From positions 1 through 64,000 of the forward strand of contig NZ_AQQX01000015.1 of NCBI RefSeq assembly GCF_000768315.1: DNA of 64,000 bases, in the 5' to 3' direction. The stretch comes from Pseudooceanicola atlanticus (GTDB lineage Bacteria > Pseudomonadota > Alphaproteobacteria > Rhodobacterales > Rhodobacteraceae). Position numbers and translations under genes: made by a program. The notes below the pieces were generated by a model. It was given only the letters and a program-made list of their open reading frames with translations, was not told the origin of the DNA and searched no databases. This document shows, one piece after another, positions 1 through 64,000 of this stretch. Numbering within the stretch: the first letter of the stretch is position 1; each line of letters opens with the position of its first letter.

Positions 1-26
1 TCCGGAATAACAGTCGGGCTGTGCCC

Positions 27-247
27 GCCGGTTTTTCCGGCAGAGATTTGGCGCGCCAAATCTGGCCGCCCTTGACCCTGTCCGTCAGCCCCGTTGGCGG
101 AGGTCCTGCGCCGCCCCTCGCTTCCGTCCGAACACATGCGTGTTCGGCCAGAGCCTCGGGCGCGGGCATGACAAGAGGCGGCCGGTGTGCCGATTCAGGG
201 GGGCGGTTTTCCTGGGCCCTTCGGGCCGGGTCTCGCACCTTCGGTGC
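27..247. repeat. Cluster of hairpins upstream of the mob operon
   Basis: Five inverted repeats are visible. Bases 27-41 form GCCGG-T5-CCGGC. Bases 44-63 are a perfect 20-bp palindrome, AGATTTGGCGCGCCAAATCT. Bases 128-147 pair CCGAACAC with GTGTTCGG around ATGC. Bases 215-227 pair GGCCC with GGGCC and bases 235-247 pair GCACC with GGTGC, each around TTC. Such clustering is typical of oriT or of a relaxosome-binding leader. No nick site was identified. Confidence 0.5.
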
Positions 248-289
248 TCGGGCCGAGACACGGAATTCAAGGTCGCCTGGGGGCAATCT

Positions 290-306
290 ACAATAATATT
301 GTATTG
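290..306. promoter_or_regulatory. AT-rich operator-like motif, copy A
   Basis: The 17-mer ACAATAATATTGTATTG matches copies at 18183-18199 and 19928-19944 in 14 and 11 of 17 positions. Here it also forms the inverted repeat TACAATA-A-TATTGTA (289-303). Its end overlaps the candidate -35 box of the mob operon, so a bound protein would compete with RNA polymerase. The XRE-type protein encoded at 18742-18999 is an obvious candidate binder, but that is inference. Confidence 0.5.
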
Positions 307-331
307 ACCGCAACATATAGTTTCGTATGAT
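304..331 (+). promoter_or_regulatory. Candidate promoter of the mob operon
   Basis: TTGACC at 304-309 and TATGAT at 326-331 are separated by 16 bases. They lie about 50 bases upstream of the first start codon of the operon (381). The -35 box overlaps AT-rich motif copy A, which suggests repression of mobilisation genes. Confidence 0.5.
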
Positions 332-380
332 GAGGGCGACCTTGAATGAAGGTGGCAGGAAATAGGGGGGCTTTCTTCGT

Positions 381-974
381 ATGAGCCGGACCAGGAGACT
401 GACACAGACGGAGCGGGCGGAGATTATCCGTGAGGCCGGAGAAGGTGTGGGGACGTCTGAGCTCGCGGAGCGGTTCGGGGTCACGCCGCGGGCCATCCAG
501 TACACGTTGAAGGCGGACGAAGATCGCCAGAAGGATGCGGCCGTGGCCACGGCCGCCGTGACCGTGAAACTGACCCCCGAAGAGCTTAGTGCGCTGGATG
601 AGGTCCTGGCCGCGGCGGGGATCGAGACCCGCACGGAGGGGGTCCGGCGGCTGATCCAGGCGGCGGGGGGAACCTTCGTTCCGGACGCGCAGCTGGCGGC
701 TGAGATGGCACGTTACCGGGCCTCCCTGCACGAGGTCGGTAACGGCGTCGTACAGGTCGCCAAGCAGATGATGAAAGCCAGCCGGGCGGGGCAGGGGGAA
801 GGCTCCGCACCGAACGCAGAGTTGTCCGAATTGCGCCTCGCGCAGATGCGTGGTCTGGCGCGGTTCATCCTTGATTCCGCTGACGAGATCGATCTGCTGC
901 TGCGCCGTCGTCGGGATGCCATGCAGCTCGCCGCCACTGCCGCTCTGAGGGAGTTTGCCCATGCGGCTGAATGA
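381..974 (+). CDS. MobC/VirD1-like relaxosome accessory protein with N-terminal HTH
   Basis: This 197-aa protein probably helps the relaxase recognise and open oriT. Residues 8-45 form a helix-turn-helix (LTQTERAEIIREA to GVTPRAIQYTLK). Residues 60-130 resemble MobC and ribbon-helix-helix relaxosome proteins, including an RxxLxEVGNGVVQVAKQM segment close to the MobC signature. A G-run at 365-370 serves as ribosome binding site about 10 bases before the ATG. The end overlaps the relaxase start by 14 bases, so the two are translationally coupled. The N-terminal HTH suggests it may also autoregulate the operon. The family is clear from the MobC-like half; the exact role is inferred. Confidence 0.72.
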   Translation: MSRTRRLTQTERAEIIREAGEGVGTSELAERFGVTPRAIQYTLKADEDRQKDAAVATAAVTVKLTPEELSALDEVLAAAGIETRTEGVRRLIQAAGGTFVPDAQLAAEMARYRASLHEVGNGVVQVAKQMMKASRAGQGEGSAPNAELSELRLAQMRGLARFILDSADEIDLLLRRRRDAMQLAATAALREFAHAAE

Positions 975-3288
975 TGCCGTCCATGACGTCACCGGTGAAA
1001 TCTTCCGGGACGGTTGGAGCCGCATTCGGGGCTCGATGCAGGGGCTGCAGGCGTCCCGGCAGAGGCAGCTCGTGCGGGCCGCCGCCGGTCACCGTGCAGC
1101 GGTCTTCAAGGCGATCCGGGGCGGGGGCACGCATACCAAATCGCAGCTGATGAACCAGCTCGATTACCTGACGACGAAGTCCTCGCATCTCGTGGACAGC
1201 AGCGGCTTCCTGGACGGGAAGACGAAGCTCGAGGCATCCGAGATCAAGGACCTGACGGAGCGGTTCGCCAAGCGCTGGAGCGCGGGGTTCAAGCCCAAGC
1301 TCGGGCAGACGACGCATATGCTCATGTCCTACCCGATCGGCACCCGGGGCGAGGACGTGCGCGACATCACCGCCAATGTCGCGGAGCGGTTCTTTCAGTC
1401 CGACGAGGGGCATTTCGACTACATCATCGCAGTGCATGAGGATCGCGATCATCCCCACGCGCATATAGTATTGAACCGCCGGTCCCAGGAGGGCGAGTTC
1501 TTCTTCCTGGGTCGCGATCACAGGTTCAACTATGACGACTTCCGCCTCGCCATGGTCGAGGAGGCCGAGAAATTCGGCGTGCGTCTGGAGGCCACGCGGC
1601 GGCTCGACCGAGGTGTCGTGCACTACCCGCCGCGCACCCGCGAGGTCTATGCGGCCAAGGTTGAGGGGCGGGCCGCGGAACCACGGCCACGGGTCGGGGC
1701 AGACTTGGATCGCGCTCTCGAAGAGATCGCCAATACACGGATCATCTATCACTCGCTCGCAGCCGAGGCCTCCGCGGACAACCGCGAAGATATCGCCGAT
1801 GCCCTGTTCCGGTCCGGAGAACTGCTGGCGAAGGGCGGCAAACTCACATCGGAAGGAGGGGTCTACATGGCTGAGGAGCAATCGTTCGACGACCTGAGGA
1901 CCCGCTATGCCGATCAGGTCGCGCGCGTGCAGGGCATGATTGATGCGAAGCCGGAGGCCGAACGGCCGAGGCTCGAGCGCAGCCTCAACGAGATCCAGTC
2001 GCGGCTCGCGCATATGCAGCCCTTGGGTCTGCGCTCCGTGACACTGACCGAGAAGCCGTCCGACGGCGGGATCTATTCCGAGACCAATATCGATGCGGCC
2101 CGGCTCGACCGGTTGCGCGACCCCGAGGTGCGGGCGCATGTCGACACCGCGCTGCGCGGAACCGGGATCAGTTCGTCCGTGGTGGTCGCGCGGATGGAGA
2201 CGGGCGCGCAGAACGCGGCGCTCGAGCGGCAATGGATCGCTGACGATCTGGCGCGGGTGGCCGAGAGGGACGGTCTCAACCTCGAGCGCCGCGCGGATCT
2301 GGAGACGGCGCGCGAGACCCTCAACCGGGCCCATGTCCAGCTCGGCGTCGCGCTGGAGCGGGCAGGGGTCTTGCGTGAGGACGGTGTCGTGGAAGATCGC
2401 ACCGTGACGGAGAGGGTCCATTATCATCGGGACGCCACTGAGGACATGGAGCGCGCCATCCGCCAGGACATGCGTTCGGAAGGTCTGACCGAAGACCAGA
2501 TCGAGGCGCGGGAGTCGGAGATCGTCTCCCGCGCGGAGCGGCGTATCGAAGAAGAGCAACGCAGCTACCTCGATGCGCATCCGGAACTCCTCGCGCGCCC
2601 CGGTGACGTGATCGACCGGTCCGTACCCTACCGGGAGCACATCACCGACGAGGATCGGGCCCGCGAGATCACCCGCGAAGTCGACCGGATCATGGAGGGT
2701 CGCGACGCGCGGACCCCCGTTGCGGAGGCCGTCACGGACGCGTTCCGCGCGCGCTATCCCGACATGCCGTCGCATCTTGCCCGCGGGCTTGGCGCGACCT
2801 ATGCGGCCGTCACCGAACTGCGTGACACCGAGGCCATCGCCCAGGTTCGCCGCGAAAACGAATTGCAGGAGGTGGCGCTCGACCTGCGCGACGGGCGGCT
2901 TTCGGACGTGCGCGAGGGGGACGCTGTCGAGGGCGCGCCGATTGCCGATCCGGACATCCGGCGGGTCGTCGACCATGAACGGGCCGGCAATCTGCATGGG
3001 CCGTTCCAGGATGACGGTCAGCGACTGGCCTATCGCGCCGCGGTCGAGCGCGAGCTGGACGCGGCGCAGATCGACCGGCTGCGGGACGGTGATGTCGACG
3101 TGCTGAAGACCCAGATCGAAGACCGTCTCGACCGGCTCTACGCCGCCAAGACCTACCTGCAGACGGATCCGGCCACCGCCAACAGCGAGGCGACCCGCGC
3201 CGTGGTCGAGGAGATCGCCGACCGCGAGTTCGAAATCCACCGCGCCGATCTTGTCGATGGTGAGACCGAGCGCGGGGAGACCCACTGA
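961..3288 (+). CDS. virD2: VirD2-type conjugative relaxase
   Basis: This 775-aa protein should nick oriT and remain bound to the transferred strand. The metal-binding histidine motif is at residues 159-170 (HEDRDHPHAHIV), as in VirD2 and MOBP/MOBQ relaxases. A tyrosine in LDYLTTKSS (residue 69) is a plausible nicking residue. The C-terminal two thirds are Arg/Glu-rich and helical, with no helicase motif seen. The ATG at 961 is preferred; an in-frame TTG lies two codons upstream. The stop overlaps the virD4 start (TGATG). Codons for HAHIVL include three consecutive rare ones, ATA GTA TTG (1465-1473), in an otherwise GC-rich gene; see findings. Confidence 0.88.
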   Translation: MRLNDAVHDVTGEIFRDGWSRIRGSMQGLQASRQRQLVRAAAGHRAAVFKAIRGGGTHTKSQLMNQLDYLTTKSSHLVDSSGFLDGKTKLEASEIKDLTERFAKRWSAGFKPKLGQTTHMLMSYPIGTRGEDVRDITANVAERFFQSDEGHFDYIIAVHEDRDHPHAHIVLNRRSQEGEFFFLGRDHRFNYDDFRLAMVEEAEKFGVRLEATRRLDRGVVHYPPRTREVYAAKVEGRAAEPRPRVGADLDRALEEIANTRIIYHSLAAEASADNREDIADALFRSGELLAKGGKLTSEGGVYMAEEQSFDDLRTRYADQVARVQGMIDAKPEAERPRLERSLNEIQSRLAHMQPLGLRSVTLTEKPSDGGIYSETNIDAARLDRLRDPEVRAHVDTALRGTGISSSVVVARMETGAQNAALERQWIADDLARVAERDGLNLERRADLETARETLNRAHVQLGVALERAGVLREDGVVEDRTVTERVHYHRDATEDMERAIRQDMRSEGLTEDQIEARESEIVSRAERRIEEEQRSYLDAHPELLARPGDVIDRSVPYREHITDEDRAREITREVDRIMEGRDARTPVAEAVTDAFRARYPDMPSHLARGLGATYAAVTELRDTEAIAQVRRENELQEVALDLRDGRLSDVREGDAVEGAPIADPDIRRVVDHERAGNLHGPFQDDGQRLAYRAAVERELDAAQIDRLRDGDVDVLKTQIEDRLDRLYAAKTYLQTDPATANSEATRAVVEEIADREFEIHRADLVDGETERGETH

Positions 3289-5312
3289 TGGGAGGGATGG
3301 GGAAAGGCCGCCTCGCCCTCGGCGTGGTGCTGGTCACACTCGTCGCCATCGCGATCGGCTACGTCATCGCCTCGGCTGTCGTGACGTTCCGGGACCTGGG
3401 TTTCCAGGCCGAGATCGATTTCTTCTACATCGCGCAGAACTACCGGGCGATCGGTGCCGCCCGCCCCGATGATTTTCGCCTGATCAACCTGATCATGGGC
3501 GGGGCCGGGCTGGCGGGCCTCATGATGAGCCTGGCGATGTCGGGCTCGGCCCTCACCCGCTTCGGCTACACCCATTGGCAGACCCGCCGCGAGATGAAGC
3601 GGAACGGCTTCTTCGGCGCGCCCGGCACAGGTTTCGTGATCGGCAAGTTGGGCAAGCCCGGTTCCCGCGCGCCCTTTCTCTGCTCCCGGACCTTCCCACA
3701 CGCGCTCATCGTGGCACCGACCGGGCGCGGCAAGACCACCGGCTTCGTCATCCCGAACCTGCTGACCTGGCAGGGATCGGCGGTCGTGCTGGACGTGAAG
3801 GGCGAATGCTTCGAGGCCTCGGCCCGCCACCGGGCGGCACAGGGCGACGAGGTGTTCCGGTTCGCGCCCACGGATTGGGAGGACCGGCGCACCCATCGCT
3901 ACAATCCGCTCCTGCGCATCTACGAGTTCAAAGACCCGGCCCGCCAGCAGATGGAGCTGCAGCTCCTGGCCACGCTCTTCCTTCAGAACGACAACGACCG
4001 CGTGCAGGGCCTCCTGAAGGGCGGGATCGATCTCTTCGTCGCGGCCGGGCTACTCGCGTTCCAACGCCGCAGGCCGACGCTCGGGGAGATCTACCGCATC
4101 GCCGCCTCGGGCGGGCAGAAGCAGAAGGAGTATCTCGCGCGCGCCCATGAGGTCCAGAACGCCGCGGCGCGGCTGATATTCACGCGGCTGGCCTCGACCA
4201 ACAACGACACGCTGACCTCCTATGTCTCGCTCCTGATGACCTCGGGCCTCGATCAGTGGCAGAACCCGGCGATCGACGATGCGACGGCGGTATCGGATTT
4301 TGACTTCCGGACGATCCGCAAGACACCCTTCAGCGTCTATCTCGTCGTGCAGCCCCTCATGGTGAAACCGCTGGCGCCGTTGATCCGACTGTTCTTCTCT
4401 GATCTTCTCTCCGCCCTGCAGGACAAGGAACCGGGCGCCGACGAGCCCTGGCCGGTCATGATCATGCTCGACGAGTTCAACCGGCTCGGAAAGATGCCGA
4501 TCGTGGCCGAGAGCATCGAAGTGCTGCGCGCCTATCGCGGGCATCTCGCGGTGGTCACCCAGACCATCCCGGCCATCGACGAGATCTACGGCGAGAACAC
4601 GCGGCGGGCGCTGCAGGGCAATGCAGGCATCAAGCTCTACCTCACGCCCTCGGACGAAAAGACCGTCGAGGAGCTGAGCAAGGCCGTGGGCAAGACCACC
4701 AAAACCGTGGTCACACGTTCCCGCGCGGTCGGCAAGAACCCGTTCGAGGGCCGCAGCCAGTCCGAGCGGACGGAGGAGGTCGCGCTCCTGCCGGAAGATG
4801 AGGCGCGACGTCTGCCGCTTGATGAGATCGTGGTGGTCGTGGACGCGCAGATGCCGGTCCGGGCGAAGCGGGTCGTTTACTACGAGGATCCGTTTTTCAA
4901 AGGCATCCACGCGGCGCAGGAGGGGGATCTGCCGTTTCCGAAGGGGCCGGTCCCTCCGATGGGAGAATTGCCCCTGAGTGTCCGGGCGATGCCTTCGGCT
5001 CCGCGTGGGTCAGGTCTCTCGGAACGCGATTTCGAGGCCAGGATGGGGCTTACGGAAACCGGAGGGAATGCACCCATTGAGCCCGGTCCGGCTCAAGCGC
5101 CTCGGCGCGGTCGTGCCGCAGTCCTTGCGGACGATCAGCGGCAGTTGGAGATGGAGTTCGGGAGGCAGGCAGATCTGGAGGTGGAGGCTGCGACAGAAGA
5201 CGATGTCGTCCGGGTACAGGACGCCGTAAGTGATCTCGAGCGGTTGGAGGCGGAGATGTCCGGTTCGGAAGCAAAAGTCAGCGAGGCGGGCGAGAAATTC
5301 GGGCTTGGCTAA
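3288..5312 (+). CDS. virD4: Type IV coupling protein (VirD4/TraG family)
   Basis: This 674-aa inner-membrane ATPase links the relaxosome to the secretion channel. Two membrane segments lie at about residues 9-33 and 64-85. The Walker A motif APTGRGKTT is at residues 143-151 and the Walker B region IMLDEFNRLGKM at about 390-400. The stretch after residue 560 is low-complexity and acidic, typical of the variable tail of coupling proteins. The gene starts within the relaxase stop codon and ends the rightward operon. Length matches VirD4/TraG proteins (about 600-700 aa). No defect is visible. Confidence 0.93.
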   Translation: MGGMGKGRLALGVVLVTLVAIAIGYVIASAVVTFRDLGFQAEIDFFYIAQNYRAIGAARPDDFRLINLIMGGAGLAGLMMSLAMSGSALTRFGYTHWQTRREMKRNGFFGAPGTGFVIGKLGKPGSRAPFLCSRTFPHALIVAPTGRGKTTGFVIPNLLTWQGSAVVLDVKGECFEASARHRAAQGDEVFRFAPTDWEDRRTHRYNPLLRIYEFKDPARQQMELQLLATLFLQNDNDRVQGLLKGGIDLFVAAGLLAFQRRRPTLGEIYRIAASGGQKQKEYLARAHEVQNAAARLIFTRLASTNNDTLTSYVSLLMTSGLDQWQNPAIDDATAVSDFDFRTIRKTPFSVYLVVQPLMVKPLAPLIRLFFSDLLSALQDKEPGADEPWPVMIMLDEFNRLGKMPIVAESIEVLRAYRGHLAVVTQTIPAIDEIYGENTRRALQGNAGIKLYLTPSDEKTVEELSKAVGKTTKTVVTRSRAVGKNPFEGRSQSERTEEVALLPEDEARRLPLDEIVVVVDAQMPVRAKRVVYYEDPFFKGIHAAQEGDLPFPKGPVPPMGELPLSVRAMPSAPRGSGLSERDFEARMGLTETGGNAPIEPGPAQAPRRGRAAVLADDQRQLEMEFGRQADLEVEAATEDDVVRVQDAVSDLERLEAEMSGSEAKVSEAGEKFGLG

Positions 5313-5382
5313 GCCGCCATGCGGGCGACACGAAAGCATGCCGCGATGGCGCCTTGTGCCCGCGCCCCGGAATCGACCATTG

Positions 5383-5952
5383 TCACGGGTGAAGAAAACC
5401 AGGATCGTCGCGCTCTGGTCGAGGGGCTCGCTCAATCGTCGCAGGGTCGATCTCACGCATCGTCAACTGGGCGTTCACCCTGCGGGCCGCGGGGCCCGCA
5501 CGAAACCACTTCGCGGCGGAAGCCAGGTTAAAGCGCGGACGACGCTGCCCCTTCGCCGGCTTTGAGGCCTCCATCAGAACCTCGATCATTTCATCGATGC
5601 GGTAGAGGCCACCGGCAACGGGGAGGGGCATCTTGCGCTGCTGGAGCGCCTGTCGCTTCACCTCGAGCTTCTCGGCGACATCCGCGAGAGACACCAGGTC
5701 GGGACGGACCTCGCGCAGGACAGTGCCCTGCGGCAACGCCTTGATCAGCGCCCGCGCCGCTTCAAGGATCGCGCTCTCGGCCTCATCCCCTTCAAGTTCC
5801 AGTTCTACACCCAGGAGACCGGTGTGACCGGTGCCCACGAGCGCATCTTCAAAACCCGCCTCGAAGACCGCGTCAGAGAGCGCAAACGCATCGTGCTCTC
5901 CGTCGGGGAGCGCAAAGACCAGTTCGAATTCGAATTCTTCAGCCATCGGCAT
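5383..5952 (-). CDS. HTH protein, partner of a HicA-like protein (candidate antitoxin)
   Basis: This 189-aa protein has an acidic N-terminal alpha/beta domain (residues 1-85, with the segment ALSDAVFEAGFEDALVGTG). A helix-turn-helix follows around residues 105-150 (VSLADVAEKLEVKRQALQQR). I recognise the layout as a widespread uncharacterised family found beside small KGH-motif proteins. It starts inside the upstream 89-aa gene (14-base overlap), so the two are coupled. Such pairs of a small basic protein and a DNA-binding partner suggest toxin-antitoxin, with this as antitoxin and autorepressor. No experimental function is known to me. Confidence 0.6.
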   Translation of the reverse strand: MPMAEEFEFELVFALPDGEHDAFALSDAVFEAGFEDALVGTGHTGLLGVELELEGDEAESAILEAARALIKALPQGTVLREVRPDLVSLADVAEKLEVKRQALQQRKMPLPVAGGLYRIDEMIEVLMEASKPAKGQRRPRFNLASAAKWFRAGPAARRVNAQLTMREIDPATIERAPRPERDDPGFLHP

Positions 5953-6208
5953 TACCTTCGTCGTTCTTCTGAAGCTTCACGCAGGCCAGAGCCTTCTGTC
6001 GGATCCTTTTCGCGAACTGCTGTGGATTCTTCGGGGTCGACCAGACAGACATCTGACAAAACTCGCCACAGCGGCAATCCTTATCGTTGGCCGGGCATCG
6101 GAGGATCCTCCACGCGTGCCCCTTGCCCTCAATAAGGTCCCATCCCAGCTCTTCGAGCTCCTGGATGACGGCCTCGATTTCCTTTGATGTGTGCTTCTTC
6201 CTTGGCAC
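5939..6208 (-). CDS. HicA-like small protein (candidate toxin)
   Basis: The protein has 89 residues. The layout ELEELGWDLIEGKGHAWRIL, then four cysteines, then SVWSTPKNPQQFAKRIRQ resembles HicA/YcfA mRNA interferases: a Gly-Trp turn, a KG-His beta strand and a TP-x-P strand before the last helix. The cysteines (C38, C45, C47, C51 approximately) are not typical of HicA and may bind metal. The GTG start at 6208 is supported by GGAG 8 bases upstream. It is co-transcribed with the HTH gene that follows, and a palindrome at 6227-6250 lies over the presumed promoter. The toxin role is inferred from fold resemblance and gene pairing. Confidence 0.55.
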   Translation of the reverse strand: MPRKKHTSKEIEAVIQELEELGWDLIEGKGHAWRILRCPANDKDCRCGEFCQMSVWSTPKNPQQFAKRIRQKALACVKLQKNDEGNADG

Positions 6209-6226
6209 CTTAGATACTCCACTCTC

Positions 6227-6250
6227 TTAAATTGTCAAGTGACAAGTTAA
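6227..6250. promoter_or_regulatory. Palindromic operator candidate of the TA-like pair
   Basis: TTAAATTGTC and GACAAGTTAA form a 10-bp inverted repeat with one mismatch around AAGT, about 19 bases upstream of the GTG start at 6208 on the minus strand. The position fits autorepression by the HTH partner, as in most toxin-antitoxin operons. Confidence 0.45.
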
Positions 6251-6521
6251 AAATTCAACGAGAACATCGCGGCAATTTACTGCCCGCTACCGGCAATTTC
6301 CCAAAGGAAGCTTGCCGTCGAATGCTTTGATGTAAGAAGGGGATACAGGATAGACGTCCCAGACAGCAACACCGGCGCCGATGCCGTTCCACTTCACCCG
6401 GACATGGCATGATGGTGCCAAGGTAAATCCGTTCAGGCAGTTTGCCGCGAGCTCTGCTGAAGGCAAAGGTATAGGCTCGCAAAGAACATGTTCCCGCTGG
6501 TGAAGCCTTTGACGGTCAATG
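6251..6521. other. Gap between virB6 and the TA-like pair, no convincing gene
   Basis: No gene with a credible start and ribosome binding site was found. On the minus strand one frame stays open from the virB6 end to a stop at 6287 and contains a protein-like stretch (VKWNGIGAGVAVWDVYPV). It lacks an ATG or GTG with a Shine-Dalgarno sequence, so it may be a gene remnant. The rest shows nothing recognisable. Confidence 0.4.
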
Positions 6522-7601
6522 CTACCTTCGGCCCAGCCTGCTTAGGCGGGCCAACTGTGCCAGCATTCGCGCGCCTGAACTGCCCGAACCAGTGTCAGGG
6601 TTCGTCGGAACGGTTTGGCTAACACCCGGCCTCTGCGGCATTGTCTGCACCCCGAAGAACTGCCGCGCACGCAGCGCAGCATATTCAGCGCCAGTCGCTC
6701 CTCCAATGAGATACCGATTATAAGCCTGCTGACTGCCGCCAAGCGCCCGACCGAACCCGTATGTACCGCCAAGGCCTGCTGATAGTGCTGGCATCATGAT
6801 GTTCCCCGAGATCGCGCGGACAATGAACGGCGTCGCGATGATGAACCCCTTGGCCATGAGCACCATCATGAAAAATGGGATGAGGGCCCCGATGTTGGAC
6901 GCGCCCTCAGGGTCGCCGAGCTCGCCGATCAATGCCGAACTGACGCCGGTGATTGTCGCGAAAACGCCTGCAACGACGATCGGATAGAGCGCGAAGGAGA
7001 TCAGCGCCGAGAGCCAGCGCGCGAAATAGTCCTTGGTCACCTCGAAGAGGGTGAGGAAGATCATCACCGGCGCGATGCCTATCAGGAGTGCGATCATCAG
7101 CCGGGATGCCACGAGAATGAATGCGGCGAGCCCGCCCAGGATCGAGAGCAGGAGTACGCCAAGAACGTCAAGCAACGCCCCGGCCATCCAGTTCAGTTCA
7201 GAACCGGCCGCATTCAGGTATTCACCCAGTTCGGCGATCAGCCGGTCGAATTCCTCGGCGAAGGTCCCCGACGGTCCGGGCGTGCCGCCGCCGACCGAGG
7301 CGACAAGCGATCCGGCGATGCTGTCGATGCCGTTTAGGACAGCGGAGGAGAAGGCGTTAAATTGCACCCAATTTGTCGCGAAGACCCCTATGAGGCCGAC
7401 TTTCACCGCGAGCCAGAACGCAGTGCGTCCATCCATGGAGCGGTACTGGTAGATCATGTTGACGCAGACCAGAATGACCACAAGCGTCGTTCCGAGAACC
7501 AGCATCGTGCCGACTGTCGCCGCCACCGCGCCGAACTGCGTCTCTGCGGCAGAATCCAGGTAGCCCTGGGAGGTCTCGACGAAGTAGGTGACGACGCTCA
7601 T
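6522..7601 (-). CDS. virB6: VirB6/TrbL-like inner-membrane channel protein
   Basis: This 359-aa polytopic protein belongs to the core of the type IV secretion channel. Hydrophobic segments are visible near residues 22-50, 68-90, 135-185, 190-225 and 235-265, with a VirB6-type centre (LFEVTKDYFARWLSALISFALYPIVVAG split over the middle). The C-terminal 90 residues are Gly/Ser/Pro-rich and probably periplasmic or cytoplasmic. It starts 6 bases after the preceding small gene and is the last gene of the virB operon. Position after virB11 rather than before virB8 is unusual but seen in some alphaproteobacterial systems. Confidence 0.85.
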   Translation of the reverse strand: MSVVTYFVETSQGYLDSAAETQFGAVAATVGTMLVLGTTLVVILVCVNMIYQYRSMDGRTAFWLAVKVGLIGVFATNWVQFNAFSSAVLNGIDSIAGSLVASVGGGTPGPSGTFAEEFDRLIAELGEYLNAAGSELNWMAGALLDVLGVLLLSILGGLAAFILVASRLMIALLIGIAPVMIFLTLFEVTKDYFARWLSALISFALYPIVVAGVFATITGVSSALIGELGDPEGASNIGALIPFFMMVLMAKGFIIATPFIVRAISGNIMMPALSAGLGGTYGFGRALGGSQQAYNRYLIGGATGAEYAALRARQFFGVQTMPQRPGVSQTVPTNPDTGSGSSGARMLAQLARLSRLGRR

Positions 7602-7607
7602 AATCTG

Positions 7608-8006
7608 CTACCAGTTGCCCTCGGCTTCGCAGATTGCCATCGCGTCAGGTCTCAACGCGTTGGCGCGCCGGTTGTAAGTGTCCGAGGCCTCCAGCATTTC
7701 CCATCGTTCGGCTGTGTTGAAACGCTCCCGAAACTCCGTTTCCGCCGCTTCCCAGGACGGGAAGCGTGTGTCGCAGGTGCAGGATCCGGTTTCGACGATA
7801 CGTTCAAGGTTCTGAGCACGGTAAATGTCTTGCACCAGGACACGTCTGTAAGCCTCTCGCACGGTGATGTTCTGCATCCACTCAGGCTCAGCGGGCCGAT
7901 CGATGCAGACATCCGACGTGCTGTCGAGAGAGGGGACGAAGTCGCGTTCGGCGGCAGCCGGAAACCCCACAACGGTGATCGAGATGCAAAGCAAGGCGTT
8001 TCTCAT
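7608..8006 (-). CDS. Secreted T4SS-associated protein of unknown function
   Basis: This 132-aa protein has a cleavable signal peptide (residues 1-19, ending AAA). A mature part with four or five cysteines (for example SCTCDTRF near residue 76) follows. It lies in the virB operon and overlaps the DUF4177-like gene by 4 bases (ATGA). I do not recognise a family. Its place just before virB6 and its export signal suggest a periplasmic accessory of the secretion channel. Confidence 0.65.
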   Translation of the reverse strand: MRNALLCISITVVGFPAAAERDFVPSLDSTSDVCIDRPAEPEWMQNITVREAYRRVLVQDIYRAQNLERIVETGSCTCDTRFPSWEAAETEFRERFNTAERWEMLEASDTYNRRANALRPDAMAICEAEGNW

Positions 8007-8197
8007 TTCGCGCCAGCTCCTTCGGCAATCTCGCGCTTCAGAAACGCGGTGTGGCCAAGATGCGCGAACTCTGACGAGCTGACCGATACGACTTCCCAGC
8101 CTTCTTTCCCACGTGCGTTCAGATCGTCCTGCATCGCGATCAGGCTGGTTTTCTTGTCCATCGGATAGGTGATGATCTGGTATTCAAACCGCTTCAT
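8003..8197 (-). CDS. DUF4177-like small protein in the virB operon
   Basis: This 64-aa protein has the pattern KRFEYQIITYP...LNARGKEGWEVVSVS, which matches DUF4177 proteins. They are small alpha/beta domains of unknown function in which GWE-V is the hallmark. It overlaps the virB11 end by 14 bases and the next gene by 4 bases, so it is firmly in the operon. No signal peptide is visible, so a cytoplasmic role is likely. No function is assigned. Confidence 0.65.
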   Translation of the reverse strand: MKRFEYQIITYPMDKKTSLIAMQDDLNARGKEGWEVVSVSSSEFAHLGHTAFLKREIAEGAGAK

Positions 8198-9182
8198 GGG
8201 TCATGCCTCCGCTGAGATCGGTTCCGGGGAGATAGAATTCGGTGATGCCGCGTTGGCCGTCCTCGCGGCCCGCCTGGATGATCACGTCGATCGAGCTTTC
8301 GATGTATTGGACCATGTCCTGGTAGGTCATCGGGATCTCGGTCTTGAGCGCGGCGATGGCGAGACGCTGGACGGCGAGCTGCGGGGTTTCGGCATGGAGG
8401 GTTGTCATCGAACCGCCATGGCCGGTATTGATCGCCTCGAGGAAGGTCATGGCCTCCTTGCCGCGCACCTCTCCGAGGATGATCCGGTCGGGCCTCATGC
8501 GCAGCGTCGCGGTTAGAAGCACGTCGGCGGATTGGAACTCCGCATCGCGGTTGGCGATCAGGGTCACCGCGTTCGGCTGAGCGGGGAGAAGCTCTGCGGC
8601 TTCCTCGATGGTGACGATCCGTTCCTCATCGGGAACGTAGGAGAGGATTTTTCGAGCCGCGACTGTCTTACCGGTCGAGGTGCCGCCGGAGACGATCATG
8701 TTGAGCTTGTTCTCGACGCAGAAGCGGATGGCCGCGTAGATGTCACCGGCGGCAACGACCTCGCGCAGCGCGCGGTTTTTCTCCTGGCGCAGTTCCTCGA
8801 GCTTGCGCTCTTCGCCATAGAGGAAACGAAGCTCGATATGGTCCAGCGGTAGGCTCGAGAAGAACCGGAGCGAGATCGACATGCCCGAGAGCACCGCGGG
8901 CGGGGTTACGACTTGGGCACGGATGGGGCGGCCCCGATAGGTGATCGAGACCGAGACGATGGGCTTGTCCTTGCTCATAGTCGTGTTGGCTGAGGAGGCG
9001 ATCTGGTTGCCGAGATCGCGCACCTCCGTGACCGTCAGACGCTGATCCAGTGCCCGCATGAAGTGATCCCCCTGGAACTCACCCCAGCAAGAGCCATCCG
9101 GGTTGATGCATATCTCGATCACGTCATCGCGGGCGGCGTCCTTCAGCTTATCGAGCGAGGTCTGGAGGTAGGAGAGCGTCAT
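8184..9182 (-). CDS. virB11: VirB11 traffic ATPase
   Basis: This 332-aa hexameric ATPase energises pilus assembly and substrate transfer at the inner face of the membrane. The Walker A motif GGTSTGKT is at residues 166-173. The Asp box, Walker B (RPDRIILGEVRGKEA, about 240-254) and His box (GHGGSMTTLHAETP, about 263-276) are all present. The ATG at 9182 lies one base after the virB10 stop. The open frame extends 30 codons further upstream, but that part overlaps virB10 and looks non-coding. Length is normal for VirB11. Confidence 0.95.
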   Translation of the reverse strand: MTLSYLQTSLDKLKDAARDDVIEICINPDGSCWGEFQGDHFMRALDQRLTVTEVRDLGNQIASSANTTMSKDKPIVSVSITYRGRPIRAQVVTPPAVLSGMSISLRFFSSLPLDHIELRFLYGEERKLEELRQEKNRALREVVAAGDIYAAIRFCVENKLNMIVSGGTSTGKTVAARKILSYVPDEERIVTIEEAAELLPAQPNAVTLIANRDAEFQSADVLLTATLRMRPDRIILGEVRGKEAMTFLEAINTGHGGSMTTLHAETPQLAVQRLAIAALKTEIPMTYQDMVQYIESSIDVIIQAGREDGQRGITEFYLPGTDLSGGMTHEAV

Positions 9183-9183
9183 C

Positions 9184-10566
9184 TCAGAAAATCTCCAGAT
9201 CCCGGTCGACCATGACGGTGACGCGTGCGCCCTGGTCGACGTAGATGACGGGACCGATGGAGAGATATTCACCGATCACACTGTCGGTGGCGTTGGCCAG
9301 GTCGTCGCCCACATCTTCAAGTACGTCCGCGGTGGTCTCATCCTCGACCTGGGCGGCGGCCACACTCGGGGCGGCGGAGATAATCGAAATCAGTGCGGCA
9401 GAGCCGAAACGCTCGTCGAAGCGCGTGTCCACGAAACCGGTGACGCCCGAGCGCCCGAGTTCGTCGCCGCCGAAGGAACTGATCTGAACGGTCTGGTTGT
9501 TGGGCAGGATGATCCGGTCCCAGGCGATGGTGACCCGGCGCTGCGCGATCTCGATGCCGGAACGAAAGCGTCCGATGAGGCGCGAGCCGCGCGGGATCAG
9601 GAGCCGTGAGCCGTCATAGCTGAAGACGTCTTCTGAGATGATGGCACGGGTCTGCCCAGGGAGCGAGCTGTCGAGTGCGGTCTCCATCACGGCCTGGATC
9701 ATCGTGCCCTGGATGACGGTGTTCGAGGGATTTGCGATGACTTCGGCTTGTGTGATGGCGCTCGGCAACGCGCCGTTCAGCACGAAGTCTGTCACCTCGC
9801 CGAAGGTGCGCTCGGTAAGTTCTGTCTCGCCCGCATTGGCGCCGCCCGTTCCGCCGAAGGCGATGACGGGGGAGGAAATCCGCCGTTCCTGGAAGGCACG
9901 CTCCTCCTCGGCCCGGCGTTGCAGTTCGGCCAGCCGTCGCGCCTCTTCCTCGCGCCGCAGCCGCTCTTCTTCGCGGGCGCGCAACTCTTCGTCGGTGGGT
10001 CCGAGCGGGGCGGGCGTCGGCTTGTTGGCCTCCAACCGCGCGAGGTCCAGGTCCATACGCAGCTGTTGCAGCTCTCGATCTCGTGCGGCGAGTTCGGCCT
10101 GGAATTGTTCCTGAGCATTCTCGGAGGCGTCCTGTAGGTCGGCGATCCGTGCGGTCAGCGCATCGATCGCCTCGGCGGCCGCGCTGTCCGCCCCGGCGTC
10201 GGAGTCCGGCGCATCGCGCAGTTCTTCGATCTGGGCCTGGAGCGCGGCGATCTGCGCCAGAAGTTCGGCGTTGGGTTCTGGTTCGACGAGAACGATCTCG
10301 GGTTCCGGGGCGGGCGGTGGCACGAAGAGTTCGATCTCTCCGAACCCGTCACCCTCGGTTTGGAACTCGTCCGGGGTGGCCGTCGGCAGGGCGACCTCTT
10401 CCCCAGGGCCCGAGAATAGCAAGAGGACCAAGCCGCCCGCAAGGATGAGCCCTGCGAGGAGGAGGGCGAGGAGCGGCGAGCGGCGTTTCGGAGCGGGTCC
10501 GAGGCGCGGGTTGCCCCGTTCAAGCGCAGCGAGGCGCTGTTCGAGATCCGGGTTGTTGTCACTCAT
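9184..10566 (-). CDS. virB10: VirB10 core-complex protein
   Basis: This 460-aa protein spans both membranes and senses ATP use. One transmembrane helix lies at about residues 29-52. A Pro/Glu-rich and coiled-coil periplasmic linker covers residues 75-200 (EELRAREEERLRREEE and similar). The conserved VirB10 beta-barrel domain covers about 245-460 (IQGTMIQAVMETALDSSLPG). The ATG at 10566 overlaps the virB9 stop (ATGA). An upstream in-frame start at 10632 would only run through virB9 sequence and is rejected. Confidence 0.94.
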   Translation of the reverse strand: MSDNNPDLEQRLAALERGNPRLGPAPKRRSPLLALLLAGLILAGGLVLLLFSGPGEEVALPTATPDEFQTEGDGFGEIELFVPPPAPEPEIVLVEPEPNAELLAQIAALQAQIEELRDAPDSDAGADSAAAEAIDALTARIADLQDASENAQEQFQAELAARDRELQQLRMDLDLARLEANKPTPAPLGPTDEELRAREEERLRREEEARRLAELQRRAEEERAFQERRISSPVIAFGGTGGANAGETELTERTFGEVTDFVLNGALPSAITQAEVIANPSNTVIQGTMIQAVMETALDSSLPGQTRAIISEDVFSYDGSRLLIPRGSRLIGRFRSGIEIAQRRVTIAWDRIILPNNQTVQISSFGGDELGRSGVTGFVDTRFDERFGSAALISIISAAPSVAAAQVEDETTADVLEDVGDDLANATDSVIGEYLSIGPVIYVDQGARVTVMVDRDLEIF

Positions 10567-11354
10567 GAGGCGGCCTCCGCGGGCGGCGTCGCCTCGATAC
10601 AGACCACGTCCTCGCCCAGACGCAGCACCCATTGGCGCCCCACGCCCGAGACACGGATCACACCGTCTTCGACCGGGCCTGTGTTCACCGTGCGCTCGCG
10701 CCCGTTCGTGTACCGGAAGATCGCCGGGACGGGTGCGTTCCGCGGGAAGGCGAAATAGGTGAAGGTGCCGTCGTCCCAGACCCGGGTCGGCGTGAACTCC
10801 GTCCGTGCGCTGGCCGCGTAATTGGTGTTCGGTGCGGCGCGCGCGATGGCGTTGGAAGGGCGGCGATTGTCCTCGGGGTAGCGAAACTGCACGACATAGA
10901 AGGTCGGGCTCGAGACCTCGTTCACATTAAAATAATAGCTCCGTCTGTTGGTGTAGACGGTCACGTTGGTATGGACGCCGCGGGCAACGGGTTTAATAGC
11001 AAAGGCCCGCCCGCCGGGCACACCGTCGATCTCGAAGCCTTCCGTGTCGCCGGCGATGATTGAGCGGATGCTCTCGCCTGTCCCGAACTCGATGGTCGTG
11101 ACATGGGTCAGGGAAACGTTCAGCCTGTAGACCTGGCCTTCCTGGTAGGATGCGACCCGGACGCGGTGGTCGTTGGGTCCCCCGCGCGGGATCGCCTCGG
11201 CTGACGCGTAGGACGCAAACAGTGAGACCATCAAAAAGGTCGCGAGGAACGCCTTGGCGTGTCCGGCGTGTTTCGCATTGCAAAAAGCCTGGCGCCTCTC
11301 GCGCTTTTGGGACGCTGGCAAGGCGTTCCCTGATTTCTTGTTCCGGAAGCGCAC
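10563..11354 (-). CDS. virB9: VirB9 core-complex protein
   Basis: This 263-aa protein has a signal-like hydrophobic segment at residues 36-52 (AFLATFLMVSLFASYASA), so the mature protein begins near AEAIPRGG. The N-terminal VirB9 domain with DHRVRVASYQEGQVYRL and the C-terminal TraO-like domain (VWDDGTFTYFAFP) are both typical. The GTG at 11354 directly abuts the virB8 stop. The 35 residues before the signal are basic and unusually long, so true translation may begin nearer the hydrophobic core. Confidence 0.92.
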   Translation of the reverse strand: MRFRNKKSGNALPASQKRERRQAFCNAKHAGHAKAFLATFLMVSLFASYASAEAIPRGGPNDHRVRVASYQEGQVYRLNVSLTHVTTIEFGTGESIRSIIAGDTEGFEIDGVPGGRAFAIKPVARGVHTNVTVYTNRRSYYFNVNEVSSPTFYVVQFRYPEDNRRPSNAIARAAPNTNYAASARTEFTPTRVWDDGTFTYFAFPRNAPVPAIFRYTNGRERTVNTGPVEDGVIRVSGVGRQWVLRLGEDVVCIEATPPAEAAS

Positions 11355-12014
11355 TTACTGGTTCTCCAATCTGTCCGAGCGGATCGCGTATTCGACGACC
11401 GTGAAGCCAAACGGGTTGGTCCAGACCTGGTCGATGGAGCGGCTCTCTTCGGGGCGGAACTCGAAGAGGAGCGTCGCGGTGAAGAGGCCCGCTTGGACCC
11501 CCTGGATCGAGGTCAGGCGCTTGCGAAGCCGCACCGTGGCCCGGTTGTTGCCGATCAGGTTGATGCTGAGAATCTCGACATCGAGCCGTGCATTTGGCCC
11601 GTAGACTGACGGCGGATACTCTGCATTGGCCGAGTTCCAGATCTGGCGCAGTGAGGCCCCTGCTGCACGGTCCGAACGGCGCAACACGCTGCGGATGCGC
11701 ACGTCATTGTCGAGCTGGTTGTAGACCTCGCGGTCCGTCACGTAGCGGAAGACCTCCGCCTCGATAATGGCGCGGTTCTCGGTGACGGTGGTGGCCCCGA
11801 CGGTGGCTTCGGGGAGGGCGAAGCCGGTGGCGGGATCGTAAGGCACAACAACTGGGGGCGGATCGACATCGAGGATGGCCACGGCGGCCGCGCTGAGGCA
11901 GCCCAGGATGCCAAAGCCGAGGCCGATGAGCCCCAGGCGCTGCCAGAGCCGTTCCCGTCTCAGTGCGCCGTAGACCAGTTCCTCCTCGATGATGGCGGTT
12001 TCTTCGTCCAACAA
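11355..12014 (-). CDS. virB8: VirB8 inner-membrane assembly factor
   Basis: This 219-aa bitopic protein has a short cytoplasmic N-terminus, one membrane helix at about residues 26-48, and a periplasmic NTF2-like domain. That domain carries the typical FRYVTDREVYNQ and NPFGFTVVEYAIR segments. Translation starts at a TTG (12014 or the adjacent TTG at 12011), supported by GAGGA just upstream; no ATG or GTG fits. It lies 7 bases after the virB5-like gene. Confidence 0.92.
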   Translation of the reverse strand: MLDEETAIIEEELVYGALRRERLWQRLGLIGLGFGILGCLSAAAVAILDVDPPPVVVPYDPATGFALPEATVGATTVTENRAIIEAEVFRYVTDREVYNQLDNDVRIRSVLRRSDRAAGASLRQIWNSANAEYPPSVYGPNARLDVEILSINLIGNNRATVRLRKRLTSIQGVQAGLFTATLLFEFRPEESRSIDQVWTNPFGFTVVEYAIRSDRLENQ

Positions 12015-12021
12015 TCAGTCC

Positions 12022-12849
12022 TCAATCCGCGCTCAGTTCCGGAAGCGTGAACTCCATGAAGCGTTGTTCTTCGGCGATGGTGGCGGCATCGATCACGCCG
12101 CCGGTGCCATCTCCTACGGTCTGGATCGCTTCGAGCTGCCACATGGCGACGAGCGCGATGGCGAGCTCTGCCGTCACCCGCGTGTTGAGATCGACGCTCT
12201 CCTTGAGCTCATCCATGTCGTCGATGAGCCCGACGAGCCGGTCGACACGTTCGAGCGACTGCCCGGCATCCTCATAGCTGTTCTGGGCCGCGGCCGAGAC
12301 CAGCGCGCCGGTCGTGGCCTGTGTCGCCACGCGCACGGCCCCGGGATTGCCGCTGCGGGCCATTTCCGAGAGCGTGTCCTCGTCGAAGCCGAGATCGGCC
12401 AGCACCCGGTCCATCTGGGTTTCGATCCCGACGGCGCCGGATCCGGTGAGCCCGGAAAAATCCCCCGTCTTGATGGCTTGAATCGTGGCGATGATGTCGC
12501 CGAACTCCTGGTCCAGGAGACCGTTTAGTTCGTCTTCCATCTGTGTCCGGATGATCTCGGGCAACTCTGCGAGACGCGTTAACGCCTCATACGTTCGTTG
12601 TAGCTCGGCGAGCTGCTCCGTGAGCGTGGCAAGCTGTTCGCGGAGCTGCACGAGTTGCTCGTTTTGCAGGATCTCGTCCTCGATCATCTGCCGGAGCTGC
12701 TGGATGTTTTGGGCGATGTTCTGGGTGTCCACGACCGGCACGCCCTGGGCCAGGGCGGGGGCACTGGTCACGAAAGGCGAGCAAAGCGCCAAGACGCTGG
12801 CCAGGGTCAACGCGCGAAATGGTGCTGAAATGAACATTCTGCGGGCCAT
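12022..12849 (-). CDS. virB5: VirB5-like secreted protein
   Basis: This 275-aa protein has a signal peptide (to about residue 34, ALAQG). A long amphipathic helical region follows (residues 40-100, Gln/Glu/Leu-rich). The pattern fits VirB5/TrbJ minor pilus or tip proteins. Residues 197-275 align without gaps to the last 77 residues of the neighbouring lytic transglycosylase, both ending with FMEFTL. The ATG at 12849 overlaps the upstream stop (TGATG) and has GGAGG upstream. Assignment rests on operon position, signal peptide and helical character. Confidence 0.78.
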   Translation of the reverse strand: MARRMFISAPFRALTLASVLALCSPFVTSAPALAQGVPVVDTQNIAQNIQQLRQMIEDEILQNEQLVQLREQLATLTEQLAELQRTYEALTRLAELPEIIRTQMEDELNGLLDQEFGDIIATIQAIKTGDFSGLTGSGAVGIETQMDRVLADLGFDEDTLSEMARSGNPGAVRVATQATTGALVSAAAQNSYEDAGQSLERVDRLVGLIDDMDELKESVDLNTRVTAELAIALVAMWQLEAIQTVGDGTGGVIDAATIAEEQRFMEFTLPELSAD

Positions 12850-14003
12850 CAATCCAGATCCTCCAATGTGAACTCCATGAATTCGTTCTCGACCATGCGG
12901 GCCGCGGCCTGGGCCAATTGGGCCGCACTGAGCGGTTGGGTCCGTGCGGCTTTCAGGCGAATGCGCGCGGCCATCAGCCGGACCAGTTCGGCGCGGGCAT
13001 AGGTGTTGAGCGCCATGCTCTCCTGGATGTCCTGGGTCGCGCCGATCATGGTGACGATGTCCTGGACGCGCAGGGCGGCCTGCCGGATGGCGGCGGGGGA
13101 ATTGCTGCCGTAGAAGGCGGCGCCGAACCCGCTGAACGAGAGATTGGCGTTGGTGAGAAGCGCGGGGTCGATCGTGCCGAGCGCTTCGATGCCGCCGATC
13201 CGCGCGAGGTAGAGATTGTAGCGTTCGGGGATGACCCTGATGTAGTGCTGGGTCTCCTTGAAGGGCGGTACACCGCCATATTCGAACACACGGCCAGGCC
13301 CGGCGTTATAGGCCGCGAGCGCGTTGACGACGTTGCCGTCGAAGGTGGTGAGCTGGGCCGCGAGGTAGCGCGCGCCGCCCTCGACCTGCAGGTAGGGGCT
13401 GTCATAATATTCCGGGTTGATCCCGAGATCGCTTGCGGTGCCCGGCATGATTTGGGTGAGGCCGAAAGCGCCCACGGGCGAGCGTGCGCCGATGGAGAAG
13501 CGGCTCTCCTGCCAGATGAGCGCCTGCAGGAGGGCGCGCCATTGCACGACGGAAAGACCGGCCCGCCCGACCCCGGGCCGCCCGTGGGTCTCCTGGGCGA
13601 CCCGGATGATCAGCTGCTCGATGTTTTCTGCCGCATCCCCGAACATACCCGCGCCGCCGGGGTTGGGATCGACATCGCCGGAGCCGTAGACCGCCGCTGC
13701 GGATCGGTCCGGATCGCCGCCGCCGCCCTCGAGGTCTGCGACCATACCCGGCAGCCCCTGGCCGCCGAAGCTCGTCTGCGCGTCGAGGATGGCGCGCAGC
13801 GTGGCGAGCTGTTCCCGTTCGATCTCGGTCAGCAACTCTTCGACGGTGAGTTTCTCACGCTGGACGGCGAGGTCAGCGTCCCGGTCGCCCGTCTCGACGA
13901 TATCGCGGGCCGTCAGCCCGGAATCGTTGGTGGGAACGCCCTGGCCGAGCGCGGCTGCCGGCAGGAGAGCCGCAAGGAGGATATGTGCGACCCTAGGCCT
14001 CAA
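12849..14003 (-). CDS. virB1: VirB1-like lytic transglycosylase with a VirB5-like C-terminal domain
   Basis: This 384-aa periplasmic enzyme cleaves peptidoglycan so that the secretion channel can cross the wall. A signal peptide covers about residues 1-20. A helical segment to residue 110 precedes the SLT catalytic domain (about 145-275), with the catalytic Glu in IWQESRFSIGA, then GLTQIMPGTA and YNAGPGRVFEYGG. Residues 308-384 are not part of SLT domains and match the tail of the adjacent VirB5-like protein. The start appears to be the TTG at 14003, overlapping the lipoprotein gene by 11 bases. Confidence 0.85.
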   Translation of the reverse strand: MRPRVAHILLAALLPAAALGQGVPTNDSGLTARDIVETGDRDADLAVQREKLTVEELLTEIEREQLATLRAILDAQTSFGGQGLPGMVADLEGGGGDPDRSAAAVYGSGDVDPNPGGAGMFGDAAENIEQLIIRVAQETHGRPGVGRAGLSVVQWRALLQALIWQESRFSIGARSPVGAFGLTQIMPGTASDLGINPEYYDSPYLQVEGGARYLAAQLTTFDGNVVNALAAYNAGPGRVFEYGGVPPFKETQHYIRVIPERYNLYLARIGGIEALGTIDPALLTNANLSFSGFGAAFYGSNSPAAIRQAALRVQDIVTMIGATQDIQESMALNTYARAELVRLMAARIRLKAARTQPLSAAQLAQAAARMVENEFMEFTLEDLD

Positions 14004-14160
14004 CGCTGTCGTCCGGGTTTCCGATGGGTGTGAAAATGCAATCCGGCTCGGCGCGGTCGAGCGAGGCGCGGAAAGCGAAACAGTTGGCCTTGGGTTCGCG
14101 ATATTCGGCGCAGGAAGAGAGAACGCCGAGCGCGGCGAGGAGGATAAGGGGTCGGATCAT
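13993..14160 (-). CDS. virB7: VirB7-like lipoprotein, 55 aa
   Basis: Translating the gap between virB4 and the lytic transglycosylase gives a 55-aa protein: MIRPLILLAALGVLSSCAEY then a Cys-containing mature part. LSSC is a clear lipobox with Cys17 as the lipidated residue. Two further cysteines (27 and 41) could form the disulfide known for VirB7 proteins. The ATG overlaps the virB4 stop (ATGA, 14157-14160), confirming operon membership. VirB7 lipoproteins are often overlooked because of their size. The similarity is in architecture, not in residue-level identity. Confidence 0.8.
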   Translation of the reverse strand: MIRPLILLAALGVLSSCAEYREPKANCFAFRASLDRAEPDCIFTPIGNPDDSVEA

Positions 14161-16532
14161 GATAGCCTCCAGAAATCAGGACGGTCGCGGTAGTCGGGGC
14201 CGACGAGGGCCTCGCCCTTTTCCATGCCGCCGAGGATGGTGAGGAGGGGGCCGAGGGCGGAGAGGTCGGCATCGACCACCACCGAGCCACCGTCGTCACG
14301 GATGAGCGCGAGGCGGCTGTCGCTGCCGGTGTTCAGGAGCACGTCGAGTTCCTTCTCGAAGAGGTTCAGCATCGCGTAATCCGAGGCGTGCGCCCGGATG
14401 TTGGGGAGCAGGATCTGGGTTGGCACCGCCTCGACGATGGTCTTGCCGGTCCGCGTGCGTTCGAGCTGGCTCGCATATTGCGTCATCATCACCGCGACCG
14501 TGTTCTGTTTCCGGGCGGTCACCAGCCAGTTCGAGAGCCGTTCGGCAAAGTATGGGTTGTCGAGCGCCTTCCATGCCTCGTCGATCACGATGATGGTGGG
14601 ACGCCGGTCCTCGATCTCTCGCTCAATCCGGCGGAAAAGATAGGAGAGCACCGCCATGCGCTCCTTCTCGCTTTCGCTGTCGAGAATGCCGGTCAGGTCG
14701 AACCCCACGACGTCGCCATCAAGCGAGAAAGTGTCCTCCAGGCTTTGGCCGAAAATCCAGCCGTATCGCCCATCCTCGGTCCATTCGAGAAGCCGCTGGT
14801 GAAGATCGCCATTGTCGTCGGTCGAGACAAAGAGCGAGGCGAAGTCCTTCCAGTTCCGCAAGGCCGGGTTGGTGGCTGTGGAGTTCTGGCGGACCACCTC
14901 CTTGATGCGGTTCGTTTGCGCCGGGGTCAGGGGCTTGTCGGAGCGGTAGAGCAAGGAGGCGAGCCAATCCGAAAGCCAGGCCGTGCCGCGCTCATCGATC
15001 TCGGTCCAGAGCGGGTTGAGGCCGGTCGCCTGTCCCGCCTTGATCGAGGCGTAGCGCCCGCCATTGGCGCGGACGGCCATTTCCATCCCGAGCCGGTAGT
15101 CGAAAACGAAGATGCGCGCGCCGACCCGCCGGGCTTGCGTCATGAGGAAGGCCGAGAGGACGGACTTGCCGGAACCGGGGCGGCCTAGAATGAGGGTGTG
15201 GCCGCTGGTGGGCTCCGTCTCGGGGCTGCCCTGCTCGTGGTAGGAGAACCGGTAGGCGCTCTGCTCCGGGGTCGGGAAGAGTGTAATCTCCTGGCCCCAG
15301 GGAAGCTGGTGTTTTTCCTTGCCGAGTTGCGTCCGGTGAAGTGCTGCGAAGTCCGCAAAGTTGCGGTTGGTGACGGCACTGGCGCGGACCCGTTTTGGCT
15401 GGTTGCCCGGATGCTGGCTGAAGTAGTGAGATTTCGCGGCCATCCGCTCGCCGATCATCTTCACGCCCTCGGCGGCCGCGGCGTTCACGATCTCGGCTCC
15501 GAGGGACTGCAACTCGTCAAGACTGTCACTGAAGACCGTCACGACCATGTGGTGCTCACCGAAGCTTTGGCGTTTGGCCTCAAGATCGTCGTGCGCGATG
15601 TCGAGCGCCTCGAGGAGCGAAAGAGCGGCATCCTGAGAGGCCTGCATTTGACGCTTCTGGCGTTTGATCCGGCCCGCCATCAGGTTTGAATTGATCGGCG
15701 TGAAGGAATGCGTGACGATCATGTCGACCGGCAGGTTCAGCATGTCGAACATCGTGCAGGTCGTTCCTTCGGCATATTCGCCGATGGTGAAGCTCTTGCC
15801 GAAGCGATGGCCGACAACGCCATTGGAAAGCTCGAAGTGATCTTCGAGAAACGTCACGCGAGTGTTGGCAATGTTGTAAGCCAGAAACCCGTAGCGGTTG
15901 GCGGGGTAAAGCGGCAACTCGCGGCCCGTGTTGAGCGCGCCGAGGAATCCAACCAACTCGCCAGAAGCTGCTGAAAGGATGCGGGGCTTGAGTTCCGCCA
16001 GGCCGGAGGTGAAGACCCCGACCGCCTCGTTGAGGCGCCTGATCCGTTTCGCGGTCTCCGCCTTAAAGCGTTCCGGTGCGGAACGGTTCACGAAACCAAG
16101 AAAACTACTGGGCGTCGGGCGGTGGATGATTGTGAGTGTGAGGGTCTTGTCCCGGAGACCTGCCGAGGCCAGCTTTGCGCGCCAGGCATCATCCACGGCG
16201 TGAGCGAAGCCGTCCCCCTTGACCGGGAGCAGGTCCGGCGTGATCGACTTCGAGACCTTGTGCACGTAGTAGCTGAACTCGGGGCCCAGCTGCGCGATGA
16301 TCCGGGCAAAGAGCGCCGTCACCTTGTCGAGATAGGCGTCGTCCGTGGTGTAGCTGTTCACCCCGCTCAGGCGGATGCATTGGAAGAGTTCGTTGACCCG
16401 GGTGCGGACTGTCTGATCATCGACGAGGCTGACATAGGGCAGCATGTGCGCGAGGCGTTTCTCGCGGGCATACCAGGCCGGCATGAGGGTGCGTTCATCG
16501 ACGGTCTCGTCCAGGGCTTCACTATGGCGCAT
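14157..16532 (-). CDS. virB4: VirB4 conjugation ATPase
   Basis: This 791-aa ATPase drives pilus biogenesis. The Walker A motif GRPGSGKS is at residues 450-457. The Walker B and surrounding motif RPTIIVIDEAWKALDNPYFA lies at about 635-655. The N-terminal CagE/TrbE/VirB family domain occupies residues 60-400. The start overlaps virB3 by 11 bases and the end overlaps the lipoprotein gene by 4. Length fits VirB4 (about 780-830 aa). It looks fully intact. Confidence 0.95.
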   Translation of the reverse strand: MRHSEALDETVDERTLMPAWYAREKRLAHMLPYVSLVDDQTVRTRVNELFQCIRLSGVNSYTTDDAYLDKVTALFARIIAQLGPEFSYYVHKVSKSITPDLLPVKGDGFAHAVDDAWRAKLASAGLRDKTLTLTIIHRPTPSSFLGFVNRSAPERFKAETAKRIRRLNEAVGVFTSGLAELKPRILSAASGELVGFLGALNTGRELPLYPANRYGFLAYNIANTRVTFLEDHFELSNGVVGHRFGKSFTIGEYAEGTTCTMFDMLNLPVDMIVTHSFTPINSNLMAGRIKRQKRQMQASQDAALSLLEALDIAHDDLEAKRQSFGEHHMVVTVFSDSLDELQSLGAEIVNAAAAEGVKMIGERMAAKSHYFSQHPGNQPKRVRASAVTNRNFADFAALHRTQLGKEKHQLPWGQEITLFPTPEQSAYRFSYHEQGSPETEPTSGHTLILGRPGSGKSVLSAFLMTQARRVGARIFVFDYRLGMEMAVRANGGRYASIKAGQATGLNPLWTEIDERGTAWLSDWLASLLYRSDKPLTPAQTNRIKEVVRQNSTATNPALRNWKDFASLFVSTDDNGDLHQRLLEWTEDGRYGWIFGQSLEDTFSLDGDVVGFDLTGILDSESEKERMAVLSYLFRRIEREIEDRRPTIIVIDEAWKALDNPYFAERLSNWLVTARKQNTVAVMMTQYASQLERTRTGKTIVEAVPTQILLPNIRAHASDYAMLNLFEKELDVLLNTGSDSRLALIRDDGGSVVVDADLSALGPLLTILGGMEKGEALVGPDYRDRPDFWRLS

Positions 16533-16800
16533 AGCTATCGCCCCCGTGGATGGACCGGTTCCGCGTCGGCGGCGTCTCCTGCACCGCCGTCATCATCACG
16601 TCGATGAAACGCGGATCCCAGTCAGCCGCTTTCCAGAGAACCGGATAGAGCACCGCCGTGATGCCCAGGACAACCAGGTGCTGCACCCAGACGAAGAGCA
16701 GCACAGAGCCGAAGAGCCAGACCATGGCATACATGATCGGCAGGCCGAGGAGCTTGGGCGGGCGTACGAGGCCCAGAAAGAGCGGCGATCGTTCGGCCAC
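16522..16800 (-). CDS. virB3: VirB3-like membrane protein
   Basis: This 92-aa protein has two adjacent hydrophobic segments (about residues 16-38 and 40-56) preceded by SPLFLGLVRPPKLLGLP, the typical N-terminal signature of VirB3. It probably works with VirB4 at the inner membrane. The GTG at 16800 is the only sensible start and lies 12 bases after the virB2 stop. Confidence 0.88.
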   Translation of the reverse strand: MAERSPLFLGLVRPPKLLGLPIMYAMVWLFGSVLLFVWVQHLVVLGITAVLYPVLWKAADWDPRFIDVMMTAVQETPPTRNRSIHGGDSYAP

Positions 16801-16812
16801 GTTCGCCTCCTC

Positions 16813-17103
16813 TCACGACCCGAAGACGGCGGCAACGATGGTCGGCGCGGCCGCAACACCCGCGATGCCCACCAGCACCCAGAGGGCTTGGCGCAGATCG
16901 ATGATGTTGAAGAACCAGCTGAGGAACACGCCGAGGACCGCGAGGGTGGCGATGACGACTCCAAGCGGTCCGGTCAGCGCGTCCACGATGCCCTGAAGCA
17001 AGCTCTGAATCGGTGAGAGGTCGATGCTCTGGGCCAGGGCCGGTTCTGCCGCAACGATGAGGAGAGCGGCAAGGGTGATCAGGGATTTCGTCAATGGCTT
17101 CAT
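16813..17103 (-). CDS. virB2: VirB2 pilin precursor
   Basis: This 96-aa protein has a signal peptide ending PALAQ (residues 1-25). Two hydrophobic helices follow (about 44-66 and 72-94) separated by NIIDLRQA, the usual pilin layout of VirB2/TrbC. It forms the conjugative pilus shaft. The ATG at 17103 overlaps the stop of the upstream lytic transglycosylase (ATGA). The open frame continues 67 codons further upstream, but that part is a shadow of the transglycosylase gene. Confidence 0.9.
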
Positions 17104-17780
17104 GGGGACGCTCCTTCCAGCCGGTTGAAGACGGCCAGCACCCGCTGGACGTGGTTTTGGGTTTCTCGAAACGGTGGAATGCCGGAATGCTCGCGCACGG
17201 CGTCGGGTCCGGCATTGTAGGCGGCGAGCGCGAGTCGCGCGTCGCCAAACTCGGCCAACATCAGGGCGAGGTAACGCGCGGAGCCGTCGAGGTTCTGTTT
17301 CCAATCATGGGGGTCGACGGCAAGAGCGCGGGCTGTATCGGGCATCAACTGCCCGAGCCCGACCGCCCCGACATGGGAGACGGCGTGCGGATTGTACGCA
17401 CTCTCGATCTCGATATTGGCGCGATAGAGGTGGAGCCAGTCCGTGACGGTGATATCGGCTGCACGGAGCCCAGGGTGGCTCGCATAGCGCAGTCCGGTCT
17501 CCTCGATCGCGGCGAGGATATCCGGGCGTGGTGTGAGCGCGCGAGGGATCATCGCCGCGACGCGCACCCCTTCACGTCGCTCAGTGCGGCGCTCCTCGCC
17601 CAAGATGCGCAAACCGTCCGAAGCCGAGCCAACGCCAACCCCGTCATTGTAGTTGCGCGCGAACCGCTCCTGGGCGCGCGACGGCGAAAGAGAACCGTCC
17701 CCCGCCATCACCAGGACCATGTCTGCCGATGCCGGGAGGCCCAGGTAGGAAAGGAAAAGGGCGCTAAGCCCGGCTGGCAG
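17100..17780 (-). CDS. Lytic transglycosylase (first of two), start codon unclear
   Basis: About 226 residues. A signal peptide-like segment ([20 protein letters not shown]) is followed by an SLT domain with the catalytic Glu in [15 protein letters not shown], then [13 protein letters not shown] and [19 protein letters not shown]. It would open peptidoglycan for the channel. The reading frame overlaps the end of the upstream 118-aa gene, and no ATG, GTG or TTG lies immediately before the signal segment. The coordinate given uses a CTG at 17780. The next in-frame ATG (MVLVMAG) would remove the signal. The domain is certain; the start is not. Confidence 0.75.
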
Positions 17781-18120
17781 CCATCTCTTCGCTGGAGAGT
17801 TTGTGAACCGTCCGCTTGCCCTCTTCCAGAGGCACGTCGGCGTGCGAGAAACCGATCCCTTGCAGGAAGGAGATGACCCCGGTGACGGTCTTGATCTCGC
17901 GGATCTTGATGTCGTTGCGCGAGGTTCGGGTCCGGGCCGTGACCAGAAGTTTCTCGATCCCATCGTCGCTGACAGCGCGCATGATCCAGACCCCATGCCA
18001 GTTGGGGCCTTTCTTGAAGGCGTCTTCCTTGCAGACAACTTCGACGCGATAGCCGCTGGCGACCAGATCGCGGAATCTGGGTTCGGTGACCACATTCGGG
18101 GCTTCTTTTTCTAGGTCCAT
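17764..18120 (-). CDS. Unknown protein, first gene of the virB operon
   Basis: This 118-aa soluble protein ([16 protein letters not shown] start) has no signal peptide or recognisable motif. The middle ([41 protein letters not shown]) looks like a beta-rich fold. Translation could also begin at a TTG at 18141 or GTGs at 18132 and 18123; a GGAG at about 18136-18139 favours none clearly. It is the promoter-proximal gene of the virB operon, below AT-rich motif copy B. I do not recognise a function. Confidence 0.6.
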
Positions 18121-18182
18121 CACCCGGATCACGTTCTCCAATAGGGCGAATGACCAGGCTTCAGGTGTTGAAGTCCAGGCAT

Positions 18183-18199
18183 ACGATGATATAGTATTG
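18183..18199. promoter_or_regulatory. AT-rich operator-like motif, copy B (virB promoter region)
   Basis: The 17-mer ACGATGATATAGTATTG agrees with copy A (290-306) and copy C (19928-19944) at 14 of 17 positions each. It lies in the divergent region between the leftward virB operon and the rightward gene at 18265, so it could control both. Confidence 0.55.
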
Positions 18200-18264
18200 G
18201 CTCACAAGATAAACTTTTGATGCGACAAGCGGATTGTTGCTCAATTGACGAATAGACGGTTCCC

Positions 18265-18585
18265 ATGCATTTGATCAAGAAAATAAGGGGCTTGGACGCC
18301 TTCAGGTTGTGCGTGTCGATCATGGCACAAGCTATACTTCTGGTCGCGTGCCTGGCAGGCGAAGTCTCCGCCGCGTCCTGTTTGCCGCCGCCCAGGCCGT
18401 TCGTGCCAAGCGATTCTCAAGCCGCGCGGGACTATGTCGATCTCATCCGCAGCGACTTTGAGATCTACATGCGGGACATCCAGAGCTACTTTCGGTGCCT
18501 TGAGGTTGAGCGCGCGCGGGCGTTCGAAGAGGCGCGCGAGGTGAGCCAGGACTACGGACGCTTCCTGGAATTGATGGACGAGTGA
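18265..18585 (+). CDS. Small secreted protein beside the virB operon
   Basis: This 106-aa protein has a signal peptide (about residues 14-36, ILLVACLAGEVSA). The mature part is helical and charged, with cysteines at SCLPPP and YFRCLEVER, and a DYVDLIRSDFEIYMRDIQ helix. It is divergent from the virB operon across copy B. I do not recognise the family. Similar small secreted helical proteins occur near conjugation operons, so a transfer-related role is possible. Confidence 0.55.
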   Translation: MHLIKKIRGLDAFRLCVSIMAQAILLVACLAGEVSAASCLPPPRPFVPSDSQAARDYVDLIRSDFEIYMRDIQSYFRCLEVERARAFEEAREVSQDYGRFLELMDE

Positions 18586-18719
18586 ATTGGCCGCGACCTT
18601 TTCGAAGGGCCGCCGTCTTGTGAAATCTGGCCGTATCGGCGGCGTGCAGTTCGGAGTCTCTATCATCATGTAAACGCCCACTATCCACTTTTTAGATAAT
18701 CTATAAAGTAGATTAGCCC

Positions 18720-18740
18720 TGTCACAAGAGGTTTGTGACA
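18720..18740. promoter_or_regulatory. Inverted repeat enclosing the ribosome binding site of the XRE gene
   Basis: TGTCACAA and TTGTGACA form a perfect 8-bp inverted repeat around GAGGT, ending one base before the GTG start at 18742. The Shine-Dalgarno AGAGG lies at the loop. It could be the DNA operator for autorepression by the XRE protein, or an RNA hairpin that affects translation. Confidence 0.6.
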
Positions 18741-18741
18741 C

Positions 18742-18999
18742 GTGGCGAAAACGATCAGGAGTTCGGGACATGAGGCACTTCGCGACGCTTTGATTGCGGC
18801 GCGGAAGGCGGCTGGCTTAACGCAGGCCGAACTCGCTTTACGTCTCAGATGCCACCAGTCCTTCGTCGCTCGTCTGGAGAGCGGAGAGCGTAGGGTCGAC
18901 GTAGTTGAGTTGATCGTACTCGCGCGTGCTCTGCAGATCGATGCGGTTACGCTACTGGCAGCGGCCGAGGCGGCGACGGAACTCGATCACCGGATTTAA
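18742..18999 (+). CDS. XRE-family transcriptional regulator
   Basis: This 85-aa protein is almost entirely one Cro/CI-type helix-turn-helix (residues 11-66: [23 protein letters not shown], then [20 protein letters not shown]). It likely binds DNA as a dimer. The GTG start is set by AGAGG about 10 bases upstream. The perfect repeat at 18720-18740 is a likely autoregulatory site. As the only classic regulator inside the transfer region, it may control the mob and virB promoters carrying the shared AT-rich motif. Confidence 0.82.
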
Positions 19000-19139
19000 G
19001 ACGAGGCGAAGGGCTGTCGCCTCGGATGGTATGACGAAATCAAGCCTCGGTGGGACCGAAGGGCAATGATAACAGCGGATTGTTATGGGACGCTGCGATC
19101 CACGGTCTCTAATGCAGGTTTGGTGCAGAGGACAACGTC

Positions 19140-19886
19140 TTAGTAGTTCACCTGCTCGAACCCGTAATTGCCCTCATAGTCTCGCCAGTCGACGAACACC
19201 GAGCGGTGATAGATGGAGGGGCAATGATCGCCCCAACGTTCCAAGCCGACATGCGCCTCGGGCAACGCGGCGACGGACGAACGAGACCAGTAAAAATCGC
19301 CCTGGATTCCATAGGAACCGAGAAGGACTGTTTCGAAACGGCTGCAATCGCTGTCGCGGGATTCGTGTTGGCGCGCATACCGAACATCGAAGACACGGAT
19401 CGAGCGGATGAAGTTGAACTCCGGTCCACTGATGTCGATGTCGGCTCGGTCCTGGATCAGATGTAACGCAAACCCGTCAGGGTGAGGTAGTGGCTCGACG
19501 CCTTTCGACCGCACGACGGCAGGCAAGAGGGCGCCAGCTTTTTCGGGGTCAGATTCCGCGAGGTTCTGGGGCAGGGTAGAAGCGTTGGAGAAGAGGATGT
19601 CAATGACACGCCGAGTGCGACCGGGGTCGTCTACAGGTTCGAAGGAGGCCCCCATGGGGCAACGCCAGATCTGGAGGGGAGGCTCGACAGGCCATGGCGT
19701 GATCCGTCGTATGAACTCTGCACGTGCCCGCGAACAGGGCTCTGATGCCGGCCAGCCGCCGGAGAGGCAGAGCAGGATGGCGCAATCGATCGGGTAGGTC
19801 TGCGCCGACGCGCTGTTTCCACCTCCGCTCAGCGAGGCCGTTCCCGCGACGACAGCGAGAAAAAAATAACGAAGGAAATTGCGCAT
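19140..19886 (-). CDS. Secreted Cys-containing protein of the transfer region
   Basis: This 248-aa protein has a signal peptide to about residue 30 (NSASAQT). The mature N-terminus YPIDCAILLCLSGGWP followed by CSRARAEFIRRITPWPVEPP resembles a segment I associate with hypothetical proteins of alphaproteobacterial conjugative plasmids. No enzymatic motif was seen. The ATG at 19886 is preferred over a TTG two codons upstream. AT-rich motif copy C lies 42 bases upstream, linking its regulation to the mob and virB operons. Confidence 0.65.
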   Translation of the reverse strand: MRNFLRYFFLAVVAGTASLSGGGNSASAQTYPIDCAILLCLSGGWPASEPCSRARAEFIRRITPWPVEPPLQIWRCPMGASFEPVDDPGRTRRVIDILFSNASTLPQNLAESDPEKAGALLPAVVRSKGVEPLPHPDGFALHLIQDRADIDISGPEFNFIRSIRVFDVRYARQHESRDSDCSRFETVLLGSYGIQGDFYWSRSSVAALPEAHVGLERWGDHCPSIYHRSVFVDWRDYEGNYGFEQVNY

Positions 19887-19927
19887 ATCCAAGAGCTCGA
19901 TTGACTGTGATGCAGAATCTGAGGATT

Positions 19928-19944
19928 ACGATAATATACTATCG
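19928..19944. promoter_or_regulatory. AT-rich operator-like motif, copy C
   Basis: ACGATAATATACTATCG shares 14 of 17 positions with copy B and is itself an inverted repeat (CGATA-N6-TATCG). It lies 42 bases upstream of the secreted-protein gene that ends at 19140. Confidence 0.55.
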
Positions 19945-19993
19945 TCGAGCGGTCAAATTCGAATTTTTGTAACTGTCTTGGAGCGCCTTGATG

Positions 19994-20248
19994 CTAAAGC
20001 AGATCGGCTGAGCCCCTGAGCGACAGCTCCTCCAAAAGGTCAGTAACCTCATCGGTGGTGACAGTCTTTGCATTCGCAATCGTGTTCCGGCTTAACGGGG
20101 GATCGATATGGTGTGCCGTACGTTTGGGATCGAGCCAGAGGATGGACAGTTCTGACGTATTCCAGCGATAGACCCAACCAACGGTTCGATCACTGCGACC
20201 GTCAACAAGCCGCGCGACCGGAACCGCTTCTTCCTTTTCGATGCTCAC
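19994..20248 (-). CDS. Small conserved-looking protein of unknown function
   Basis: This is an 84-aa protein if translation begins at the GTG at 20248 (VSIEKEEAVPVARLVDGR), which has GGCGG about 10 bases upstream. A beta-rich core WVYRWNTSELSILWLD is followed by an acidic C-terminus (TDEVTDLLEELSLRG). The open frame extends 48 codons upstream but that part looks non-coding. No family recognised; it marks the end of the transfer region. Confidence 0.5.
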   Translation of the reverse strand: MSIEKEEAVPVARLVDGRSDRTVGWVYRWNTSELSILWLDPKRTAHHIDPPLSRNTIANAKTVTTDEVTDLLEELSLRGSADLL

Positions 20249-20456
20249 CGGTTCGTGTCCGCCTTTTCTGCTTCGGTTCTTCAGTCCTATTCGGCTGGGA
20301 CGTTCCCGTGATCTGATCTCGGTTGAACTTATTCCTGGCTCGTTAAAAAGGGGCGACACCGACCGCGTCGGTGCCGCCAGAGGTTCGCCCACAGGGAGGT
20401 GGTAGAGGGCGAAACCTATTGAAAATAGGGGAATTTCATGTTGCGCATAATCCTTC

Positions 20457-21290
20457 TTATGTTAATTTCCAGACTCCGCCATCTTGTACCACCCGCGACT
20501 CAGACAACAGCTTCTCCAGATGCGCCGCAACGTTTCGTCCTGCGGCCATTGCGATATGTGGGTCGGTTTTCTGGTAGACGGAAGCGGCGATATTCTGGAC
20601 CGAATCCGGGGTGTTTGAGAGGTGGGCGAGGATCTCCGCCTCGCGACGCATGCGGTTGGAAAGCAACCGTTTGACGTAAGGTTGCGGATCCCGGAGTATA
20701 GGTCCGTGCCCCGGAAAGTAGATCCTATCGTCGCGCTCAATCAGCCGCTGTAGCTGCGCGCAGTAGTCGTGCATGTTTCCGTCAGGGGGGCTGACGATCG
20801 AACTGTTCCAACTCATAACGTGGTCGCCCGTGAAGAGCACTCCGTCAGGTCTCGCGAAACAAAGGTGGTCGCTCGCGTGACCAGGTGTGTGCAGGACGGT
20901 AAGACCGGCAATGACCTGTCCGTCCTCCAGAAACCGGTCAGGTCGAAATGCATCGTCAGGGAATGCCCGTGAGGCATAAACAGGTGCGTCTGTCCGTGCT
21001 CGCAGGGCTGGGACGACTCCAAAATGATCAGAATGGTGGTGTGTGAGCAGAATCCCGGATGGTTTGGCCCCCAAATTTTCGATGATTGCCCCGAAATGTG
21101 TACTGTCTTCTGCTGGGCCGGGGTCGATTATGAACCGACCATCAGGCGTATCAATGATGTAGCTATTTGTCCCGTGGTAGGTCATCTTTCCGGGATTGTT
21201 CGCGACGATCCTCAGAATTCCAGGGGCCAATTCGACTCCCTTCGCGCGGCAAGGCTCCGGCTCTGAGAAAAATATGCTGCTTCTTTTCAT
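20457..21290 (-). CDS. Metallo-beta-lactamase-fold hydrolase
   Basis: This 277-aa protein has the MBL metal-binding motif HHHSDH at residues 84-89, plus TPGHASDHLCF, FTGDHV and FPGHGP, giving the full set of ligands. The N-terminal GTNSYIID and DPGP segments match the glyoxalase-II/LACTB2-like branch. A role as thioester or nucleotide-type hydrolase is possible; the substrate cannot be read from sequence. The ATG at 21290 is chosen at MKRSSIFF. No good Shine-Dalgarno is visible. It lies downstream of bioY on the same strand, separated by 186 bases. Confidence 0.8.
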   Translation of the reverse strand: MKRSSIFFSEPEPCRAKGVELAPGILRIVANNPGKMTYHGTNSYIIDTPDGRFIIDPGPAEDSTHFGAIIENLGAKPSGILLTHHHSDHFGVVPALRARTDAPVYASRAFPDDAFRPDRFLEDGQVIAGLTVLHTPGHASDHLCFARPDGVLFTGDHVMSWNSSIVSPPDGNMHDYCAQLQRLIERDDRIYFPGHGPILRDPQPYVKRLLSNRMRREAEILAHLSNTPDSVQNIAASVYQKTDPHIAMAAGRNVAAHLEKLLSESRVVQDGGVWKLT

Positions 21291-21440
21291 TGTGTGCGAC
21301 CAGGTATTGATTGCGAACAATTTGGTTCGCAAAGTTTTGCGCATTGCTCTCGCATGGCGCCGGAAACCTCAGGCTGGCGTCCGGTGCCTGTCAAATCCGG
21401 CATCGGACTATTTCAACTTACATTGGACCAGGCCCGTATG

Positions 21441-21455
21441 AGACTGAAACAGTCT
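21441..21455. terminator. Weak hairpin downstream of bioY
   Basis: AGACTG-AAA-CAGTCT lies 22-36 bases beyond the bioY stop on the minus strand. It may end the carboxylase-bioY transcript. The stem is only six pairs and no T-run follows, so termination is uncertain. Confidence 0.3.
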
Positions 21456-21476
21456 GATACAGTCTTGGGCTGGCAG

Positions 21477-22043
21477 TCACACAGCGCGGCGATTATGGTA
21501 AGCAGTATACAGAACTACAGCAATTGTCGCCTTCGTCAGATCCCCGAGAAGGAACGGGTAAAGACCGGCGTTCAGCAACTTTTCGCCATAGCCGACAAAG
21601 CCACCCAACCAGAGCAGCCCTGCGCAATACATGACTATCGAACCCAAAAAGACCGCGACAGATGCTCTGAACGCAGGCCGAAGTCCTTGCAGTGCTTGAA
21701 CAATCCACCCGGCGGCGGCCGCCGCAAGTGCGAAGCCTACCAAGTATCCGCCTGTGGGACCCGCAATATACGCCGGTCCGGCCAGAGCCGGAGGCGTGCC
21801 TGCGAAGACCGGCAGGCCAAGCAGACCTTCAAAAAGGTATGTCACAACAACAAGACTACTGCGCACCGGCCCCAGGAAAAGGCCCAGACCCAAGACAACC
21901 AGGGTTTGTGTAGACATGGGAACCGGGTAGAACGGCACCACGATTTTGGCGGATAGTGTCAGAAGAATTGTGCCGACGAGAATTATCGAGATCTCTTGGG
22001 TAAGTTTTGCGAGTGTTTGGCTTTGAGTGGTTTCCAGATTCAT
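21477..22043 (-). CDS. bioY: BioY biotin transporter substrate-binding subunit
   Basis: This 188-aa membrane protein has six hydrophobic segments and the BioY signature regions. These are VPFYPVPMSTQTLVVLGLGL near residue 35, and GPTGGYLVGF near 95. It takes up biotin as an ECF or stand-alone transporter; no bioM or bioN is present. It follows the acyl-CoA dehydrogenase gene after 48 bases with AGGA upstream. It probably ends the TetR-carboxylase operon, supplying the cofactor for the three biotin enzymes in this cluster. The coupling is inferred from gene order. Confidence 0.93.
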   Translation of the reverse strand: MNLETTQSQTLAKLTQEISIILVGTILLTLSAKIVVPFYPVPMSTQTLVVLGLGLFLGPVRSSLVVVTYLFEGLLGLPVFAGTPPALAGPAYIAGPTGGYLVGFALAAAAAGWIVQALQGLRPAFRASVAVFLGSIVMYCAGLLWLGGFVGYGEKLLNAGLYPFLLGDLTKATIAVVLYTAYHNRRAV

Positions 22044-22091
22044 CTTTTTCGTCCTTGTTTCTGTAGATTGTTAATTTTTTGGATAGTAAGC

Positions 22092-23258
22092 TCACATGCG
22101 CTTGGCGACTTCTTCCAACATGACTTCGCTCGCCCCGCCGCCGATGGCCTGCACACGGGCATCGCGTGACATGCGTTCCACCGGTGTTTCGCGCATATAA
22201 CCCATACCGCCGTGAAACTGGACGCAGTCATAAAGCACGCTGTTCACCAGTTCGCCGCAATAGGCTTTGACCATCGAGACCTCTTTCACGCAGTCACCGC
22301 CCGCGGCATCCAGACCGGCGGCGTGATAGACCAGCTGACGTCCTGCAGCGATCCGCGTCTGACAGTCGGCCAGCCGTTGGCGCACGGCCTGCTTGTCCCA
22401 CAGAACGCCGCCAAAGGCCCTGCGCTGCTTGACATAATCCACGGTCATGTCCAGCGCGGTTTGCGCTTCGGCACAGGCCATCGCACCCAGCACAATGCGT
22501 TCGTTCTGGAAGTTCTTCATTACCGAATAGAAACCGCGGTTGACCTCGCCCAAGACGTTTTCGGCCGGGATACGGACATCTTCGAAGATCAGTTCGGCAG
22601 TGTCCGAGCACAGCCAGCCGGTCTTGTTCAACGCCCGTCCGACCGAAAAGCCCGGCGTGCCTTTTTCGACCGCAAATATGGTGATCCCGCGCGACCCCTT
22701 GGCATCCGGATCGGTCTTGGCACCGACAAAGTAGAGATCGCCATGCACGCCGTTGGTGATGAACATCTTGGTGCCGTTCAGCACCCAATCCGACCCGTCC
22801 CGCACCGCGCGGGAGCGCATGCCCGCCACGTCCGAGCCCGCGCCCGGTTCGGTCACAGCAACGGCGGTGATCATTTCGCCCGAGACGATCGACGGCATCC
22901 AGCGCGCCTTCTGTTCGGGCGTGCCGGCGTTTTCCAGATGCGGCGAGGCCATGTCGGTGTGGACCAGAACCGTGGCCGAGAACCCGCCGAAAGTGGATCG
23001 CCCGACCTCTTCGGCCAAAACCACGCTGGACATCACGTCCAGCCCCGCGCCGCCATACTGTTCGTCATAGCGCATCCCCAGCACGCCGAGATCACCCATC
23101 CGGCGCAGCACGTCGCGGGGTACCTTGCCCTGCTCCTCCCAAGGCTCGGCCTTGGCGGTCACCTCGGCTTCAATGAACCGGCGCAACTGGTTGCGGATCA
23201 TCTCGAGGTCTTCGTTGAACGGGCCGGTGACCTGAGTAATGCTGTCTTGTCTGGTCAT
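22092..23258 (-). CDS. Acyl-CoA dehydrogenase, long-chain/isovaleryl-type
   Basis: This 388-aa FAD flavoprotein introduces an alpha,beta double bond into an acyl-CoA. Signatures are VTEPGAGSDVAGM (substrate/FAD loop), FITNG, and FHGGMGYMRE near the C-terminus. The catalytic base is probably the Glu in FQNERIVLGA, the helix-G position used by isovaleryl- and long-chain enzymes. The ATG at 23258 overlaps the preceding stop (ATGA) and has AGAGGA upstream. In context with a carboxylase and a methylglutaconyl-type hydratase it would play the LiuA/AtuD role. Confidence 0.9.
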   Translation of the reverse strand: MTRQDSITQVTGPFNEDLEMIRNQLRRFIEAEVTAKAEPWEEQGKVPRDVLRRMGDLGVLGMRYDEQYGGAGLDVMSSVVLAEEVGRSTFGGFSATVLVHTDMASPHLENAGTPEQKARWMPSIVSGEMITAVAVTEPGAGSDVAGMRSRAVRDGSDWVLNGTKMFITNGVHGDLYFVGAKTDPDAKGSRGITIFAVEKGTPGFSVGRALNKTGWLCSDTAELIFEDVRIPAENVLGEVNRGFYSVMKNFQNERIVLGAMACAEAQTALDMTVDYVKQRRAFGGVLWDKQAVRQRLADCQTRIAAGRQLVYHAAGLDAAGGDCVKEVSMVKAYCGELVNSVLYDCVQFHGGMGYMRETPVERMSRDARVQAIGGGASEVMLEEVAKRM

Positions 23259-25258
23259 GTGTTTTCCTCTGGATCGAGTTTGATAAGTGGGGCGTGCCCG
23301 GCGACCGTATCGCCGGGTGCACAATAGATTTCAGTCACCACGCCCGCGACCGGCGCGGGCAGGCTTTGCAACAGCTTCATGGCCTCAAGCACCACCAGCG
23401 TGTCTCCGGCTTTGACGCGATCGCCGAGTGCGACGCGCACCTCGGCCACGGCGCCGGGCATGGGTGCGGACAACAGGTCAGCGACGCCAGACCCGCCGGT
23501 GGCACGTTGCAGATGCTGGTCTTCCAGCGTACGCAGGTCTGTCGCGGTCATTCCAGCAGGGGTTTGCAGGTGCACTCGCCAGTGACTCGGCGCGCGCACG
23601 ACGTAAGCGATGCGCGAAAACGGAACCCCGTCGATGCGTCCGCTCAGACGGCATCCTGTTAAAGCGGCACTCTCGACCGTGATGGTCTGGCCGTCCGGTT
23701 GAATGGCAGTCAACCCCGACCCGGAGCCGTACATGCGGATCGGTTCGTCTTTGGTTGTGTCCCAATAGAAGGCCGCGCCGGACTGTCGCGCAGGGGCTGT
23801 GAGTCGCCATGACCCTAGGCTTTCCCAGGGCGACGCGCCCGCCGGCACGAGACGCAGATGCAGCGCCATCGCGGCAAAGGCCATGTCCCGGTGATCAGCG
23901 GACGATTCAGTCCAGCCGCCTGGAAACATCTCGGGCAGGTACGAGGTATGGTGACGGAACGCCGCAAAATCCGGGTGTGCCAGTAACGCGCGTTGATAGG
24001 CCAGGTTCAGGCCGACGCCGCCGACGGCAAAAGCATCGATCGCGGTGATCGCCCGGCGGATCGCCCCGGTCCGATCCGGCGCGTGGACGATCAGCTTGGC
24101 AATCATGGAATCGTAGTGGTGGCCGACGACCGAACCGCACTCTACCCCAGTGTCCAGCCGCACATCCGCAGGCGGCGCCCAAAGGGTGATCTCGCCCGTT
24201 TCGGGGTGAAAATTCTCGGCCGGGTTTTCGGCGGCGATGCGGATTTCAATGGCGTGCCCGTCAAACTGCACATCGCCTTGCGTCAGCGCCAGCGGCTCGC
24301 CCCGCGCGATGCGCAACTGCCATTCGACCAGATCGATGCCGGTGATCGCCTCGGTCACGGGGTGTTCCACCTGCAACCGGGTATTCATTTCCAGAAAGTA
24401 GTATTCACCGCGCCCGGGGTCATAGAGGTATTCCACCGTCCCGGCGGAGCGATAGCCGATCGCCTGCGCCAACCGCACCGCTGCCGCACGCATTCGGTCG
24501 CGCACAGCCTCGGGAAGATCGGCGGCGGGGGCTTCTTCGATCAGCTTTTGGTGGTTGCGTTGCAGCGAACAATCGCGGTCGCCCAGATGCAGCACGGTGC
24601 CGTGAGTGTCGCCCAGAACCTGCACTTCGACGTGGCGGGCACGGGGCGCATAGCGTTCGAGGAACACCGCCGGATCGCCGAAGGCGCTCTGCGCTTCGGC
24701 CCGGGCAGATGCAATCGCTTCGGGTGCGTCGCCCAGATCGGAGACAAGCCGCATCCCGCGTCCGCCGCCGCCGGCGCTGGCCTTGACCAGAAAGGGGGTG
24801 CCAAGCGCCTCGGCCTCTTGCAGCAGGCGCGCGTCGGACTGATCCTCGCCGCGATAGCCGGGCAGGACGGGCACGCCTGCGGCTTCGGCGGCAGCCTTGG
24901 CCTCGATCTTGGAGCCCATCCGCGCGATAGCGTCGGGTTCCGGCCCGATGAACACAAGGCCCGCCGCCTCGACCGCCGCCGCGAAACCGGCATTCTCAGA
25001 CAGAAAACCATATCCCGGGTGCACCGCACCCGCGCCCGTCGCCCGCGCGGCCTCAAGGATGGCCTCGACGTTCAAATAACTGTCTGACGGGGCGGCCCCA
25101 CCGATGCAGACGGCATGATCGGCCTCGGCCACGAAGGGCGCGTCGCGGTCCGCGTCCGAAAACACCGCTACGCTTTCCAGCCCCAGTTTGCGGCACCCGC
25201 GCTGGATGCGCCGGGCAATCTCGCCCCGGTTGGCGATCAGAACGCGGGTGAAGCTCAT
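23255..25258 (-). CDS. Acyl-CoA carboxylase alpha subunit, biotin carboxylase fused to BCCP (carboxylase 1)
   Basis: This 667-aa protein carries out ATP-dependent carboxylation of its own biotin. The N-terminal biotin carboxylase has ANRGEIARR, HPGYGFLSE, the GGGGRGMR glycine loop and EMNTRLQVEHPVTE. A linker covers about 450-590. The biotinyl domain has EAMKLL with Lys628 as the biotin site (the more common form is EAMKM). The arrangement and length match methylcrotonyl-, geranyl- and propionyl-CoA carboxylase alpha chains. The ATG at 25258 overlaps the hydratase stop. Together with the beta subunit at 26059 it resembles LiuD. Confidence 0.92.
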   Translation of the reverse strand: MSFTRVLIANRGEIARRIQRGCRKLGLESVAVFSDADRDAPFVAEADHAVCIGGAAPSDSYLNVEAILEAARATGAGAVHPGYGFLSENAGFAAAVEAAGLVFIGPEPDAIARMGSKIEAKAAAEAAGVPVLPGYRGEDQSDARLLQEAEALGTPFLVKASAGGGGRGMRLVSDLGDAPEAIASARAEAQSAFGDPAVFLERYAPRARHVEVQVLGDTHGTVLHLGDRDCSLQRNHQKLIEEAPAADLPEAVRDRMRAAAVRLAQAIGYRSAGTVEYLYDPGRGEYYFLEMNTRLQVEHPVTEAITGIDLVEWQLRIARGEPLALTQGDVQFDGHAIEIRIAAENPAENFHPETGEITLWAPPADVRLDTGVECGSVVGHHYDSMIAKLIVHAPDRTGAIRRAITAIDAFAVGGVGLNLAYQRALLAHPDFAAFRHHTSYLPEMFPGGWTESSADHRDMAFAAMALHLRLVPAGASPWESLGSWRLTAPARQSGAAFYWDTTKDEPIRMYGSGSGLTAIQPDGQTITVESAALTGCRLSGRIDGVPFSRIAYVVRAPSHWRVHLQTPAGMTATDLRTLEDQHLQRATGGSGVADLLSAPMPGAVAEVRVALGDRVKAGDTLVVLEAMKLLQSLPAPVAGVVTEIYCAPGDTVAGHAPLIKLDPEENT

Positions 25259-26049
25259 TTCACCCGCCATGACGGAACGCCCTTGTTGATGAAGCTGTTG
25301 ATGCCTTCGATACCTTCCTCCGTCTCCCACGCATCGGCCAGCCGGTCGGCGGTGTAGATCATGTTGGTCTCCAGATCGTGGGACGCGACATAGGCGATCA
25401 GCGCCTTGGTATCGGCCACGGCACCCGGCGCGGCCTGAAGGTGATCATGCACCACCCGGTTCACCGTGGCGTCCAAGTCGCCCGGCGCGACAACTTCGGT
25501 CAACAGACCGATCCGCTCGGCGCGGGCGGTGTCGAACAACGCCCCCGACAGCATGGTCTCACGCGAATGCACCTTGCCGATGCGGGCCACCACGTAAGGC
25601 GATATATTCGCGGGCAGAAGGCCCAGCTTGACCTCGGTCAGACCGAAGCGCGCGCCTTCGGCGCCGATGGTGTAGTCGCAGACGGAAATCATGCCGACAC
25701 CGCCACCGTAAGCCGGGCCGTTGATCCTCCCGATCAAGGGTTTGGGCAGCGTGTCAAGACGGCGCAACAGCCGCGCCAGCGTGGCGCTTTGTGCGACCCT
25801 TTCACTACGGGTTTTCTCGACATTAGAGGCGAACCAGTTGAAGTCGCCGCCCGCGCAGAAGCTCTTGCCCGCGCCGGTCAGGACCACAATACGCACATCG
25901 TCATCTGCAGCCAGCTTTTCGGCGGCATCGTATAGCTCTGCGATCAATTCGCCATTCAGCGCATTGTGTTTGTCGGGGCGGTTGAGCGTCAGCGTGGCGA
26001 CGCCACGCGCATCGGTTTCGATAAGGATCGTGTTGTAGGTATTGGTCAA
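25255..26049 (-). CDS. Enoyl-CoA hydratase, methylglutaconyl-CoA type
   Basis: This 264-aa crotonase has the oxyanion-hole segments SFCAGGDFNWF and NGPAYGGGVGM. The first catalytic Glu of classical hydratases is Val here (GGGVGM), while the second is kept in FGLTEVKLGLLPANISPYVV. That combination, with the PANISPYVV stretch, is characteristic of the LiuC/AtuE-like 3-methylglutaconyl and isohexenylglutaconyl-CoA hydratases. It starts at a TTG (26049) with GAGG upstream and lies between the two carboxylase subunit genes. Confidence 0.87.
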   Translation of the reverse strand: MTNTYNTILIETDARGVATLTLNRPDKHNALNGELIAELYDAAEKLAADDDVRIVVLTGAGKSFCAGGDFNWFASNVEKTRSERVAQSATLARLLRRLDTLPKPLIGRINGPAYGGGVGMISVCDYTIGAEGARFGLTEVKLGLLPANISPYVVARIGKVHSRETMLSGALFDTARAERIGLLTEVVAPGDLDATVNRVVHDHLQAAPGAVADTKALIAYVASHDLETNMIYTADRLADAWETEEGIEGINSFINKGVPSWRVK

Positions 26050-26058
26050 CTTGAAGCC

Positions 26059-27657
26059 TCACATTCTGAATACAGGCGTATGGCGACCGGCTTCGGGCAC
26101 CGATGTCACGATGGCCAGACACAGGCCAAGGATATCGCGGGTTTGCGCGGGTTCGATCAGCCCGTCATCCCAAAGCCGCGAGGTGGCATAATAGGGATCG
26201 GACTGTTCACCGTACTGGGCCCGAACCTGCTCCTCGATCAGCTTCATGTCGGCCTCCATCTTGCCCGGGTCGCCCCCTTTCTGGCGGCGCAGTTCCAGCA
26301 TCACATTTGTGGCGATGTCGGCAGACATGGTGGCCAGTTCCGCCGTGGGCCAGGCAAAGAGAAAATTCGGGGCGAAACCACGTCCGCACATGCCGTAGTT
26401 GCCTGCCCCGTATGAGCCGCCCAAGAGGACCGACAGGCGCGGCACCTTGGCAACCGACATGGCATAGACCAGCTTGGCGCTGTCTTTGGCAATGCCGCCG
26501 CGCTCGGCTTCGGTGCCGACCATGAAGCCCGAGATGTTGTGGAGGAACAAAAGCGGGATGTTGCGTTGATCGCACATCGACACGAATTGCGCGCCCTTGA
26601 GCGAACTGTCGGACACAAGCGCCCCATTATTTGCGAGAATGCCCACTCGATAGCCGTGAATCCGCGCGGTGCCGCAGACCAGCGTCTCACCCCATCCGGG
26701 CTTGAATTCGCGGAATTCGCCGGCGTCGATCATGCGCAGCAGAACCTCGCGCATGTCATAGGGCTGTTTGCGATCGGCGCTGATGACGCCAAGCAGTTCC
26801 TCTGGGTTGCGCGCCGGCGGCGCGCAGGTTGCATCGGGACCCATCGGGCGCGACAGGCCCAGTTCGGATACGATGTCGCGCATCAGAGCAAGCGCATGAT
26901 ACTCGTCCTCGGCCAGATGGTCAGACACACCGGAGACGCGCGAATGCATCTCGGCCCCCCCCAATGTTTCTCCATCAACCTCTTCGTTGATCGCCACCTT
27001 GACGATCGAGGGGCCGCCCAGATGGATGCGTGCGTTGCCGCGTACCATGATGACTTCGTCCGACAGGGCCGGGATATAGGCCCCACCGGCCGTGCAGCCT
27101 CCAAAGACCGCCGAGATCTGCGGCAGGCCGCTCGCGGACATGTTGGTTTGACGATAAAAGGAATTGCCGAAATGGCGGGCATCGGGGAAAACCCGGTCCT
27201 GCTCTGGCAGATAGGCACCGCCGCAATCCACCAGATAGAGGCAGGGCAGCCGGTTCTCGGCTGCGATTTCCTGGGCGCGGATGTGTTTCTGCACGGTTTC
27301 GTGATAGAAGGACCCACCCTTCACTGTCGCATCGTTGGCGATCACAACGCAGGGCAGCCCGTGGACGATCCCGATACCGGTCACGATCCCCGCACCGGGC
27401 ACCTCGCCCCCGTATTGACCGTAGGCGGCAAGCGACGACAGCTCAAGAAACGCAGTGCCCGGATCCACCAGCAGGTCGATCCGTTCGCGGACCAACAGCT
27501 TGCCGCGCTTGCGATGCCGCGCGACCATATCGGGGCGGCCGCCAGCCGTTGCTTCGGCGATCCGCGCACGCAGCGTTTCGACGCGCTCGCTTTGTGCGGC
27601 GTGGTTGCGGGTGTAGGTCTCTGATGCGGTCAGCACCGCTGTTTCAAGACGTGCCAT
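26059..27657 (-). CDS. Acyl-CoA carboxylase beta subunit, carboxyltransferase (carboxylase 1)
   Basis: This 532-aa protein moves CO2 from biotin to a branched acyl-CoA. The two crotonase-like halves are evident: ANDATVKGGSFYHETVQKH, VDCGGAYLPEQ and CTAGGAYIPALSDE in the first; NNGALVSDSSLKGAQF, NISGFMVGTEAE and GGSYGAGNYGMCGR in the second. The sequence resembles methylcrotonyl/geranyl-CoA carboxylases more than propionyl-CoA enzymes. The ATG at 27657 (MARLETAVL) follows the tetR stop by 4 bases. It heads the structural part of a Liu-like operon. Confidence 0.92.
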   Translation of the reverse strand: MARLETAVLTASETYTRNHAAQSERVETLRARIAEATAGGRPDMVARHRKRGKLLVRERIDLLVDPGTAFLELSSLAAYGQYGGEVPGAGIVTGIGIVHGLPCVVIANDATVKGGSFYHETVQKHIRAQEIAAENRLPCLYLVDCGGAYLPEQDRVFPDARHFGNSFYRQTNMSASGLPQISAVFGGCTAGGAYIPALSDEVIMVRGNARIHLGGPSIVKVAINEEVDGETLGGAEMHSRVSGVSDHLAEDEYHALALMRDIVSELGLSRPMGPDATCAPPARNPEELLGVISADRKQPYDMREVLLRMIDAGEFREFKPGWGETLVCGTARIHGYRVGILANNGALVSDSSLKGAQFVSMCDQRNIPLLFLHNISGFMVGTEAERGGIAKDSAKLVYAMSVAKVPRLSVLLGGSYGAGNYGMCGRGFAPNFLFAWPTAELATMSADIATNVMLELRRQKGGDPGKMEADMKLIEEQVRAQYGEQSDPYYATSRLWDDGLIEPAQTRDILGLCLAIVTSVPEAGRHTPVFRM

Positions 27658-27661
27658 GAAG

Positions 27662-28291
27662 TCAGGTATCCTGTCTTTGGAGTATCCCGTTGAGGAACAC
27701 ATCGGCATAGGTGCGTGACAACGCATCGGCGCTACCGCGGTCCGGGTCGAACCAATCGAGCGTGGCGTTCAATGTACCGATCAGCATCAGGCGCAGGCGA
27801 CGGATATCGACGTCTTGCTTCAGCGTGCCATCTTTCTTAAGCTGGGACAGAAGACTGTCCCACTCTGCCTCATAGGCCCTGCGCGTGGGCAAGTTGGCAT
27901 CCCGGACGGATTGCGGCACCTGCCCGAAAATACGCACATTCGCCGATGTATAATCGCTCACATCAATAAGCGCGCGCAGATGCGCCCGGATCGCGGCGCG
28001 CAGTACCGTTTCGCCGTCGGCATCGGCCCGCAGGTCGGTGACGGCGTCTCTCATGCTCTCGTGAACGACTCGAATCCCTGCATCAAGAACGGCCGCGACG
28101 ATCTCGTCCTTGGAACCGAAATGATAATATATGCTACCCGCCTTGATCCCGGCAGCCTCGGCAATTTTTCGGAGCGAAACGGACCCGTAGCGTTGTTCGC
28201 GGAAAAGCCGCGCGGCAATGTCCAGCACCCCATCCCGTCCAACCGCGCTGCGCGATGTCTCGTTGACTTTGATTGCCGTGTTTTGTGCCAT
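27662..28291 (-). CDS. TetR-family repressor of the catabolic cluster
   Basis: This 209-aa protein has an N-terminal TetR DNA-binding domain (residues 18-64, GVLDIAARLFREQRYGSVSL, then AGIKAGSIYYHFGSKDEI). Its ligand domain contains YTSANVRIFGQVP. That last segment and the terminal DWFD stretch are shared with both halves of the tandem TetR at 42791-44155, so the three domains are paralogous. The palindrome CTAACG-CC-TGTTAG lies 28 bases upstream, indicating autoregulation. It is the first gene of the carboxylase 1 operon. Ligands are probably acyl-CoAs, by analogy with catabolic TetR proteins. Confidence 0.9.
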   Translation of the reverse strand: MAQNTAIKVNETSRSAVGRDGVLDIAARLFREQRYGSVSLRKIAEAAGIKAGSIYYHFGSKDEIVAAVLDAGIRVVHESMRDAVTDLRADADGETVLRAAIRAHLRALIDVSDYTSANVRIFGQVPQSVRDANLPTRRAYEAEWDSLLSQLKKDGTLKQDVDIRRLRLMLIGTLNATLDWFDPDRGSADALSRTYADVFLNGILQRQDT

Positions 28292-28318
28292 ATACTTTCG
28301 TATCGCCCCAACACCTAA

Positions 28319-28332
28319 CTAACGCCTGTTAG
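28319..28332. promoter_or_regulatory. TetR operator-like palindrome, site 1
   Basis: CTAACGCCTGTTAG fits the consensus CTAACA-N2-TGTTAG found at five other places in the catabolic cluster. It sits 28 bases upstream of the tetR start, where it would cover the promoter. Confidence 0.8.
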
Positions 28333-28435
28333 GTTAATAACGCAAATGAGTAAATCGTCGTGATCGTGCCAGACTAGAGTTTGCGGAAAATTCCGCATTG
28401 GCGACCGCCAAGAGGCCGCCCAGACATTAATGTGC

Positions 28436-28466
28436 TTGCCCGGACCCCGTCATCGGGTCCGGGCAA
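28436..28466. terminator. Strong stem-loop downstream of the SDR gene
   Basis: A perfect 12-bp stem (TTGCCCGGACCC with GGGTCCGGGCAA) encloses a 7-base loop, 6 bases beyond the stop of the SDR gene at 28472 on the minus strand. No T-run follows, but the strength and place suggest a terminator between two leftward operons. Confidence 0.6.
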
Positions 28467-28471
28467 ATGCC

Positions 28472-29302
28472 TTAGATCACGAAACCGCCACCGCAGATGA
28501 CGTGCTGGCCTGAAATGAAGTTCGATTCCGGCGCACAGAACAGATAGACGGCACCGGCAGCTTCTTCCGGAGTGCCGACCCGGCCCAGCGGGATCATGCG
28601 CTCCATCTGGGACAGGAGATCGGGATTCACGCCGACCTTGATCTCTTTTTCCTCGACCTTGATCGTGCTGTCGCCATCCGCGCTGCCTTCGGTCAAGCGG
28701 GTGCGAATCGGGCCGAAGGCGACGGCGTTGACGTTGACCTTATAGCGGCCCCATTCCTTGGCCATCGTCCGGGTGACCCCTAGGATACCGGCCTTTGCGG
28801 CGGAATAGTTGATCTGGCCAGCATTGCCGCCGGTCCCTGCGATGGACGAGATGTTGACCACCTTGCGGAACACCTCTTGCCCGGCGGCGGCCTCTTCCTT
28901 GGCCTTGGCGCTGATCACCGGCTGGGCAGCGCGCAGGATCTTGAAAGGTGCCGTCAGGTGGACGTCGATGATCGCCTGCCACTGTTCGTCGGACATCTTC
29001 TGAACGACGCTATCCCAAGTGTAGCCTGCGTTGTTCACGATGATGTCTAACCCGCCAAAGCTGTCCACGCCGGTCTTGATGAACCGTTCGGCAAAACCGT
29101 CTTCGGTGACGCTGCCGGCACAGACCACGGCCTCAGCTCCCATTGCGCGCACCGCCTCGGCGGTTTCATTGGCCGGATCCGCATCCAGATCGTTGATCAC
29201 CAGCCGGGCCCCTTCCGAGGCCAGTTTGAGAGCGATTTCGCGGCCAATGCCCCGGCCCGAGCCCGAGACCAGCGCCACGCGCCCGTCGAGTTTTCCAGTC
29301 AT
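28472..29302 (-). CDS. Short-chain dehydrogenase, 3-hydroxyacyl-CoA dehydrogenase-like
   Basis: This 276-aa Rossmann enzyme has the cofactor motif GSGRGIG, NNAG, and the catalytic triad Ser in NISSIAG with NYSAAKAG (Tyr-x3-Lys). The early Asp (INDLDAD) favours NAD. It most likely oxidises a 3-hydroxyacyl-CoA intermediate or acts like FabG. An unusually charged insert (DGDSTIKVEEKEIKVG) precedes the C-terminal substrate loop. It lies 24 bases after the thiolase gene, so both form one operon under operator site 2. Confidence 0.85.
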   Translation of the reverse strand: MTGKLDGRVALVSGSGRGIGREIALKLASEGARLVINDLDADPANETAEAVRAMGAEAVVCAGSVTEDGFAERFIKTGVDSFGGLDIIVNNAGYTWDSVVQKMSDEQWQAIIDVHLTAPFKILRAAQPVISAKAKEEAAAGQEVFRKVVNISSIAGTGGNAGQINYSAAKAGILGVTRTMAKEWGRYKVNVNAVAFGPIRTRLTEGSADGDSTIKVEEKEIKVGVNPDLLSQMERMIPLGRVGTPEEAAGAVYLFCAPESNFISGQHVICGGGFVI

Positions 29303-29326
29303 ATTGATTCCTCCCGAAAGGCGCTA

Positions 29327-30511
29327 TCAGGCTTTTTCATAAAGCGTGGTGACGCAGGCCCCGCCGAGGCCCAGATTGTGCTGAAGCGCCAGACGTGCGC
29401 CATCAACCTGGCGCGCATCTGCCTGGCCGCGAAGCTGCTGAACGAGCTCGGTACATTGCGCTAGGCCGGTCGCCCCAAGCGGATGGCCTTTGGACAAAAG
29501 ACCGCCCGACGGGTTGGTCACGTATTTTCCGCCGTAGGTGTTGTCGCCATCATCAACGAATTTCGCCGCTTCGCCGCGACCGCAAAGGCCAAGCGCCTCA
29601 TAGGTGATAAGCTCGTTGTGGGCGAAACAGTCGTGCAGTTCGACCACATCCACGTCCTCGGGCCCGATGCCCGCGTCCTCGTAAACCTGATCGGCGGCGC
29701 GCTTGGCCATCGAAAAGCCGACCACTTCGCGCATGTCATGGGCTTCGAAAGTTTCCGGGCCGTCCGTCGTCATGGCCTGCGCCGCGATCCGAACCGAAAT
29801 GTCCAGTCCGTGCTTGTCGGCGAATTTCTTGGAACAAATGATCGCGGCGGCCGCGCCACAGGTTGGCGGACAGGCCATGAGCTTGGTCATGACGCCGGGC
29901 CAGACGACCTGGGCGGCCATGACGTCTTCCGCCGTCACCTCCTGCCGGAACAGGGCAACCGGATTCTTCGCAGCATGTCGGCTGGCCTTGGCGCGGATTT
30001 TTGCGAAGGTTTCCAGGGGGGTGCCGAACTCGTCCATATGCGCCTTGCCCGCACCGCCGAAGTACCGCAGCGCCAGCGGGATCTCGGCACTGCCAACCAG
30101 TTCGTCGGTTTCACTGTCGAATGCCGCAAACGGGCTGACCCGGTCATGGAACATCGCACCGATTGCGCCGGGCTGCATCTGTTCGAACCCAAGTGCCAGA
30201 GCACATTCGACCGCGCCGCTTTCAACTGCCTGCCTGGCCAGGAACAGGGCGGACGATCCGGTCGAGCAGTTGTTGTTCACATTCAGAACCGGGATGCCTG
30301 TCATTCCGACATGGTACAGGGCGCGCTGACCGCAGGTGCTGTCGCCATAGACATAGCCAACATAGGCCTGTTGGACTTTATCATAATCCAACCCCGCGTC
30401 TGCCAGAGCGGACCGGGTCGCAGCGGTCGCCATCACATCGTAGCTTTCGGATTTTCCCGGCTTCTGGAACGGGACCATCCCAACGCCTGCAACATAGGCT
30501 TTGTCTGTCAT
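29327..30511 (-). CDS. SCP2/SCPx-type thiolase
   Basis: This 394-aa thiolase cleaves 3-oxoacyl-CoA. The nucleophile Cys is in NVNNNCSTGSSAL (about residue 88). Further elements are ELHDCFAHNE and SGGLLSKGHPLGATGLAQ, the pattern of sterol-carrier-protein-x/lipid-transfer thiolases, which often handle branched or ring-bearing acyl chains. The ATG at 30511 has GGGAGAGAG upstream. It is divergent from paaY with two operator sites between them. Confidence 0.9.
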   Translation of the reverse strand: MTDKAYVAGVGMVPFQKPGKSESYDVMATAATRSALADAGLDYDKVQQAYVGYVYGDSTCGQRALYHVGMTGIPVLNVNNNCSTGSSALFLARQAVESGAVECALALGFEQMQPGAIGAMFHDRVSPFAAFDSETDELVGSAEIPLALRYFGGAGKAHMDEFGTPLETFAKIRAKASRHAAKNPVALFRQEVTAEDVMAAQVVWPGVMTKLMACPPTCGAAAAIICSKKFADKHGLDISVRIAAQAMTTDGPETFEAHDMREVVGFSMAKRAADQVYEDAGIGPEDVDVVELHDCFAHNELITYEALGLCGRGEAAKFVDDGDNTYGGKYVTNPSGGLLSKGHPLGATGLAQCTELVQQLRGQADARQVDGARLALQHNLGLGGACVTTLYEKA

Positions 30512-30566
30512 TTCTCTCTCTCCCAAGTTCGGTCAGGCCACCCTAATCGGTCCGCCAGCCTATTTT

Positions 30567-30580
30567 CTACCATTTGTTAG
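30567..30580. promoter_or_regulatory. TetR operator-like palindrome, site 2
   Basis: CTACCATTTGTTAG deviates from the consensus at one half-site base. It shares flanks TATTTT and ATTTT with sites 3, 4 and 6. It lies 56 bases upstream of the thiolase start. Confidence 0.75.
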
Positions 30581-30648
30581 ATTTTAAATCCCAACCTTGG
30601 GAAGTGTCAATATCGCCAAGCTGTGACGTAGGGAGCTTGCGCTATTTT

Positions 30649-30662
30649 CTAACTTGTGTTTG
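30649..30662. promoter_or_regulatory. TetR operator-like palindrome, site 3
   Basis: CTAACTTGTGTTTG is a degenerate copy (left half CTAAC, right half TGTTTG) with the same CTATTTT upstream flank as site 4. It lies 103 bases upstream of paaY. Confidence 0.6.
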
Positions 30663-30764
30663 TTTTCGGGCCACACGCCCTGATCGGCGGCACAATTGAG
30701 GGATTCTGGTCCCGGCGCAACCGCTGACAAGCGTTTAGCACTCAGCTTACGAAAGGTGGTCGGA

Positions 30765-31376
30765 ATGGCATACTGTTATGAGTTCAAGGGTTTTATACCC
30801 GTCGTGCCCGAGGATACATATGTCCACCCCCAGGCCGTTCTGATCGGAAATGTCATCTTGGGTCATGGATGCTACATCGGCCCCGGAGCAAGCTTGCGGG
30901 GCGATTTCGGCAGGATCGTGATCGGGGATGGAGCCAATGTTCAGGACAATTGCATCATCCATTCCTTTCCCGGCCGCGACGCCGTGGTGGAAAGCGACGG
31001 CCACATCGGCCATGGCGCGATCCTGCACGGTTGCACAGTGGGCCGGAACGCTCTGGTCGGAATGAATTCCGTCATTATGGATGGTGTAGAGCTTGGGGCG
31101 GAATCGATTGTCGGCGCGCAGGCGTTTGTGCGTGGCGAAACCGTGATTCCGCCGCGTTCGATGGTGGTGGGATCGCCGGCAAAGGTGATCCGCGAGGTCA
31201 GCGAGAAAGAAATCGCGTGGAAAACGCGCGGCACCGCGGAATACCAGCAACTTGCGCGCGACTGTCTGGCCGGATTGACGCCGGTCGAGCCGCTGAAGGC
31301 GGTCGAGGCAAACCGGCCCGGCATGGCGGCCTCTGACGTCGTCTCCATTCAGGAGGCGCGGCGGACATCGTCCTGA
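30765..31376 (+). CDS. paaY: PaaY-like hexapeptide-repeat thioesterase
   Basis: This 203-aa left-handed beta-helix protein has imperfect hexapeptide repeats (residues 15-130). It closely follows the PaaY pattern I know: [83 protein letters not shown]. PaaY hydrolyses dead-end ring CoA thioesters in phenylacetate degradation and rescues CoA. The histidines for metal binding (HGHIGHG region) are present. No other paa ring-oxidation gene lies nearby, so here it probably protects another CoA-thioester pathway. The ATG at 30765 has AAAGG upstream. Confidence 0.9.
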
Positions 31377-31403
31377 CCTGTCCGGGAACCGGACCGGTCA
31401 GGA
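31371..31403. terminator. Bidirectional stem-loop after paaY
   Basis: TCCTGACC and GGTCAGGA, plus the inner TCCGG and CCGGA, pair around GAA. The stem lies between the convergent paaY and carboxyltransferase genes and could end both transcripts. Confidence 0.65.
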
Positions 31404-31449
31404 CTACTTCAGATTCCGAAAGCGCCAGATGGAAGCGCCTTGACGCGGA

Positions 31450-31476
31450 ACGGCACTCCCCGACCCGGTGTGCCGT
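31450..31476. terminator. Stem-loop after carboxylase 2 operon
   Basis: ACGGCAC and GTGCCGT form a 7-bp stem about 12 bases beyond the carboxyltransferase stop on the minus strand. No T-run is evident. Confidence 0.4.
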
Positions 31477-31487
31477 CCCTCAAGCCT

Positions 31488-33095
31488 TTACAGACGGAAG
31501 ATCCCGTAGTGCGGATCGTCGATCGGTGCATTGAGCGAGGCAGAAATCGACATGCCAAGCGCGTTGCGTGTGTCCGCCGGATCGAGGATGCCGTCGTCCC
31601 ACAATTCCGAGGTCGAGGTATAAGCCTCGACATCGCGCTTGTATTTTTCCAGCACCGGTTCGCGGATCGCGGCGATTTCTTCTTCGGTCAGCTCTTTGCC
31701 TTCGCGCTGAAGCTGCCGAATCTTGACGTCCGCCATGGTATTTGCGGCCTGATCCGCCCCCATCACGCCGATCTCGGCCTGGGGCCACATGAACAGCGTG
31801 CGCGCGTCCCAGGCCCGTCCGCACATCCCGTAGTTGCCGGCCCCGTAAGACGCATTGGCGATCACGGTAAACTTCGGCACGACCGAGCCGCCCTGCGCCA
31901 TCAGCATCTTGGCGCCATCCTTGGCGATGCCTCGTTCTTCGTATTCGCGGCCCACCATATAGCCGGTGATGTTCTGGAAAAAGACCAGAGGCGTGCGGTT
32001 CTGGTTGCACAACTGCATGAAATGCGCTGCCTTGAGCGAACTGTCGTTGAACAGCACCCCGTTGTTGGCAAGGATGCCGACCTTGTAACCCCAGATATGG
32101 GCAAAGCCGCAAACCATCGTGGTGCCATAGTCGGGCTGGTATTCGTGAAAGCGCGAGCCATCGACGATCCGCGCCAGGACCTCGCGCATATCAAACTGGG
32201 TTTTCCGGTCCTTGGGGATGATCCCATAAAGCTCCTTGGGGTCGTAGTATGGCTCTTCAAAAGCGGCGGTTTCGATGATCGTTTTCGGGGTGCGCATCCA
32301 TTGGCTGACAATCTCGCGCGCCAGTGAAAAGGCGTGTTGTTCGGTCGCGGCGCGATAGTCGCCGGTGCCCGATACCGAGGTGTGCATGACCGCGCCGCCA
32401 AGCTCCTGAACACCGACCTCTTCGCCGGTAGCCGCCTTGACCAGCGGGGGACCGCCAAGGAAAATCGCGCCTGTGCCTTCGATGATGATGTTGTAGTCGC
32501 TCAGCGTCGGCACATAGGCACCGCCAGCCGTGCAGTGTCCGCCGACCACGGCAATCTGCGGGATATTGGCCTGGCTCAGCTTGACCTGGTTGCGGAACAC
32601 CCGCCCGCCCAGATACCGGTCGGGAAACACCCCGTGCTGCAGCGGCAGGAAACCGCCCGCGCTGTCGCAGATATGGATGACCGGCAGACGGTTTTCCAGC
32701 GCGACATCCAGAAGACGCACGACCTTTTTCACGGTATGCGGATACCAGGCACCGCCCTTGACGCTGGCATCATTGGCATGAATGGCGACCTCGCGGCCTT
32801 GCACGATGCCGATCCCCGTAACCACGCCTGCGCCGGGCACCACCCCGTCATATTCACGACAGGCCGCCAGGGTTGAAAATTCCAAAAACGGAGTGCCGGG
32901 GTCCAGCAGCAGTTTCAACCGCTCGCGCACGCCCAGTTTGTTCTGGCGGGCGAGGCGGTCGATATCGCGTTGCGGACGTTCGAAACGCGCCGCGTGCTGG
33001 CGAGCGTGGAATTCCTTCAGCCGTTCAGACATGGCGGCGAAATTTGCCTTGTAGTCGGCGGCATTGGTGTCGATCTGACTTTCAATTCTGCGCAT
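31488..33095 (-). CDS. Acyl-CoA carboxylase carboxyltransferase subunit (carboxylase 2)
   Basis: This 535-aa protein shows both carboxyltransferase halves: HANDASVKGGAWYPHTVKK, CDSAGGFLPLQ and CTAGGAYVPTLSDY; then NNGVLFNDSSLKAAHF, NITGYMVGREYEE and ASYGAGNYGMCGR. It resembles methylcrotonyl/geranyl-CoA carboxylase beta chains. The ATG at 33095 is preferred to a GTG two codons upstream, because GGAGGAG is best spaced for it. It is the last gene of an operon with an AtuA-family gene, and so may serve as the AtuC counterpart. Confidence 0.9.
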   Translation of the reverse strand: MRRIESQIDTNAADYKANFAAMSERLKEFHARQHAARFERPQRDIDRLARQNKLGVRERLKLLLDPGTPFLEFSTLAACREYDGVVPGAGVVTGIGIVQGREVAIHANDASVKGGAWYPHTVKKVVRLLDVALENRLPVIHICDSAGGFLPLQHGVFPDRYLGGRVFRNQVKLSQANIPQIAVVGGHCTAGGAYVPTLSDYNIIIEGTGAIFLGGPPLVKAATGEEVGVQELGGAVMHTSVSGTGDYRAATEQHAFSLAREIVSQWMRTPKTIIETAAFEEPYYDPKELYGIIPKDRKTQFDMREVLARIVDGSRFHEYQPDYGTTMVCGFAHIWGYKVGILANNGVLFNDSSLKAAHFMQLCNQNRTPLVFFQNITGYMVGREYEERGIAKDGAKMLMAQGGSVVPKFTVIANASYGAGNYGMCGRAWDARTLFMWPQAEIGVMGADQAANTMADVKIRQLQREGKELTEEEIAAIREPVLEKYKRDVEAYTSTSELWDDGILDPADTRNALGMSISASLNAPIDDPHYGIFRL

Positions 33096-33097
33096 GG

Positions 33098-33601
33098 TCA
33101 CTCCTCCTCCGGAGCCAATTGGGCCAGGATGTCTTTCAGACCAAAACTGTCGCCTTCGGCGAATGGCATTTCGGCAACGACCCCGTCGCGCGGCGCCGTC
33201 AGTGTGGTTTCCAACTTCATGCTTTCGATCACCAGAAGTGGCTGGCCTTCTTCAACCGCATCGCCGGGTTTAACCGCAACTGACACCACGACACCCGGCA
33301 TGGGCGCCACCAATCGGTCGTCGCTCGCGCCACCGTCGCTTCCGGCCAGGCGTTCGGCGGGATCAACCCGCCCGACTTCATAGGTTCGCCCGTCCGTGTG
33401 TACAAAAGTTGCTTCCGGCCCCACGGCCAGTCGCAATTCGCGCACAACACCCTTGGCCCGCAGCTTGTACCCGCCCGGCAGACCCGTCGGGTCCAATTGG
33501 CAGGCAACAGCGCCAGTGGGGGTGTTGAGCACGAACCGGCTGCCATCATGACCCAGCCAGCAATCAGTCTCTTCTCCGTCGATCTGAAAAATCCGTTGCA
33601 T
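33098..33601 (-). CDS. Separate biotin carboxyl carrier protein (carboxylase 2)
   Basis: This 167-aa protein has a unique N-terminal half (residues 1-90) and a biotinyl domain (95-165). Lys129 in VIESMKLE is the predicted biotin site; Ser replaces the usual Ala of EAMKM. In geranyl- and methylcrotonyl-CoA carboxylases this domain is normally fused to biotin carboxylase; here it is a separate protein. The ATG at 33601 shares a base with the biotin carboxylase stop (TGATG). The N-terminal half may correspond to the BT linker domain that binds the beta subunit. Confidence 0.9.
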   Translation of the reverse strand: MQRIFQIDGEETDCWLGHDGSRFVLNTPTGAVACQLDPTGLPGGYKLRAKGVVRELRLAVGPEATFVHTDGRTYEVGRVDPAERLAGSDGGASDDRLVAPMPGVVVSVAVKPGDAVEEGQPLLVIESMKLETTLTAPRDGVVAEMPFAEGDSFGLKDILAQLAPEEE

Positions 33602-35070
33602 CAGTTTCTCCACCCACCCATCTTGCGGTACATTTCCGGTATCTGCATTACGTCACTCACCAGGCGCTCGTCCGATAGGGCCGCCGCCGCCATCAGCAAG
33701 TCAGAGACGTCTTCGCCCGGCGCGGTTAGCGTTTCGGATTGTTCAGCCAGGAAGCCAGTTGAAACGTCACCAGAGGCGAAATCCGGATGTGCAAGGATTG
33801 CATCCAGGTAACCGGTGTTGGTCGTTACCCCGAGAATCACATAGCTTTGCACCGCGCTCCGGGCACGGGCGATGGCCTGCGCGCGATCCGGGCCATGCAC
33901 GATCAGCTTGGACAACATCGGGTCGAAGTCGGTCGTTACCTTGCCGCCATCCAGAATGCCGCTGTCTACGCGGATCCCCTCGCCCTGGGGTTCGTCCAGC
34001 AGCAGGATATTGCCGATCGCGGGGCGAAAATCGGCGGTCGCATCCTCGGCACAGATGCGCAGTTCGATCGAGTGTCCGGTTTGGGGAATATCCGCCTGCA
34101 CGGCGCTCAGCCCGTCGCCCGCCGCGACACGCAGCTGCTCGGCAACCAGATCAAAGCCGGTTACCATCTCGGTCACCGGATGTTCGACCTGAAGGCGGGT
34201 GTTCATTTCCAGGAAATAAAAGGCCCCATCCTGTGCATAGATGAATTCGACAGTCCCTGCCCCGCGGTATTTGACGGCGCGGGCAATTCCGGCAGCGGTC
34301 TCGCAGATCTCATCCCGTTGCTCGGGGGTCAGCGCCGGTGACGGCGTTTCCTCGATAATCTTCTGGAACCGGCGCTGGATCGAACATTCACGTTCCCAGA
34401 AATGGACCACGTTGCCCTGTCCGTCGCCCATCACCTGCACCTCGATATGGCGCGGGCGTTCGATATAGCGTTCGACGAAAAGCCGCCCGTCGCCGAAATA
34501 TCGTTCGCCTTCGCGGCGCGCGGTTTCGATTTCGGTCTCCAGCGTGCTGTCCTCGCGTACGACGCGCATGCCCTTGCCGCCACCGCCGGCCGAGGGCTTG
34601 ATGAGCAGCGGATAGCCAACGGCGCGGGCGCGTTCGACAAAGCTCGCCGGATCATCATCCTCGATGGCCGAGGGGGCGACGGGAAACCCGCGTTCCTCGA
34701 CGAAGGCGCGGGCGCGGACCTTGTCCCCCATCAGGTCGATGACCTCGGACGTCGGGCCGACAAAGGTCACTCCGGCTTTTTCCAGCGCCGCGACAAAACC
34801 GGCATTCTCTGACAGAAAGCCATAGCCGGGATGAACCGCGTCCGCGCCGATCCCTTTGGCGGCTTCGACGATCTGAGGAATATCGAGATAGGCGGCCACG
34901 GGCGTCGGGCCGTCGATCATCACGACCTCATCTGCGATCAGATGCGCCGGCCCCTCTTGCTCGGCGACATGACGCAACACGGCAGTCGCAAGCCCGCGGG
35001 CCTTAGCGGTGCGCAACACGCGCGCCGCGATCTCGCCCCGATTGGCGACCAGGAGTTTCGAAATGGTCAT
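33601..35070 (-). CDS. Biotin carboxylase subunit (carboxylase 2)
   Basis: This 489-aa ATP-grasp enzyme has VANRGEIAARV, HPGYGFLSENAGF, the PSAGGGGKGMR loop, EVQVMGDGQGNVVHFWERECSIQRR split over the central region, and EMNTRLQVEHPVTEM. It lacks a biotinyl domain, which is supplied by the next gene. It is 13 bases downstream of the AtuA-family gene. The catalytic residues look intact. Confidence 0.93.
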   Translation of the reverse strand: MTISKLLVANRGEIAARVLRTAKARGLATAVLRHVAEQEGPAHLIADEVVMIDGPTPVAAYLDIPQIVEAAKGIGADAVHPGYGFLSENAGFVAALEKAGVTFVGPTSEVIDLMGDKVRARAFVEERGFPVAPSAIEDDDPASFVERARAVGYPLLIKPSAGGGGKGMRVVREDSTLETEIETARREGERYFGDGRLFVERYIERPRHIEVQVMGDGQGNVVHFWERECSIQRRFQKIIEETPSPALTPEQRDEICETAAGIARAVKYRGAGTVEFIYAQDGAFYFLEMNTRLQVEHPVTEMVTGFDLVAEQLRVAAGDGLSAVQADIPQTGHSIELRICAEDATADFRPAIGNILLLDEPQGEGIRVDSGILDGGKVTTDFDPMLSKLIVHGPDRAQAIARARSAVQSYVILGVTTNTGYLDAILAHPDFASGDVSTGFLAEQSETLTAPGEDVSDLLMAAAALSDERLVSDVMQIPEMYRKMGGWRN

Positions 35071-35082
35071 GGTGTCGTCCTC

Positions 35083-36882
35083 TTAGTTCCGGGCCGCGGC
35101 ATTCAGTCCGTCACGTGCGGCCAGATCGGCTGGCACGGGAATTTCGATATCAAGCAGCATCTGCGCGAACCCTTTGCCCTGCGGGTCTATGCGGACCGAA
35201 GCGATGCCCCCCCCGCCCAGCGAGTCATGCAGCAGGAAATTCAGCGAATGGCTTCCGGGCAGGTCGAACCGTTCTACCCTGCCGTCGCAGACATGGGCGA
35301 AATAGTCCTTCACCACCTCTTCGCTGAGAGCCGAGCGGATATATGGCAGGTAGTCCGGCTTGCGCGCGAGGATGCCGATATTGGCGATGTCCCCCTTGTC
35401 GCCCGAGCGGCCCCAGGCCAGATCGACGAGGCGGACCTTGACAACGTCCGGACCGGGCTCGCGGCTATCTGCGGGCGGTGCGGCAGGCGGATCAAGGTGG
35501 ACTGGCGTGGCGGCCACGCTCACGGGCACATCCTTGCCGTCGACCTCGACCGCGACGGGGGTCTCGGCCTTGCTCTGAAGGAAGGAAAATAGACGGACCA
35601 CCGGCTGCACCTTTGGCCGTCCGGCGAAGAACCCGGTCAGACCCTGCGCGGTCGAAATCGCCATCGGTGCGATTTCGCCGGCAAAGATGTTCAGCGCGGC
35701 GCGATCGTCATGGACCGCGCCGATCTTGAGCACCACCTCGCGGGTCCGGGCGCGCGCATTTGCGCCATAGGCCGCCTCGGCCCCCAGCACCTCGACGCTG
35801 ACCTGCCGGAAATCTCCCATGTTGCGGTCGCGGAAAATCCGGCGACAGCGGGTCAGGATCGCCTCGGCCACACGTTCGGCCTTGGCGGGTGCGTCAATCG
35901 CGGCCAGTGTCAGGGTAGAGACCGCGCGCCAGCCATCGGCATGGGTCGCCGACACCTTGTAGCTGTCGGTGCGCCCAAGCCCCCGGCCGCCCTTGACCAG
36001 CACCCGGTCGGGTCCGACCTGTTCCAGGGTGACCCCGGACCAGTCGCAGATCACGTCGGGCAACAGGTAGGCGCGCGGGTCCCCGATTTCATAGAGCATC
36101 TGCTCTCCGACTGACCCGGGCACGACCAGCCCGCCGGTGTCAGGCGTCTTGGTCATGATGAAACTGCCGTCTTCGGACACCTCGACGATGGGCATGCCCA
36201 TATTGTCCCAACCCGGCACGTCCTGCCAGTCGGTGAAGTTGCCGCCGGTTCCCTGGGGGCCGCATTCGATCAGGTGGCCGGCCAGCGATCCCTGGCTGAG
36301 CTTGTCCCAGTCATCGTCGCCCCAACCGTATTCATGCATCAGGGGACCAAGCGCGACCGCGCTGTCGGCGCAGCGTCCGGTGATCACGATGTCGGCCCCG
36401 GCATCCAGCGCGGCAGCGATGGGGCGGGCACCCAGATAGGCATTCATGCTCCAGATATCATCTGGAAATGCGACACCCGAGAACATTTCCGTCTGACCGT
36501 TTTTGCGAATTTCATCGGCCCTGGGCAACAGGTCATCGCCTAGCACGACTCCGATGGACAGATCGATCCCGGCCTGGGCGGCGGCTTTGGCAAGCGCATC
36601 GCTGCAGCCACGCGGGTTCACGCCCCCTGCATTGGCAACGACCTTGATCCCTTTTGCCTTGATATCCGACAACCAGGGTGCCAGCGCCTTGACGAAGTCC
36701 GGCGCATAGCCCGACTCGGGCGCTTTGGCGCGGGCCCGCGCCATCAGCGACATTGTCACCTCTGCCAGATAGTCAAACACCAGATAGTCGATCTCGCCCT
36801 TTGAGACCAGTTGACCGATCGCTTCCGGCGTATCGCCCCAGAAGCCCGACGCGCATCCGATGCGCAGCTTTCGTTCCGACAT
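35083..36882 (-). CDS. atuA: AtuA-family protein (DUF1446)
   Basis: This 599-aa protein carries the DUF1446/AtuA pattern: RIGCASGFWGDTPEAI, FDYLAEVTMSLMARARAK, NAGGVNPRGC, ITGRCADSAVALGPLMHEYGW, and GRGLGRTDSYKVSATH. A C-terminal AtuA-like ferredoxin-fold extension begins near residue 490 (VRLVDLAWGRSGDKGDIANIG). AtuA is required for acyclic terpene use in Pseudomonas, but its reaction is not settled. Here it precedes a carboxylase, as in atu clusters. The ATG at 36882 has GGGGAGGAG upstream. Confidence 0.9.
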   Translation of the reverse strand: MSERKLRIGCASGFWGDTPEAIGQLVSKGEIDYLVFDYLAEVTMSLMARARAKAPESGYAPDFVKALAPWLSDIKAKGIKVVANAGGVNPRGCSDALAKAAAQAGIDLSIGVVLGDDLLPRADEIRKNGQTEMFSGVAFPDDIWSMNAYLGARPIAAALDAGADIVITGRCADSAVALGPLMHEYGWGDDDWDKLSQGSLAGHLIECGPQGTGGNFTDWQDVPGWDNMGMPIVEVSEDGSFIMTKTPDTGGLVVPGSVGEQMLYEIGDPRAYLLPDVICDWSGVTLEQVGPDRVLVKGGRGLGRTDSYKVSATHADGWRAVSTLTLAAIDAPAKAERVAEAILTRCRRIFRDRNMGDFRQVSVEVLGAEAAYGANARARTREVVLKIGAVHDDRAALNIFAGEIAPMAISTAQGLTGFFAGRPKVQPVVRLFSFLQSKAETPVAVEVDGKDVPVSVAATPVHLDPPAAPPADSREPGPDVVKVRLVDLAWGRSGDKGDIANIGILARKPDYLPYIRSALSEEVVKDYFAHVCDGRVERFDLPGSHSLNFLLHDSLGGGGIASVRIDPQGKGFAQMLLDIEIPVPADLAARDGLNAAARN

Positions 36883-36903
36883 ATTCCTCTCCTCCCCGTT
36901 TGA

Positions 36904-37689
36904 TCAGCGGCCCGTCCATTCGGGTTTGCGCTTCTCAATAAAGGCATCAAAGCCTTCGCGCGCGTCTTCGGTCTGCGCCACACGCGGTAACAGTGTTTCT
37001 GCAAACCGCATCTGCTGCGGATAGGTCATGTCCTCCATCGCGTGACAGGCGTATTTTCCCAGCCGGATCGCGCTCGGCGACTGCGCGGCGATCTGGGCAA
37101 CCAGTTCTGCAACCTTGTCGTCCAGCCCCGCGGCATCGGTCACATAGTTGACCAGATTGAACTGCAGGGCTTCCTCGGCCGTCAGAGGAACGCCGGTGAT
37201 GAACATCTCCATCAGCCTCCGCCGGGGCAGCACGCGCATCATGGGTGGCACGATCGTCATAGGAAACAGACCCACCTTCACTTCCGGCGTTCCGATGCGG
37301 GCATGATCCGCCATCACAGCCAGATCGCAGGCACAGATGATGCCCGCTCCTGCCCCCATCGCGACACCATTGATGCGCGCGATCGTTGGCTTTCGGCACG
37401 CCTGTATCGTCTCGAACAACCTTCCGGCAAAATGATCCGGGTCCGCCGGATCCTGAACAAACGGGCCGCCATCCGCCCCCGCCTTGATGTCGCCCCCGGC
37501 ACAGAAGGCGCGCTCGCCCTCGCCGGTCAGAACGATCACGCGGCAATCGCTGTCCCTCTCGGCAGCACATATGGCGGCCATGATCCCGTCTGCGACCTCA
37601 CGGTTGAGGGCATTTCGATTGTCAGGACGTCGAATCGTGATACGCACTTCTTTGCCGAGCGCCTGCGATTGAACAACGCTCTCAGTCAT
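36904..37689 (-). CDS. Enoyl-CoA hydratase/isomerase, AtuE-like
   Basis: This 261-aa crotonase has AFCAGGDIKAG and NGVAMGAGAGII. The first classical Glu is replaced (GAGAGI), the second is kept in IGTPEVKVGLFPMTIVPPMM. As with the hydratase at 25255, this single-Glu pattern fits hydration of a glutaconyl-type enoyl-CoA after carboxylation. It leads the leftward operon ech-atuA-BC-BCCP-CT, with operator site 4 about 79 bases upstream and GGGGGGAG as ribosome binding site. Confidence 0.85.
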   Translation of the reverse strand: MTESVVQSQALGKEVRITIRRPDNRNALNREVADGIMAAICAAERDSDCRVIVLTGEGERAFCAGGDIKAGADGGPFVQDPADPDHFAGRLFETIQACRKPTIARINGVAMGAGAGIICACDLAVMADHARIGTPEVKVGLFPMTIVPPMMRVLPRRRLMEMFITGVPLTAEEALQFNLVNYVTDAAGLDDKVAELVAQIAAQSPSAIRLGKYACHAMEDMTYPQQMRFAETLLPRVAQTEDAREGFDAFIEKRKPEWTGR

Positions 37690-37767
37690 TTCCGAAGCTC
37701 CCCCCCTGTATTCAGGACACCGCGCTTTCTTACGTCAGGTCGTCAAAAGCTTGGCTTGATCTATTTT

Positions 37768-37781
37768 CTAACATATGTTTG
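37768..37781. promoter_or_regulatory. TetR operator-like palindrome, site 4
   Basis: CTAACATATGTTTG with CTATTTT and ATTTT flanks lies between the divergent AtuE-like gene and the acyl-CoA dehydrogenase operon, 43 bases before the latter's start. One site could control both directions. Confidence 0.75.
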
Positions 37782-37823
37782 ATTTTGGTCAACACGGCGG
37801 ACGACATTTTTCGGGAGGATGAT

Positions 37824-39038
37824 ATGACCACTCAAAGTGAGGCCATCTCGGCTGATCTGGAAGCCATCAGGGCGAACTATTCTTTGACTGATGAGCAACG
37901 CCAGATCGTCGATCACGTGGATCGGGTGTCGCGCGAGGTGCTACACCCACTACAAGCGCGTATGGATGACGAGGAATGGTGGCCCGATGATCTGTTCAAG
38001 CAGATGGGCGAGCTGGGCCTGCTGGGGATTACCGCACCCGAAGAGCATGGCGGATCGGGACAGAACGAGTTCACCCAGGCGCTGGTGTCCGAGGTGATTT
38101 CGAAGTGGAATCCGGCTGTGGGCCTCTCACACGGGGCGCATGACAACCTGTGCCTGAATAACCTGCTGCGCAATGGATCCGAAGAGCATGTGAAGAAATA
38201 CGTGCCGGGCCTTTGCTCGGGCGAGCTGGTTGGTGCTTTGGGCCTGACCGAACCGGGTGCGGGATCCGATGCGCTCGGATCCATGGCCACAACTGCCCGC
38301 CGCGACGGTGATGATTATGTCATCAACGGCTCGAAGATTTACATCACCAACGGCCCCATTGCCGATGTGATCCTGCTTTATGCCAAAACCGACAAGTCGA
38401 AGGGCGCCAAGGGCATTTCTGCTTTCATCATCGAGACGGACAATCCCGGTTTCAAGGTGGCGCAAAAGCTTGACAAGATGGGCTTTCGCGGCTCGCCAAC
38501 CGGAGAACTGGTGTTTGAGGATTGCCGCGTACCCGCATCCGCCATGGTTGGACCGGAAAACACCGGCGTTTCGGTGGTAATGAGCGGGTTGGATCTGGAG
38601 CGTGCTATGGTTGCCTCAGTCTGCGTTGGCATGGCCGAACGCGCCCTGGAACTAGGGCTGGAATACGCCAAGATTCGCGAACAATTCGGCAAACCGATTG
38701 CAAGTTTCCAGATGATGCAGTCGAAACTGGCCGAGATCTACACCGAGGTCGAAACCGCGCGCGCATTCGGTTATCGGGCACTGGCCGCCTGTACGGGCCT
38801 ACCAAAAGGGGCCGGGGGCCGTGGCGAAATCCACAAACTGACCGCGGCGGCCTGTCTTTACGCAGGCGAGGCATTCAACAAGGCGGTGACCGAAGCCTGT
38901 CATATTCATGGTGGCTCTGGCTACATGCAGGACACCGAGATCAACCGGCTGTTCCGCGCCAACAAATTGTTGGAGATCGGCGCGGGAACAAGCGAAGTCC
39001 GCAAGATCATCATTGCCGAAGAACTTTTGCGCGCCTGA
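37824..39038 (+). CDS. Acyl-CoA dehydrogenase, isovaleryl-type (first of a tandem pair)
   Basis: This 404-aa FAD enzyme shows LTEPGAGSDALGSM, YITNGPIADVIL, GFRGSPTGELVFEDCRVP and IHGGSGYMQDTEINR. The helix-G Glu in SGLDLERAMVAS is the base used by isovaleryl-CoA dehydrogenases. The ATG at 37824 has GGGAGGA upstream. It starts a six-gene rightward operon. It is strongly similar to the next gene across the whole length, so a duplication is likely. A branched or citronellyl-type acyl-CoA would be a reasonable substrate. Confidence 0.92.
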   Translation: MTTQSEAISADLEAIRANYSLTDEQRQIVDHVDRVSREVLHPLQARMDDEEWWPDDLFKQMGELGLLGITAPEEHGGSGQNEFTQALVSEVISKWNPAVGLSHGAHDNLCLNNLLRNGSEEHVKKYVPGLCSGELVGALGLTEPGAGSDALGSMATTARRDGDDYVINGSKIYITNGPIADVILLYAKTDKSKGAKGISAFIIETDNPGFKVAQKLDKMGFRGSPTGELVFEDCRVPASAMVGPENTGVSVVMSGLDLERAMVASVCVGMAERALELGLEYAKIREQFGKPIASFQMMQSKLAEIYTEVETARAFGYRALAACTGLPKGAGGRGEIHKLTAAACLYAGEAFNKAVTEACHIHGGSGYMQDTEINRLFRANKLLEIGAGTSEVRKIIIAEELLRA

Positions 39039-39051
39039 GGGGGACGAGACA

Positions 39052-40251
39052 ATGAACAAGCAACTGCGCAACGACACCGCTCTGCCAACACATTTCATGA
39101 CGGACGAACAGCAGGCCCTGGCCGATCAGGCCGGCAAGTTCTTCATGTCCGAATTCCACCATCTGAATGCGGAAATGGACGATACTGATGACCTGCCGTC
39201 TTCGGTTTTCCCCAAGCTGGGCGAAATGGGCTACCTGGGACTGAACGTGCCGCCGGAATTCGGTGGCGCTGGTTTGGATTTCACCTCGGCCTGCATCATC
39301 ACCGAACAGCTGTCGCGGGCCTCTGCCGCGATTGGGCTGACTCATGTGGCGCATGACAATTTGTGCGTCAACAACATCTATCGCAACGCCAATGACGATC
39401 TGCGCCGAAAATACCTGCCGGGGCTTTGCAACGGCACGCTGATCGGCGCCCTGGGTCTGACCGAACCCGGCGCGGGATCCGATGCGCTTGGCTCGATGCG
39501 GACCACGGCCAAAAAGGATGGCGACGACTACATCCTGAACGGCGCCAAGATCTATATCACCAATGGGCCGATTGCCGATCTGGTGCTGGTCTATGCCAAA
39601 ACATCGCCCGAAAAAGGGGCCAAGGGCATTTCCGCCTTTATCGTGGAAACCGACACGCCCGGTTTCAAGGTGGCGCAGAAGCTCAACAAGATGGGTTTCC
39701 GTGGCTCGCCCACCGGCGAACTGGTGTTCGAGGACTGCCGGGTGCCCGCAAAAAACATGGTCGGCAAACTTGATGGCGGCGTTGCCGTGACGATGTCCGG
39801 GCTTGATCTGGAACGGGCCATCGTCTGTTTCAACGCCTTGGGTATTGCTCAGCGGGCATTGGATATTTCCATCGACTACGCCAAGACACGCCAGCAATTC
39901 GGCAAACCGATCGCCAGTTTTCAGATGGTTCAGGCGATGCTGGCCGACATGTATACGCAGATCGAGGCCGCGCGCAGCCTGTCCTTGCGCACCGCAGCCA
40001 TGTGTGAGGGCCTCGAAGAGGGCGCAGGCGGGCGCGGCGAAATCCACAAGCTCACCGCTGCGGCGATCTACAAGGCCGCTGAGGCGACATCCTTCGTGCT
40101 GGACAAAGCTGTCCAGATTCACGGCGGCTCAGGCTACATGCGTGATACCGAAGTGAACCGGCTGTACCGAACCGGTCGCGTGCTTGAGGTCGGCGCGGGC
40201 ACCCAGGAGGTTCGCAAACTCATCATCTCCGGCGAATTGCTGAAGAACTAA
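39052..40251 (+). CDS. Acyl-CoA dehydrogenase, isovaleryl-type (second of the pair)
   Basis: This 399-aa paralogue of the preceding enzyme has nearly identical motifs (LTEPGAGSDALGSMRTT, YITNGPIADLVLVYAKT, GFRGSPTGELVFEDCRVP) and also keeps the catalytic Glu (SGLDLERAIVCF). Because both members keep the base, they may be two enzymes for successive substrates rather than an active/inactive heteromer. The ATG at 39052 lies 13 bases after the previous stop, with GGGGGACGAG upstream. Confidence 0.92.
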   Translation: MNKQLRNDTALPTHFMTDEQQALADQAGKFFMSEFHHLNAEMDDTDDLPSSVFPKLGEMGYLGLNVPPEFGGAGLDFTSACIITEQLSRASAAIGLTHVAHDNLCVNNIYRNANDDLRRKYLPGLCNGTLIGALGLTEPGAGSDALGSMRTTAKKDGDDYILNGAKIYITNGPIADLVLVYAKTSPEKGAKGISAFIVETDTPGFKVAQKLNKMGFRGSPTGELVFEDCRVPAKNMVGKLDGGVAVTMSGLDLERAIVCFNALGIAQRALDISIDYAKTRQQFGKPIASFQMVQAMLADMYTQIEAARSLSLRTAAMCEGLEEGAGGRGEIHKLTAAAIYKAAEATSFVLDKAVQIHGGSGYMRDTEVNRLYRTGRVLEVGAGTQEVRKLIISGELLKN

Positions 40252-40262
40252 GGGGGCGGAAC

Positions 40263-41117
40263 ATGAGCGAAGCGAAATCAAGGCGTTACGCGTCGGATCT
40301 CATGGCGGGCCAGGTTGCCCTGGTCACGGGGTCTGGATCTGGAATGGGCCGGGCGACGGCGATCGAAATGGCCTCTTGCGGGGCCAGGCTTGCGCTGTTC
40401 GCGCGCCGGGAAGAGCCGCTGGAGGAGACCGCCGAGATGATCCGGTCGGCGGGGGGCGAGGCCTTTGTCGTGCCCGGAGATACCCGCGACGAGGACAGTA
40501 TCGAAACCGCGATGGGACGCATCAAGGACCACTACGGGCAGTTGGATGTCTTGGTGAACAATGCCGGCGGCCAGTATATCGCGGCCGCCCGCGATATCAC
40601 CAACAAGGGCTTCGAAGCCGTGATCCGCAACAACCTGATCGGATCTTGGCAGATGACCCGGGCAGCGGCGGATCACTTCATGTACGACAATGGTGGATCG
40701 GTTGTGTTTGTCACCGCCATCTCGGCGCGCACCGCGCTTACCGGCTTTACACACACCGTCGCCGCCCGCGCCGGTGTGACGGGCATGATGAAAACGCTGG
40801 CCGCCGAATGGGGCGAGTACGGCATCCGGCTGAACTGTGTCGCGCCGGGCACGATCAAGACCGATGCGCTTGGCCGCTATCCGATTCCGCCGGAACAGTG
40901 GAAAAAGCTGAACCGCTCGGTGCTAAACCGGATGGGGGCGGCCGAGGACATCGCAGGCACGATCATTTTCCTGGCCTCGAAACTTGGCGGTTTCATCACC
41001 GGAGAAGACATTTATGTAGACGGCGGTGAGACCTTGCATATGGGTCATGACGCGCGGGACATGATCAACCCCGCGATGTTCGAGAAACGCGAACGGGGAG
41101 ATGGCAAGAATGAATAA
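40263..41117 (+). CDS. Short-chain dehydrogenase-like protein with altered catalytic motif
   Basis: This 284-aa Rossmann protein has GSGSGMG at residues 23-29, FARRE after strand 2 (NADP-type Arg), and NNAGG at 99-103. Where SDRs carry Tyr-x3-Lys it has Thr165 and Arg169 (HTVAARAG). The following stretch LAAEWGEYGIRLNCVAPGTIKT resembles 2,4-dienoyl-CoA reductases, which also lack the usual Tyr there. A dienoyl-CoA reductase-like or AtuG-like role is possible; loss of activity cannot be excluded. It is co-transcribed with the dehydrogenases and a crotonase. Confidence 0.8.
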   Translation: MSEAKSRRYASDLMAGQVALVTGSGSGMGRATAIEMASCGARLALFARREEPLEETAEMIRSAGGEAFVVPGDTRDEDSIETAMGRIKDHYGQLDVLVNNAGGQYIAAARDITNKGFEAVIRNNLIGSWQMTRAAADHFMYDNGGSVVFVTAISARTALTGFTHTVAARAGVTGMMKTLAAEWGEYGIRLNCVAPGTIKTDALGRYPIPPEQWKKLNRSVLNRMGAAEDIAGTIIFLASKLGGFITGEDIYVDGGETLHMGHDARDMINPAMFEKRERGDGKNE

Positions 41118-41913
41118 ACAGCCCGTCCTTCTGGAGATTTCCGACAGGATCGCTACGGTTACGCTGAACGACCCCGAGCGGCGCAACCCGGTCACCGGCA
41201 ACGACATGATCGCTGCCCTTCTGGAGACCTTCGCCAAGGTGCAGGCCGATCCTCAGGTCAGCGCGATGATCCTGACCGGGGCCGACCCGGCCTTTTGTGC
41301 AGGCGGGGACATCAAGGAGATGAACGATCCCGACAGCGTGTTCCGCAAGGAGCCGCTGGCGGCGGCGCAGAGCTATGTTGATGGGGTGCAGCGGCTGCCG
41401 CTTGCGCTCTACAACATGGATATTCCGACGATCGCCGCAGTCAACGGCCCGGCGGTGGGCGCGGGGTGCGACCTGACCATGATGTGCGACATGCGCATCG
41501 CGTCAGAAAAAGCAAGGTTCGGCGAGGTGTTTCTGAATCTCGGAATCATTCCGGGCGATGCGGGCAGCTGGTTCCTGTTGCGTCGTCTGGGCCACCAGAA
41601 GGCCGCCGATCTGACCTTCTCGGGGCGCATGGTCGAGGCCAAGGAAGCGCTGGAGCTTGGTATGGTGCTTGAACTTGTGCCTCATGAAAAATTGATGGAA
41701 CGGGCCCGTGAACGGGCCGCTGTCATCGCCGCGAAACCGCCGCGCGCGGTGCGGGTCGCCAAGCGTCTGATGCGCAATGCCGAACGGATGGACCTGCCGG
41801 ATTTCCTGAATTCCGCAGCGGCCTATCAGGCGCTCATGCATCAGACCGAAGACCACCACGAGGCGGTTGCTGCGTTCGTCGAAAAACGAAAACCCAATTT
41901 CACGGGGCGTTAA
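41110..41913 (+). CDS. Enoyl-CoA hydratase/isomerase family protein
   Basis: This 267-aa crotonase has PAFCAGGDIKEM and NGPAVGAGCDLTMMCD. The classical first Glu is Asp (GAGCDL). The second Glu position holds Phe, with a Glu two residues earlier (FGEVFLNLGIIPGD). This points to an isomerase or a modified hydratase rather than a standard one. The ATG at 41110 is favoured because GGGAG sits 9 bases before it; the ATG at 41101 is too close. It overlaps the preceding gene by 8 bases. Confidence 0.85.
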   Translation: MNKQPVLLEISDRIATVTLNDPERRNPVTGNDMIAALLETFAKVQADPQVSAMILTGADPAFCAGGDIKEMNDPDSVFRKEPLAAAQSYVDGVQRLPLALYNMDIPTIAAVNGPAVGAGCDLTMMCDMRIASEKARFGEVFLNLGIIPGDAGSWFLLRRLGHQKAADLTFSGRMVEAKEALELGMVLELVPHEKLMERARERAAVIAAKPPRAVRVAKRLMRNAERMDLPDFLNSAAAYQALMHQTEDHHEAVAAFVEKRKPNFTGR

Positions 41914-41925
41914 AGGAAAGATCGC

Positions 41926-42408
41926 ATGTCAGACATCACCCAAAAGAAGATGGAGCAAATCGCGCAGATGTGGAATGCGCGCGGCAAGGGTCTGATAACG
42001 CATATGGCGCTTGAGATCGAAGAGGTCTCGACGGAAGGTGTTCGGGTTCGGATGCCGTTCAATCCGGACTTTTGCGTCGATGCGGAACAATCGCTGCTCC
42101 ACGGTGGTATCCTGACGGCACTTCTGGACAGTGTCTTTGGACTGGCGAACTTTGTTGCCATCGAAGGCGTCAGTACCATGGCCACTCTTGACCTCAGAGT
42201 TGATTACCTGCGCCCGGCCCGTTCGCGCGCGGATGTCATCGTTCAAGCGCATTGTTTTCGCAAGACCCGCCACATCGCCTTCAATTCCGGTAGCGTCTGG
42301 TTCGCGGGCCATGAGGATGCTGAAATAGCCAGGGGAACCGCCTCGTTTGCATTGACGCGCGGCGAAACCAGCCTGTTTGACGCAATGACAAAAGGAAAAA
42401 CCTCGTGA
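41926..42408 (+). CDS. PaaI-type hotdog thioesterase (first)
   Basis: This 160-aa hotdog protein has LLHGGILTALLDSVFGLAN, the thioesterase HGG helix with the acidic residue in the central helix (D of LLDS), and STMATLDLRVDYLRPA. It probably hydrolyses an acyl-CoA of the pathway to free CoA. It follows the crotonase gene after 12 bases and is followed by a second hotdog gene overlapping at the stop. Confidence 0.85.
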   Translation: MSDITQKKMEQIAQMWNARGKGLITHMALEIEEVSTEGVRVRMPFNPDFCVDAEQSLLHGGILTALLDSVFGLANFVAIEGVSTMATLDLRVDYLRPARSRADVIVQAHCFRKTRHIAFNSGSVWFAGHEDAEIARGTASFALTRGETSLFDAMTKGKTS

Positions 42409-42809
42409 TGGACGTGCAAACTGTCAATGCCAATGTATCCCGGGTGCCGTTCTTCCGATTTCTCAACTTTGAGGTCAGAAGTCTAGACAGTCTCCATGCT
42501 GAGGCGGAAATGACCTTTGATGACCGCCATATCGGTAACCCGATCATGGAGTACTACCATGGCGGCATAATCGCGAGTTTTATGGAGGCCACTGCCGCCA
42601 TCGCGGTACAGCCCGATTTCGCCGACGTTCCGGCCAAGCCGATCAACCTGACCGTCGATTACCTCAGACCCGGTGTGAAGGGACCGCTTTTTGCGCGCGC
42701 TAACGTCACGCGCAAAGGCAAGCGGATGGCAAGCGTCAGCGTGCTCAGCTGGCAGACGGATCGGGAAAAGGCGGTTGCCGAAGGGCTGTATCACTTCCTT
42801 CTGGTCTGA
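42408..42809 (+). CDS. PaaI-type hotdog thioesterase (second)
   Basis: This 133-aa hotdog protein has YYHGGIIASFMEATAAIA and KPINLTVDYLRPGVKG. Glu replaces Asp in the active helix (FMEATA), so it is divergent from its neighbour. The ATG at 42408 lies on the previous stop; a GTG just upstream is also possible. Two adjacent small hotdog proteins may form a heteromer. Its last 19 bases overlap the end of the convergent tandem TetR gene. Confidence 0.83.
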   Translation: MDVQTVNANVSRVPFFRFLNFEVRSLDSLHAEAEMTFDDRHIGNPIMEYYHGGIIASFMEATAAIAVQPDFADVPAKPINLTVDYLRPGVKGPLFARANVTRKGKRMASVSVLSWQTDREKAVAEGLYHFLLV

Positions 42810-44155
42810 CCGGGGCAACCGCTTTCAGGGCTACCTTGTCCTGTGGACGGGGTCGCTTCCCGGTTACAAATGCCTTCCAATAGCAGATTGATGAGCATGC
42901 TGGAGAATTCAGGCAGTGATAGATATCCTTCCACTCCTGCCTTGTTCGGGTCGAACCATTCCACCGTCCAGTTTAAGGCACCCAACATCACTTGGCGCAA
43001 GGGGACGATCTTGATATCCGACCGTATGGCACCGTCGTCCTGAGCGTCACGGAGTATCCGATCCCAGAGTTTTCCATACTCATGGCGAATACCCCTGTGC
43101 CTCTCCCTGAAATGATTGGGGAGCATTCCATAGCTTCTGATATTCGCCGAGGTGAATTCGCTTGCCTTGAAGAGGAAATCCAGGTGCGCCCAGATTGCAG
43201 TCGCTATCCTGGCGTGATGATCGTACGGGGCATCGAATTTCCGAACGGCGGCTTCGACACCTGCTAGCAAGTCCCTCAGTCCGGCGTTTAGAACTTCGTC
43301 AACGATCGCTTCCTTGGAGTTGAAATGGTAATAGACGCTTCCCGCTTTCATGTCCGCTTCTTCCGCGATCTTTCTCAGCGTGGTCGCCTTGTAGCCATTG
43401 TCCCTCAGAACGCGCGCTGCGGCCTTTAGAATTTCTGCACGGGTCTTAGCCGCCTTGCCGTCGGGATCCGGGGTTTTGGCGGGAGTGGCGGGGCACAGCT
43501 TCAAGCCTCCGGTACCCGCCTTGCGATGTGGACACATTCCGTCAAGTATCAGCTTACTCATTCGTTCCGCGAGGATGCGCACCGGATACTTGTCGACATC
43601 GTACCATTCTACGGTCCAGTTCATGGCACTCAGGATGAACTGGCGGATCACAGCAGTGGATATGTCGCTTCGAAGGTGGCCGGCGCGTTTGGCGTCATTC
43701 AGGAATTTGCCCCAAGCCCCTGCATATGATGCACGCAATTCGCGATGCGGGGCGCGTGTTTCGTCCGACAACATCGGATAGTTCCGAATATTGGCTGACG
43801 TGAAGTCGCTGTCGGTCAATAGGTAGGTAAGGTGTGTTTCAATCAGCAGTCTGAAAGTCTTGCGAAAATCCTCCGAACTTATCGGTGCCGACCGAACGAT
43901 TTCACTGACCGCCTGATATAGTTGACGGACGCCAAGATCGAGAACATCGCTCAGAATCTGGTCCTTGGATTGAAAATGATAATAAATGCTGCCGGCCTCA
44001 ATGCCAGCTTCCTGCGCGATGTCGCGCATAGTCGTTGCGTGATAGCCTTCATACCGAAAAAGTCGCGCAGCCGCCGAAAGGATACCCTCACGTGTCCTCT
44101 CAGACTTGCTCAAGTCTTCGCTCAGTGTCCTGGGTGGGTCAGTCTTGTGTACCAT
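42791..44155 (-). CDS. Tandem TetR regulator, two complete TetR units in one chain
   Basis: This 454-aa protein contains two full TetR repeats. Unit 1 has its HTH at residues 24-68 (LFRYEGYHATTMRDIA, AGSIYYHFQSKDQI) and ligand domain to about 208. A Pro/Lys-rich linker covers 211-236. Unit 2 has its HTH at 240-285 (VLRDNGYKATTLRKIA, AGSVYYHFNSKEAI) and ligand domain to about 430. Both ligand domains share FTSANIR and NWTVEW with each other and with the single TetR at 27662. The perfect palindrome at 44202 lies 47 bases upstream of the ATG at 44155; an in-frame ATG at 44191 has no ribosome binding site. It likely works as a single-chain dimer. Confidence 0.88.
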   Translation of the reverse strand: MVHKTDPPRTLSEDLSKSERTREGILSAAARLFRYEGYHATTMRDIAQEAGIEAGSIYYHFQSKDQILSDVLDLGVRQLYQAVSEIVRSAPISSEDFRKTFRLLIETHLTYLLTDSDFTSANIRNYPMLSDETRAPHRELRASYAGAWGKFLNDAKRAGHLRSDISTAVIRQFILSAMNWTVEWYDVDKYPVRILAERMSKLILDGMCPHRKAGTGGLKLCPATPAKTPDPDGKAAKTRAEILKAAARVLRDNGYKATTLRKIAEEADMKAGSVYYHFNSKEAIVDEVLNAGLRDLLAGVEAAVRKFDAPYDHHARIATAIWAHLDFLFKASEFTSANIRSYGMLPNHFRERHRGIRHEYGKLWDRILRDAQDDGAIRSDIKIVPLRQVMLGALNWTVEWFDPNKAGVEGYLSLPEFSSMLINLLLEGICNREATPSTGQGSPESGCPGQTRRK

Positions 44156-44201
44156 TCCATTTCGATACTTGCGGGACACGAGACTGTCCATTGCATTAAA
44201 T

Positions 44202-44215
44202 CTAACAAATGTTAG
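44202..44215. promoter_or_regulatory. TetR operator-like palindrome, site 5
   Basis: CTAACAAATGTTAG has perfect half-sites. It lies between the tandem tetR gene and the divergent BadH-like dehydrogenase gene, so it can control both. Confidence 0.82.
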
Positions 44216-44282
44216 AATAATGGAAGGAACGTTCCGAATCAAGTTCTTTGCCAAGATGATAGCGGAAGAGGAGGACCTCCAT

Positions 44283-45044
44283 ATGCGAGGGTTGAGTGGA
44301 AAACGCGTGATCGTGACCGGCGGCGGCAGCGGCATCGGGCGCGCGGTGTGCGAACGGTTCGGCGAAGAAGGTGCCGAGATTGCGATCTTTGACATGAGCG
44401 AAGACGGGGCGAAGGAAACGGTTCGCCTGATCACCGAGGCCGGCGGCAAGGCGCAGGCCTTCAAGGTGGACATCACCGACCGTGCCCAGGTCGACAAGGC
44501 TGTAGCCGAGTTCGAGGCCGGGGGTCCGGTCGATGTGCTGGTGAACAATGCCGGCTGGGACGTGATCAAACCGTTCCTCGACACCGATCCCGACCTTTGG
44601 AAAAAGGTCATCGACATAAATCTTTACGGTCCGCTGAATATGCATCACGCGGTGCTTCCGGGCATGGTCAAGAACGGCGGCGGCCGTGTGGTCAACATCG
44701 CGTCCGACGCCGGACGCGTCGGATCATCCGGCGAAGCCGTGTATTCGGCCTGCAAGGGTGGCATCATCTCGTTCACCAAAACCGTAGCGCGCGAACTGGC
44801 GCGTAAAGGTATTCAATTGAATGCGGTCGCCCCCGGCCCGACCGATACGCCGCTGTTCGCTCAGGTTGCCGAGGGCGAGGCCGGTCAAAAGATCGCCGAA
44901 GGTCTCAAGCGGGCGATTCCGATGAAGCGTCTTGCGCAGCCGACGGATTACCCTGGCATCATCTGCTTCCTGTCGTCGGACGACGCAGGGTTCATTACCG
45001 GCCAGGTGATTTCGGTTTCGGGCGGCCTGTCCATGCACGGTTAA
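44283..45044 (+). CDS. badH: BadH-like 2-hydroxycyclohexanecarboxyl-CoA dehydrogenase
   Basis: This 253-aa SDR has TGGGSGIG, FDMSEDG after strand 2 (NAD-type), NNAGWDVIKPF, a catalytic Ser in NIASDAGRVGSSGEAVYSACKGG with Tyr-x3-Lys, and a DDAGFITGQVISVSGGL tail. From memory the NAGWD, HHAVLPGMV and SDAGRVGSSGEAVY segments closely match BadH of Rhodopseudomonas, which oxidises 2-hydroxycyclohexane-1-carboxyl-CoA. It may act on a ring-bearing or simple 3-hydroxyacyl-CoA here. The ATG at 44283 has GAGGAGG 8 bases upstream. Operator site 5 precedes it. Confidence 0.85.
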   Translation: MRGLSGKRVIVTGGGSGIGRAVCERFGEEGAEIAIFDMSEDGAKETVRLITEAGGKAQAFKVDITDRAQVDKAVAEFEAGGPVDVLVNNAGWDVIKPFLDTDPDLWKKVIDINLYGPLNMHHAVLPGMVKNGGGRVVNIASDAGRVGSSGEAVYSACKGGIISFTKTVARELARKGIQLNAVAPGPTDTPLFAQVAEGEAGQKIAEGLKRAIPMKRLAQPTDYPGIICFLSSDDAGFITGQVISVSGGLSMHG

Positions 45045-45050
45045 AACGCT

Positions 45051-45082
45051 GGCAGCAGCGCCGGACTCAAGGCGCTGCTGCC
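45051..45082. terminator. Strong stem-loop after the BadH-like gene
   Basis: GGCAGCAGCGCC and GGCGCTGCTGCC form a perfect 12-bp stem with an 8-base loop, 6 bases after the stop at 45044. No T-run follows. Confidence 0.6.
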
Positions 45083-45111
45083 ATACCGTGCCAAGAGTTA
45101 CCTCCCCGACT

Positions 45112-45138
45112 GGCCGCGCCTTATGTGCGGCCCTTTTT
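45112..45138 (+). terminator. Intrinsic terminator just before the acyl-CoA synthetase gene
   Basis: GGCCGC-N9-GCGGCC followed by CTTTTT is a classic rho-independent terminator. It ends 19 bases before the synthetase start at 45158. It may insulate that gene from the upstream one or act as an attenuator of a longer transcript. Confidence 0.6.
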
Positions 45139-45157
45139 CATTCTAGAAAGGTTGCGA

Positions 45158-47095
45158 ATGTTTCAGCCAGGCTCTGACATCCAGCGGACAAGCACGCTGA
45201 CCGCATTTCTGAGGGGCTGCGGCATTGACAGTTACGAGGAACTCGTCCGCCGTTCGAATGAAGACCCAGACTGGTTCTGGGGCCAGATCATTGACCATGC
45301 CGGGATACGGTTCGCGCGGCCCTACAGCCGGTTGCGAGATATCTCCGAAGGGCCCGAATCGATCCGGTGGGCCGTCGGGAGTACTTTGAATCTGACGGAA
45401 ACCTGTCTTGACGCCCGAATTGCCGATGGCTTGGGCGACAAGGTCGCAATCGACTGGGTCGGCGAAGACGGAAGCCGCCGCCGCTGGACCTATTCCGACC
45501 TTACCGCCGAAGCCTCCCGCGTCGCCTCGGCCCTTGCCACGCGCGGTGTAAGGCCCGGTCAGGCGGTGGGCATCTATATGCCGATGATCCCCGAAATCGA
45601 GGCCGCGCTTCTGGGTATTGCCCGGCTGGGCGCGGTTGCGGTGCCGCTGTTTTCCGGTTTTGCGCCCCATGCCATCGTATCGCGCCTGAACGACGCGGAT
45701 GCCGTGGCGGTGTTGACGGCGGATGCCACACCCCGGCGAGGCAAGCCGGTCTGGATGGAAGCGACCCTTGCCCAGGCTTTGACCGACGTACCATCGGTTC
45801 ATACCGTGATCAGCCTGCGACGGTTCGGCGATGCGGTGGCCGATCCGGCCCGCGATCTGGACTGGACCGAAACAGTGGGCCGCGCCAGTCCGGAGTTTGC
45901 CGCCGTTCCCGTCAGTGCCGATGACACCTTTCTCATCGCCTATACATCGGGCACCACCGGGCGGCCCAAGGGTGTCGTGCATACCCATTTGGGCGTGCAG
46001 GCCAAGGCCACGGCCGATTTCCTGCTTTGCCTCGACATGAAACGGGATGACCGGCACCTCTGGATGACCGACATGGGGTGGGTCATGGGACCGCTCACCC
46101 TTTTATCGGTGCTCTTGTCCGGTTCGACTCTGGTGCTGGCCGAGGGCGCACCATCAATGCCCGGCGATCCCTTCAGGCTGCTGCGTCTTGCGTCCGAGAT
46201 GGAGGTCACGCATCTCGGCGTGGCCCCGACCCTGGTACGGCAGTTCATGACGCAGGATACTGAATCTTTGTCGGGCTACGACTTGTCGTCCCTGCGCATC
46301 GTCGCCTCGACCGGCGAGCCCTGGACCGAGGATGCCTGGCTCTGGCAGCTCGATCATATCTGTCGCCGCCGCGCCGTGCCGCTGAACATCTCGGGCGGGA
46401 CCGAGCTTTTTGGCGCGATCCTGACCTCGACCGTGCTGCACGAGCTCAAGCCCGGCGGATTTTCGGCCCAGGCCCTGGGTGTCGGGGCCAAGGTTCTGCG
46501 CCAGGACGGCAGCGAAGCCGCACCGGGCGAGGTCGGCGAACTGGTCGTGACCCAGCCGCCTCTGGGTCTGACCCCGGCCATCAGGGGGGACCGCGATCGC
46601 TACCTTGACACCTACTGGTCCACCTTCCCCGGCCTCTGGCGGCACGGCGACTGGGTGCGCTGCGATCCGGACGGGACATGGTATATCCTGGGCCGGTCGG
46701 ACGACACGCTGAACATCGCCGGCAAACGCATCGGCCCGCCCGAGATCGAGGCGGCCCTGACCGAAACCGGAGAGGTGGTGGACGCCGCGGCCATCGCGGC
46801 ACCTGATGACATCAAGGGCGTGGCTGTCGTCTGCGTCTGCGTGGCGGCACCAAATGTGTCGCCGGGCGCGGAGCTCGTGAACCGGCTCAAGGATCGTGTC
46901 GGGGAGATCGTCTCGAAACCCTTCCGCCCGCGCGAGATCCACTTTGTCGAAGCGCTGCCCAAGACCCGCAGCATGAAAACCATGCGCCGTGTCGTGCGCG
47001 CCGCCTTTCTCGGTGAAGATCCAGGCGATCTGTCGTCGATCAGCAACCCGGAAACCATTCAGCCCATCGCAGACCTGCAAAAGGAAAAGTCATGA
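45158..47095 (+). CDS. Acyl-CoA synthetase of the acetyl/propionyl-CoA synthetase type
   Basis: This 645-aa adenylating enzyme activates a carboxylic acid to its CoA thioester. Motif A3 is IAYTSGTTGRPKGVVHTH. ISGGTELFGA, the hinge-region WYILGRSDDTLNIAGKRIGPPEIE, and a catalytic Lys in KTRSMKTMRR follow; the usual form is KTRSGKIMRR, so Gly is replaced by Met. Length and N-terminal extension match Acs/PrpE/acetoacetyl-CoA synthetases. AAAGG lies 8 bases before the ATG at 45158. It shares its stop with the start of the next gene. Confidence 0.9.
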   Translation: MFQPGSDIQRTSTLTAFLRGCGIDSYEELVRRSNEDPDWFWGQIIDHAGIRFARPYSRLRDISEGPESIRWAVGSTLNLTETCLDARIADGLGDKVAIDWVGEDGSRRRWTYSDLTAEASRVASALATRGVRPGQAVGIYMPMIPEIEAALLGIARLGAVAVPLFSGFAPHAIVSRLNDADAVAVLTADATPRRGKPVWMEATLAQALTDVPSVHTVISLRRFGDAVADPARDLDWTETVGRASPEFAAVPVSADDTFLIAYTSGTTGRPKGVVHTHLGVQAKATADFLLCLDMKRDDRHLWMTDMGWVMGPLTLLSVLLSGSTLVLAEGAPSMPGDPFRLLRLASEMEVTHLGVAPTLVRQFMTQDTESLSGYDLSSLRIVASTGEPWTEDAWLWQLDHICRRRAVPLNISGGTELFGAILTSTVLHELKPGGFSAQALGVGAKVLRQDGSEAAPGEVGELVVTQPPLGLTPAIRGDRDRYLDTYWSTFPGLWRHGDWVRCDPDGTWYILGRSDDTLNIAGKRIGPPEIEAALTETGEVVDAAAIAAPDDIKGVAVVCVCVAAPNVSPGAELVNRLKDRVGEIVSKPFRPREIHFVEALPKTRSMKTMRRVVRAAFLGEDPGDLSSISNPETIQPIADLQKEKS

Positions 47096-47946
47096 TCACT
47101 GTTTTCGGAGCCACGGGCACGACTGGTGCGCCCCTCGTCGACACGCTTCTGGCAAAAGGCGCGACCGTGCGCGCTGTCACCAGCGACCTCTCAAAGTTAG
47201 ACGCGCTAAAGGCCAAAGGATGCGAGGCGGTCGTCGCGGATTTCACCGACCCTGCCGCGCTGGCGCGGGCCTGTGACGGGGCAGAAAAGATATACCTGGT
47301 CACGCCTGCCCATCTGAACATGCGCCAGTGGAAGGCGAACGTGATCGAGGCGGCCAAGTCCGCGGGCGTGCGCCATATCGTTTTGGCCACGGGGCTTGGC
47401 GCGTCGCCCAAGGCGGGGCTGACCTTTGGCAAATGGCATTCGGAAACCCAGGAACTGCTGAAGCAAAGCGGCCTTGACTGGACCTTTGTCCAGCCGACCT
47501 ATTTCATGCAGAACCTGCTGTGGCAGGCCGGCAACATTGCAAAGGACGCCGTGTACTATGACGATCTGGGCGGCCCCGTGGCCTGGATCGACGCCCGCGA
47601 CATCGCGGATGTCGCCGCCGAGGCGCTGACCGCTCCGGGGTACGAAGGCAAGGTTCTTGGCCTGACCGGGCCCGAAGCTCTTGCAGGGGATGACATCGCG
47701 GCCCTTCTGTCCGGGGTGACGGGACGAACAGTGTCGTGCGTGTCCCTGTCGGCCGAGGATGCCAGGGCGGGCATGGTGGCCGGCGGAATGCAGGACGAGG
47801 TCGCCGGGGCCATGGTCGAACTGGCCTCTATCGCGCCCAGGGGCTACCTAGCCGGCATCGAGACCACGGTCAGCGAGGTGGTGGAGCGCCCGGCCCGCCG
47901 GTTTGCCGATTTCATCGCCGAAAACCGGAATGCTTTCGTCAAGTAA
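47092..47946 (+). CDS. NmrA-like NAD(P)-binding protein
   Basis: This 284-aa atypical SDR has the N-terminal Rossmann motif VFGATGTTG, then HIVLATGLGAS and FVQPTYFMQNLL. NmrA/azoreductase-like proteins reduce quinones or act as redox sensors. It overlaps the synthetase stop by 4 bases, so the two are co-transcribed, but no specific role in the pathway can be deduced. The gene ends just before the degenerate region. Confidence 0.82.
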   Translation: MITVFGATGTTGAPLVDTLLAKGATVRAVTSDLSKLDALKAKGCEAVVADFTDPAALARACDGAEKIYLVTPAHLNMRQWKANVIEAAKSAGVRHIVLATGLGASPKAGLTFGKWHSETQELLKQSGLDWTFVQPTYFMQNLLWQAGNIAKDAVYYDDLGGPVAWIDARDIADVAAEALTAPGYEGKVLGLTGPEALAGDDIAALLSGVTGRTVSCVSLSAEDARAGMVAGGMQDEVAGAMVELASIAPRGYLAGIETTVSEVVERPARRFADFIAENRNAFVK

Positions 47947-47950
47947 CCTG

Positions 47951-48648
47951 ATGGCGCCGCCGCTTTATCTCGAACTGGCGCCGCCTGAGGAAGCGGCTAA
48001 ACAGATCGACCATTTGTTCGTGTTCCGCGATACCGGTGTGCTGAGCGGTGGTGGACGCGGGCGGTTCGCAACCGACCTCTTTACCCTTTCGGTAACGCGC
48101 GACGACAGCGGCGGCGGGCGCGTATCGCTGGCAGAACCGCGCCCCTATTGTTCGCCCCGCCCAAGGCCATTCCTGGGTGTCGTGGCCGGGCTGCGACTGT
48201 CGTCACGACCGCAGCGATTTCCCGACTCCAAAGGGCTGGACATGCTGGCCTCTGAACTGGCCAGGGTTCAGACCGGGGACGATGACCTGCCTGCGCTCAT
48301 CGCGGTGCTTGACGGCCTTGCGAGAGACCTGCGCTTTGCCGCACCACCCGGAGCTTACAGCCACCGGACCAAACGTCGAAAGGTGCGGGCGGAAACCGGC
48401 GTGTCGCGGCTAGCGACCTTGCGACGCTTTCGCCGGGCTCTCGGGCAGCTTGCGTCAAGACCCTGCCGCTGAGCGATCTAGCGCTGGACGCCGGATATTA
48501 CGATCAATCTCACTTGTCCGCCGCTTGCCGGATCTTCGCCGGCAAACCGCCCGGCGCGTTGCGCGCTCTGTCTATACCGCGTCGTTTTGACCTTTTGCTA
48601 CAAGATACGCGCCCCAAAGACCGCCTAAGATTGGTCATTGACGAATGA
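47951..48648 (+). pseudogene. AraC-family regulator, frameshifted
   Basis: The first frame runs from the ATG at 47951 to a stop at 48472 and encodes an AraC ligand domain (LELAPPEEAAKQIDHLFVFRDTG) plus the first HTH part (VRAETGVSRLATLRRFRRAL). Typical AraC sequence continues in another frame from 48463: LPLSDLALDAGYYDQSHLSA, then CRIFAGKPPGALRAL, ending at 48648. Loss of one base in the CCC run at 48461-48463 explains the break. The truncated product would lack the second HTH. A sequencing error in the homopolymer remains possible. Confidence 0.82.
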
Positions 48649-48669
48649 AATCGAAGAGGAAGACCCGCC

Positions 48670-49125
48670 ATGACACAATTCAAACCGAAAAACCCCGACT
48701 ATGACGCACGCGTGCGCAACAGTTTCGATCGCCAGGAGGTGATGAACACGTTGGGGATCAGCATTGCCGAGCTATCGCCCGGTCGCATTGTTCTGGAGAT
48801 GGCACATGAGGATGCCCTGACCCAGCAGCATGGGTTTTTGCATGCCGGAATCGTGTCGACAGCGCTGGACAGCGCCTGCGGATACGCGGCCTTTTCGCTG
48901 ATGTCAGCGGACGCGGCAGTGTTGACGGCCGAATTCAAGATCAACCTGCTCAACCCGGCGGACGGCGAACGGTTTCGCTTCGTCGCTGACGTGGTGAAAC
49001 CAGGCAGGACGCTGACCATATGCGAGGCGCGTGCCTATGCCGTGAAGGGCCAGGATGAAAAGCTCGTCGCAACGATGACCGGAACGCTCATGGCGCTGAT
49101 CGGGCGGGCGGGGGTCGCGGACTGA
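48670..49125 (+). CDS. PaaI-type hotdog thioesterase (third)
   Basis: This 151-aa hotdog protein has QQHGFLHAGIVSTALDSACG (HAG in place of HGG, active Asp in LDS) and AEFKINLLNPADGE. It is probably an acyl-CoA thioesterase of the YigI/PaaI group. AGGAAGA lies upstream of the ATG. It is downstream of the broken araC gene and has its own short leader. Confidence 0.85.
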   Translation: MTQFKPKNPDYDARVRNSFDRQEVMNTLGISIAELSPGRIVLEMAHEDALTQQHGFLHAGIVSTALDSACGYAAFSLMSADAAVLTAEFKINLLNPADGERFRFVADVVKPGRTLTICEARAYAVKGQDEKLVATMTGTLMALIGRAGVAD

Positions 49126-49421
49126 GCGCAACCCGGCCGCTGCACATCCGATCCGGGCGGCCGGACCGATTATTCAGACAGCTGGATCAGCTGTTCCAGC
49201 GGCTCGCGACCTCGGCCAACCGTTTCCCGTAGGCGCGCGCGGTATCCAGATCGCCGCCAGCAGGTTCAGACCTGCCAAGCGGTAATGTTAGCCTTTAGCA
49301 GTGCGGTCGCCGATTGTCCGTCGTCAGGGTTTTTCGGAGAGCTGAGACTGTATCGTAACGGAGGATCTGGTTCGGTTTCTGTTCAAGTTTATGCGGCAGC
49401 GGCCTGATGCTGCAACCGTAA
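49126..49421. other. Gap with a possible gene remnant
   Basis: No intact gene. On the minus strand about 49262-49170 the frame GGDLDTARAYGKRLAEVA and, after a one-base shift, EPLEQLIQLSE followed by a stop look like the decayed C-terminus of a flavodoxin- or reductase-like protein. This is weak evidence. The rest shows nothing recognisable. Confidence 0.3.
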
Positions 49422-49931
49422 TTGGAACGGATGGACGCCCACGGTGCCGATGGGCTGCCGTCACACCGGAGTTTCCAGTCAGGGCTGAGCTGGCGCACCA
49501 TTCTGGCCAAGCGCGAGAACTTTCGTGCTGCCTTCGCCGGGTTCGACTTTCGGGGAGTTGCGAACTTTGACGACAACGACATTGAGCGCCTACTTGCCGA
49601 TGAAGGAATTGTTCGCTATCGAGGCAAGATCGAAGCCGTGATCAACAACGCTCGCCGTACTTTCGAGGTCGTCCAAGAGGAAGGCTCCTTCGCCGCATTC
49701 ATCTGGCTATATGAACCTGCCAAGGACGACGCACTGCCACAAATGCGGTCCAAATCAACAGCGTCCGAGACCCTTTCCAAAGACCTACGAAAGCTTGGCT
49801 TCAAATTCGTGGGACCGACCACCGTATATGCATTCATGCCGGCCATGGGATGTATCAACGATCACGCAGAAGTCTGTTGGATGCGAAAGGACGTCGAAAC
49901 AGCCCGAAATACCCTTCGCACACCGACATAG
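49422..49931 (+). pseudogene. tag: DNA-3-methyladenine glycosylase I (Tag), 5'-truncated
   Basis: From 49473 the frame encodes a typical Tag: FQSGLSWRTILAKRENFRAAFAGF, ADEGIVRYRGKIEAVINNAR, FIWLYEP, LRKLGFKFVGPTTVYAFMPA and CINDHAEVCW. The N-terminal 35-40 residues of the family, with the zinc Cys near residue 4, the zinc His near 17 and the EWG motif, are absent. The 17 residues before FQSGLSW do not resemble Tag. The C-terminal zinc ligands (His, Cys in NDHAEVC) remain. The product would be zinc-deficient and probably inactive. Confidence 0.75.
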
Positions 49932-50018
49932 GCAACTGTCGGCCAATTAACGTGAAAAAAATCAAGGCCACTTAGCGTGGAAAGTCACAGACAGGTTTCG
50001 CGTCAGTCGACCGAGACT

Positions 50019-50447
50019 TCAGAGCCTTGAGAGTAGCGTGGCCAATTGAGCGGCGTCTTTGGGTTTCAGCTTTGCGCCGATCCTTTCCGACAGAACCCGT
50101 TCATAGATCGGCCACATCGCCCTCCTGACAGATTTACCCTTTTCAGAGATAGAAATGTTTTGACCTCGCCCATCTTCCGAGCAGTCCCGTCGGTCCACCA
50201 GCCCTGCTTTCACCATGCGGTCCAGCAACCGCGATGTACCGTATTGGGGTAACAATATCCGGTCTTTGAGTTCGAATGGACGGAGTCCGTCCGGGCCTGC
50301 CTTCTCGAGTTCGAGAAGCGCGTCATACCATGCAAGTGGCGGGTATCCTGCCGATTTCAGAGACGATTCGACAGCCTCAAGCAAAACGCGGCTTTTAGTC
50401 ATGAGGGCTGTCCAGGCGGCCTCAGTAGCATGGTCAATCTCGTTCAT
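50019..50447 (-). CDS. MarR-family regulator of the doxX-gst locus
   Basis: This 142-aa winged-helix protein has PLAWYDALLELEKAGPDGLRPFELKDRILLPQ and a RLLDRMVKAGLVDRRDCSEDGRG wing. The ATG at 50447 is preferred; a GTG three codons upstream is possible. It is divergent from doxX-gst. Two near-identical palindromes (50467-50480 and 50514-50527) flank the doxX promoter, so it most likely represses both directions. Effectors of similar MarR proteins are oxidants or electrophiles, in keeping with a DoxX/GST pair. Confidence 0.87.
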   Translation of the reverse strand: MNEIDHATEAAWTALMTKSRVLLEAVESSLKSAGYPPLAWYDALLELEKAGPDGLRPFELKDRILLPQYGTSRLLDRMVKAGLVDRRDCSEDGRGQNISISEKGKSVRRAMWPIYERVLSERIGAKLKPKDAAQLATLLSRL

Positions 50448-50466
50448 ATCCAGCACCTATCATGTG

Positions 50467-50480
50467 CATGCAAGTGCATC
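50467..50480. promoter_or_regulatory. MarR operator candidate 1
   Basis: CATGCAAGTGCATC matches operator 2 (50514-50527) in 12 of 14 positions. It lies 20 bases upstream of the marR start. Confidence 0.6.
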
Positions 50481-50484
50481 AACC

Positions 50485-50513
50485 TTGACGTCGCATGTAA
50501 CGCGCTATATATA
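50485..50513 (+). promoter_or_regulatory. Promoter of doxX-gst
   Basis: TTGACG (50485-50490) and TATATA (50508-50513) are separated by 17 bases, an optimal spacing. The promoter is bracketed by the two MarR operator candidates. The doxX ATG follows at 50546. Confidence 0.65.
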
Positions 50514-50527
50514 GATGCAAATGCATC
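50514..50527. promoter_or_regulatory. MarR operator candidate 2
   Basis: GATGCAAATGCATC has perfect 6-bp half-sites around AA and directly follows the -10 box of the doxX promoter, an ideal position for repression. Confidence 0.65.
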
Positions 50528-50545
50528 GACATATGGGATCATATC

Positions 50546-50975
50546 ATGTCAAAATCGCACCTCACAGAATTTGGGATATTCCTGCTCCGTATAGCACTCG
50601 GTATCATGTTCCTGGCGCACAGCCTGTTTCTCAAGCTCTTCATTTTCACACTTCCCGGAACGGCGCAGTTCTTCATTTCGATCGGGCTGCCCGGCTGGTT
50701 TTATGGTCTTTGCAGTCGAGGCGATTGCCGGTGCCTTTTTGGTCCTCGGCATACAGGCGCGGTGGGTCGCGTCGGCGACCGTGCCCATCCTGGCCGGAGC
50801 GACCTGGGCTCACTCCGGAAACGGCTGGATGTTCGGATACGAGAACGGCGGGTGGGAATACCCGGCCTATCTGACGCTGCTTGCCATCGTGCAAGGGCTT
50901 CTGGGCGACGGCCGTTTCGCCCTCAGCCCTTCCTTCGCGCCCGGTAACGTGCAGATGGAGGGAGAGACAACATGA
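50546..50975 (+). pseudogene. DoxX-family membrane protein, frameshifted
   Basis: The first frame gives FLLRIALGIMFLAHSLFLKL and FFISIGLPGWF, typical of DoxX. The family sequence continues in another frame from 50703 (MVFAVEAIAGAFLVLGIQAR, then WVASATVPILAG and WEYPAYLTLLAIVQGLLGDG). Removing one T from the run TTTT at 50699-50702 restores a single 142-aa four-helix protein. DoxX proteins are linked to redox and thiol stress. Either an authentic frameshift or a homopolymer sequencing error would explain it. Confidence 0.82.
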
Positions 50976-51676
50976 GCCTCCACCTCATTAGCCATGCGCT
51001 CTGCCCATATGTGCAGCGCGCGGCGATCTCGCTCACTGAGAAAGGTGTCACGTTCGAGAGAACTGACATCGATCTTTCGAACAAGCCCGACTGGTTTCTT
51101 GCCATATCTCCGCTGGGCAAGACGCCTGTCCTGGTTGTGGACGGGACGCCGATTTTCGAATCTGCGGTTATCCTCGAATATCTTGAGGATACACAACCCC
51201 ACGCGCTTCATCCGCACGACGCTCTTGATCGCGCCCGCCACCGTGCCTGGATTGAATTTGGATCTGCTGTCTTGAACGACATTGCGGGGTTCTACTCGGC
51301 GCCGAACGAGAAAGCGTTGGAAGAAAAAGTGGCGGCGCTCCGCGCAAAGTTCCTTCGGCTGGACGCGGAGCTTGGGGAGGGACCATGGTTCGATGGCCAC
51401 CGGTTCAGCCTCGTCGATGTCGTATTCGGCCCGGTCTTCCGCTATTTCGACGTTTTTGACACCATCGGAGAGTTTGGCGTCTTCACAGGGCTTGCCCGTG
51501 TAAGGGCCTGGCGACATGAACTGGAGCGTCGGGTTTCTGTGAAGAATGCCGTCAGTGAAGATTACCCGACCCTTCTGCGTGACTTCATCAGACGGCGCAA
51601 TTCTTACCTGTCCCAGATCATGCAGACAGGAGGGCCGAAGAAGACAGTTACACAGGTGCGATCGGCTGACCGCTGA
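50972..51676 (+). CDS. Glutathione S-transferase family protein
   Basis: This 234-aa protein has a thioredoxin-like N-terminal domain with the motif SHALCPYVQRAAISLTEKG (CPYVQ near residue 11) and SPLGKTPVLVVDG, PIFESAVILEYLE for glutathione binding. The all-helical C-terminal domain includes GPWFDGHRFSLVDVVFGPVF. It starts on the doxX stop (ATGA), so it belongs to the MarR-controlled operon. A detoxification role for electrophiles is likely. Confidence 0.9.
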   Translation: MSLHLISHALCPYVQRAAISLTEKGVTFERTDIDLSNKPDWFLAISPLGKTPVLVVDGTPIFESAVILEYLEDTQPHALHPHDALDRARHRAWIEFGSAVLNDIAGFYSAPNEKALEEKVAALRAKFLRLDAELGEGPWFDGHRFSLVDVVFGPVFRYFDVFDTIGEFGVFTGLARVRAWRHELERRVSVKNAVSEDYPTLLRDFIRRRNSYLSQIMQTGGPKKTVTQVRSADR

Positions 51677-51954
51677 TCACTTGATATCGTTTTGTCGGGC
51701 CGCAGTACAGAACCGGACGTTTGAGGTCGCTTGGCGAATGTCCGCTTTGTCCCGCACATCGGATAGTCGCCGACTTTCCCTTGAAGGCCCGCAGCAGCCC
51801 CAACCGGCAATTGCCGGCAGTCCATGCCCGTCCGTGCGATGCGCAGGGTTACTGCTGCCCCCACAGCGAAACCGGGAACAAACCACCGATCGCATTGATG
51901 AATGGCTCAGGGATCTACGAATCCTCCTGAGCTCAAACACCCGGAAAACCCTAG

Positions 51955-52784
51955 GGTCAGGACCCATTGATTTCCGTGTGGCTGCGTGGTTCACCGCGCG
52001 GAAAACGAGCGGTGAACATGTCTGATCTCTTCTGGCTGACGGACGCGCAGATGGCGCGACTTGAACCCTACTTTCCCAAGTCCCACGGCAAACCTCGCGT
52101 TGATGATCGGCGCGTACTGAGCGGAATTATCTTCATCAACCGCAATGGCTTGCGCTGGCGTGACGCGCCCATGGAGTACGGTCCACACAAGACCCTGTAC
52201 AATCGCTGGAAACGATGGAGCGACAAGGGCATCTTCGCTCAGATGATGCTCGGATTGGCCGCTGAACACGGCGAAGAGAAGACCGTGATGATCGACGCGA
52301 CTTATCTGAAGGCGCACCGAACAGCGACCAGTATGGGCGTGAAAAAGGGGGGCGTGGACGCCTGATCGGGCGAACCAAGGGCGGGATGAACACCAAGCTT
52401 CATGCCGTGACCGACAGTCAGGGTCGCCCCATCAACTTCTTCGTCACAGCCGGACAAGTCAGCGATTATGTCGGCGCAAGAGTGCTTGTGGACAAACTTC
52501 CGAATGTGAAGTGGCTGCTCGGGGGCCGTGGCTATGACGCAGATTGGTTCAGAGAAGCGTTGCAAGACAAAGGGATACGCGCATGCATTCCTGGCCGCAA
52601 AGCACGAAAGAAACCCGTCAAATACGACAAGCGACGCTACCGCCGCCGAAACCGGATCGAGATCATGTTCGGCAGGCTCAAGGACTGGCGACGGGTCGCA
52701 ACCCGCTACGACAGGTGTCCGAAGGTCTTCCTTTCAGCCATCGCACTCGCGGCAACCGTCATTTTCTGGCTATGAGTCCTGACC
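51955..52784 (+). mobile_element. IS5-family (IS427-type) insertion sequence, 830 bp
   Basis: The ends read GGTCAGGACCCATTG (51955) and, on the other strand from 52784, GGTCAGGACTCATAG: nine perfect terminal bases, then further matches. Both ends are flanked by CTAG (51951-51954 and 52785-52788), a likely target duplication. The size and the two overlapping transposase frames are those of the IS427 group. It is the only complete insertion sequence seen in the window, and the duplication suggests insertion without later rearrangement. Confidence 0.87.
52018..52775 (+). CDS. IS5/IS427 transposase, two frames joined by a probable -1 frameshift
   Basis: The first frame (ATG at 52018, stop 52365) encodes the N-terminal part with LTDAQMARLEPYFPKSHGKP and the first DDE Asp in MIDATYLKAHR. 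The second frame, open to 52775, continues with GRLIGRTKGGMNTKLHAVTD, GGRGYDADWF (second Asp) and RRRNRIEIMFGRLKDWRR (final Glu region). The frames meet at AAAAAGGGGGG (52342-52352), a slippery run suitable for programmed -1 frameshifting as in related elements. The element may therefore be active. Confidence 0.85.
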
Positions 52785-52971
52785 CTAGCCGTGTAGTCCG
52801 ACAGAGGGCTGCGCATCAATCGCGGGTCAATCTATCCCAGATGGTGGATCACTTTCAGGGGGTTACTCCAAAGGGCGGGGATAAGAAGCTCGTGGCAACG
52901 AGGATAAGAACGCTTTTATCGCTATTGGGGCGAACTGGCGTGGCTGGCTGACGATCGGGTCAGAGCGAAAA

Positions 52972-54492
52972 TTAATCTGCGAGCCGGGCTTCGAGGATAT
53001 GCCGCTGGATCTTGCCGCTGGTCGATCTGGGAAAATCCTCGAACGCGATGAAGTGAATTTCGCGTGGTCGCTTATAGCCAGCGAGGCTTTCGCGGCACAA
53101 GTTCAGCAGCGCCTCGGCATCCGGCCCGTCATCGTCACAGGCGACAAAGGCCACCGGGCTTTCCCCCCATTTCGCGTCGAAGGCCCTTACCACGGCGGCA
53201 TCGATCACATCGGGATGAGAAAGAAGCACACGTTCGATTTCCGCCGGATAGACGTTTTCACCTCCGGTCTTGATCAGGTATTTCGCCCGATCCACAAAGT
53301 CGACGGTGCCGTCCGCATTGCGCCGGAACAGATCGCCCATGTGGAAAAAGCCGTTGCGAAAGTCACGGGCATTGGTGTCGTCGGCGTTCCAGTACCCGGA
53401 AAACAGCGTCGGACCCCGAAGCGCCATTTCGCCCGGCGTTCCATCGGGGACTTCGCGGTCGTCGGGATCGACCAGCCGCACCTCGCAAAAGGCGCTGATG
53501 CGCTTGGACAGCCGGTCCGGGGTCACACCCGGCGCGATCAGATCGGCGGTTCCCGGCGGCAGGCCGGTTTCGGTCGCCCCGAAGGAATTCAGATAGGGCG
53601 TGTCCAGAAGACCGGTCAGTTCCGCGATCTGATGCGGCGGCACCAGATCAGCCATTGCGCCGCAAACCTTGATCCCCTTCAGCGGCAAAGGGTTGGCGTG
53701 CCGTTCGTTAATAAAAGCCTCCAGTGCCCCGGGCATCATCACGAACCAGCCGATCCTGTGGCGTGACAGCGCCTCGTTGATGACGGCGGGCTGCAGCCCG
53801 TCCACCATCACCACGGTCCCACCCCGCAGGATCGTTGCCAGCGCATGATCGGTGGAGGCCATGTGGAACATCGGCGCCCAGGCGATGAACCCGTCACCGG
53901 GATCCAGCGCCAGCTGGGCCGCAAAGACCATGGATCGGGCGATATGCGCGCGGTGGCTGATATGCGCCCCCTTGGGCAGGCCCGTGGTCCCCGAGGTATA
54001 GAGGATCGTCAGACCGGCCTCGGGGTCGTCAACCATGGTTCCGGTGCGCGGGTCCGGCTCGACCCCGGCAATGGCCGTTTCCAGGTCTGGCCCGACGGTT
54101 AGACAGGGTGTCGACGCGACGGCGCGGTAAGCTTCTGAAAGTTCCGGTTCGACAACCGCGAGAACCGGCTCGACCAGATCGATGCAGTGCCGCAGTTCAT
54201 CGGGGGCAAGCCGCCAGTTCAGACAGGCGACGATCGCGCCGATTCCCGCTGCTGCAAGTTCGACCTCCAGGTATTCTGAGCGGTTATGCGACAGGATCGC
54301 GATCCTGTCTCCGGGCGCCACGCCTCGTGCCAGAAAGACAGCCGCCAGACGATCGACCCGCTCCAGCAGTTCTGCATAGGTCAGTTTCCTGCTGCCGTCC
54401 TCGATGGCGAGGGCGCGGGCGCAGTCATGTGCGCGGGTTCGAAAGATCGAATACAGATCAGCGCGCCCCGCGCGGATGACGCCGGTCAGCAT
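52972..54492 (-). CDS. Acyl-CoA ligase (FadD/class I adenylating family)
   Basis: This 506-aa enzyme has the AMP-binding motif LTILYTSGTTGLPKGAHISH, then NSFGATETG, GFFHMGDLFRRNADGTVDFVDR, and a catalytic Lys in RSTSGKIQRHIL. It activates a fatty, cyclic or aromatic acid to a CoA thioester. It lies 26 bases downstream of the dienoyl-CoA reductase gene on the same strand, so it belongs to the operon controlled from site 6. It differs in type from the ligases at 45158 and 59801. Confidence 0.9.
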   Translation of the reverse strand: MLTGVIRAGRADLYSIFRTRAHDCARALAIEDGSRKLTYAELLERVDRLAAVFLARGVAPGDRIAILSHNRSEYLEVELAAAGIGAIVACLNWRLAPDELRHCIDLVEPVLAVVEPELSEAYRAVASTPCLTVGPDLETAIAGVEPDPRTGTMVDDPEAGLTILYTSGTTGLPKGAHISHRAHIARSMVFAAQLALDPGDGFIAWAPMFHMASTDHALATILRGGTVVMVDGLQPAVINEALSRHRIGWFVMMPGALEAFINERHANPLPLKGIKVCGAMADLVPPHQIAELTGLLDTPYLNSFGATETGLPPGTADLIAPGVTPDRLSKRISAFCEVRLVDPDDREVPDGTPGEMALRGPTLFSGYWNADDTNARDFRNGFFHMGDLFRRNADGTVDFVDRAKYLIKTGGENVYPAEIERVLLSHPDVIDAAVVRAFDAKWGESPVAFVACDDDGPDAEALLNLCRESLAGYKRPREIHFIAFEDFPRSTSGKIQRHILEARLAD

Positions 54493-54518
54493 AGTTTCCC
54501 CCTTGCCCGAGCCTCGGT

Positions 54519-56552
54519 TCAGAGATCCTGCGCCAGGCGCACGCCCTCATCAATGGCGCGCAGCGCATCCAGTTCGGCGGCCTCCTTTGCCCCGCCGATC
54601 ATCGTAACCAGGACGCCGCGCGCTACAACCTCTTTGGCCAGGGCCCGTTCCGGTTCCTGACCGGTGCACAGCACAATTGTATCGGCTGCGATGACCGTCG
54701 GGTTTCCGTCCGCGACGATGTGCAGCCCCGCATCGTCGATATGTTCATAGGTCACCCCGCCCATTGCCTCGACCCCATGTTTGCGCAGCGCGTTGCGCAG
54801 GATCCACCCTGTCGAAACACCAAGCCCCGCGCCCGGTTTAGCGGTCTTGCGCTGCAGCATGACGACCTTGCGGCGCGACGGCTTCGGTGCCAGAGGGTCA
54901 CCCGCCAGGGCACCCGAGGAGACAAATTCGGGGTCCACTCCCCAGGTTTCGCAAAAGACGTCGGAATTCGCGGTCTCGGCGGGTTTGGTCACTAGGAACT
55001 CGGCCACATCATGACCGATGCCCCCCGCCCCCATCACCACGACACGGTCGCCCGCCTCGCGGTCACCGGACAGAATTTCGGCGTAGGTCGCGACGCTGGG
55101 ATGGTCGATACCCGGCAGGTCGGGAATGCGCGGCGTGACCCCGGTGGCGATGACCACATGGTCAAATCCCTCAAGATCGCTCGCCTCTGCCCGCTGTCCC
55201 AGACGCTGCGTGACCCCGTGTTTCTGCATCTGACCGGCATAATACCGCAGGGTTTCGTCGAATTCGTCCTTGCCTGGTGCGGCGCGGGCCAGATTCAGCT
55301 GACCGCCCAATTTGTCCTGCGCTTCGAACAGGGTGACATCGTGGCCCAGCCGTGCCGCCTCGGCGGCTGTGGCCATGCCCGCGGCACCACCGCCAACGAC
55401 GGCCACTTTCTTTGGCGTGTCGGTTGGCGTATCCCGGAATTCCGTTTCACGCCCGGCCCTTGGATTGACCAGACATCCGACCGGCCGGTCCGAAAAAATG
55501 AAATCCAGGCAGGCCTGGTTGCAGGCAATGCAGGTGTTGATCTCGTCTGCGCGGCCCTCGCGCGTCTTTTTCACGAAATGCGGATCGGCCAGAAACGGGC
55601 GCGCCATCGAGATCATGTCCGCATCGCCAGAGGCAAGTATGTCTTCTGCAAGCTGGGGTGTGTTGATCCGGTTCGAGGCGACTACCGGGATCGACACCGC
55701 CGCTTTGACGTTGGCTGCCGCCTTGCGCCAGGCACCGCGCGGCACCGGGTAGGCGATCGTCGGCACGCGGGCCTCATGCCAGCCGATGCCGGTGTTCAGG
55801 ATATCCGCACCCGCAGCCTCGATCTTGCGGGCCAGTGCGGCAATTTCATCGGCGGGCGCGCCGCCCTCGACCAGATCGGCCGCCGAAATCCGGTAGATGA
55901 CCAGAAAGTCGGGGCCGCAACGTTCGCGCACCGCGCGCACGATCTCGACCGGGAATCGGTGGCGGTTCGCGGCGCTGCCGCCCCAGTCGTCTTGGCGCTT
56001 GTTGGTGTGGGTGACGGTGAATTCGTTGATCAGGTATCCCTCGGACCCCATGATCTCGACGCCATCAAAGCCTGCGGCCAGCGCATTGGCGGCCGCTACG
56101 GCAAAATCCTCGATGGTACGGAGAATGTCGGCTTCGGTCATTTCACGCGGGATGAAACGGTTGATCGGGGCGCGGATCGGCGACGGGGCCACACACCTTT
56201 CGATCTTGGCATAGCGCCCGGCGTGGAGGAGTTGCGCGCAGATCAGGCTGCCTTCGGCCTGCACCGCCTCGCAGATCGGGCGCAGGTCAAGCGCTTCTTC
56301 CGGGTCATCGATTCTCGGACCTTCTGGATCGAATATGCCCTCGGCATTGGGCGAAAACCCGCCGGTGACCAGAATCGCCGCCTCCCCCCGCGCACGCTCG
56401 GCGTAAAACGCGATCTGTTTGGCTATGCCGTCAGGCTCGGTTTCCAACCGCGTGTGCATCGACCCCATGATGACACGATTTCGCAATGTATGCTGGCCTG
56501 CGCGGATGGGCGAGAGCATGGTTTCAAAGCTTCCATCTGGTCTATTTTTCAC
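54519..56552 (-). CDS. fadH: 2,4-dienoyl-CoA reductase, FadH-type flavin oxidoreductase
   Basis: This 677-aa enzyme has an N-terminal OYE-type FMN barrel (residues 10-330, IMGSMHTRLE, AQLLHAGRYAK, HTNKRQDDWGG). A 4Fe-4S site follows with CIACNQACLDFIF and CLVNPRAG. The C-terminal FAD/NADPH part has VVGGGAAGMATAAEAARLGH. This is the FadH layout, which reduces 2,4-dienoyl-CoA with NADPH. The GTG at 56552 is chosen because GGAGGAGAA precedes it by about 8 bases; an ATG 11 codons later lacks such a site. It diverges from the AliB-like operon across operator site 6. Confidence 0.9.
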   Translation of the reverse strand: MKNRPDGSFETMLSPIRAGQHTLRNRVIMGSMHTRLETEPDGIAKQIAFYAERARGEAAILVTGGFSPNAEGIFDPEGPRIDDPEEALDLRPICEAVQAEGSLICAQLLHAGRYAKIERCVAPSPIRAPINRFIPREMTEADILRTIEDFAVAAANALAAGFDGVEIMGSEGYLINEFTVTHTNKRQDDWGGSAANRHRFPVEIVRAVRERCGPDFLVIYRISAADLVEGGAPADEIAALARKIEAAGADILNTGIGWHEARVPTIAYPVPRGAWRKAAANVKAAVSIPVVASNRINTPQLAEDILASGDADMISMARPFLADPHFVKKTREGRADEINTCIACNQACLDFIFSDRPVGCLVNPRAGRETEFRDTPTDTPKKVAVVGGGAAGMATAAEAARLGHDVTLFEAQDKLGGQLNLARAAPGKDEFDETLRYYAGQMQKHGVTQRLGQRAEASDLEGFDHVVIATGVTPRIPDLPGIDHPSVATYAEILSGDREAGDRVVVMGAGGIGHDVAEFLVTKPAETANSDVFCETWGVDPEFVSSGALAGDPLAPKPSRRKVVMLQRKTAKPGAGLGVSTGWILRNALRKHGVEAMGGVTYEHIDDAGLHIVADGNPTVIAADTIVLCTGQEPERALAKEVVARGVLVTMIGGAKEAAELDALRAIDEGVRLAQDL

Positions 56553-56590
56553 TTTGGTTCTCCTCCTCAAAACTGCACTTGATCTACATT

Positions 56591-56604
56591 CTAACATTTG
56601 TTAG
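56591..56604. promoter_or_regulatory. TetR operator-like palindrome, site 6
   Basis: CTAACATTTGTTAG has perfect half-sites and reads as the exact reverse complement of site 5. It lies between the fadH and AliB-like genes, 38 and 41 bases from their starts. It is 12 kb away from the other sites, beyond the decayed region. Confidence 0.85.
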
Positions 56605-56645
56605 ATTTTTGGAAAGAAGATTTTCGCTCATGGGGAGGAGCACCG

Positions 56646-57827
56646 ATGCAATTCCAGCCTACAGACGATCAGAAGGCGTTTCGCGAGACCGCAAAGCGCT
56701 TCGCAACTGAAAGGCTTGCGCCCACATATCAAGAACGCGCCAGCGGCCATACATTCGACCGTGCGCTGATCAAGGAGATGGGCGCACTGGGGCTGATCGG
56801 GGCCGATCTGCCCGAGGAATTCGGGGGTCTCGGCGAAAGCTCTGTCACGTCAGGGCTGATCGTCGAAGAGATCGCCTATGCCGATTTCAACGCAAGTTAC
56901 GTGCAGCTTCTGGGCTCTCTCATGGGCGGAATGGTTGCCAAACATGCCTCCAAGGACATCGCGTCGGAATGGGTGCCCAAGGTTGTTTCGGGTGATGCGG
57001 TCATTGGCCTGGGCCTGACAGAGCCGCGCGGCGGTTCGGATGCGGCGAACCTGATTCTGAGGGCCGAGAAATCCGGCAACGGCTGGCGGCTGAACGGTGA
57101 AAAGACATCCATGAGTTTTGCCAGTCAGGCGGATGCGGCGGTCGTCTTTGCCCGTACCGGCGATCCTGATGGCGGCTCACGCGGGGTCAGCGCCTTTTTC
57201 GTCGATCTGAACCAGGAAGGCATCAAGCGCACCCATTTTGACGACATCGGCACCAAGCCTGTCGGGCGCGGCTCGGTTTTCTTTGACGATGTTTTCGTGC
57301 CGGCTGAAAACATGATGGCGGAACAGGACCATGCCTTTGGCACGATCATGGCGGGCTTCGACTATTCCCGCGCACTGATCGGGCTGGAGTGCCTGGGGGC
57401 CGCGCAAGCGTCGGTGGATGAAACCTGGGCCTACGTTCAGGAGCGCGAGGCATTCGGAGCCCCGATCGTGCAGTATCAGGGTGTCAGCTTTCCCTTGGCC
57501 GAGGCCGAGACCCAACTGACCATGATGCGCCAGCTTTGCTATTACACGCTGGACCTGCGCGACCGTGGCCTGCCCCACACCTCTCAGGCCGCCATGTGCA
57601 AATGGTACCTGCCCAAAACCGCCTGCGAGATCCTGCACCAGTGCCTGATCCTGCACGGACATTACGGCTACACCACCGACCTGCCCCACCACCAGCGCTA
57701 CAACGATGTGCTCGGCTTGCAGATCGGTGACGGCACCGCGCAGATCCAGAAGCTGGTGATCGCCCGCGAGAAGGTCGGTCGCATGGCGCTGCAGTATGAC
57801 AAGAAGGCGAAGGGAGCCTCGAAATGA
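56646..57827 (+). CDS. Acyl-CoA dehydrogenase, AliB-like (cyclohexanecarboxyl-CoA dehydrogenase type)
   Basis: This 393-aa enzyme has LTEPRGGSDAANL, RGSVFFDDVFVPAENM, and a C-terminal region with CKWYLPKTACEILHQCLI that I associate with AliB-type enzymes. The usual base of short/medium-chain enzymes (Glu in YEGT) is Asp362 in GDGTAQIQ, and the isovaleryl-type helix-G base is Ser241 (GFDYSRAL). Thus the only candidate base is an Asp, which would suit a bulky alpha-branched or ring substrate. GGGGAGGAG precedes the ATG at 56646. It leads the rightward operon after site 6. Confidence 0.85.
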   Translation: MQFQPTDDQKAFRETAKRFATERLAPTYQERASGHTFDRALIKEMGALGLIGADLPEEFGGLGESSVTSGLIVEEIAYADFNASYVQLLGSLMGGMVAKHASKDIASEWVPKVVSGDAVIGLGLTEPRGGSDAANLILRAEKSGNGWRLNGEKTSMSFASQADAAVVFARTGDPDGGSRGVSAFFVDLNQEGIKRTHFDDIGTKPVGRGSVFFDDVFVPAENMMAEQDHAFGTIMAGFDYSRALIGLECLGAAQASVDETWAYVQEREAFGAPIVQYQGVSFPLAEAETQLTMMRQLCYYTLDLRDRGLPHTSQAAMCKWYLPKTACEILHQCLILHGHYGYTTDLPHHQRYNDVLGLQIGDGTAQIQKLVIAREKVGRMALQYDKKAKGASK

Positions 57828-58603
57828 GCGACCCCATCCTCGTCACTTCCGAGGGCAACACCGGCATCATCGAACTGGCCCGCCCCGAGAAATTCAATTG
57901 CCTGTCACTTGAGGTGCATGAGCGTATTTCTGTCGCGCGTGCGGAATTCGAGGCGAACCCCGCTATTCGGGCGATCCTCATCCGGGCGCAGGGCAAGCAC
58001 TTTTGCACCGGTGCCGATCTGGTGGAAGTGAAAGGTAAGTTGAACGATCCCGCCGCGCTGGACCATTTCATCGCCTTTGGCATGAAAAACCTGCGTGCGC
58101 TCGAAACCTCCTCCCTCCCTGTCGTAGTCGCAGTGCAGGGGTTGTGTCTGGCCGGCGGGATCGAACTGATGCTGGCCTGCGACGTGTGCTTTGCGGCCGA
58201 AAGCGCCCAGTTTGGCGATCAGCATGCGCAATTCGGGCTGATTCCCGGTTGGGGTGGCTCGCAGCGGCTGACGCGGTTGATGGGGCAGCGCCGGGCGCTC
58301 GATCTGATGTTCTCGGCCCGCTGGCTCAAGTCGGACGAGGCCAAAGAGGCCGGCCTGGTCAACTACATCGTGCCGGATGCGGATCTGCACAAGATCTCGC
58401 TGGAATACTGCCAGAAGATCGCCACCCGCTCGCGTCCCGGCATCGCCGAGATGAAGCGGTTGGCGCGCGAAGGTGCGGACCTTGGTATCGACCAGCAGAT
58501 GCGGCTTGAGCGCGATGCCGCGGTGCGTGCACTGCCCAGCGATGACGTGGCCGAGGGCCTCGACGCATTCGAGAACCGGCGCGCCCCCGAATTCAAGGCC
58601 TGA
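57824..58603 (+). CDS. Enoyl-CoA hydratase/isomerase family protein
   Basis: This 259-aa crotonase has HFCTGADLVEV and GLCLAGGIELMLACD with the first catalytic Glu kept (GGIEL). At the second Glu position it has His (FGDQHAQFGLIPGWGGSQ). This swap is unusual and may indicate isomerase, hydratase or ring-related chemistry. It overlaps the AliB-like gene by 4 bases. By position it could be the functional counterpart of BadK (cyclohexenecarboxyl-CoA hydratase), though sequence similarity to BadK is not strong. Confidence 0.83.
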   Translation: MSDPILVTSEGNTGIIELARPEKFNCLSLEVHERISVARAEFEANPAIRAILIRAQGKHFCTGADLVEVKGKLNDPAALDHFIAFGMKNLRALETSSLPVVVAVQGLCLAGGIELMLACDVCFAAESAQFGDQHAQFGLIPGWGGSQRLTRLMGQRRALDLMFSARWLKSDEAKEAGLVNYIVPDADLHKISLEYCQKIATRSRPGIAEMKRLAREGADLGIDQQMRLERDAAVRALPSDDVAEGLDAFENRRAPEFKA

Positions 58604-58612
58604 GGACGAAAC

Positions 58613-59773
58613 ATGGATTTCATTTTGAACGACGAACAACGCCAGATTTACGAGTATGGCGGCCAGCTGGCGCAGAAATACGACAATGCGTATTGGCTGG
58701 ACCACGCGCGCAGGCATGAGTTCCCGCACGAGATGTTCAAGCAGATTGCCGATGACGGTTTCCTGGGCATCATGGTGCCCGAGGAATTCGGCGGCGCGGG
58801 CCTTGGTATGACTGAAATGGCCCTGTTCATGGAGGGCACCGCCAATCACGGCATTCCGCTTTTGATGATGGTGGTCGGGCCGACCATGTCGCTGGCCCAT
58901 ATCGCCAGCCACGGGAGCGAGTTCCACAAGAAAGAACTGCTGCCGGCCGCCTGCCGCGGTGATATCCAGTTCTGTTTCGCGATCACCGAACCGGGGGCCG
59001 GGTCGAACACGATGAAGGCCACTACGCTGGCCAAGCGTCGAGGCAACCGGTTCAGCCTGTCGGGCGAAAAGACCTTCATCACCGGGGCCGAAGTGGCCGA
59101 CTACTGCCTCGTGGTGGCGCGGACCAAACCGCATACCGAGGTCAGCCGCAAGACCGACGGCTTTACCCTGTTCGCCGTGGATCTGAAGAAAAAAGGCGTC
59201 CACAAGCAGCGGGTGAAGATCTCGATCCCCCTGCCCGAGGAGCAGTGGACACTGTTCTTCGACGATGTGGATCTCGGCCCCGAGGATGTGGTCGGCGAGG
59301 TGGACGAAGGGTTCTCGATCCTGTTCGACAGCCTCAACCCCGAGCGTATTATCCTGGCCGCCTTGTGCTGCGGCATCGGCCGGTTCGCCCTGAACAAGGG
59401 CGTGGCCTATGCCTCCGAGCGCAATGTGTTCGGCCAACCCATCGGTGCGCACCAGGGCGTGCAGCATCCGATGGCCAAGGCGCATACGGCAGTCGAAATG
59501 GCCAGTCTGATGACCCGGCGCGCGGCATGGGAGTTCGACAACAAGCTGCCTGCCGGTGCGTCGTCGAACATGGCGAAATATGCCGCCGCCGAAGCCGGGA
59601 TCGAAGCGGTCGACGCGGCGCTTCAGGCGCATGGTGGATCGGGCTTTACCGAAGATACGGGACTTTACGAAATGTACCCGCTGGTCCGCCTGCTGCGCAC
59701 AGCGCCGGTGAACCGCGAACTGTGCCTGAGCTTTATCGGCGAAAAGGTCATGGGCCTGCCACGATCCTATTGA
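58613..59773 (+). CDS. Acyl-CoA dehydrogenase (fifth in the window)
   Basis: This 386-aa FAD enzyme has ITEPGAGSNTMKAT, FITGAEVADYCLV and QAHGGSGFTEDTGLYEMY. The helix-G Glu is present (SLNPERIILAALC), indicating the isovaleryl/long-chain catalytic type, and it is clearly different from the AliB-like enzyme two genes upstream. GAGGACGAA lies before the ATG at 58613. A second dehydrogenation in the same pathway, perhaps after ring opening, would fit. Confidence 0.9.
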   Translation: MDFILNDEQRQIYEYGGQLAQKYDNAYWLDHARRHEFPHEMFKQIADDGFLGIMVPEEFGGAGLGMTEMALFMEGTANHGIPLLMMVVGPTMSLAHIASHGSEFHKKELLPAACRGDIQFCFAITEPGAGSNTMKATTLAKRRGNRFSLSGEKTFITGAEVADYCLVVARTKPHTEVSRKTDGFTLFAVDLKKKGVHKQRVKISIPLPEEQWTLFFDDVDLGPEDVVGEVDEGFSILFDSLNPERIILAALCCGIGRFALNKGVAYASERNVFGQPIGAHQGVQHPMAKAHTAVEMASLMTRRAAWEFDNKLPAGASSNMAKYAAAEAGIEAVDAALQAHGGSGFTEDTGLYEMYPLVRLLRTAPVNRELCLSFIGEKVMGLPRSY

Positions 59774-59800
59774 TCGCCACGGCTAGGAACGGAGAACGAC

Positions 59801-61192
59801 ATGCAATTTGGAATGCGCTTCCGGCGGGAAGATGCCGCCGACAAGGTAAATGATCGCTTCTGGCACGCGATCGAGGGCACGCCGCTCGACGAGGTGCGCC
59901 GTATTCAGGAAGAGCGACTGCGCGATCAGATGGCCTATCTCAAGGCAAACTCGACTTTCTATCAGGAGAAGTTCGCGAAAGCCGGTGTGGAATTCGACGA
60001 TATCCGCACCATCGAAGACCTGCAGAAACTGCCCTATACCTACAAGACCGAGATCCGCGAAAGCCTGGCCGCCGATCCGCCGTTCGGCAAACACCGCGCC
60101 GCGCCCATGTACGAGATCATCCAAATGCAGGCATCGTCGGGCACGACCGGCAGCCCCTCATATGTGGCCCTGACCGAATCCGACGCCGAAATGTGGCACG
60201 AGATGACGGCACGCTGTTTCTTTGCCAATGGCGTGCGGCCGGGCGACATGGTGCTGCACGCGTTTTCGCTCGCCAAGGGCTTTGTCGGCGGCATCCCCGT
60301 GATGCAGGGATTGCAGTACATGGGCACGATCGATGTCCCGGTGGGCGCCGATGGCGGTGCGGAACGGCTGCTGCGCGCCTGCGCCGACACCCGCCCGCGT
60401 TGCGTGGTCGGCGCCCCGAACTTTGTGCTGCACCTGGCCGAAAAGGCTCCCGAGGTACTTGGCTGCAAGGCCAGCGAACTGGGTATCGAGCGCGTGATCG
60501 TCGGCGGCGAACCCGGCGGCGGAATTCCCGCAATTCGGGCAAAGATCGAAAAGGCCTGGGGTGCGAAATGCACCGAGATGCTGGGCGGCACCGATCTGGG
60601 CGTGACATACTGGGCCGAGTGCGACGCCCAGTCGGGTATGCACATGGTCAACATGGATTATGTCCTGACCGAGCTGCTCGACCCGGAGAGCGGCAGGATC
60701 ATTCCCTGGAAAAAAGGCGCAGAAGGCGAGATGGTCTATACCGCGCTCGGCCGCCAGGCGAGCCCGCTCGTGCGGTTCCGGTCAGGCGATTATATCGAAG
60801 TGATCGATACCGAATGCTCCTGCGGCCGCACCGGACCGAAGATCCGCTGCACCGGCCGCACCGACGACATGCTGATCGTGCGCGGGGCCAATGTCTTCCC
60901 GTCGGCGATCAACAGCATCATTACCGAAATGGTGCCGGACACCAACGGCGTCATGCGCATCGTGGCCGATTTCGAGGGCCATACCACGCAGGGCGCGCTG
61001 ACAGTGATTGTCGAACGGGGCCCCGATCGCGATCCGGCCGATGACGTCACCCTCAAAAAGAAAATTGAGCAGCGGCTTCGCGACTCCTTGGTCTTCAAGG
61101 CCGACGTTCACCTGGTTGCGGCCGACACTTTCGAAAAACCTGGCGCCGCTAAGGTCGCCTTCGTTCTCAGGAAATATCCAGACCTGCCATGA
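59801..61192 (+). CDS. Phenylacetate-CoA ligase (PaaK)-like acyl-CoA ligase
   Basis: This 463-aa adenylating enzyme of the PaaK branch has QASSGTTGSPSYVALTESD (PaaK-like P-loop), GGEPGGGIPAIR and LGGTDLGVTYWAECD. CSCGRTGPKIRCTGRTDDMLIVRGANVFP and the LVFKADVHLV tail follow. PaaK-type ligases act on aromatic and cyclic acids such as phenylacetate. The two cysteines in CSCGRTG match the family. It is preceded by GGAGAACG and shares its stop with the following carboxyltransferase start (ATGA). It is the third ligase of the cluster. Confidence 0.9.
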   Translation: MQFGMRFRREDAADKVNDRFWHAIEGTPLDEVRRIQEERLRDQMAYLKANSTFYQEKFAKAGVEFDDIRTIEDLQKLPYTYKTEIRESLAADPPFGKHRAAPMYEIIQMQASSGTTGSPSYVALTESDAEMWHEMTARCFFANGVRPGDMVLHAFSLAKGFVGGIPVMQGLQYMGTIDVPVGADGGAERLLRACADTRPRCVVGAPNFVLHLAEKAPEVLGCKASELGIERVIVGGEPGGGIPAIRAKIEKAWGAKCTEMLGGTDLGVTYWAECDAQSGMHMVNMDYVLTELLDPESGRIIPWKKGAEGEMVYTALGRQASPLVRFRSGDYIEVIDTECSCGRTGPKIRCTGRTDDMLIVRGANVFPSAINSIITEMVPDTNGVMRIVADFEGHTTQGALTVIVERGPDRDPADDVTLKKKIEQRLRDSLVFKADVHLVAADTFEKPGAAKVAFVLRKYPDLP

Positions 61193-62796
61193 CTAGAATG
61201 AAATCTCTTCTCGACAGCGGGTCGGACGACTTCCGCGCCAACGACGTGTCTTACCGCGAAAAGGTCGATGAACTACATGCCCTCCGGCTCTTACAGCGCG
61301 TCGGCGGCCCCGAAATGGCGCGCAAACGTCATGTGGACAAAGGCAAAATCCTGCCGCGCGAACGGATCGAACGGCTGATCGACCCGGGCACACCATTTCT
61401 GGAACTCGGCGAGTTGGCCGGACTGAATATGCACAAGGGAGTTCCACCCGGCGCCGGCATCATTACCGGTATTGGCGTGATCGAAGGCCGTCAGTGCATG
61501 ATCATCGCCAATGATGCCACCGTAAAGGGCGGCACCTATTTCGGGATCACCTGCCGCAAACACGTCCGGGCACAGAAAATTGCCTGGAAAAACCGGCTGC
61601 CCGTCATCACCCTCGTGGACTCCGGCGGTGCCTTCCTGCCCGACCAGGCCAACCTTTTCCCCGACGAAGGCCAGTTCGGCTCCATCTTTCACCAACAGAT
61701 CGGCATGTCTGGCGATGGTGTGCCGCAAATCGCCGTGGTCATGGGGCCCTGCACCGCGGGTGGTGCCTATATCCCCGCGCTCTGTGACGAAGTGGTGATC
61801 GTGCGCGGTCAGGGCTTTATGTATCTGGGCGGACCGGAATTGACCTTTGCCGCAACCGGCGAAAAGGTCGAAGCCGAAGAACTGGGTGGCGGCAAGATGC
61901 ATTCGTCCGTTTCCGGTGTGACCGACCATTTGGCCGAAGATGACGCCCACGCTCTGGCCATCACGCGCGAAATTGTCAGCCATCTTGGCGAAAAACCCCA
62001 ACCCCGCAAGACGCCCGAAACGCCCCGTGCGCCCGCCTACCCGGTCGAAGAGATTTATGGGCTCATCAGCCGCGATCCCAAGGTGCCGACCGACAACCGC
62101 GAAATCGTGGCTCGGTTGGTCGATGAGAGCGATTTTCACGAATTCAAGCCGCTTTATGGCGACACGATCATGACCGGCTGGGGGCGCATCCACGGCCACG
62201 AGGTCGGGATCATCGCCAATACAGGCGTGCTTTTCGTCGAAGCCGCGCTGAAGGCGACGCATTTCATCAATCTCTGCGTCCAGCGTGATATTCCGCTGCT
62301 GTTCCTGGCCGATGTGAACGGCTTCATGGTGGGCCGCGAGGTCGAGCAGATGGGCATTGCCAAGGCTGGCGCCAAGATGATCACGGCCATGTCTTCGGCC
62401 CGGGTGCCGAAATTCACAATCATCACCGGTGGCTCTTACGGGGCCGGATACCTGGCGATGCTGGGCCGCCCGTTCCAGCCGGACGCAATGTTCGCCTGGC
62501 CGACGGGACGGTCGGCAATCATGGGGCCGGAACAGGCCGCCAGCGTGCTGGCTCAGGTCCGCGCGCAGATCAACGAACGCGAAGGCAAAAGCTGGACCCC
62601 CGAGGAGGAGGAAGCCTTCAAGGCACCGATCCGCAAGGAATACGAAGATTTTCAGGGAGCCTATAATTTTGCTTCCAACCTTTGGATCGACAGCGTGATC
62701 GAGCCCTGTGAGACCCGTGACGTCATGGCGCTGATGCTGGATGTGACATCGCGCAGACCCAAGGTCGATACCAACTTCGGCGTGTTCAGGATGTGA
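61189..62796 (+). CDS. Acyl-CoA carboxylase carboxyltransferase subunit (carboxylase 3)
   Basis: This 535-aa protein has IIANDATVKGGTYFGITCRKH, VDSGGAFLPDQANLF and CTAGGAYIPALCDEVVIV; then NTGVLFVEAALKATHF and GGSYGAGYLAMLGR. The second-half motif LAMLGR differs from YGMCGR of carboxylases 1 and 2. It is most similar to methylcrotonyl/geranyl-type carboxyltransferases. It overlaps the PaaK-like gene by 4 bases. Its biotin carboxylase partner follows after 10 bases. Confidence 0.92.
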   Translation: MTRMKSLLDSGSDDFRANDVSYREKVDELHALRLLQRVGGPEMARKRHVDKGKILPRERIERLIDPGTPFLELGELAGLNMHKGVPPGAGIITGIGVIEGRQCMIIANDATVKGGTYFGITCRKHVRAQKIAWKNRLPVITLVDSGGAFLPDQANLFPDEGQFGSIFHQQIGMSGDGVPQIAVVMGPCTAGGAYIPALCDEVVIVRGQGFMYLGGPELTFAATGEKVEAEELGGGKMHSSVSGVTDHLAEDDAHALAITREIVSHLGEKPQPRKTPETPRAPAYPVEEIYGLISRDPKVPTDNREIVARLVDESDFHEFKPLYGDTIMTGWGRIHGHEVGIIANTGVLFVEAALKATHFINLCVQRDIPLLFLADVNGFMVGREVEQMGIAKAGAKMITAMSSARVPKFTIITGGSYGAGYLAMLGRPFQPDAMFAWPTGRSAIMGPEQAASVLAQVRAQINEREGKSWTPEEEEAFKAPIRKEYEDFQGAYNFASNLWIDSVIEPCETRDVMALMLDVTSRRPKVDTNFGVFRM

Positions 62797-62806
62797 GGAG
62801 CGAACC

Positions 62807-64000
62807 GTGAAAATCAAAACGCTTCTGATCGCCAACCGCGGCGAAATTGCCTGCCGGATCGCGCGCACCGCGCGGGCCAGCGGTATCACCCCTGTCGGCG
62901 TGCATTCGCAGGCCGATGCCAATGCCCTGCATGTCCGCGAGATCGGCAAATCTGTCTGTATCGGTGCCGGGCCTGCATCCGAGAGCTATCTGAAAATCGA
63001 CGCGGTGATTGCCGCTGCGCAATCGGTGGGCGCGGATGCGATCCATCCCGGTTACGGCTTTCTGGCCGAAAACCCCGATTTTGCCCGCGCGGTCGAAGCC
63101 GCCGGCATGATCTTCATGGGGCCGACGCCGGAAACGCTTGAACGTTTCGGCGACAAGGCCAGCGCCAAAGAGGCCGCCGTGGCGGCCAGCGTCCCGGTGA
63201 TTTCGGGCGCCGAAGGTGCGCGGTCCGATCCCGAGCAGATTGCCGAGGAGGTGCGCCAAATGGGCCTGCCGGTGCTGCTCAAGGCTGTCGGCGGCGGTGG
63301 TGGGCGAGGGCAACGGCTCGTCACCGACGAAACCACGCTGGTCGAGGACATCGAAGGCGCGCTGCGCGAAGCAAAATCCACCTTCGGCTCCGAAGGGCTG
63401 CTGTTGGAGCGTTTCCTGCCCGAGGCGCGCCATGTTGAAGTGCAGATCGCAGGTGACGGCAAGGGCCATGTGGTGCATCTGTTCGAACGCGATTGCACGC
63501 TTCAGCGCCGCCACCAGAAGGTCATCGAGGAAGCCCCGGCCTGGGGTCTGCCCCGGACGCTTATGGACGACATCGCGCGCGACGCGGTGCGCCTTGGTGA
63601 AACGCTGGACTATCGCGGTCTGGGCACGGTCGAATTTCTGGTCGCGGGGGACGAGTATTTCTTCCTTGAGGTGAACCCGCGCATTCAGGTGGAACATCCC
63701 GTCACCGAAGCGATCACCGGGCTGGACCTTGTCGCGCTTCACCTGCGGATTGCCGAAGGCGCGGGCCTTGGACTGGTGCAGGACGATCTGACGATCAACG
63801 GCCACGCGGTCGAGGCGCGGCTTTACGCCGAAGATCCGGCGATGCAATTCGCCCCGTCGACGGGCACGCTCTCCACGCTCAGCCTGCCATCGGGCCTGCG
63901 CATCGACAGCGGCGTCGAGGAAGGCGATGCCGTCACGCCCTATTACGATCCGATGATCGCCAAGCTGATCGTGCACGCGCCCGACCGGGAAACCGCATTG
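62807..64000 (+). CDS. Biotin carboxylase of carboxylase 3, cut by the window end
   Basis: The visible 398 residues start at a GTG (62807, VKIKTLLIANRGEIACR) with GAGGAG upstream. They contain HPGYGFLAENPDF, the AVGGGGGRGQR loop, FERDCTLQRRHQKVIEEAP and EVNPRIQVEHPVTEA. The last position covers the C-terminal part of the ATP-grasp fold (YDPMIAKLIVHAP). Whether a biotinyl domain is fused, as in carboxylase 1, or separate, as in carboxylase 2, is not visible. The open frame continues beyond the window. Confidence 0.93.
   Translation, partial: MKIKTLLIANRGEIACRIARTARASGITPVGVHSQADANALHVREIGKSVCIGAGPASESYLKIDAVIAAAQSVGADAIHPGYGFLAENPDFARAVEAAGMIFMGPTPETLERFGDKASAKEAAVAASVPVISGAEGARSDPEQIAEEVRQMGLPVLLKAVGGGGGRGQRLVTDETTLVEDIEGALREAKSTFGSEGLLLERFLPEARHVEVQIAGDGKGHVVHLFERDCTLQRRHQKVIEEAPAWGLPRTLMDDIARDAVRLGETLDYRGLGTVEFLVAGDEYFFLEVNPRIQVEHPVTEAITGLDLVALHLRIAEGAGLGLVQDDLTINGHAVEARLYAEDPAMQFAPSTGTLSTLSLPSGLRIDSGVEEGDAVTPYYDPMIAKLIVHAPDRETAL

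What the first reader, a model, noticed from the sequence alone, without database searches (positions are those of the whole stretch)
28319..56604. A six-site palindromic regulon unites two catabolic blocks
Six copies of a 14-bp palindrome close to CTAACA-N2-TGTTAG lie at 28319, 30567, 30649, 37768, 44202 and 56591. They sit only in promoter regions: before the single tetR, before the thiolase, before paaY, and in three divergent promoters. Flanks (TATTTT and ATTTT) are also shared. Two copies (44202, 56591) have perfect half-sites. The copies control genes on both sides of a 5-kb decayed region, so both blocks appear to be one regulon run by paralogous TetR proteins. The link between site and protein is inference.
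Basis: partly seen in the sequence, partly recalled or inferred. Interest (0 to 1): 0.8.

Follow-up and report, generated by a model that had tools for sequence, protein, structure and literature searches.

The report
Double-TetR repressor and its catabolic regulon
A marine bacterium's island of genes for breaking down ring-shaped or branched acids carries the same short mirror-image DNA switch at many promoters, and the likely reader of that switch is an unusual repressor made of two fused TetR units, so the set is probably one regulon.

Summary
All six palindromes are where stated and are intergenic. In the 4.94-Mb genome the nine copies with at most one mismatch lie only on two contigs: six on the window's contig (five in the window) and three on a second. 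In Mesorhizobium both blocks lie together in one 80-kb stretch, with sites at matching promoters despite some reordering.

The interpretation (one regulon run by TetR paralogs) is well supported by comparison, with a correction: the second "TetR" is one 466-aa protein with two complete TetR units. A palindrome lies just upstream in 78 of 80 named relatives. In 295 family genomes the exact palindrome occurs 45 times in the 9 with the double TetR and 13 times in the other 286. The two halves are sister clades, suggesting one internal duplication.

Best reading: a single-chain TetR pseudodimer, with its single-unit paralog, represses a CoA-thioester catabolic island by blocking promoters. Binding, repression and ligand are untested. 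The closest known protein, Mce3R, is also a double TetR but binds a nonpalindromic site. The "decayed region" looks instead like a variable stretch with an insertion sequence.

The parts
28319..28332 (.). Operator S1, CTAACGCCTGTTAG, 27 bp upstream of the single tetR
   Evidence: a site at the matching place in G204, G161, G189, Labrenzia G302 and Mesorhizobium G296
30567..30580 (.). Operator S2, CTACCATTTGTTAG, upstream of thiolase-SDR operon
   Evidence: TTGACA-18-TAAAAT promoter-like pair next to it
30649..30662 (.). Operator S3 (weak, 2 mismatches), upstream of paaY-like gene
   Evidence: also in the near-identical G204 and G161; a pair of sites 81 bp apart lies before the thiolase gene in Labrenzia G302; no second site at up to 2 mismatches in G189 or G296
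37768..37781 (.). Operator S4, CTAACATATGTTTG, divergent promoter of enoyl-CoA hydratase and acyl-CoA dehydrogenase operons
   Evidence: a site of at most 1 mismatch lies 6270-6490 bp from the double-tetR start in 60 of 72 named loci that reach that far
44202..44215 (.). Operator S5, CTAACAAATGTTAG, divergent promoter of double tetR and badH-like gene
56591..56604 (.). Operator S6, CTAACATTTGTTAG, divergent promoter of OYE-ligase and aliB-like operons
42791..44191 (-). Double TetR fusion protein, 466 aa (P0003), probable regulator; start codon chosen by me
   Evidence: two TetR_N and two TetR_C_24 stretches in the longer frame P0001 that contains it; AF2 pTM 0.80; near full-length fold match to Mce3R
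27662..28291 (-). Single TetR, 209 aa (P0002), paralog of both halves
22092..27657 (-). Operon after S1: carboxyltransferase, enoyl-CoA hydratase, biotin carboxylase, acyl-CoA dehydrogenase
21477..22043 (-). BioY biotin transporter, possible last gene of the S1 operon
   Evidence: beside the same genes in G204, G161 and G296, not matched in G189
28472..30511 (-). Thiolase/lipid-transfer protein and SDR after S2
30765..31376 (+). PaaY-like hexapeptide protein after S3 (below the family cut-off)
31488..37689 (-). Operon after S4: enoyl-CoA hydratase, 599-aa protein, biotin carboxylase, BCCP, carboxyltransferase
37824..42809 (+). Operon after S4: two acyl-CoA dehydrogenases, SDR, enoyl-CoA hydratase, two hotdog thioesterases
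44283..47946 (+). BadH-like dehydrogenase, acyl-CoA synthetase, NmrA-like protein after S5
   Evidence: start codon read
52972..56519 (-). OYE-type reductase and acyl-CoA ligase after S6
56646..62796 (+). AliB-like dehydrogenase operon after S6, continuing past the window

Best explanation
The palindromes are operators of a TetR-family repressor system controlling one catabolic island for alicyclic or branched carboxylic acids activated as CoA thioesters. The main reader is a 466-aa protein with two complete TetR units in one chain, made by an ancient internal duplication. Its two near-identical recognition helices would each read one CTAACA half-site, so a single chain acts like a normal TetR dimer on a symmetric site. 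A single-unit paralog, whose own gene also has the operator, probably reads the same sites. Bound protein would block RNA polymerase, because operators seem to lie between or next to the -35 and -10 elements; an acyl-CoA intermediate of the pathway would release it. Shown by computation: the sites, their clustering, their tie to the double TetR, the fusion and its likely origin. Inferred: binding, intramolecular reading, repression, ligand.
For: All 9 genome copies with at most 1 mismatch are on C4 and C7, all intergenic. Best upstream palindrome in 80 named double-TetR loci: 0 mismatches in 47, 1 in 25, 2 in 6, more in 2. In 33 of those loci the half-sites carry about 1.3-2 bits per base, against 0.1-0.85 over the 16 bases from -20 to -5. 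Exact sites: 45 in 9 double-TetR genomes, 13 in 286 others. Sites kept at matching promoters in Mesorhizobium (partly reordered; double TetR 58% identical) and Labrenzia (66%). Two HTH motifs in one frame in 77 of 80. N and C halves each one clade and sisters, 99/99. Recognition helices EAGSIYYHF/KAGSVYYHF, identical in both halves of L136. Fold match to Mce3R over 429 columns. TTGA[C/T] at -10 to -13 or -24 to -30 of the site in 10 of 16 gene-facing orientations, from 10 sites on C7 and C4.
Against: No binding or expression data. Double and single TetR co-occur in 8 of the 9 double-TetR genomes, so which one reads which site is unresolved. G031 has a single relative, no double TetR, and a 1-mismatch palindrome near that gene, so the site is not peculiar to the double TetR. 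The island is 93-100% identical between the window and G204, so conservation there is not independent. At up to 1 mismatch, counts in 10 distant genomes (80 sites) hardly exceed the reversed control (64), and clustering is clear in only some of them. The Acidocella gene (L134) lacks a nearby site. A TTGATTC stretch (-27 to -21) beyond the operator is also conserved, and the downstream flank abuts the start codon. The promoter registers were chosen after seeing the data.
Confidence: 0.8

Rival explanations
1. The single TetR (27662-28291) is the true reader as a homodimer, and the double TetR has another target or only modulates it.
For: The single TetR has recognition helix KAGSIYYHF and an operator before its own gene; orthologs accompany 8 of 9 double-TetR genomes; G031, with a single relative only, has a 1-mismatch palindrome near that gene.
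Against: The palindrome sits directly before the double-TetR gene in 78 of 80 loci; the two genomes with a single relative (48-54% identity) but no double TetR, G031 and the 62%-complete G212, have no exact site; G061 has a double TetR, no single ortholog at E<=1e-45, and one exact site.
Confidence: 0.12
2. The double TetR does not read one palindrome with its two halves; two chains pair N-with-N and C-with-C, giving two symmetric readers, an alternative the Mce3R paper considered for Mce3R.
For: Both halves keep complete DNA-binding and C-terminal domains; the Mce3R paper raises this alternative.
Against: The AF2 single-chain model (pTM 0.80) matches the Mce3R single-chain fold over nearly its full length; I saw one operator type before the gene. 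The model was predicted as a single chain, so it cannot exclude pairing.
Confidence: 0.2
3. The palindromes are sites of an unrelated regulator, or are structural or repeat elements spread with the island.
For: In 8 other genomes the exact sequence CTAACATATGTTAG lies, judged by eye, in a longer, different inverted repeat, so the sequence alone is not specific.
Against: Flanks and centres differ between copies, sites keep to promoters after rearrangement, and copies track the double TetR.
Confidence: 0.05

Closest known systems
Mce3R of Mycobacterium tuberculosis (PDB 9b7y; PMC11667970: abstract, outline, sections 15, 20 and 25, and found passages seen)
   Same: Two TetR units in one chain; top fold match (TM 0.61/0.71, 16% identity); reported to be autoregulated and to control lipid and sterol-related genes.
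   Different: Reported to bind 25-bp asymmetric, nonpalindromic sites, with halves resembling distinct TetR subgroups; here the apparent operator is a 14-bp palindrome and the halves are sister clades.
PaaR (TTHA0973) of Thermus thermophilus (PMC6651687, passages seen)
   Same: 14-bp pseudopalindrome CNAACGNNCGTTNG reported for its promoters, of which CTAACA-N2-TGTTAG is a close variant; homodimeric TetR; phenylacetyl-CoA effector according to a reference title quoted there.
   Different: Single TetR unit; phenylacetate genes; no direct sequence comparison made here.
Engineered single-chain Tet repressors (PMC1797012, search listing only)
   Same: One chain with two TetR domains acting on tet operators (beyond the listing, recalled).
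   Different: Man-made; the protein here is natural and found in many genomes.

Membership tests
TetR family | TetR_N DNA-binding domain plus helical C-terminal domain | tested here: met
   Pfam above cut-off for P0002 and, twice, for P0001, the longer frame that contains P0003
Double-TetR repressors (Mce3R kind) | Two complete TetR units in one open frame | tested here: met
   two HTH motifs in one frame in 77 of 80 relatives, the rest being L110 and L116 (one motif found) and L125 (cut by contig end)
Double-TetR repressors (Mce3R kind) | Single-chain fold like Mce3R | tested here: met
   Foldseek rank 1, E 8.9e-10, 429 columns, rmsd 6.8, on a predicted single-chain model
Double-TetR repressors (Mce3R kind) | Nonpalindromic operator | tested here: not met
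   Conserved 14-bp palindrome before the gene; binding itself untested
Double-TetR repressors (Mce3R kind) | Halves from distinct TetR subgroups | tested here: not met
   N and C halves sister clades, 99/99, against the 16 single proteins sampled from one family search
PaaR-type regulators | CNAACGNNCGTTNG-type operator | tested here: inconclusive
   Core CTAAC/GTTAG fits; sixth base is mostly A instead of G
PaaR-type regulators | Phenylacetyl-CoA as effector | not testable with these tools
   needs binding assays

The most novel reading that the evidence does not exclude
A natural single-chain TetR pseudodimer in which a self-duplication freed the two ligand pockets to diverge (36-50% identity outside the DNA-binding domain in the 12 proteins compared) while both recognition helices stayed tuned to the same half-site, so that one protein reads one palindrome yet could sense two different acyl-CoA intermediates, and shares its operators with a conventional single-unit paralog.
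Probability: 0.3. Interest if true: 0.68.

Novelty: new variant of a known kind. Interest (0 to 1): 0.52.

Why it matters
The 2024 Mce3R paper calls its structure the first of a double-TetR repressor, and that protein reads an asymmetric site. Here is a double-TetR family found in many alphaproteobacterial genomes with a sharply defined symmetric operator and a co-existing single paralog. It would let one test directly how covalent fusion changes symmetry, ligand sensing and competition in a very large repressor family. It also marks a mobile, apparently coordinately controlled catabolic island whose substrate is unknown.

Tried and rejected
Considered and rejected: (1) chance clustering: rejected by permuted half-site controls and the whole-genome count. 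(2) A regulon split over two replicons: in G204 both blocks lie on one 3.1-Mb contig within about 137 kb, and in Mesorhizobium they are adjacent. (3) A 5-kb decayed region: not supported. (4) The 412-aa gene call for the second TetR: my predictor cut it short; its frame runs on to a 466-aa fusion. (5) Exact sites in genomes without the double TetR as regulon members: 8 of those 12 genomes show a different inverted repeat, 4 do not (for G077, which has two sites, I looked at one).

Led nowhere: paper searches for tandem or fused TetR were noisy; a search for Roseobacter TetR regulons gave no paper; searches on cyclohexane carboxylate with TetR or Rhodobacteraceae listed nothing on this island that I could see. 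No paper on a double TetR in alphaproteobacteria appeared in the listings, which cover open-licence papers only and show at most 25 rows each. The substrate was not identified: the AliB-, BadH- and PaaY-like proteins score below their family cut-offs, and I did not look for a ring hydrolase.

Limits: 32 double-TetR sequences went into the structure alignment, 29 of them from the 80 named loci; 23 of the 80 went into the tree, with 16 single proteins, near-copies L037, L040 and L041 left out; 33 of 80 into the footprint. The scan of named genomes kept the best 80 of 226 relatives. A first check of the 80 frames flagged seven; a looser motif check left three. My second gene call shows an antisense frame at 57908-59632 in place of the two genes named.
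Full report
Observation. The six palindromes are present at the stated coordinates with 1, 1, 2, 1, 0 and 0 mismatches to CTAACA-N2-TGTTAG. At a loose threshold (up to 3 mismatches) the window shows 11 matches against 5.5 expected, reached by 2 of 100 shuffles, and genome-wide at up to 2 mismatches the reversed-pattern control is commoner (59) than the palindrome (23). At up to one mismatch the picture changes. The whole genome (4.94 Mb, 47 contigs) has nine such copies: five in the window, one more on the same contig C7 (69559), and three on contig C4 (67051, 70712, 86926); none elsewhere. On C4+C7 together, the other 59 orderings of the same half-site letters give at most 2 copies, and 959 other half-sites of the same G+C give at most 3. 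All nine, the weak site at 30649 and two weak C4 sites (21282, 26004) are intergenic by my gene calls.

Genes. S1 (28319) precedes a single tetR followed by a carboxyltransferase, enoyl-CoA hydratase, biotin carboxylase and acyl-CoA dehydrogenase, with a BioY biotin transporter at the end. S2 and S3 lie between a thiolase-SDR pair and a PaaY-like gene. S4 (37768) is the divergent promoter of a second carboxylase operon and an acyl-CoA dehydrogenase operon. S5 (44202) separates the second regulator from a BadH-like dehydrogenase with an acyl-CoA synthetase; S6 (56591) separates an OYE-type reductase from an AliB-like dehydrogenase operon, which continues outside the window with a third carboxylase set and an HMG-CoA lyase. 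The seventh site on C7 precedes an ABC-transporter ATPase gene followed by an AMP-binding enzyme. The C4 sites adjoin genes for a transglutaminase-like protein, acyl-CoA dehydrogenases, a MaoC-type hydratase, a thiolase, a ChsH2-like protein, CoA-transferases, an SDR and another ABC transporter. This looks like degradation of an alicyclic or branched carboxylic acid as CoA thioesters. The substrate is inference; the AliB-, BadH- and PaaY-like assignments score below their curated cut-offs.

The regulator. The frame read as one tetR at 42791-44191 encodes 466 residues from the start codon I chose; the longer frame that contains it has two TetR_N and two TetR_C_24 stretches. S5 lies 10 bases upstream of that start. 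Its halves are 40% and 35% identical to the single TetR (E=5e-39 and 9.9e-37); the next best protein in the genome has E=4e-12. Recognition helices are EAGSIYYHF and KAGSVYYHF, with KAGSIYYHF in the single TetR; in L136 both halves are identical over these nine residues. Across 12 double proteins the halves share 54-62% of the DNA-binding domain and 36-50% of the rest. A tree of 23 N halves, 23 C halves and 16 single proteins puts each group in one clade, with N and C as sisters (99/99), so one internal duplication is the simplest origin. The single proteins were those found by the double-protein search, and the tool warns of long branches, which limits this claim. The AlphaFold model (pTM 0.80, pLDDT 82) has Mce3R as its top match in the PDB, over 429 columns.

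Site and regulator. In 295 genomes of the family, 9 carry the double TetR full length (G246 has two). They hold 5, 6, 1, 5, 5, 5, 7, 5 and 6 exact sites, 45 in all; the other 286 genomes hold 13, in 12 genomes; the reversed-pattern control is zero in all nine. Eight of those 12 genomes carry CTAACATATGTTAG inside what looks by eye like a different, longer inverted repeat. A scan of named genomes returned the best 80 of 226 loci, mostly genera of the Rhodobacter-Roseobacter group, with some Rhizobiales, Acidocella and one Marinobacter. Within 250 bases upstream to 80 bases inside the matched start, the best palindrome has 0 mismatches in 47, 1 in 25, 2 in 6 and more in 2. The two exceptions are L125, cut by its contig end, and L134 from Acidocella. 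In 33 of these loci the half-sites and their AT flanks stand out from the 16 bases from -20 to -5; the central two bases vary, and mismatches fall in both halves. A TTGATTC stretch at -27 to -21 is conserved too (a possible -35 element), and the downstream flank abuts the start codon, so its conservation is ambiguous.

Independence. Island proteins are 93-100% identical between the window's genome (C7 21480-80675, the two transposase frames aside, and C4 61551-89363) and G204, the genome of Shimia biformata by its contig length and position, which suggests recent transfer, so conservation there counts little. The better replicates are Mesorhizobium sediminum (G296) and Labrenzia (G302). In the 80 kb read from G296 the C4 and C7 blocks are adjacent, with 10 sites of at most two mismatches (4 exact, 4 with one, 2 with two); the ABC-transporter operon (C7 69728-77389) is inverted and moved, yet still has a site at its promoter. 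In G302 five sites of one mismatch match S1-S5 in order, before the same genes, but no PaaY-like gene was matched there or in the G296 stretch. Against this, genome-wide counts at up to one mismatch in ten distant genomes total 80 against 64 for the reversed control. What stands out is clustering on the double-TetR contig: 8 of 8 in G296, 8 of 9 in G295, 6 of 7 in G297, 8 of 10 in G304; but 4 of 8 in G301, 5 of 12 in G302, 2 of 6 in G300, 2 of 5 in Acidocella G298, scattered over six contigs in G303, and incompletely listed for G299.

Mechanism. For ten sites on C7 and C4 (the nine of up to one mismatch, and 30649) I looked at 16 orientations that face a called gene start within 400 bases; in 10 of them TTGA[C/T] lies 10-13 or 24-30 bases upstream of the site (11 occurrences, none elsewhere within 45 bases); the clearest is TTGACA-18-TAAAAT before the thiolase operon. 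These registers were recognised afterwards and are suggestive. The operator would then cover the -10 region or the start of transcription, as for a blocking repressor. Release by an acyl-CoA is inferred from the pathway and from related TetR proteins. Two genomes with a distant single relative but no double TetR (G031, and G212, 62% complete) have no exact site, although G031 has a one-mismatch palindrome near that gene; G061, with a double TetR and no single ortholog at E<=1e-45, has one exact site. This favours the double TetR as main reader but rests on three genomes.

Comparison. Mce3R is the known double TetR; its paper reports 25-bp nonpalindromic operators and says its halves belong to distinct subgroups. 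PaaR of Thermus has a reported 14-bp site CNAACGNNCGTTNG, of which the present operator is a variant. The combination found here, a self-duplicated double TetR with a palindromic PaaR-like operator, did not appear in the listings. I therefore call it a new variant of a known kind.

Noticed in passing
window 52018-52775: IS4/5-type transposase split over two frames, with no match above 50% among genes called in the stretches fetched from G204, G161 and G189: probably an insertion between the two blocks.
   Followed up: partly
window 21477-22043: BioY biotin transporter at the end of the S1 operon, in an island with three sets of biotin-dependent carboxylase genes.
   Followed up: partly
L045, L046, L047, L048, L057, L058, L059, L062 around position 1501: Judged by eye, a different, longer inverted repeat containing CTAACATATGTTAG; in L045, L058 and L059 an adjacent frame looks like another TetR N-terminus.
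   Followed up: partly
G246:C81 (L036): One genome holds a second, 53%-identical double TetR with a one-mismatch palindrome upstream and an exact site elsewhere on that contig.
   Followed up: no
L125: A record named Marinobacter aromaticivorans carries a 76%-identical part of the double TetR at a contig edge, suggesting transfer beyond the alphaproteobacteria, or contamination.
   Followed up: no
C4:21282 and C4:26004 (L003): Two weaker intergenic sites (2 mismatches) beside genes that I did not scan; two neighbours are 79% and 59% relatives of the G204 counterparts of C4 86992-89363.
   Followed up: no
window 35083-36882: 599-aa protein inside the carboxylase operon with no NCBIfam match at 1e-10, 85-100% identical in G204, G161, G189, G302 and G296.
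   Followed up: no
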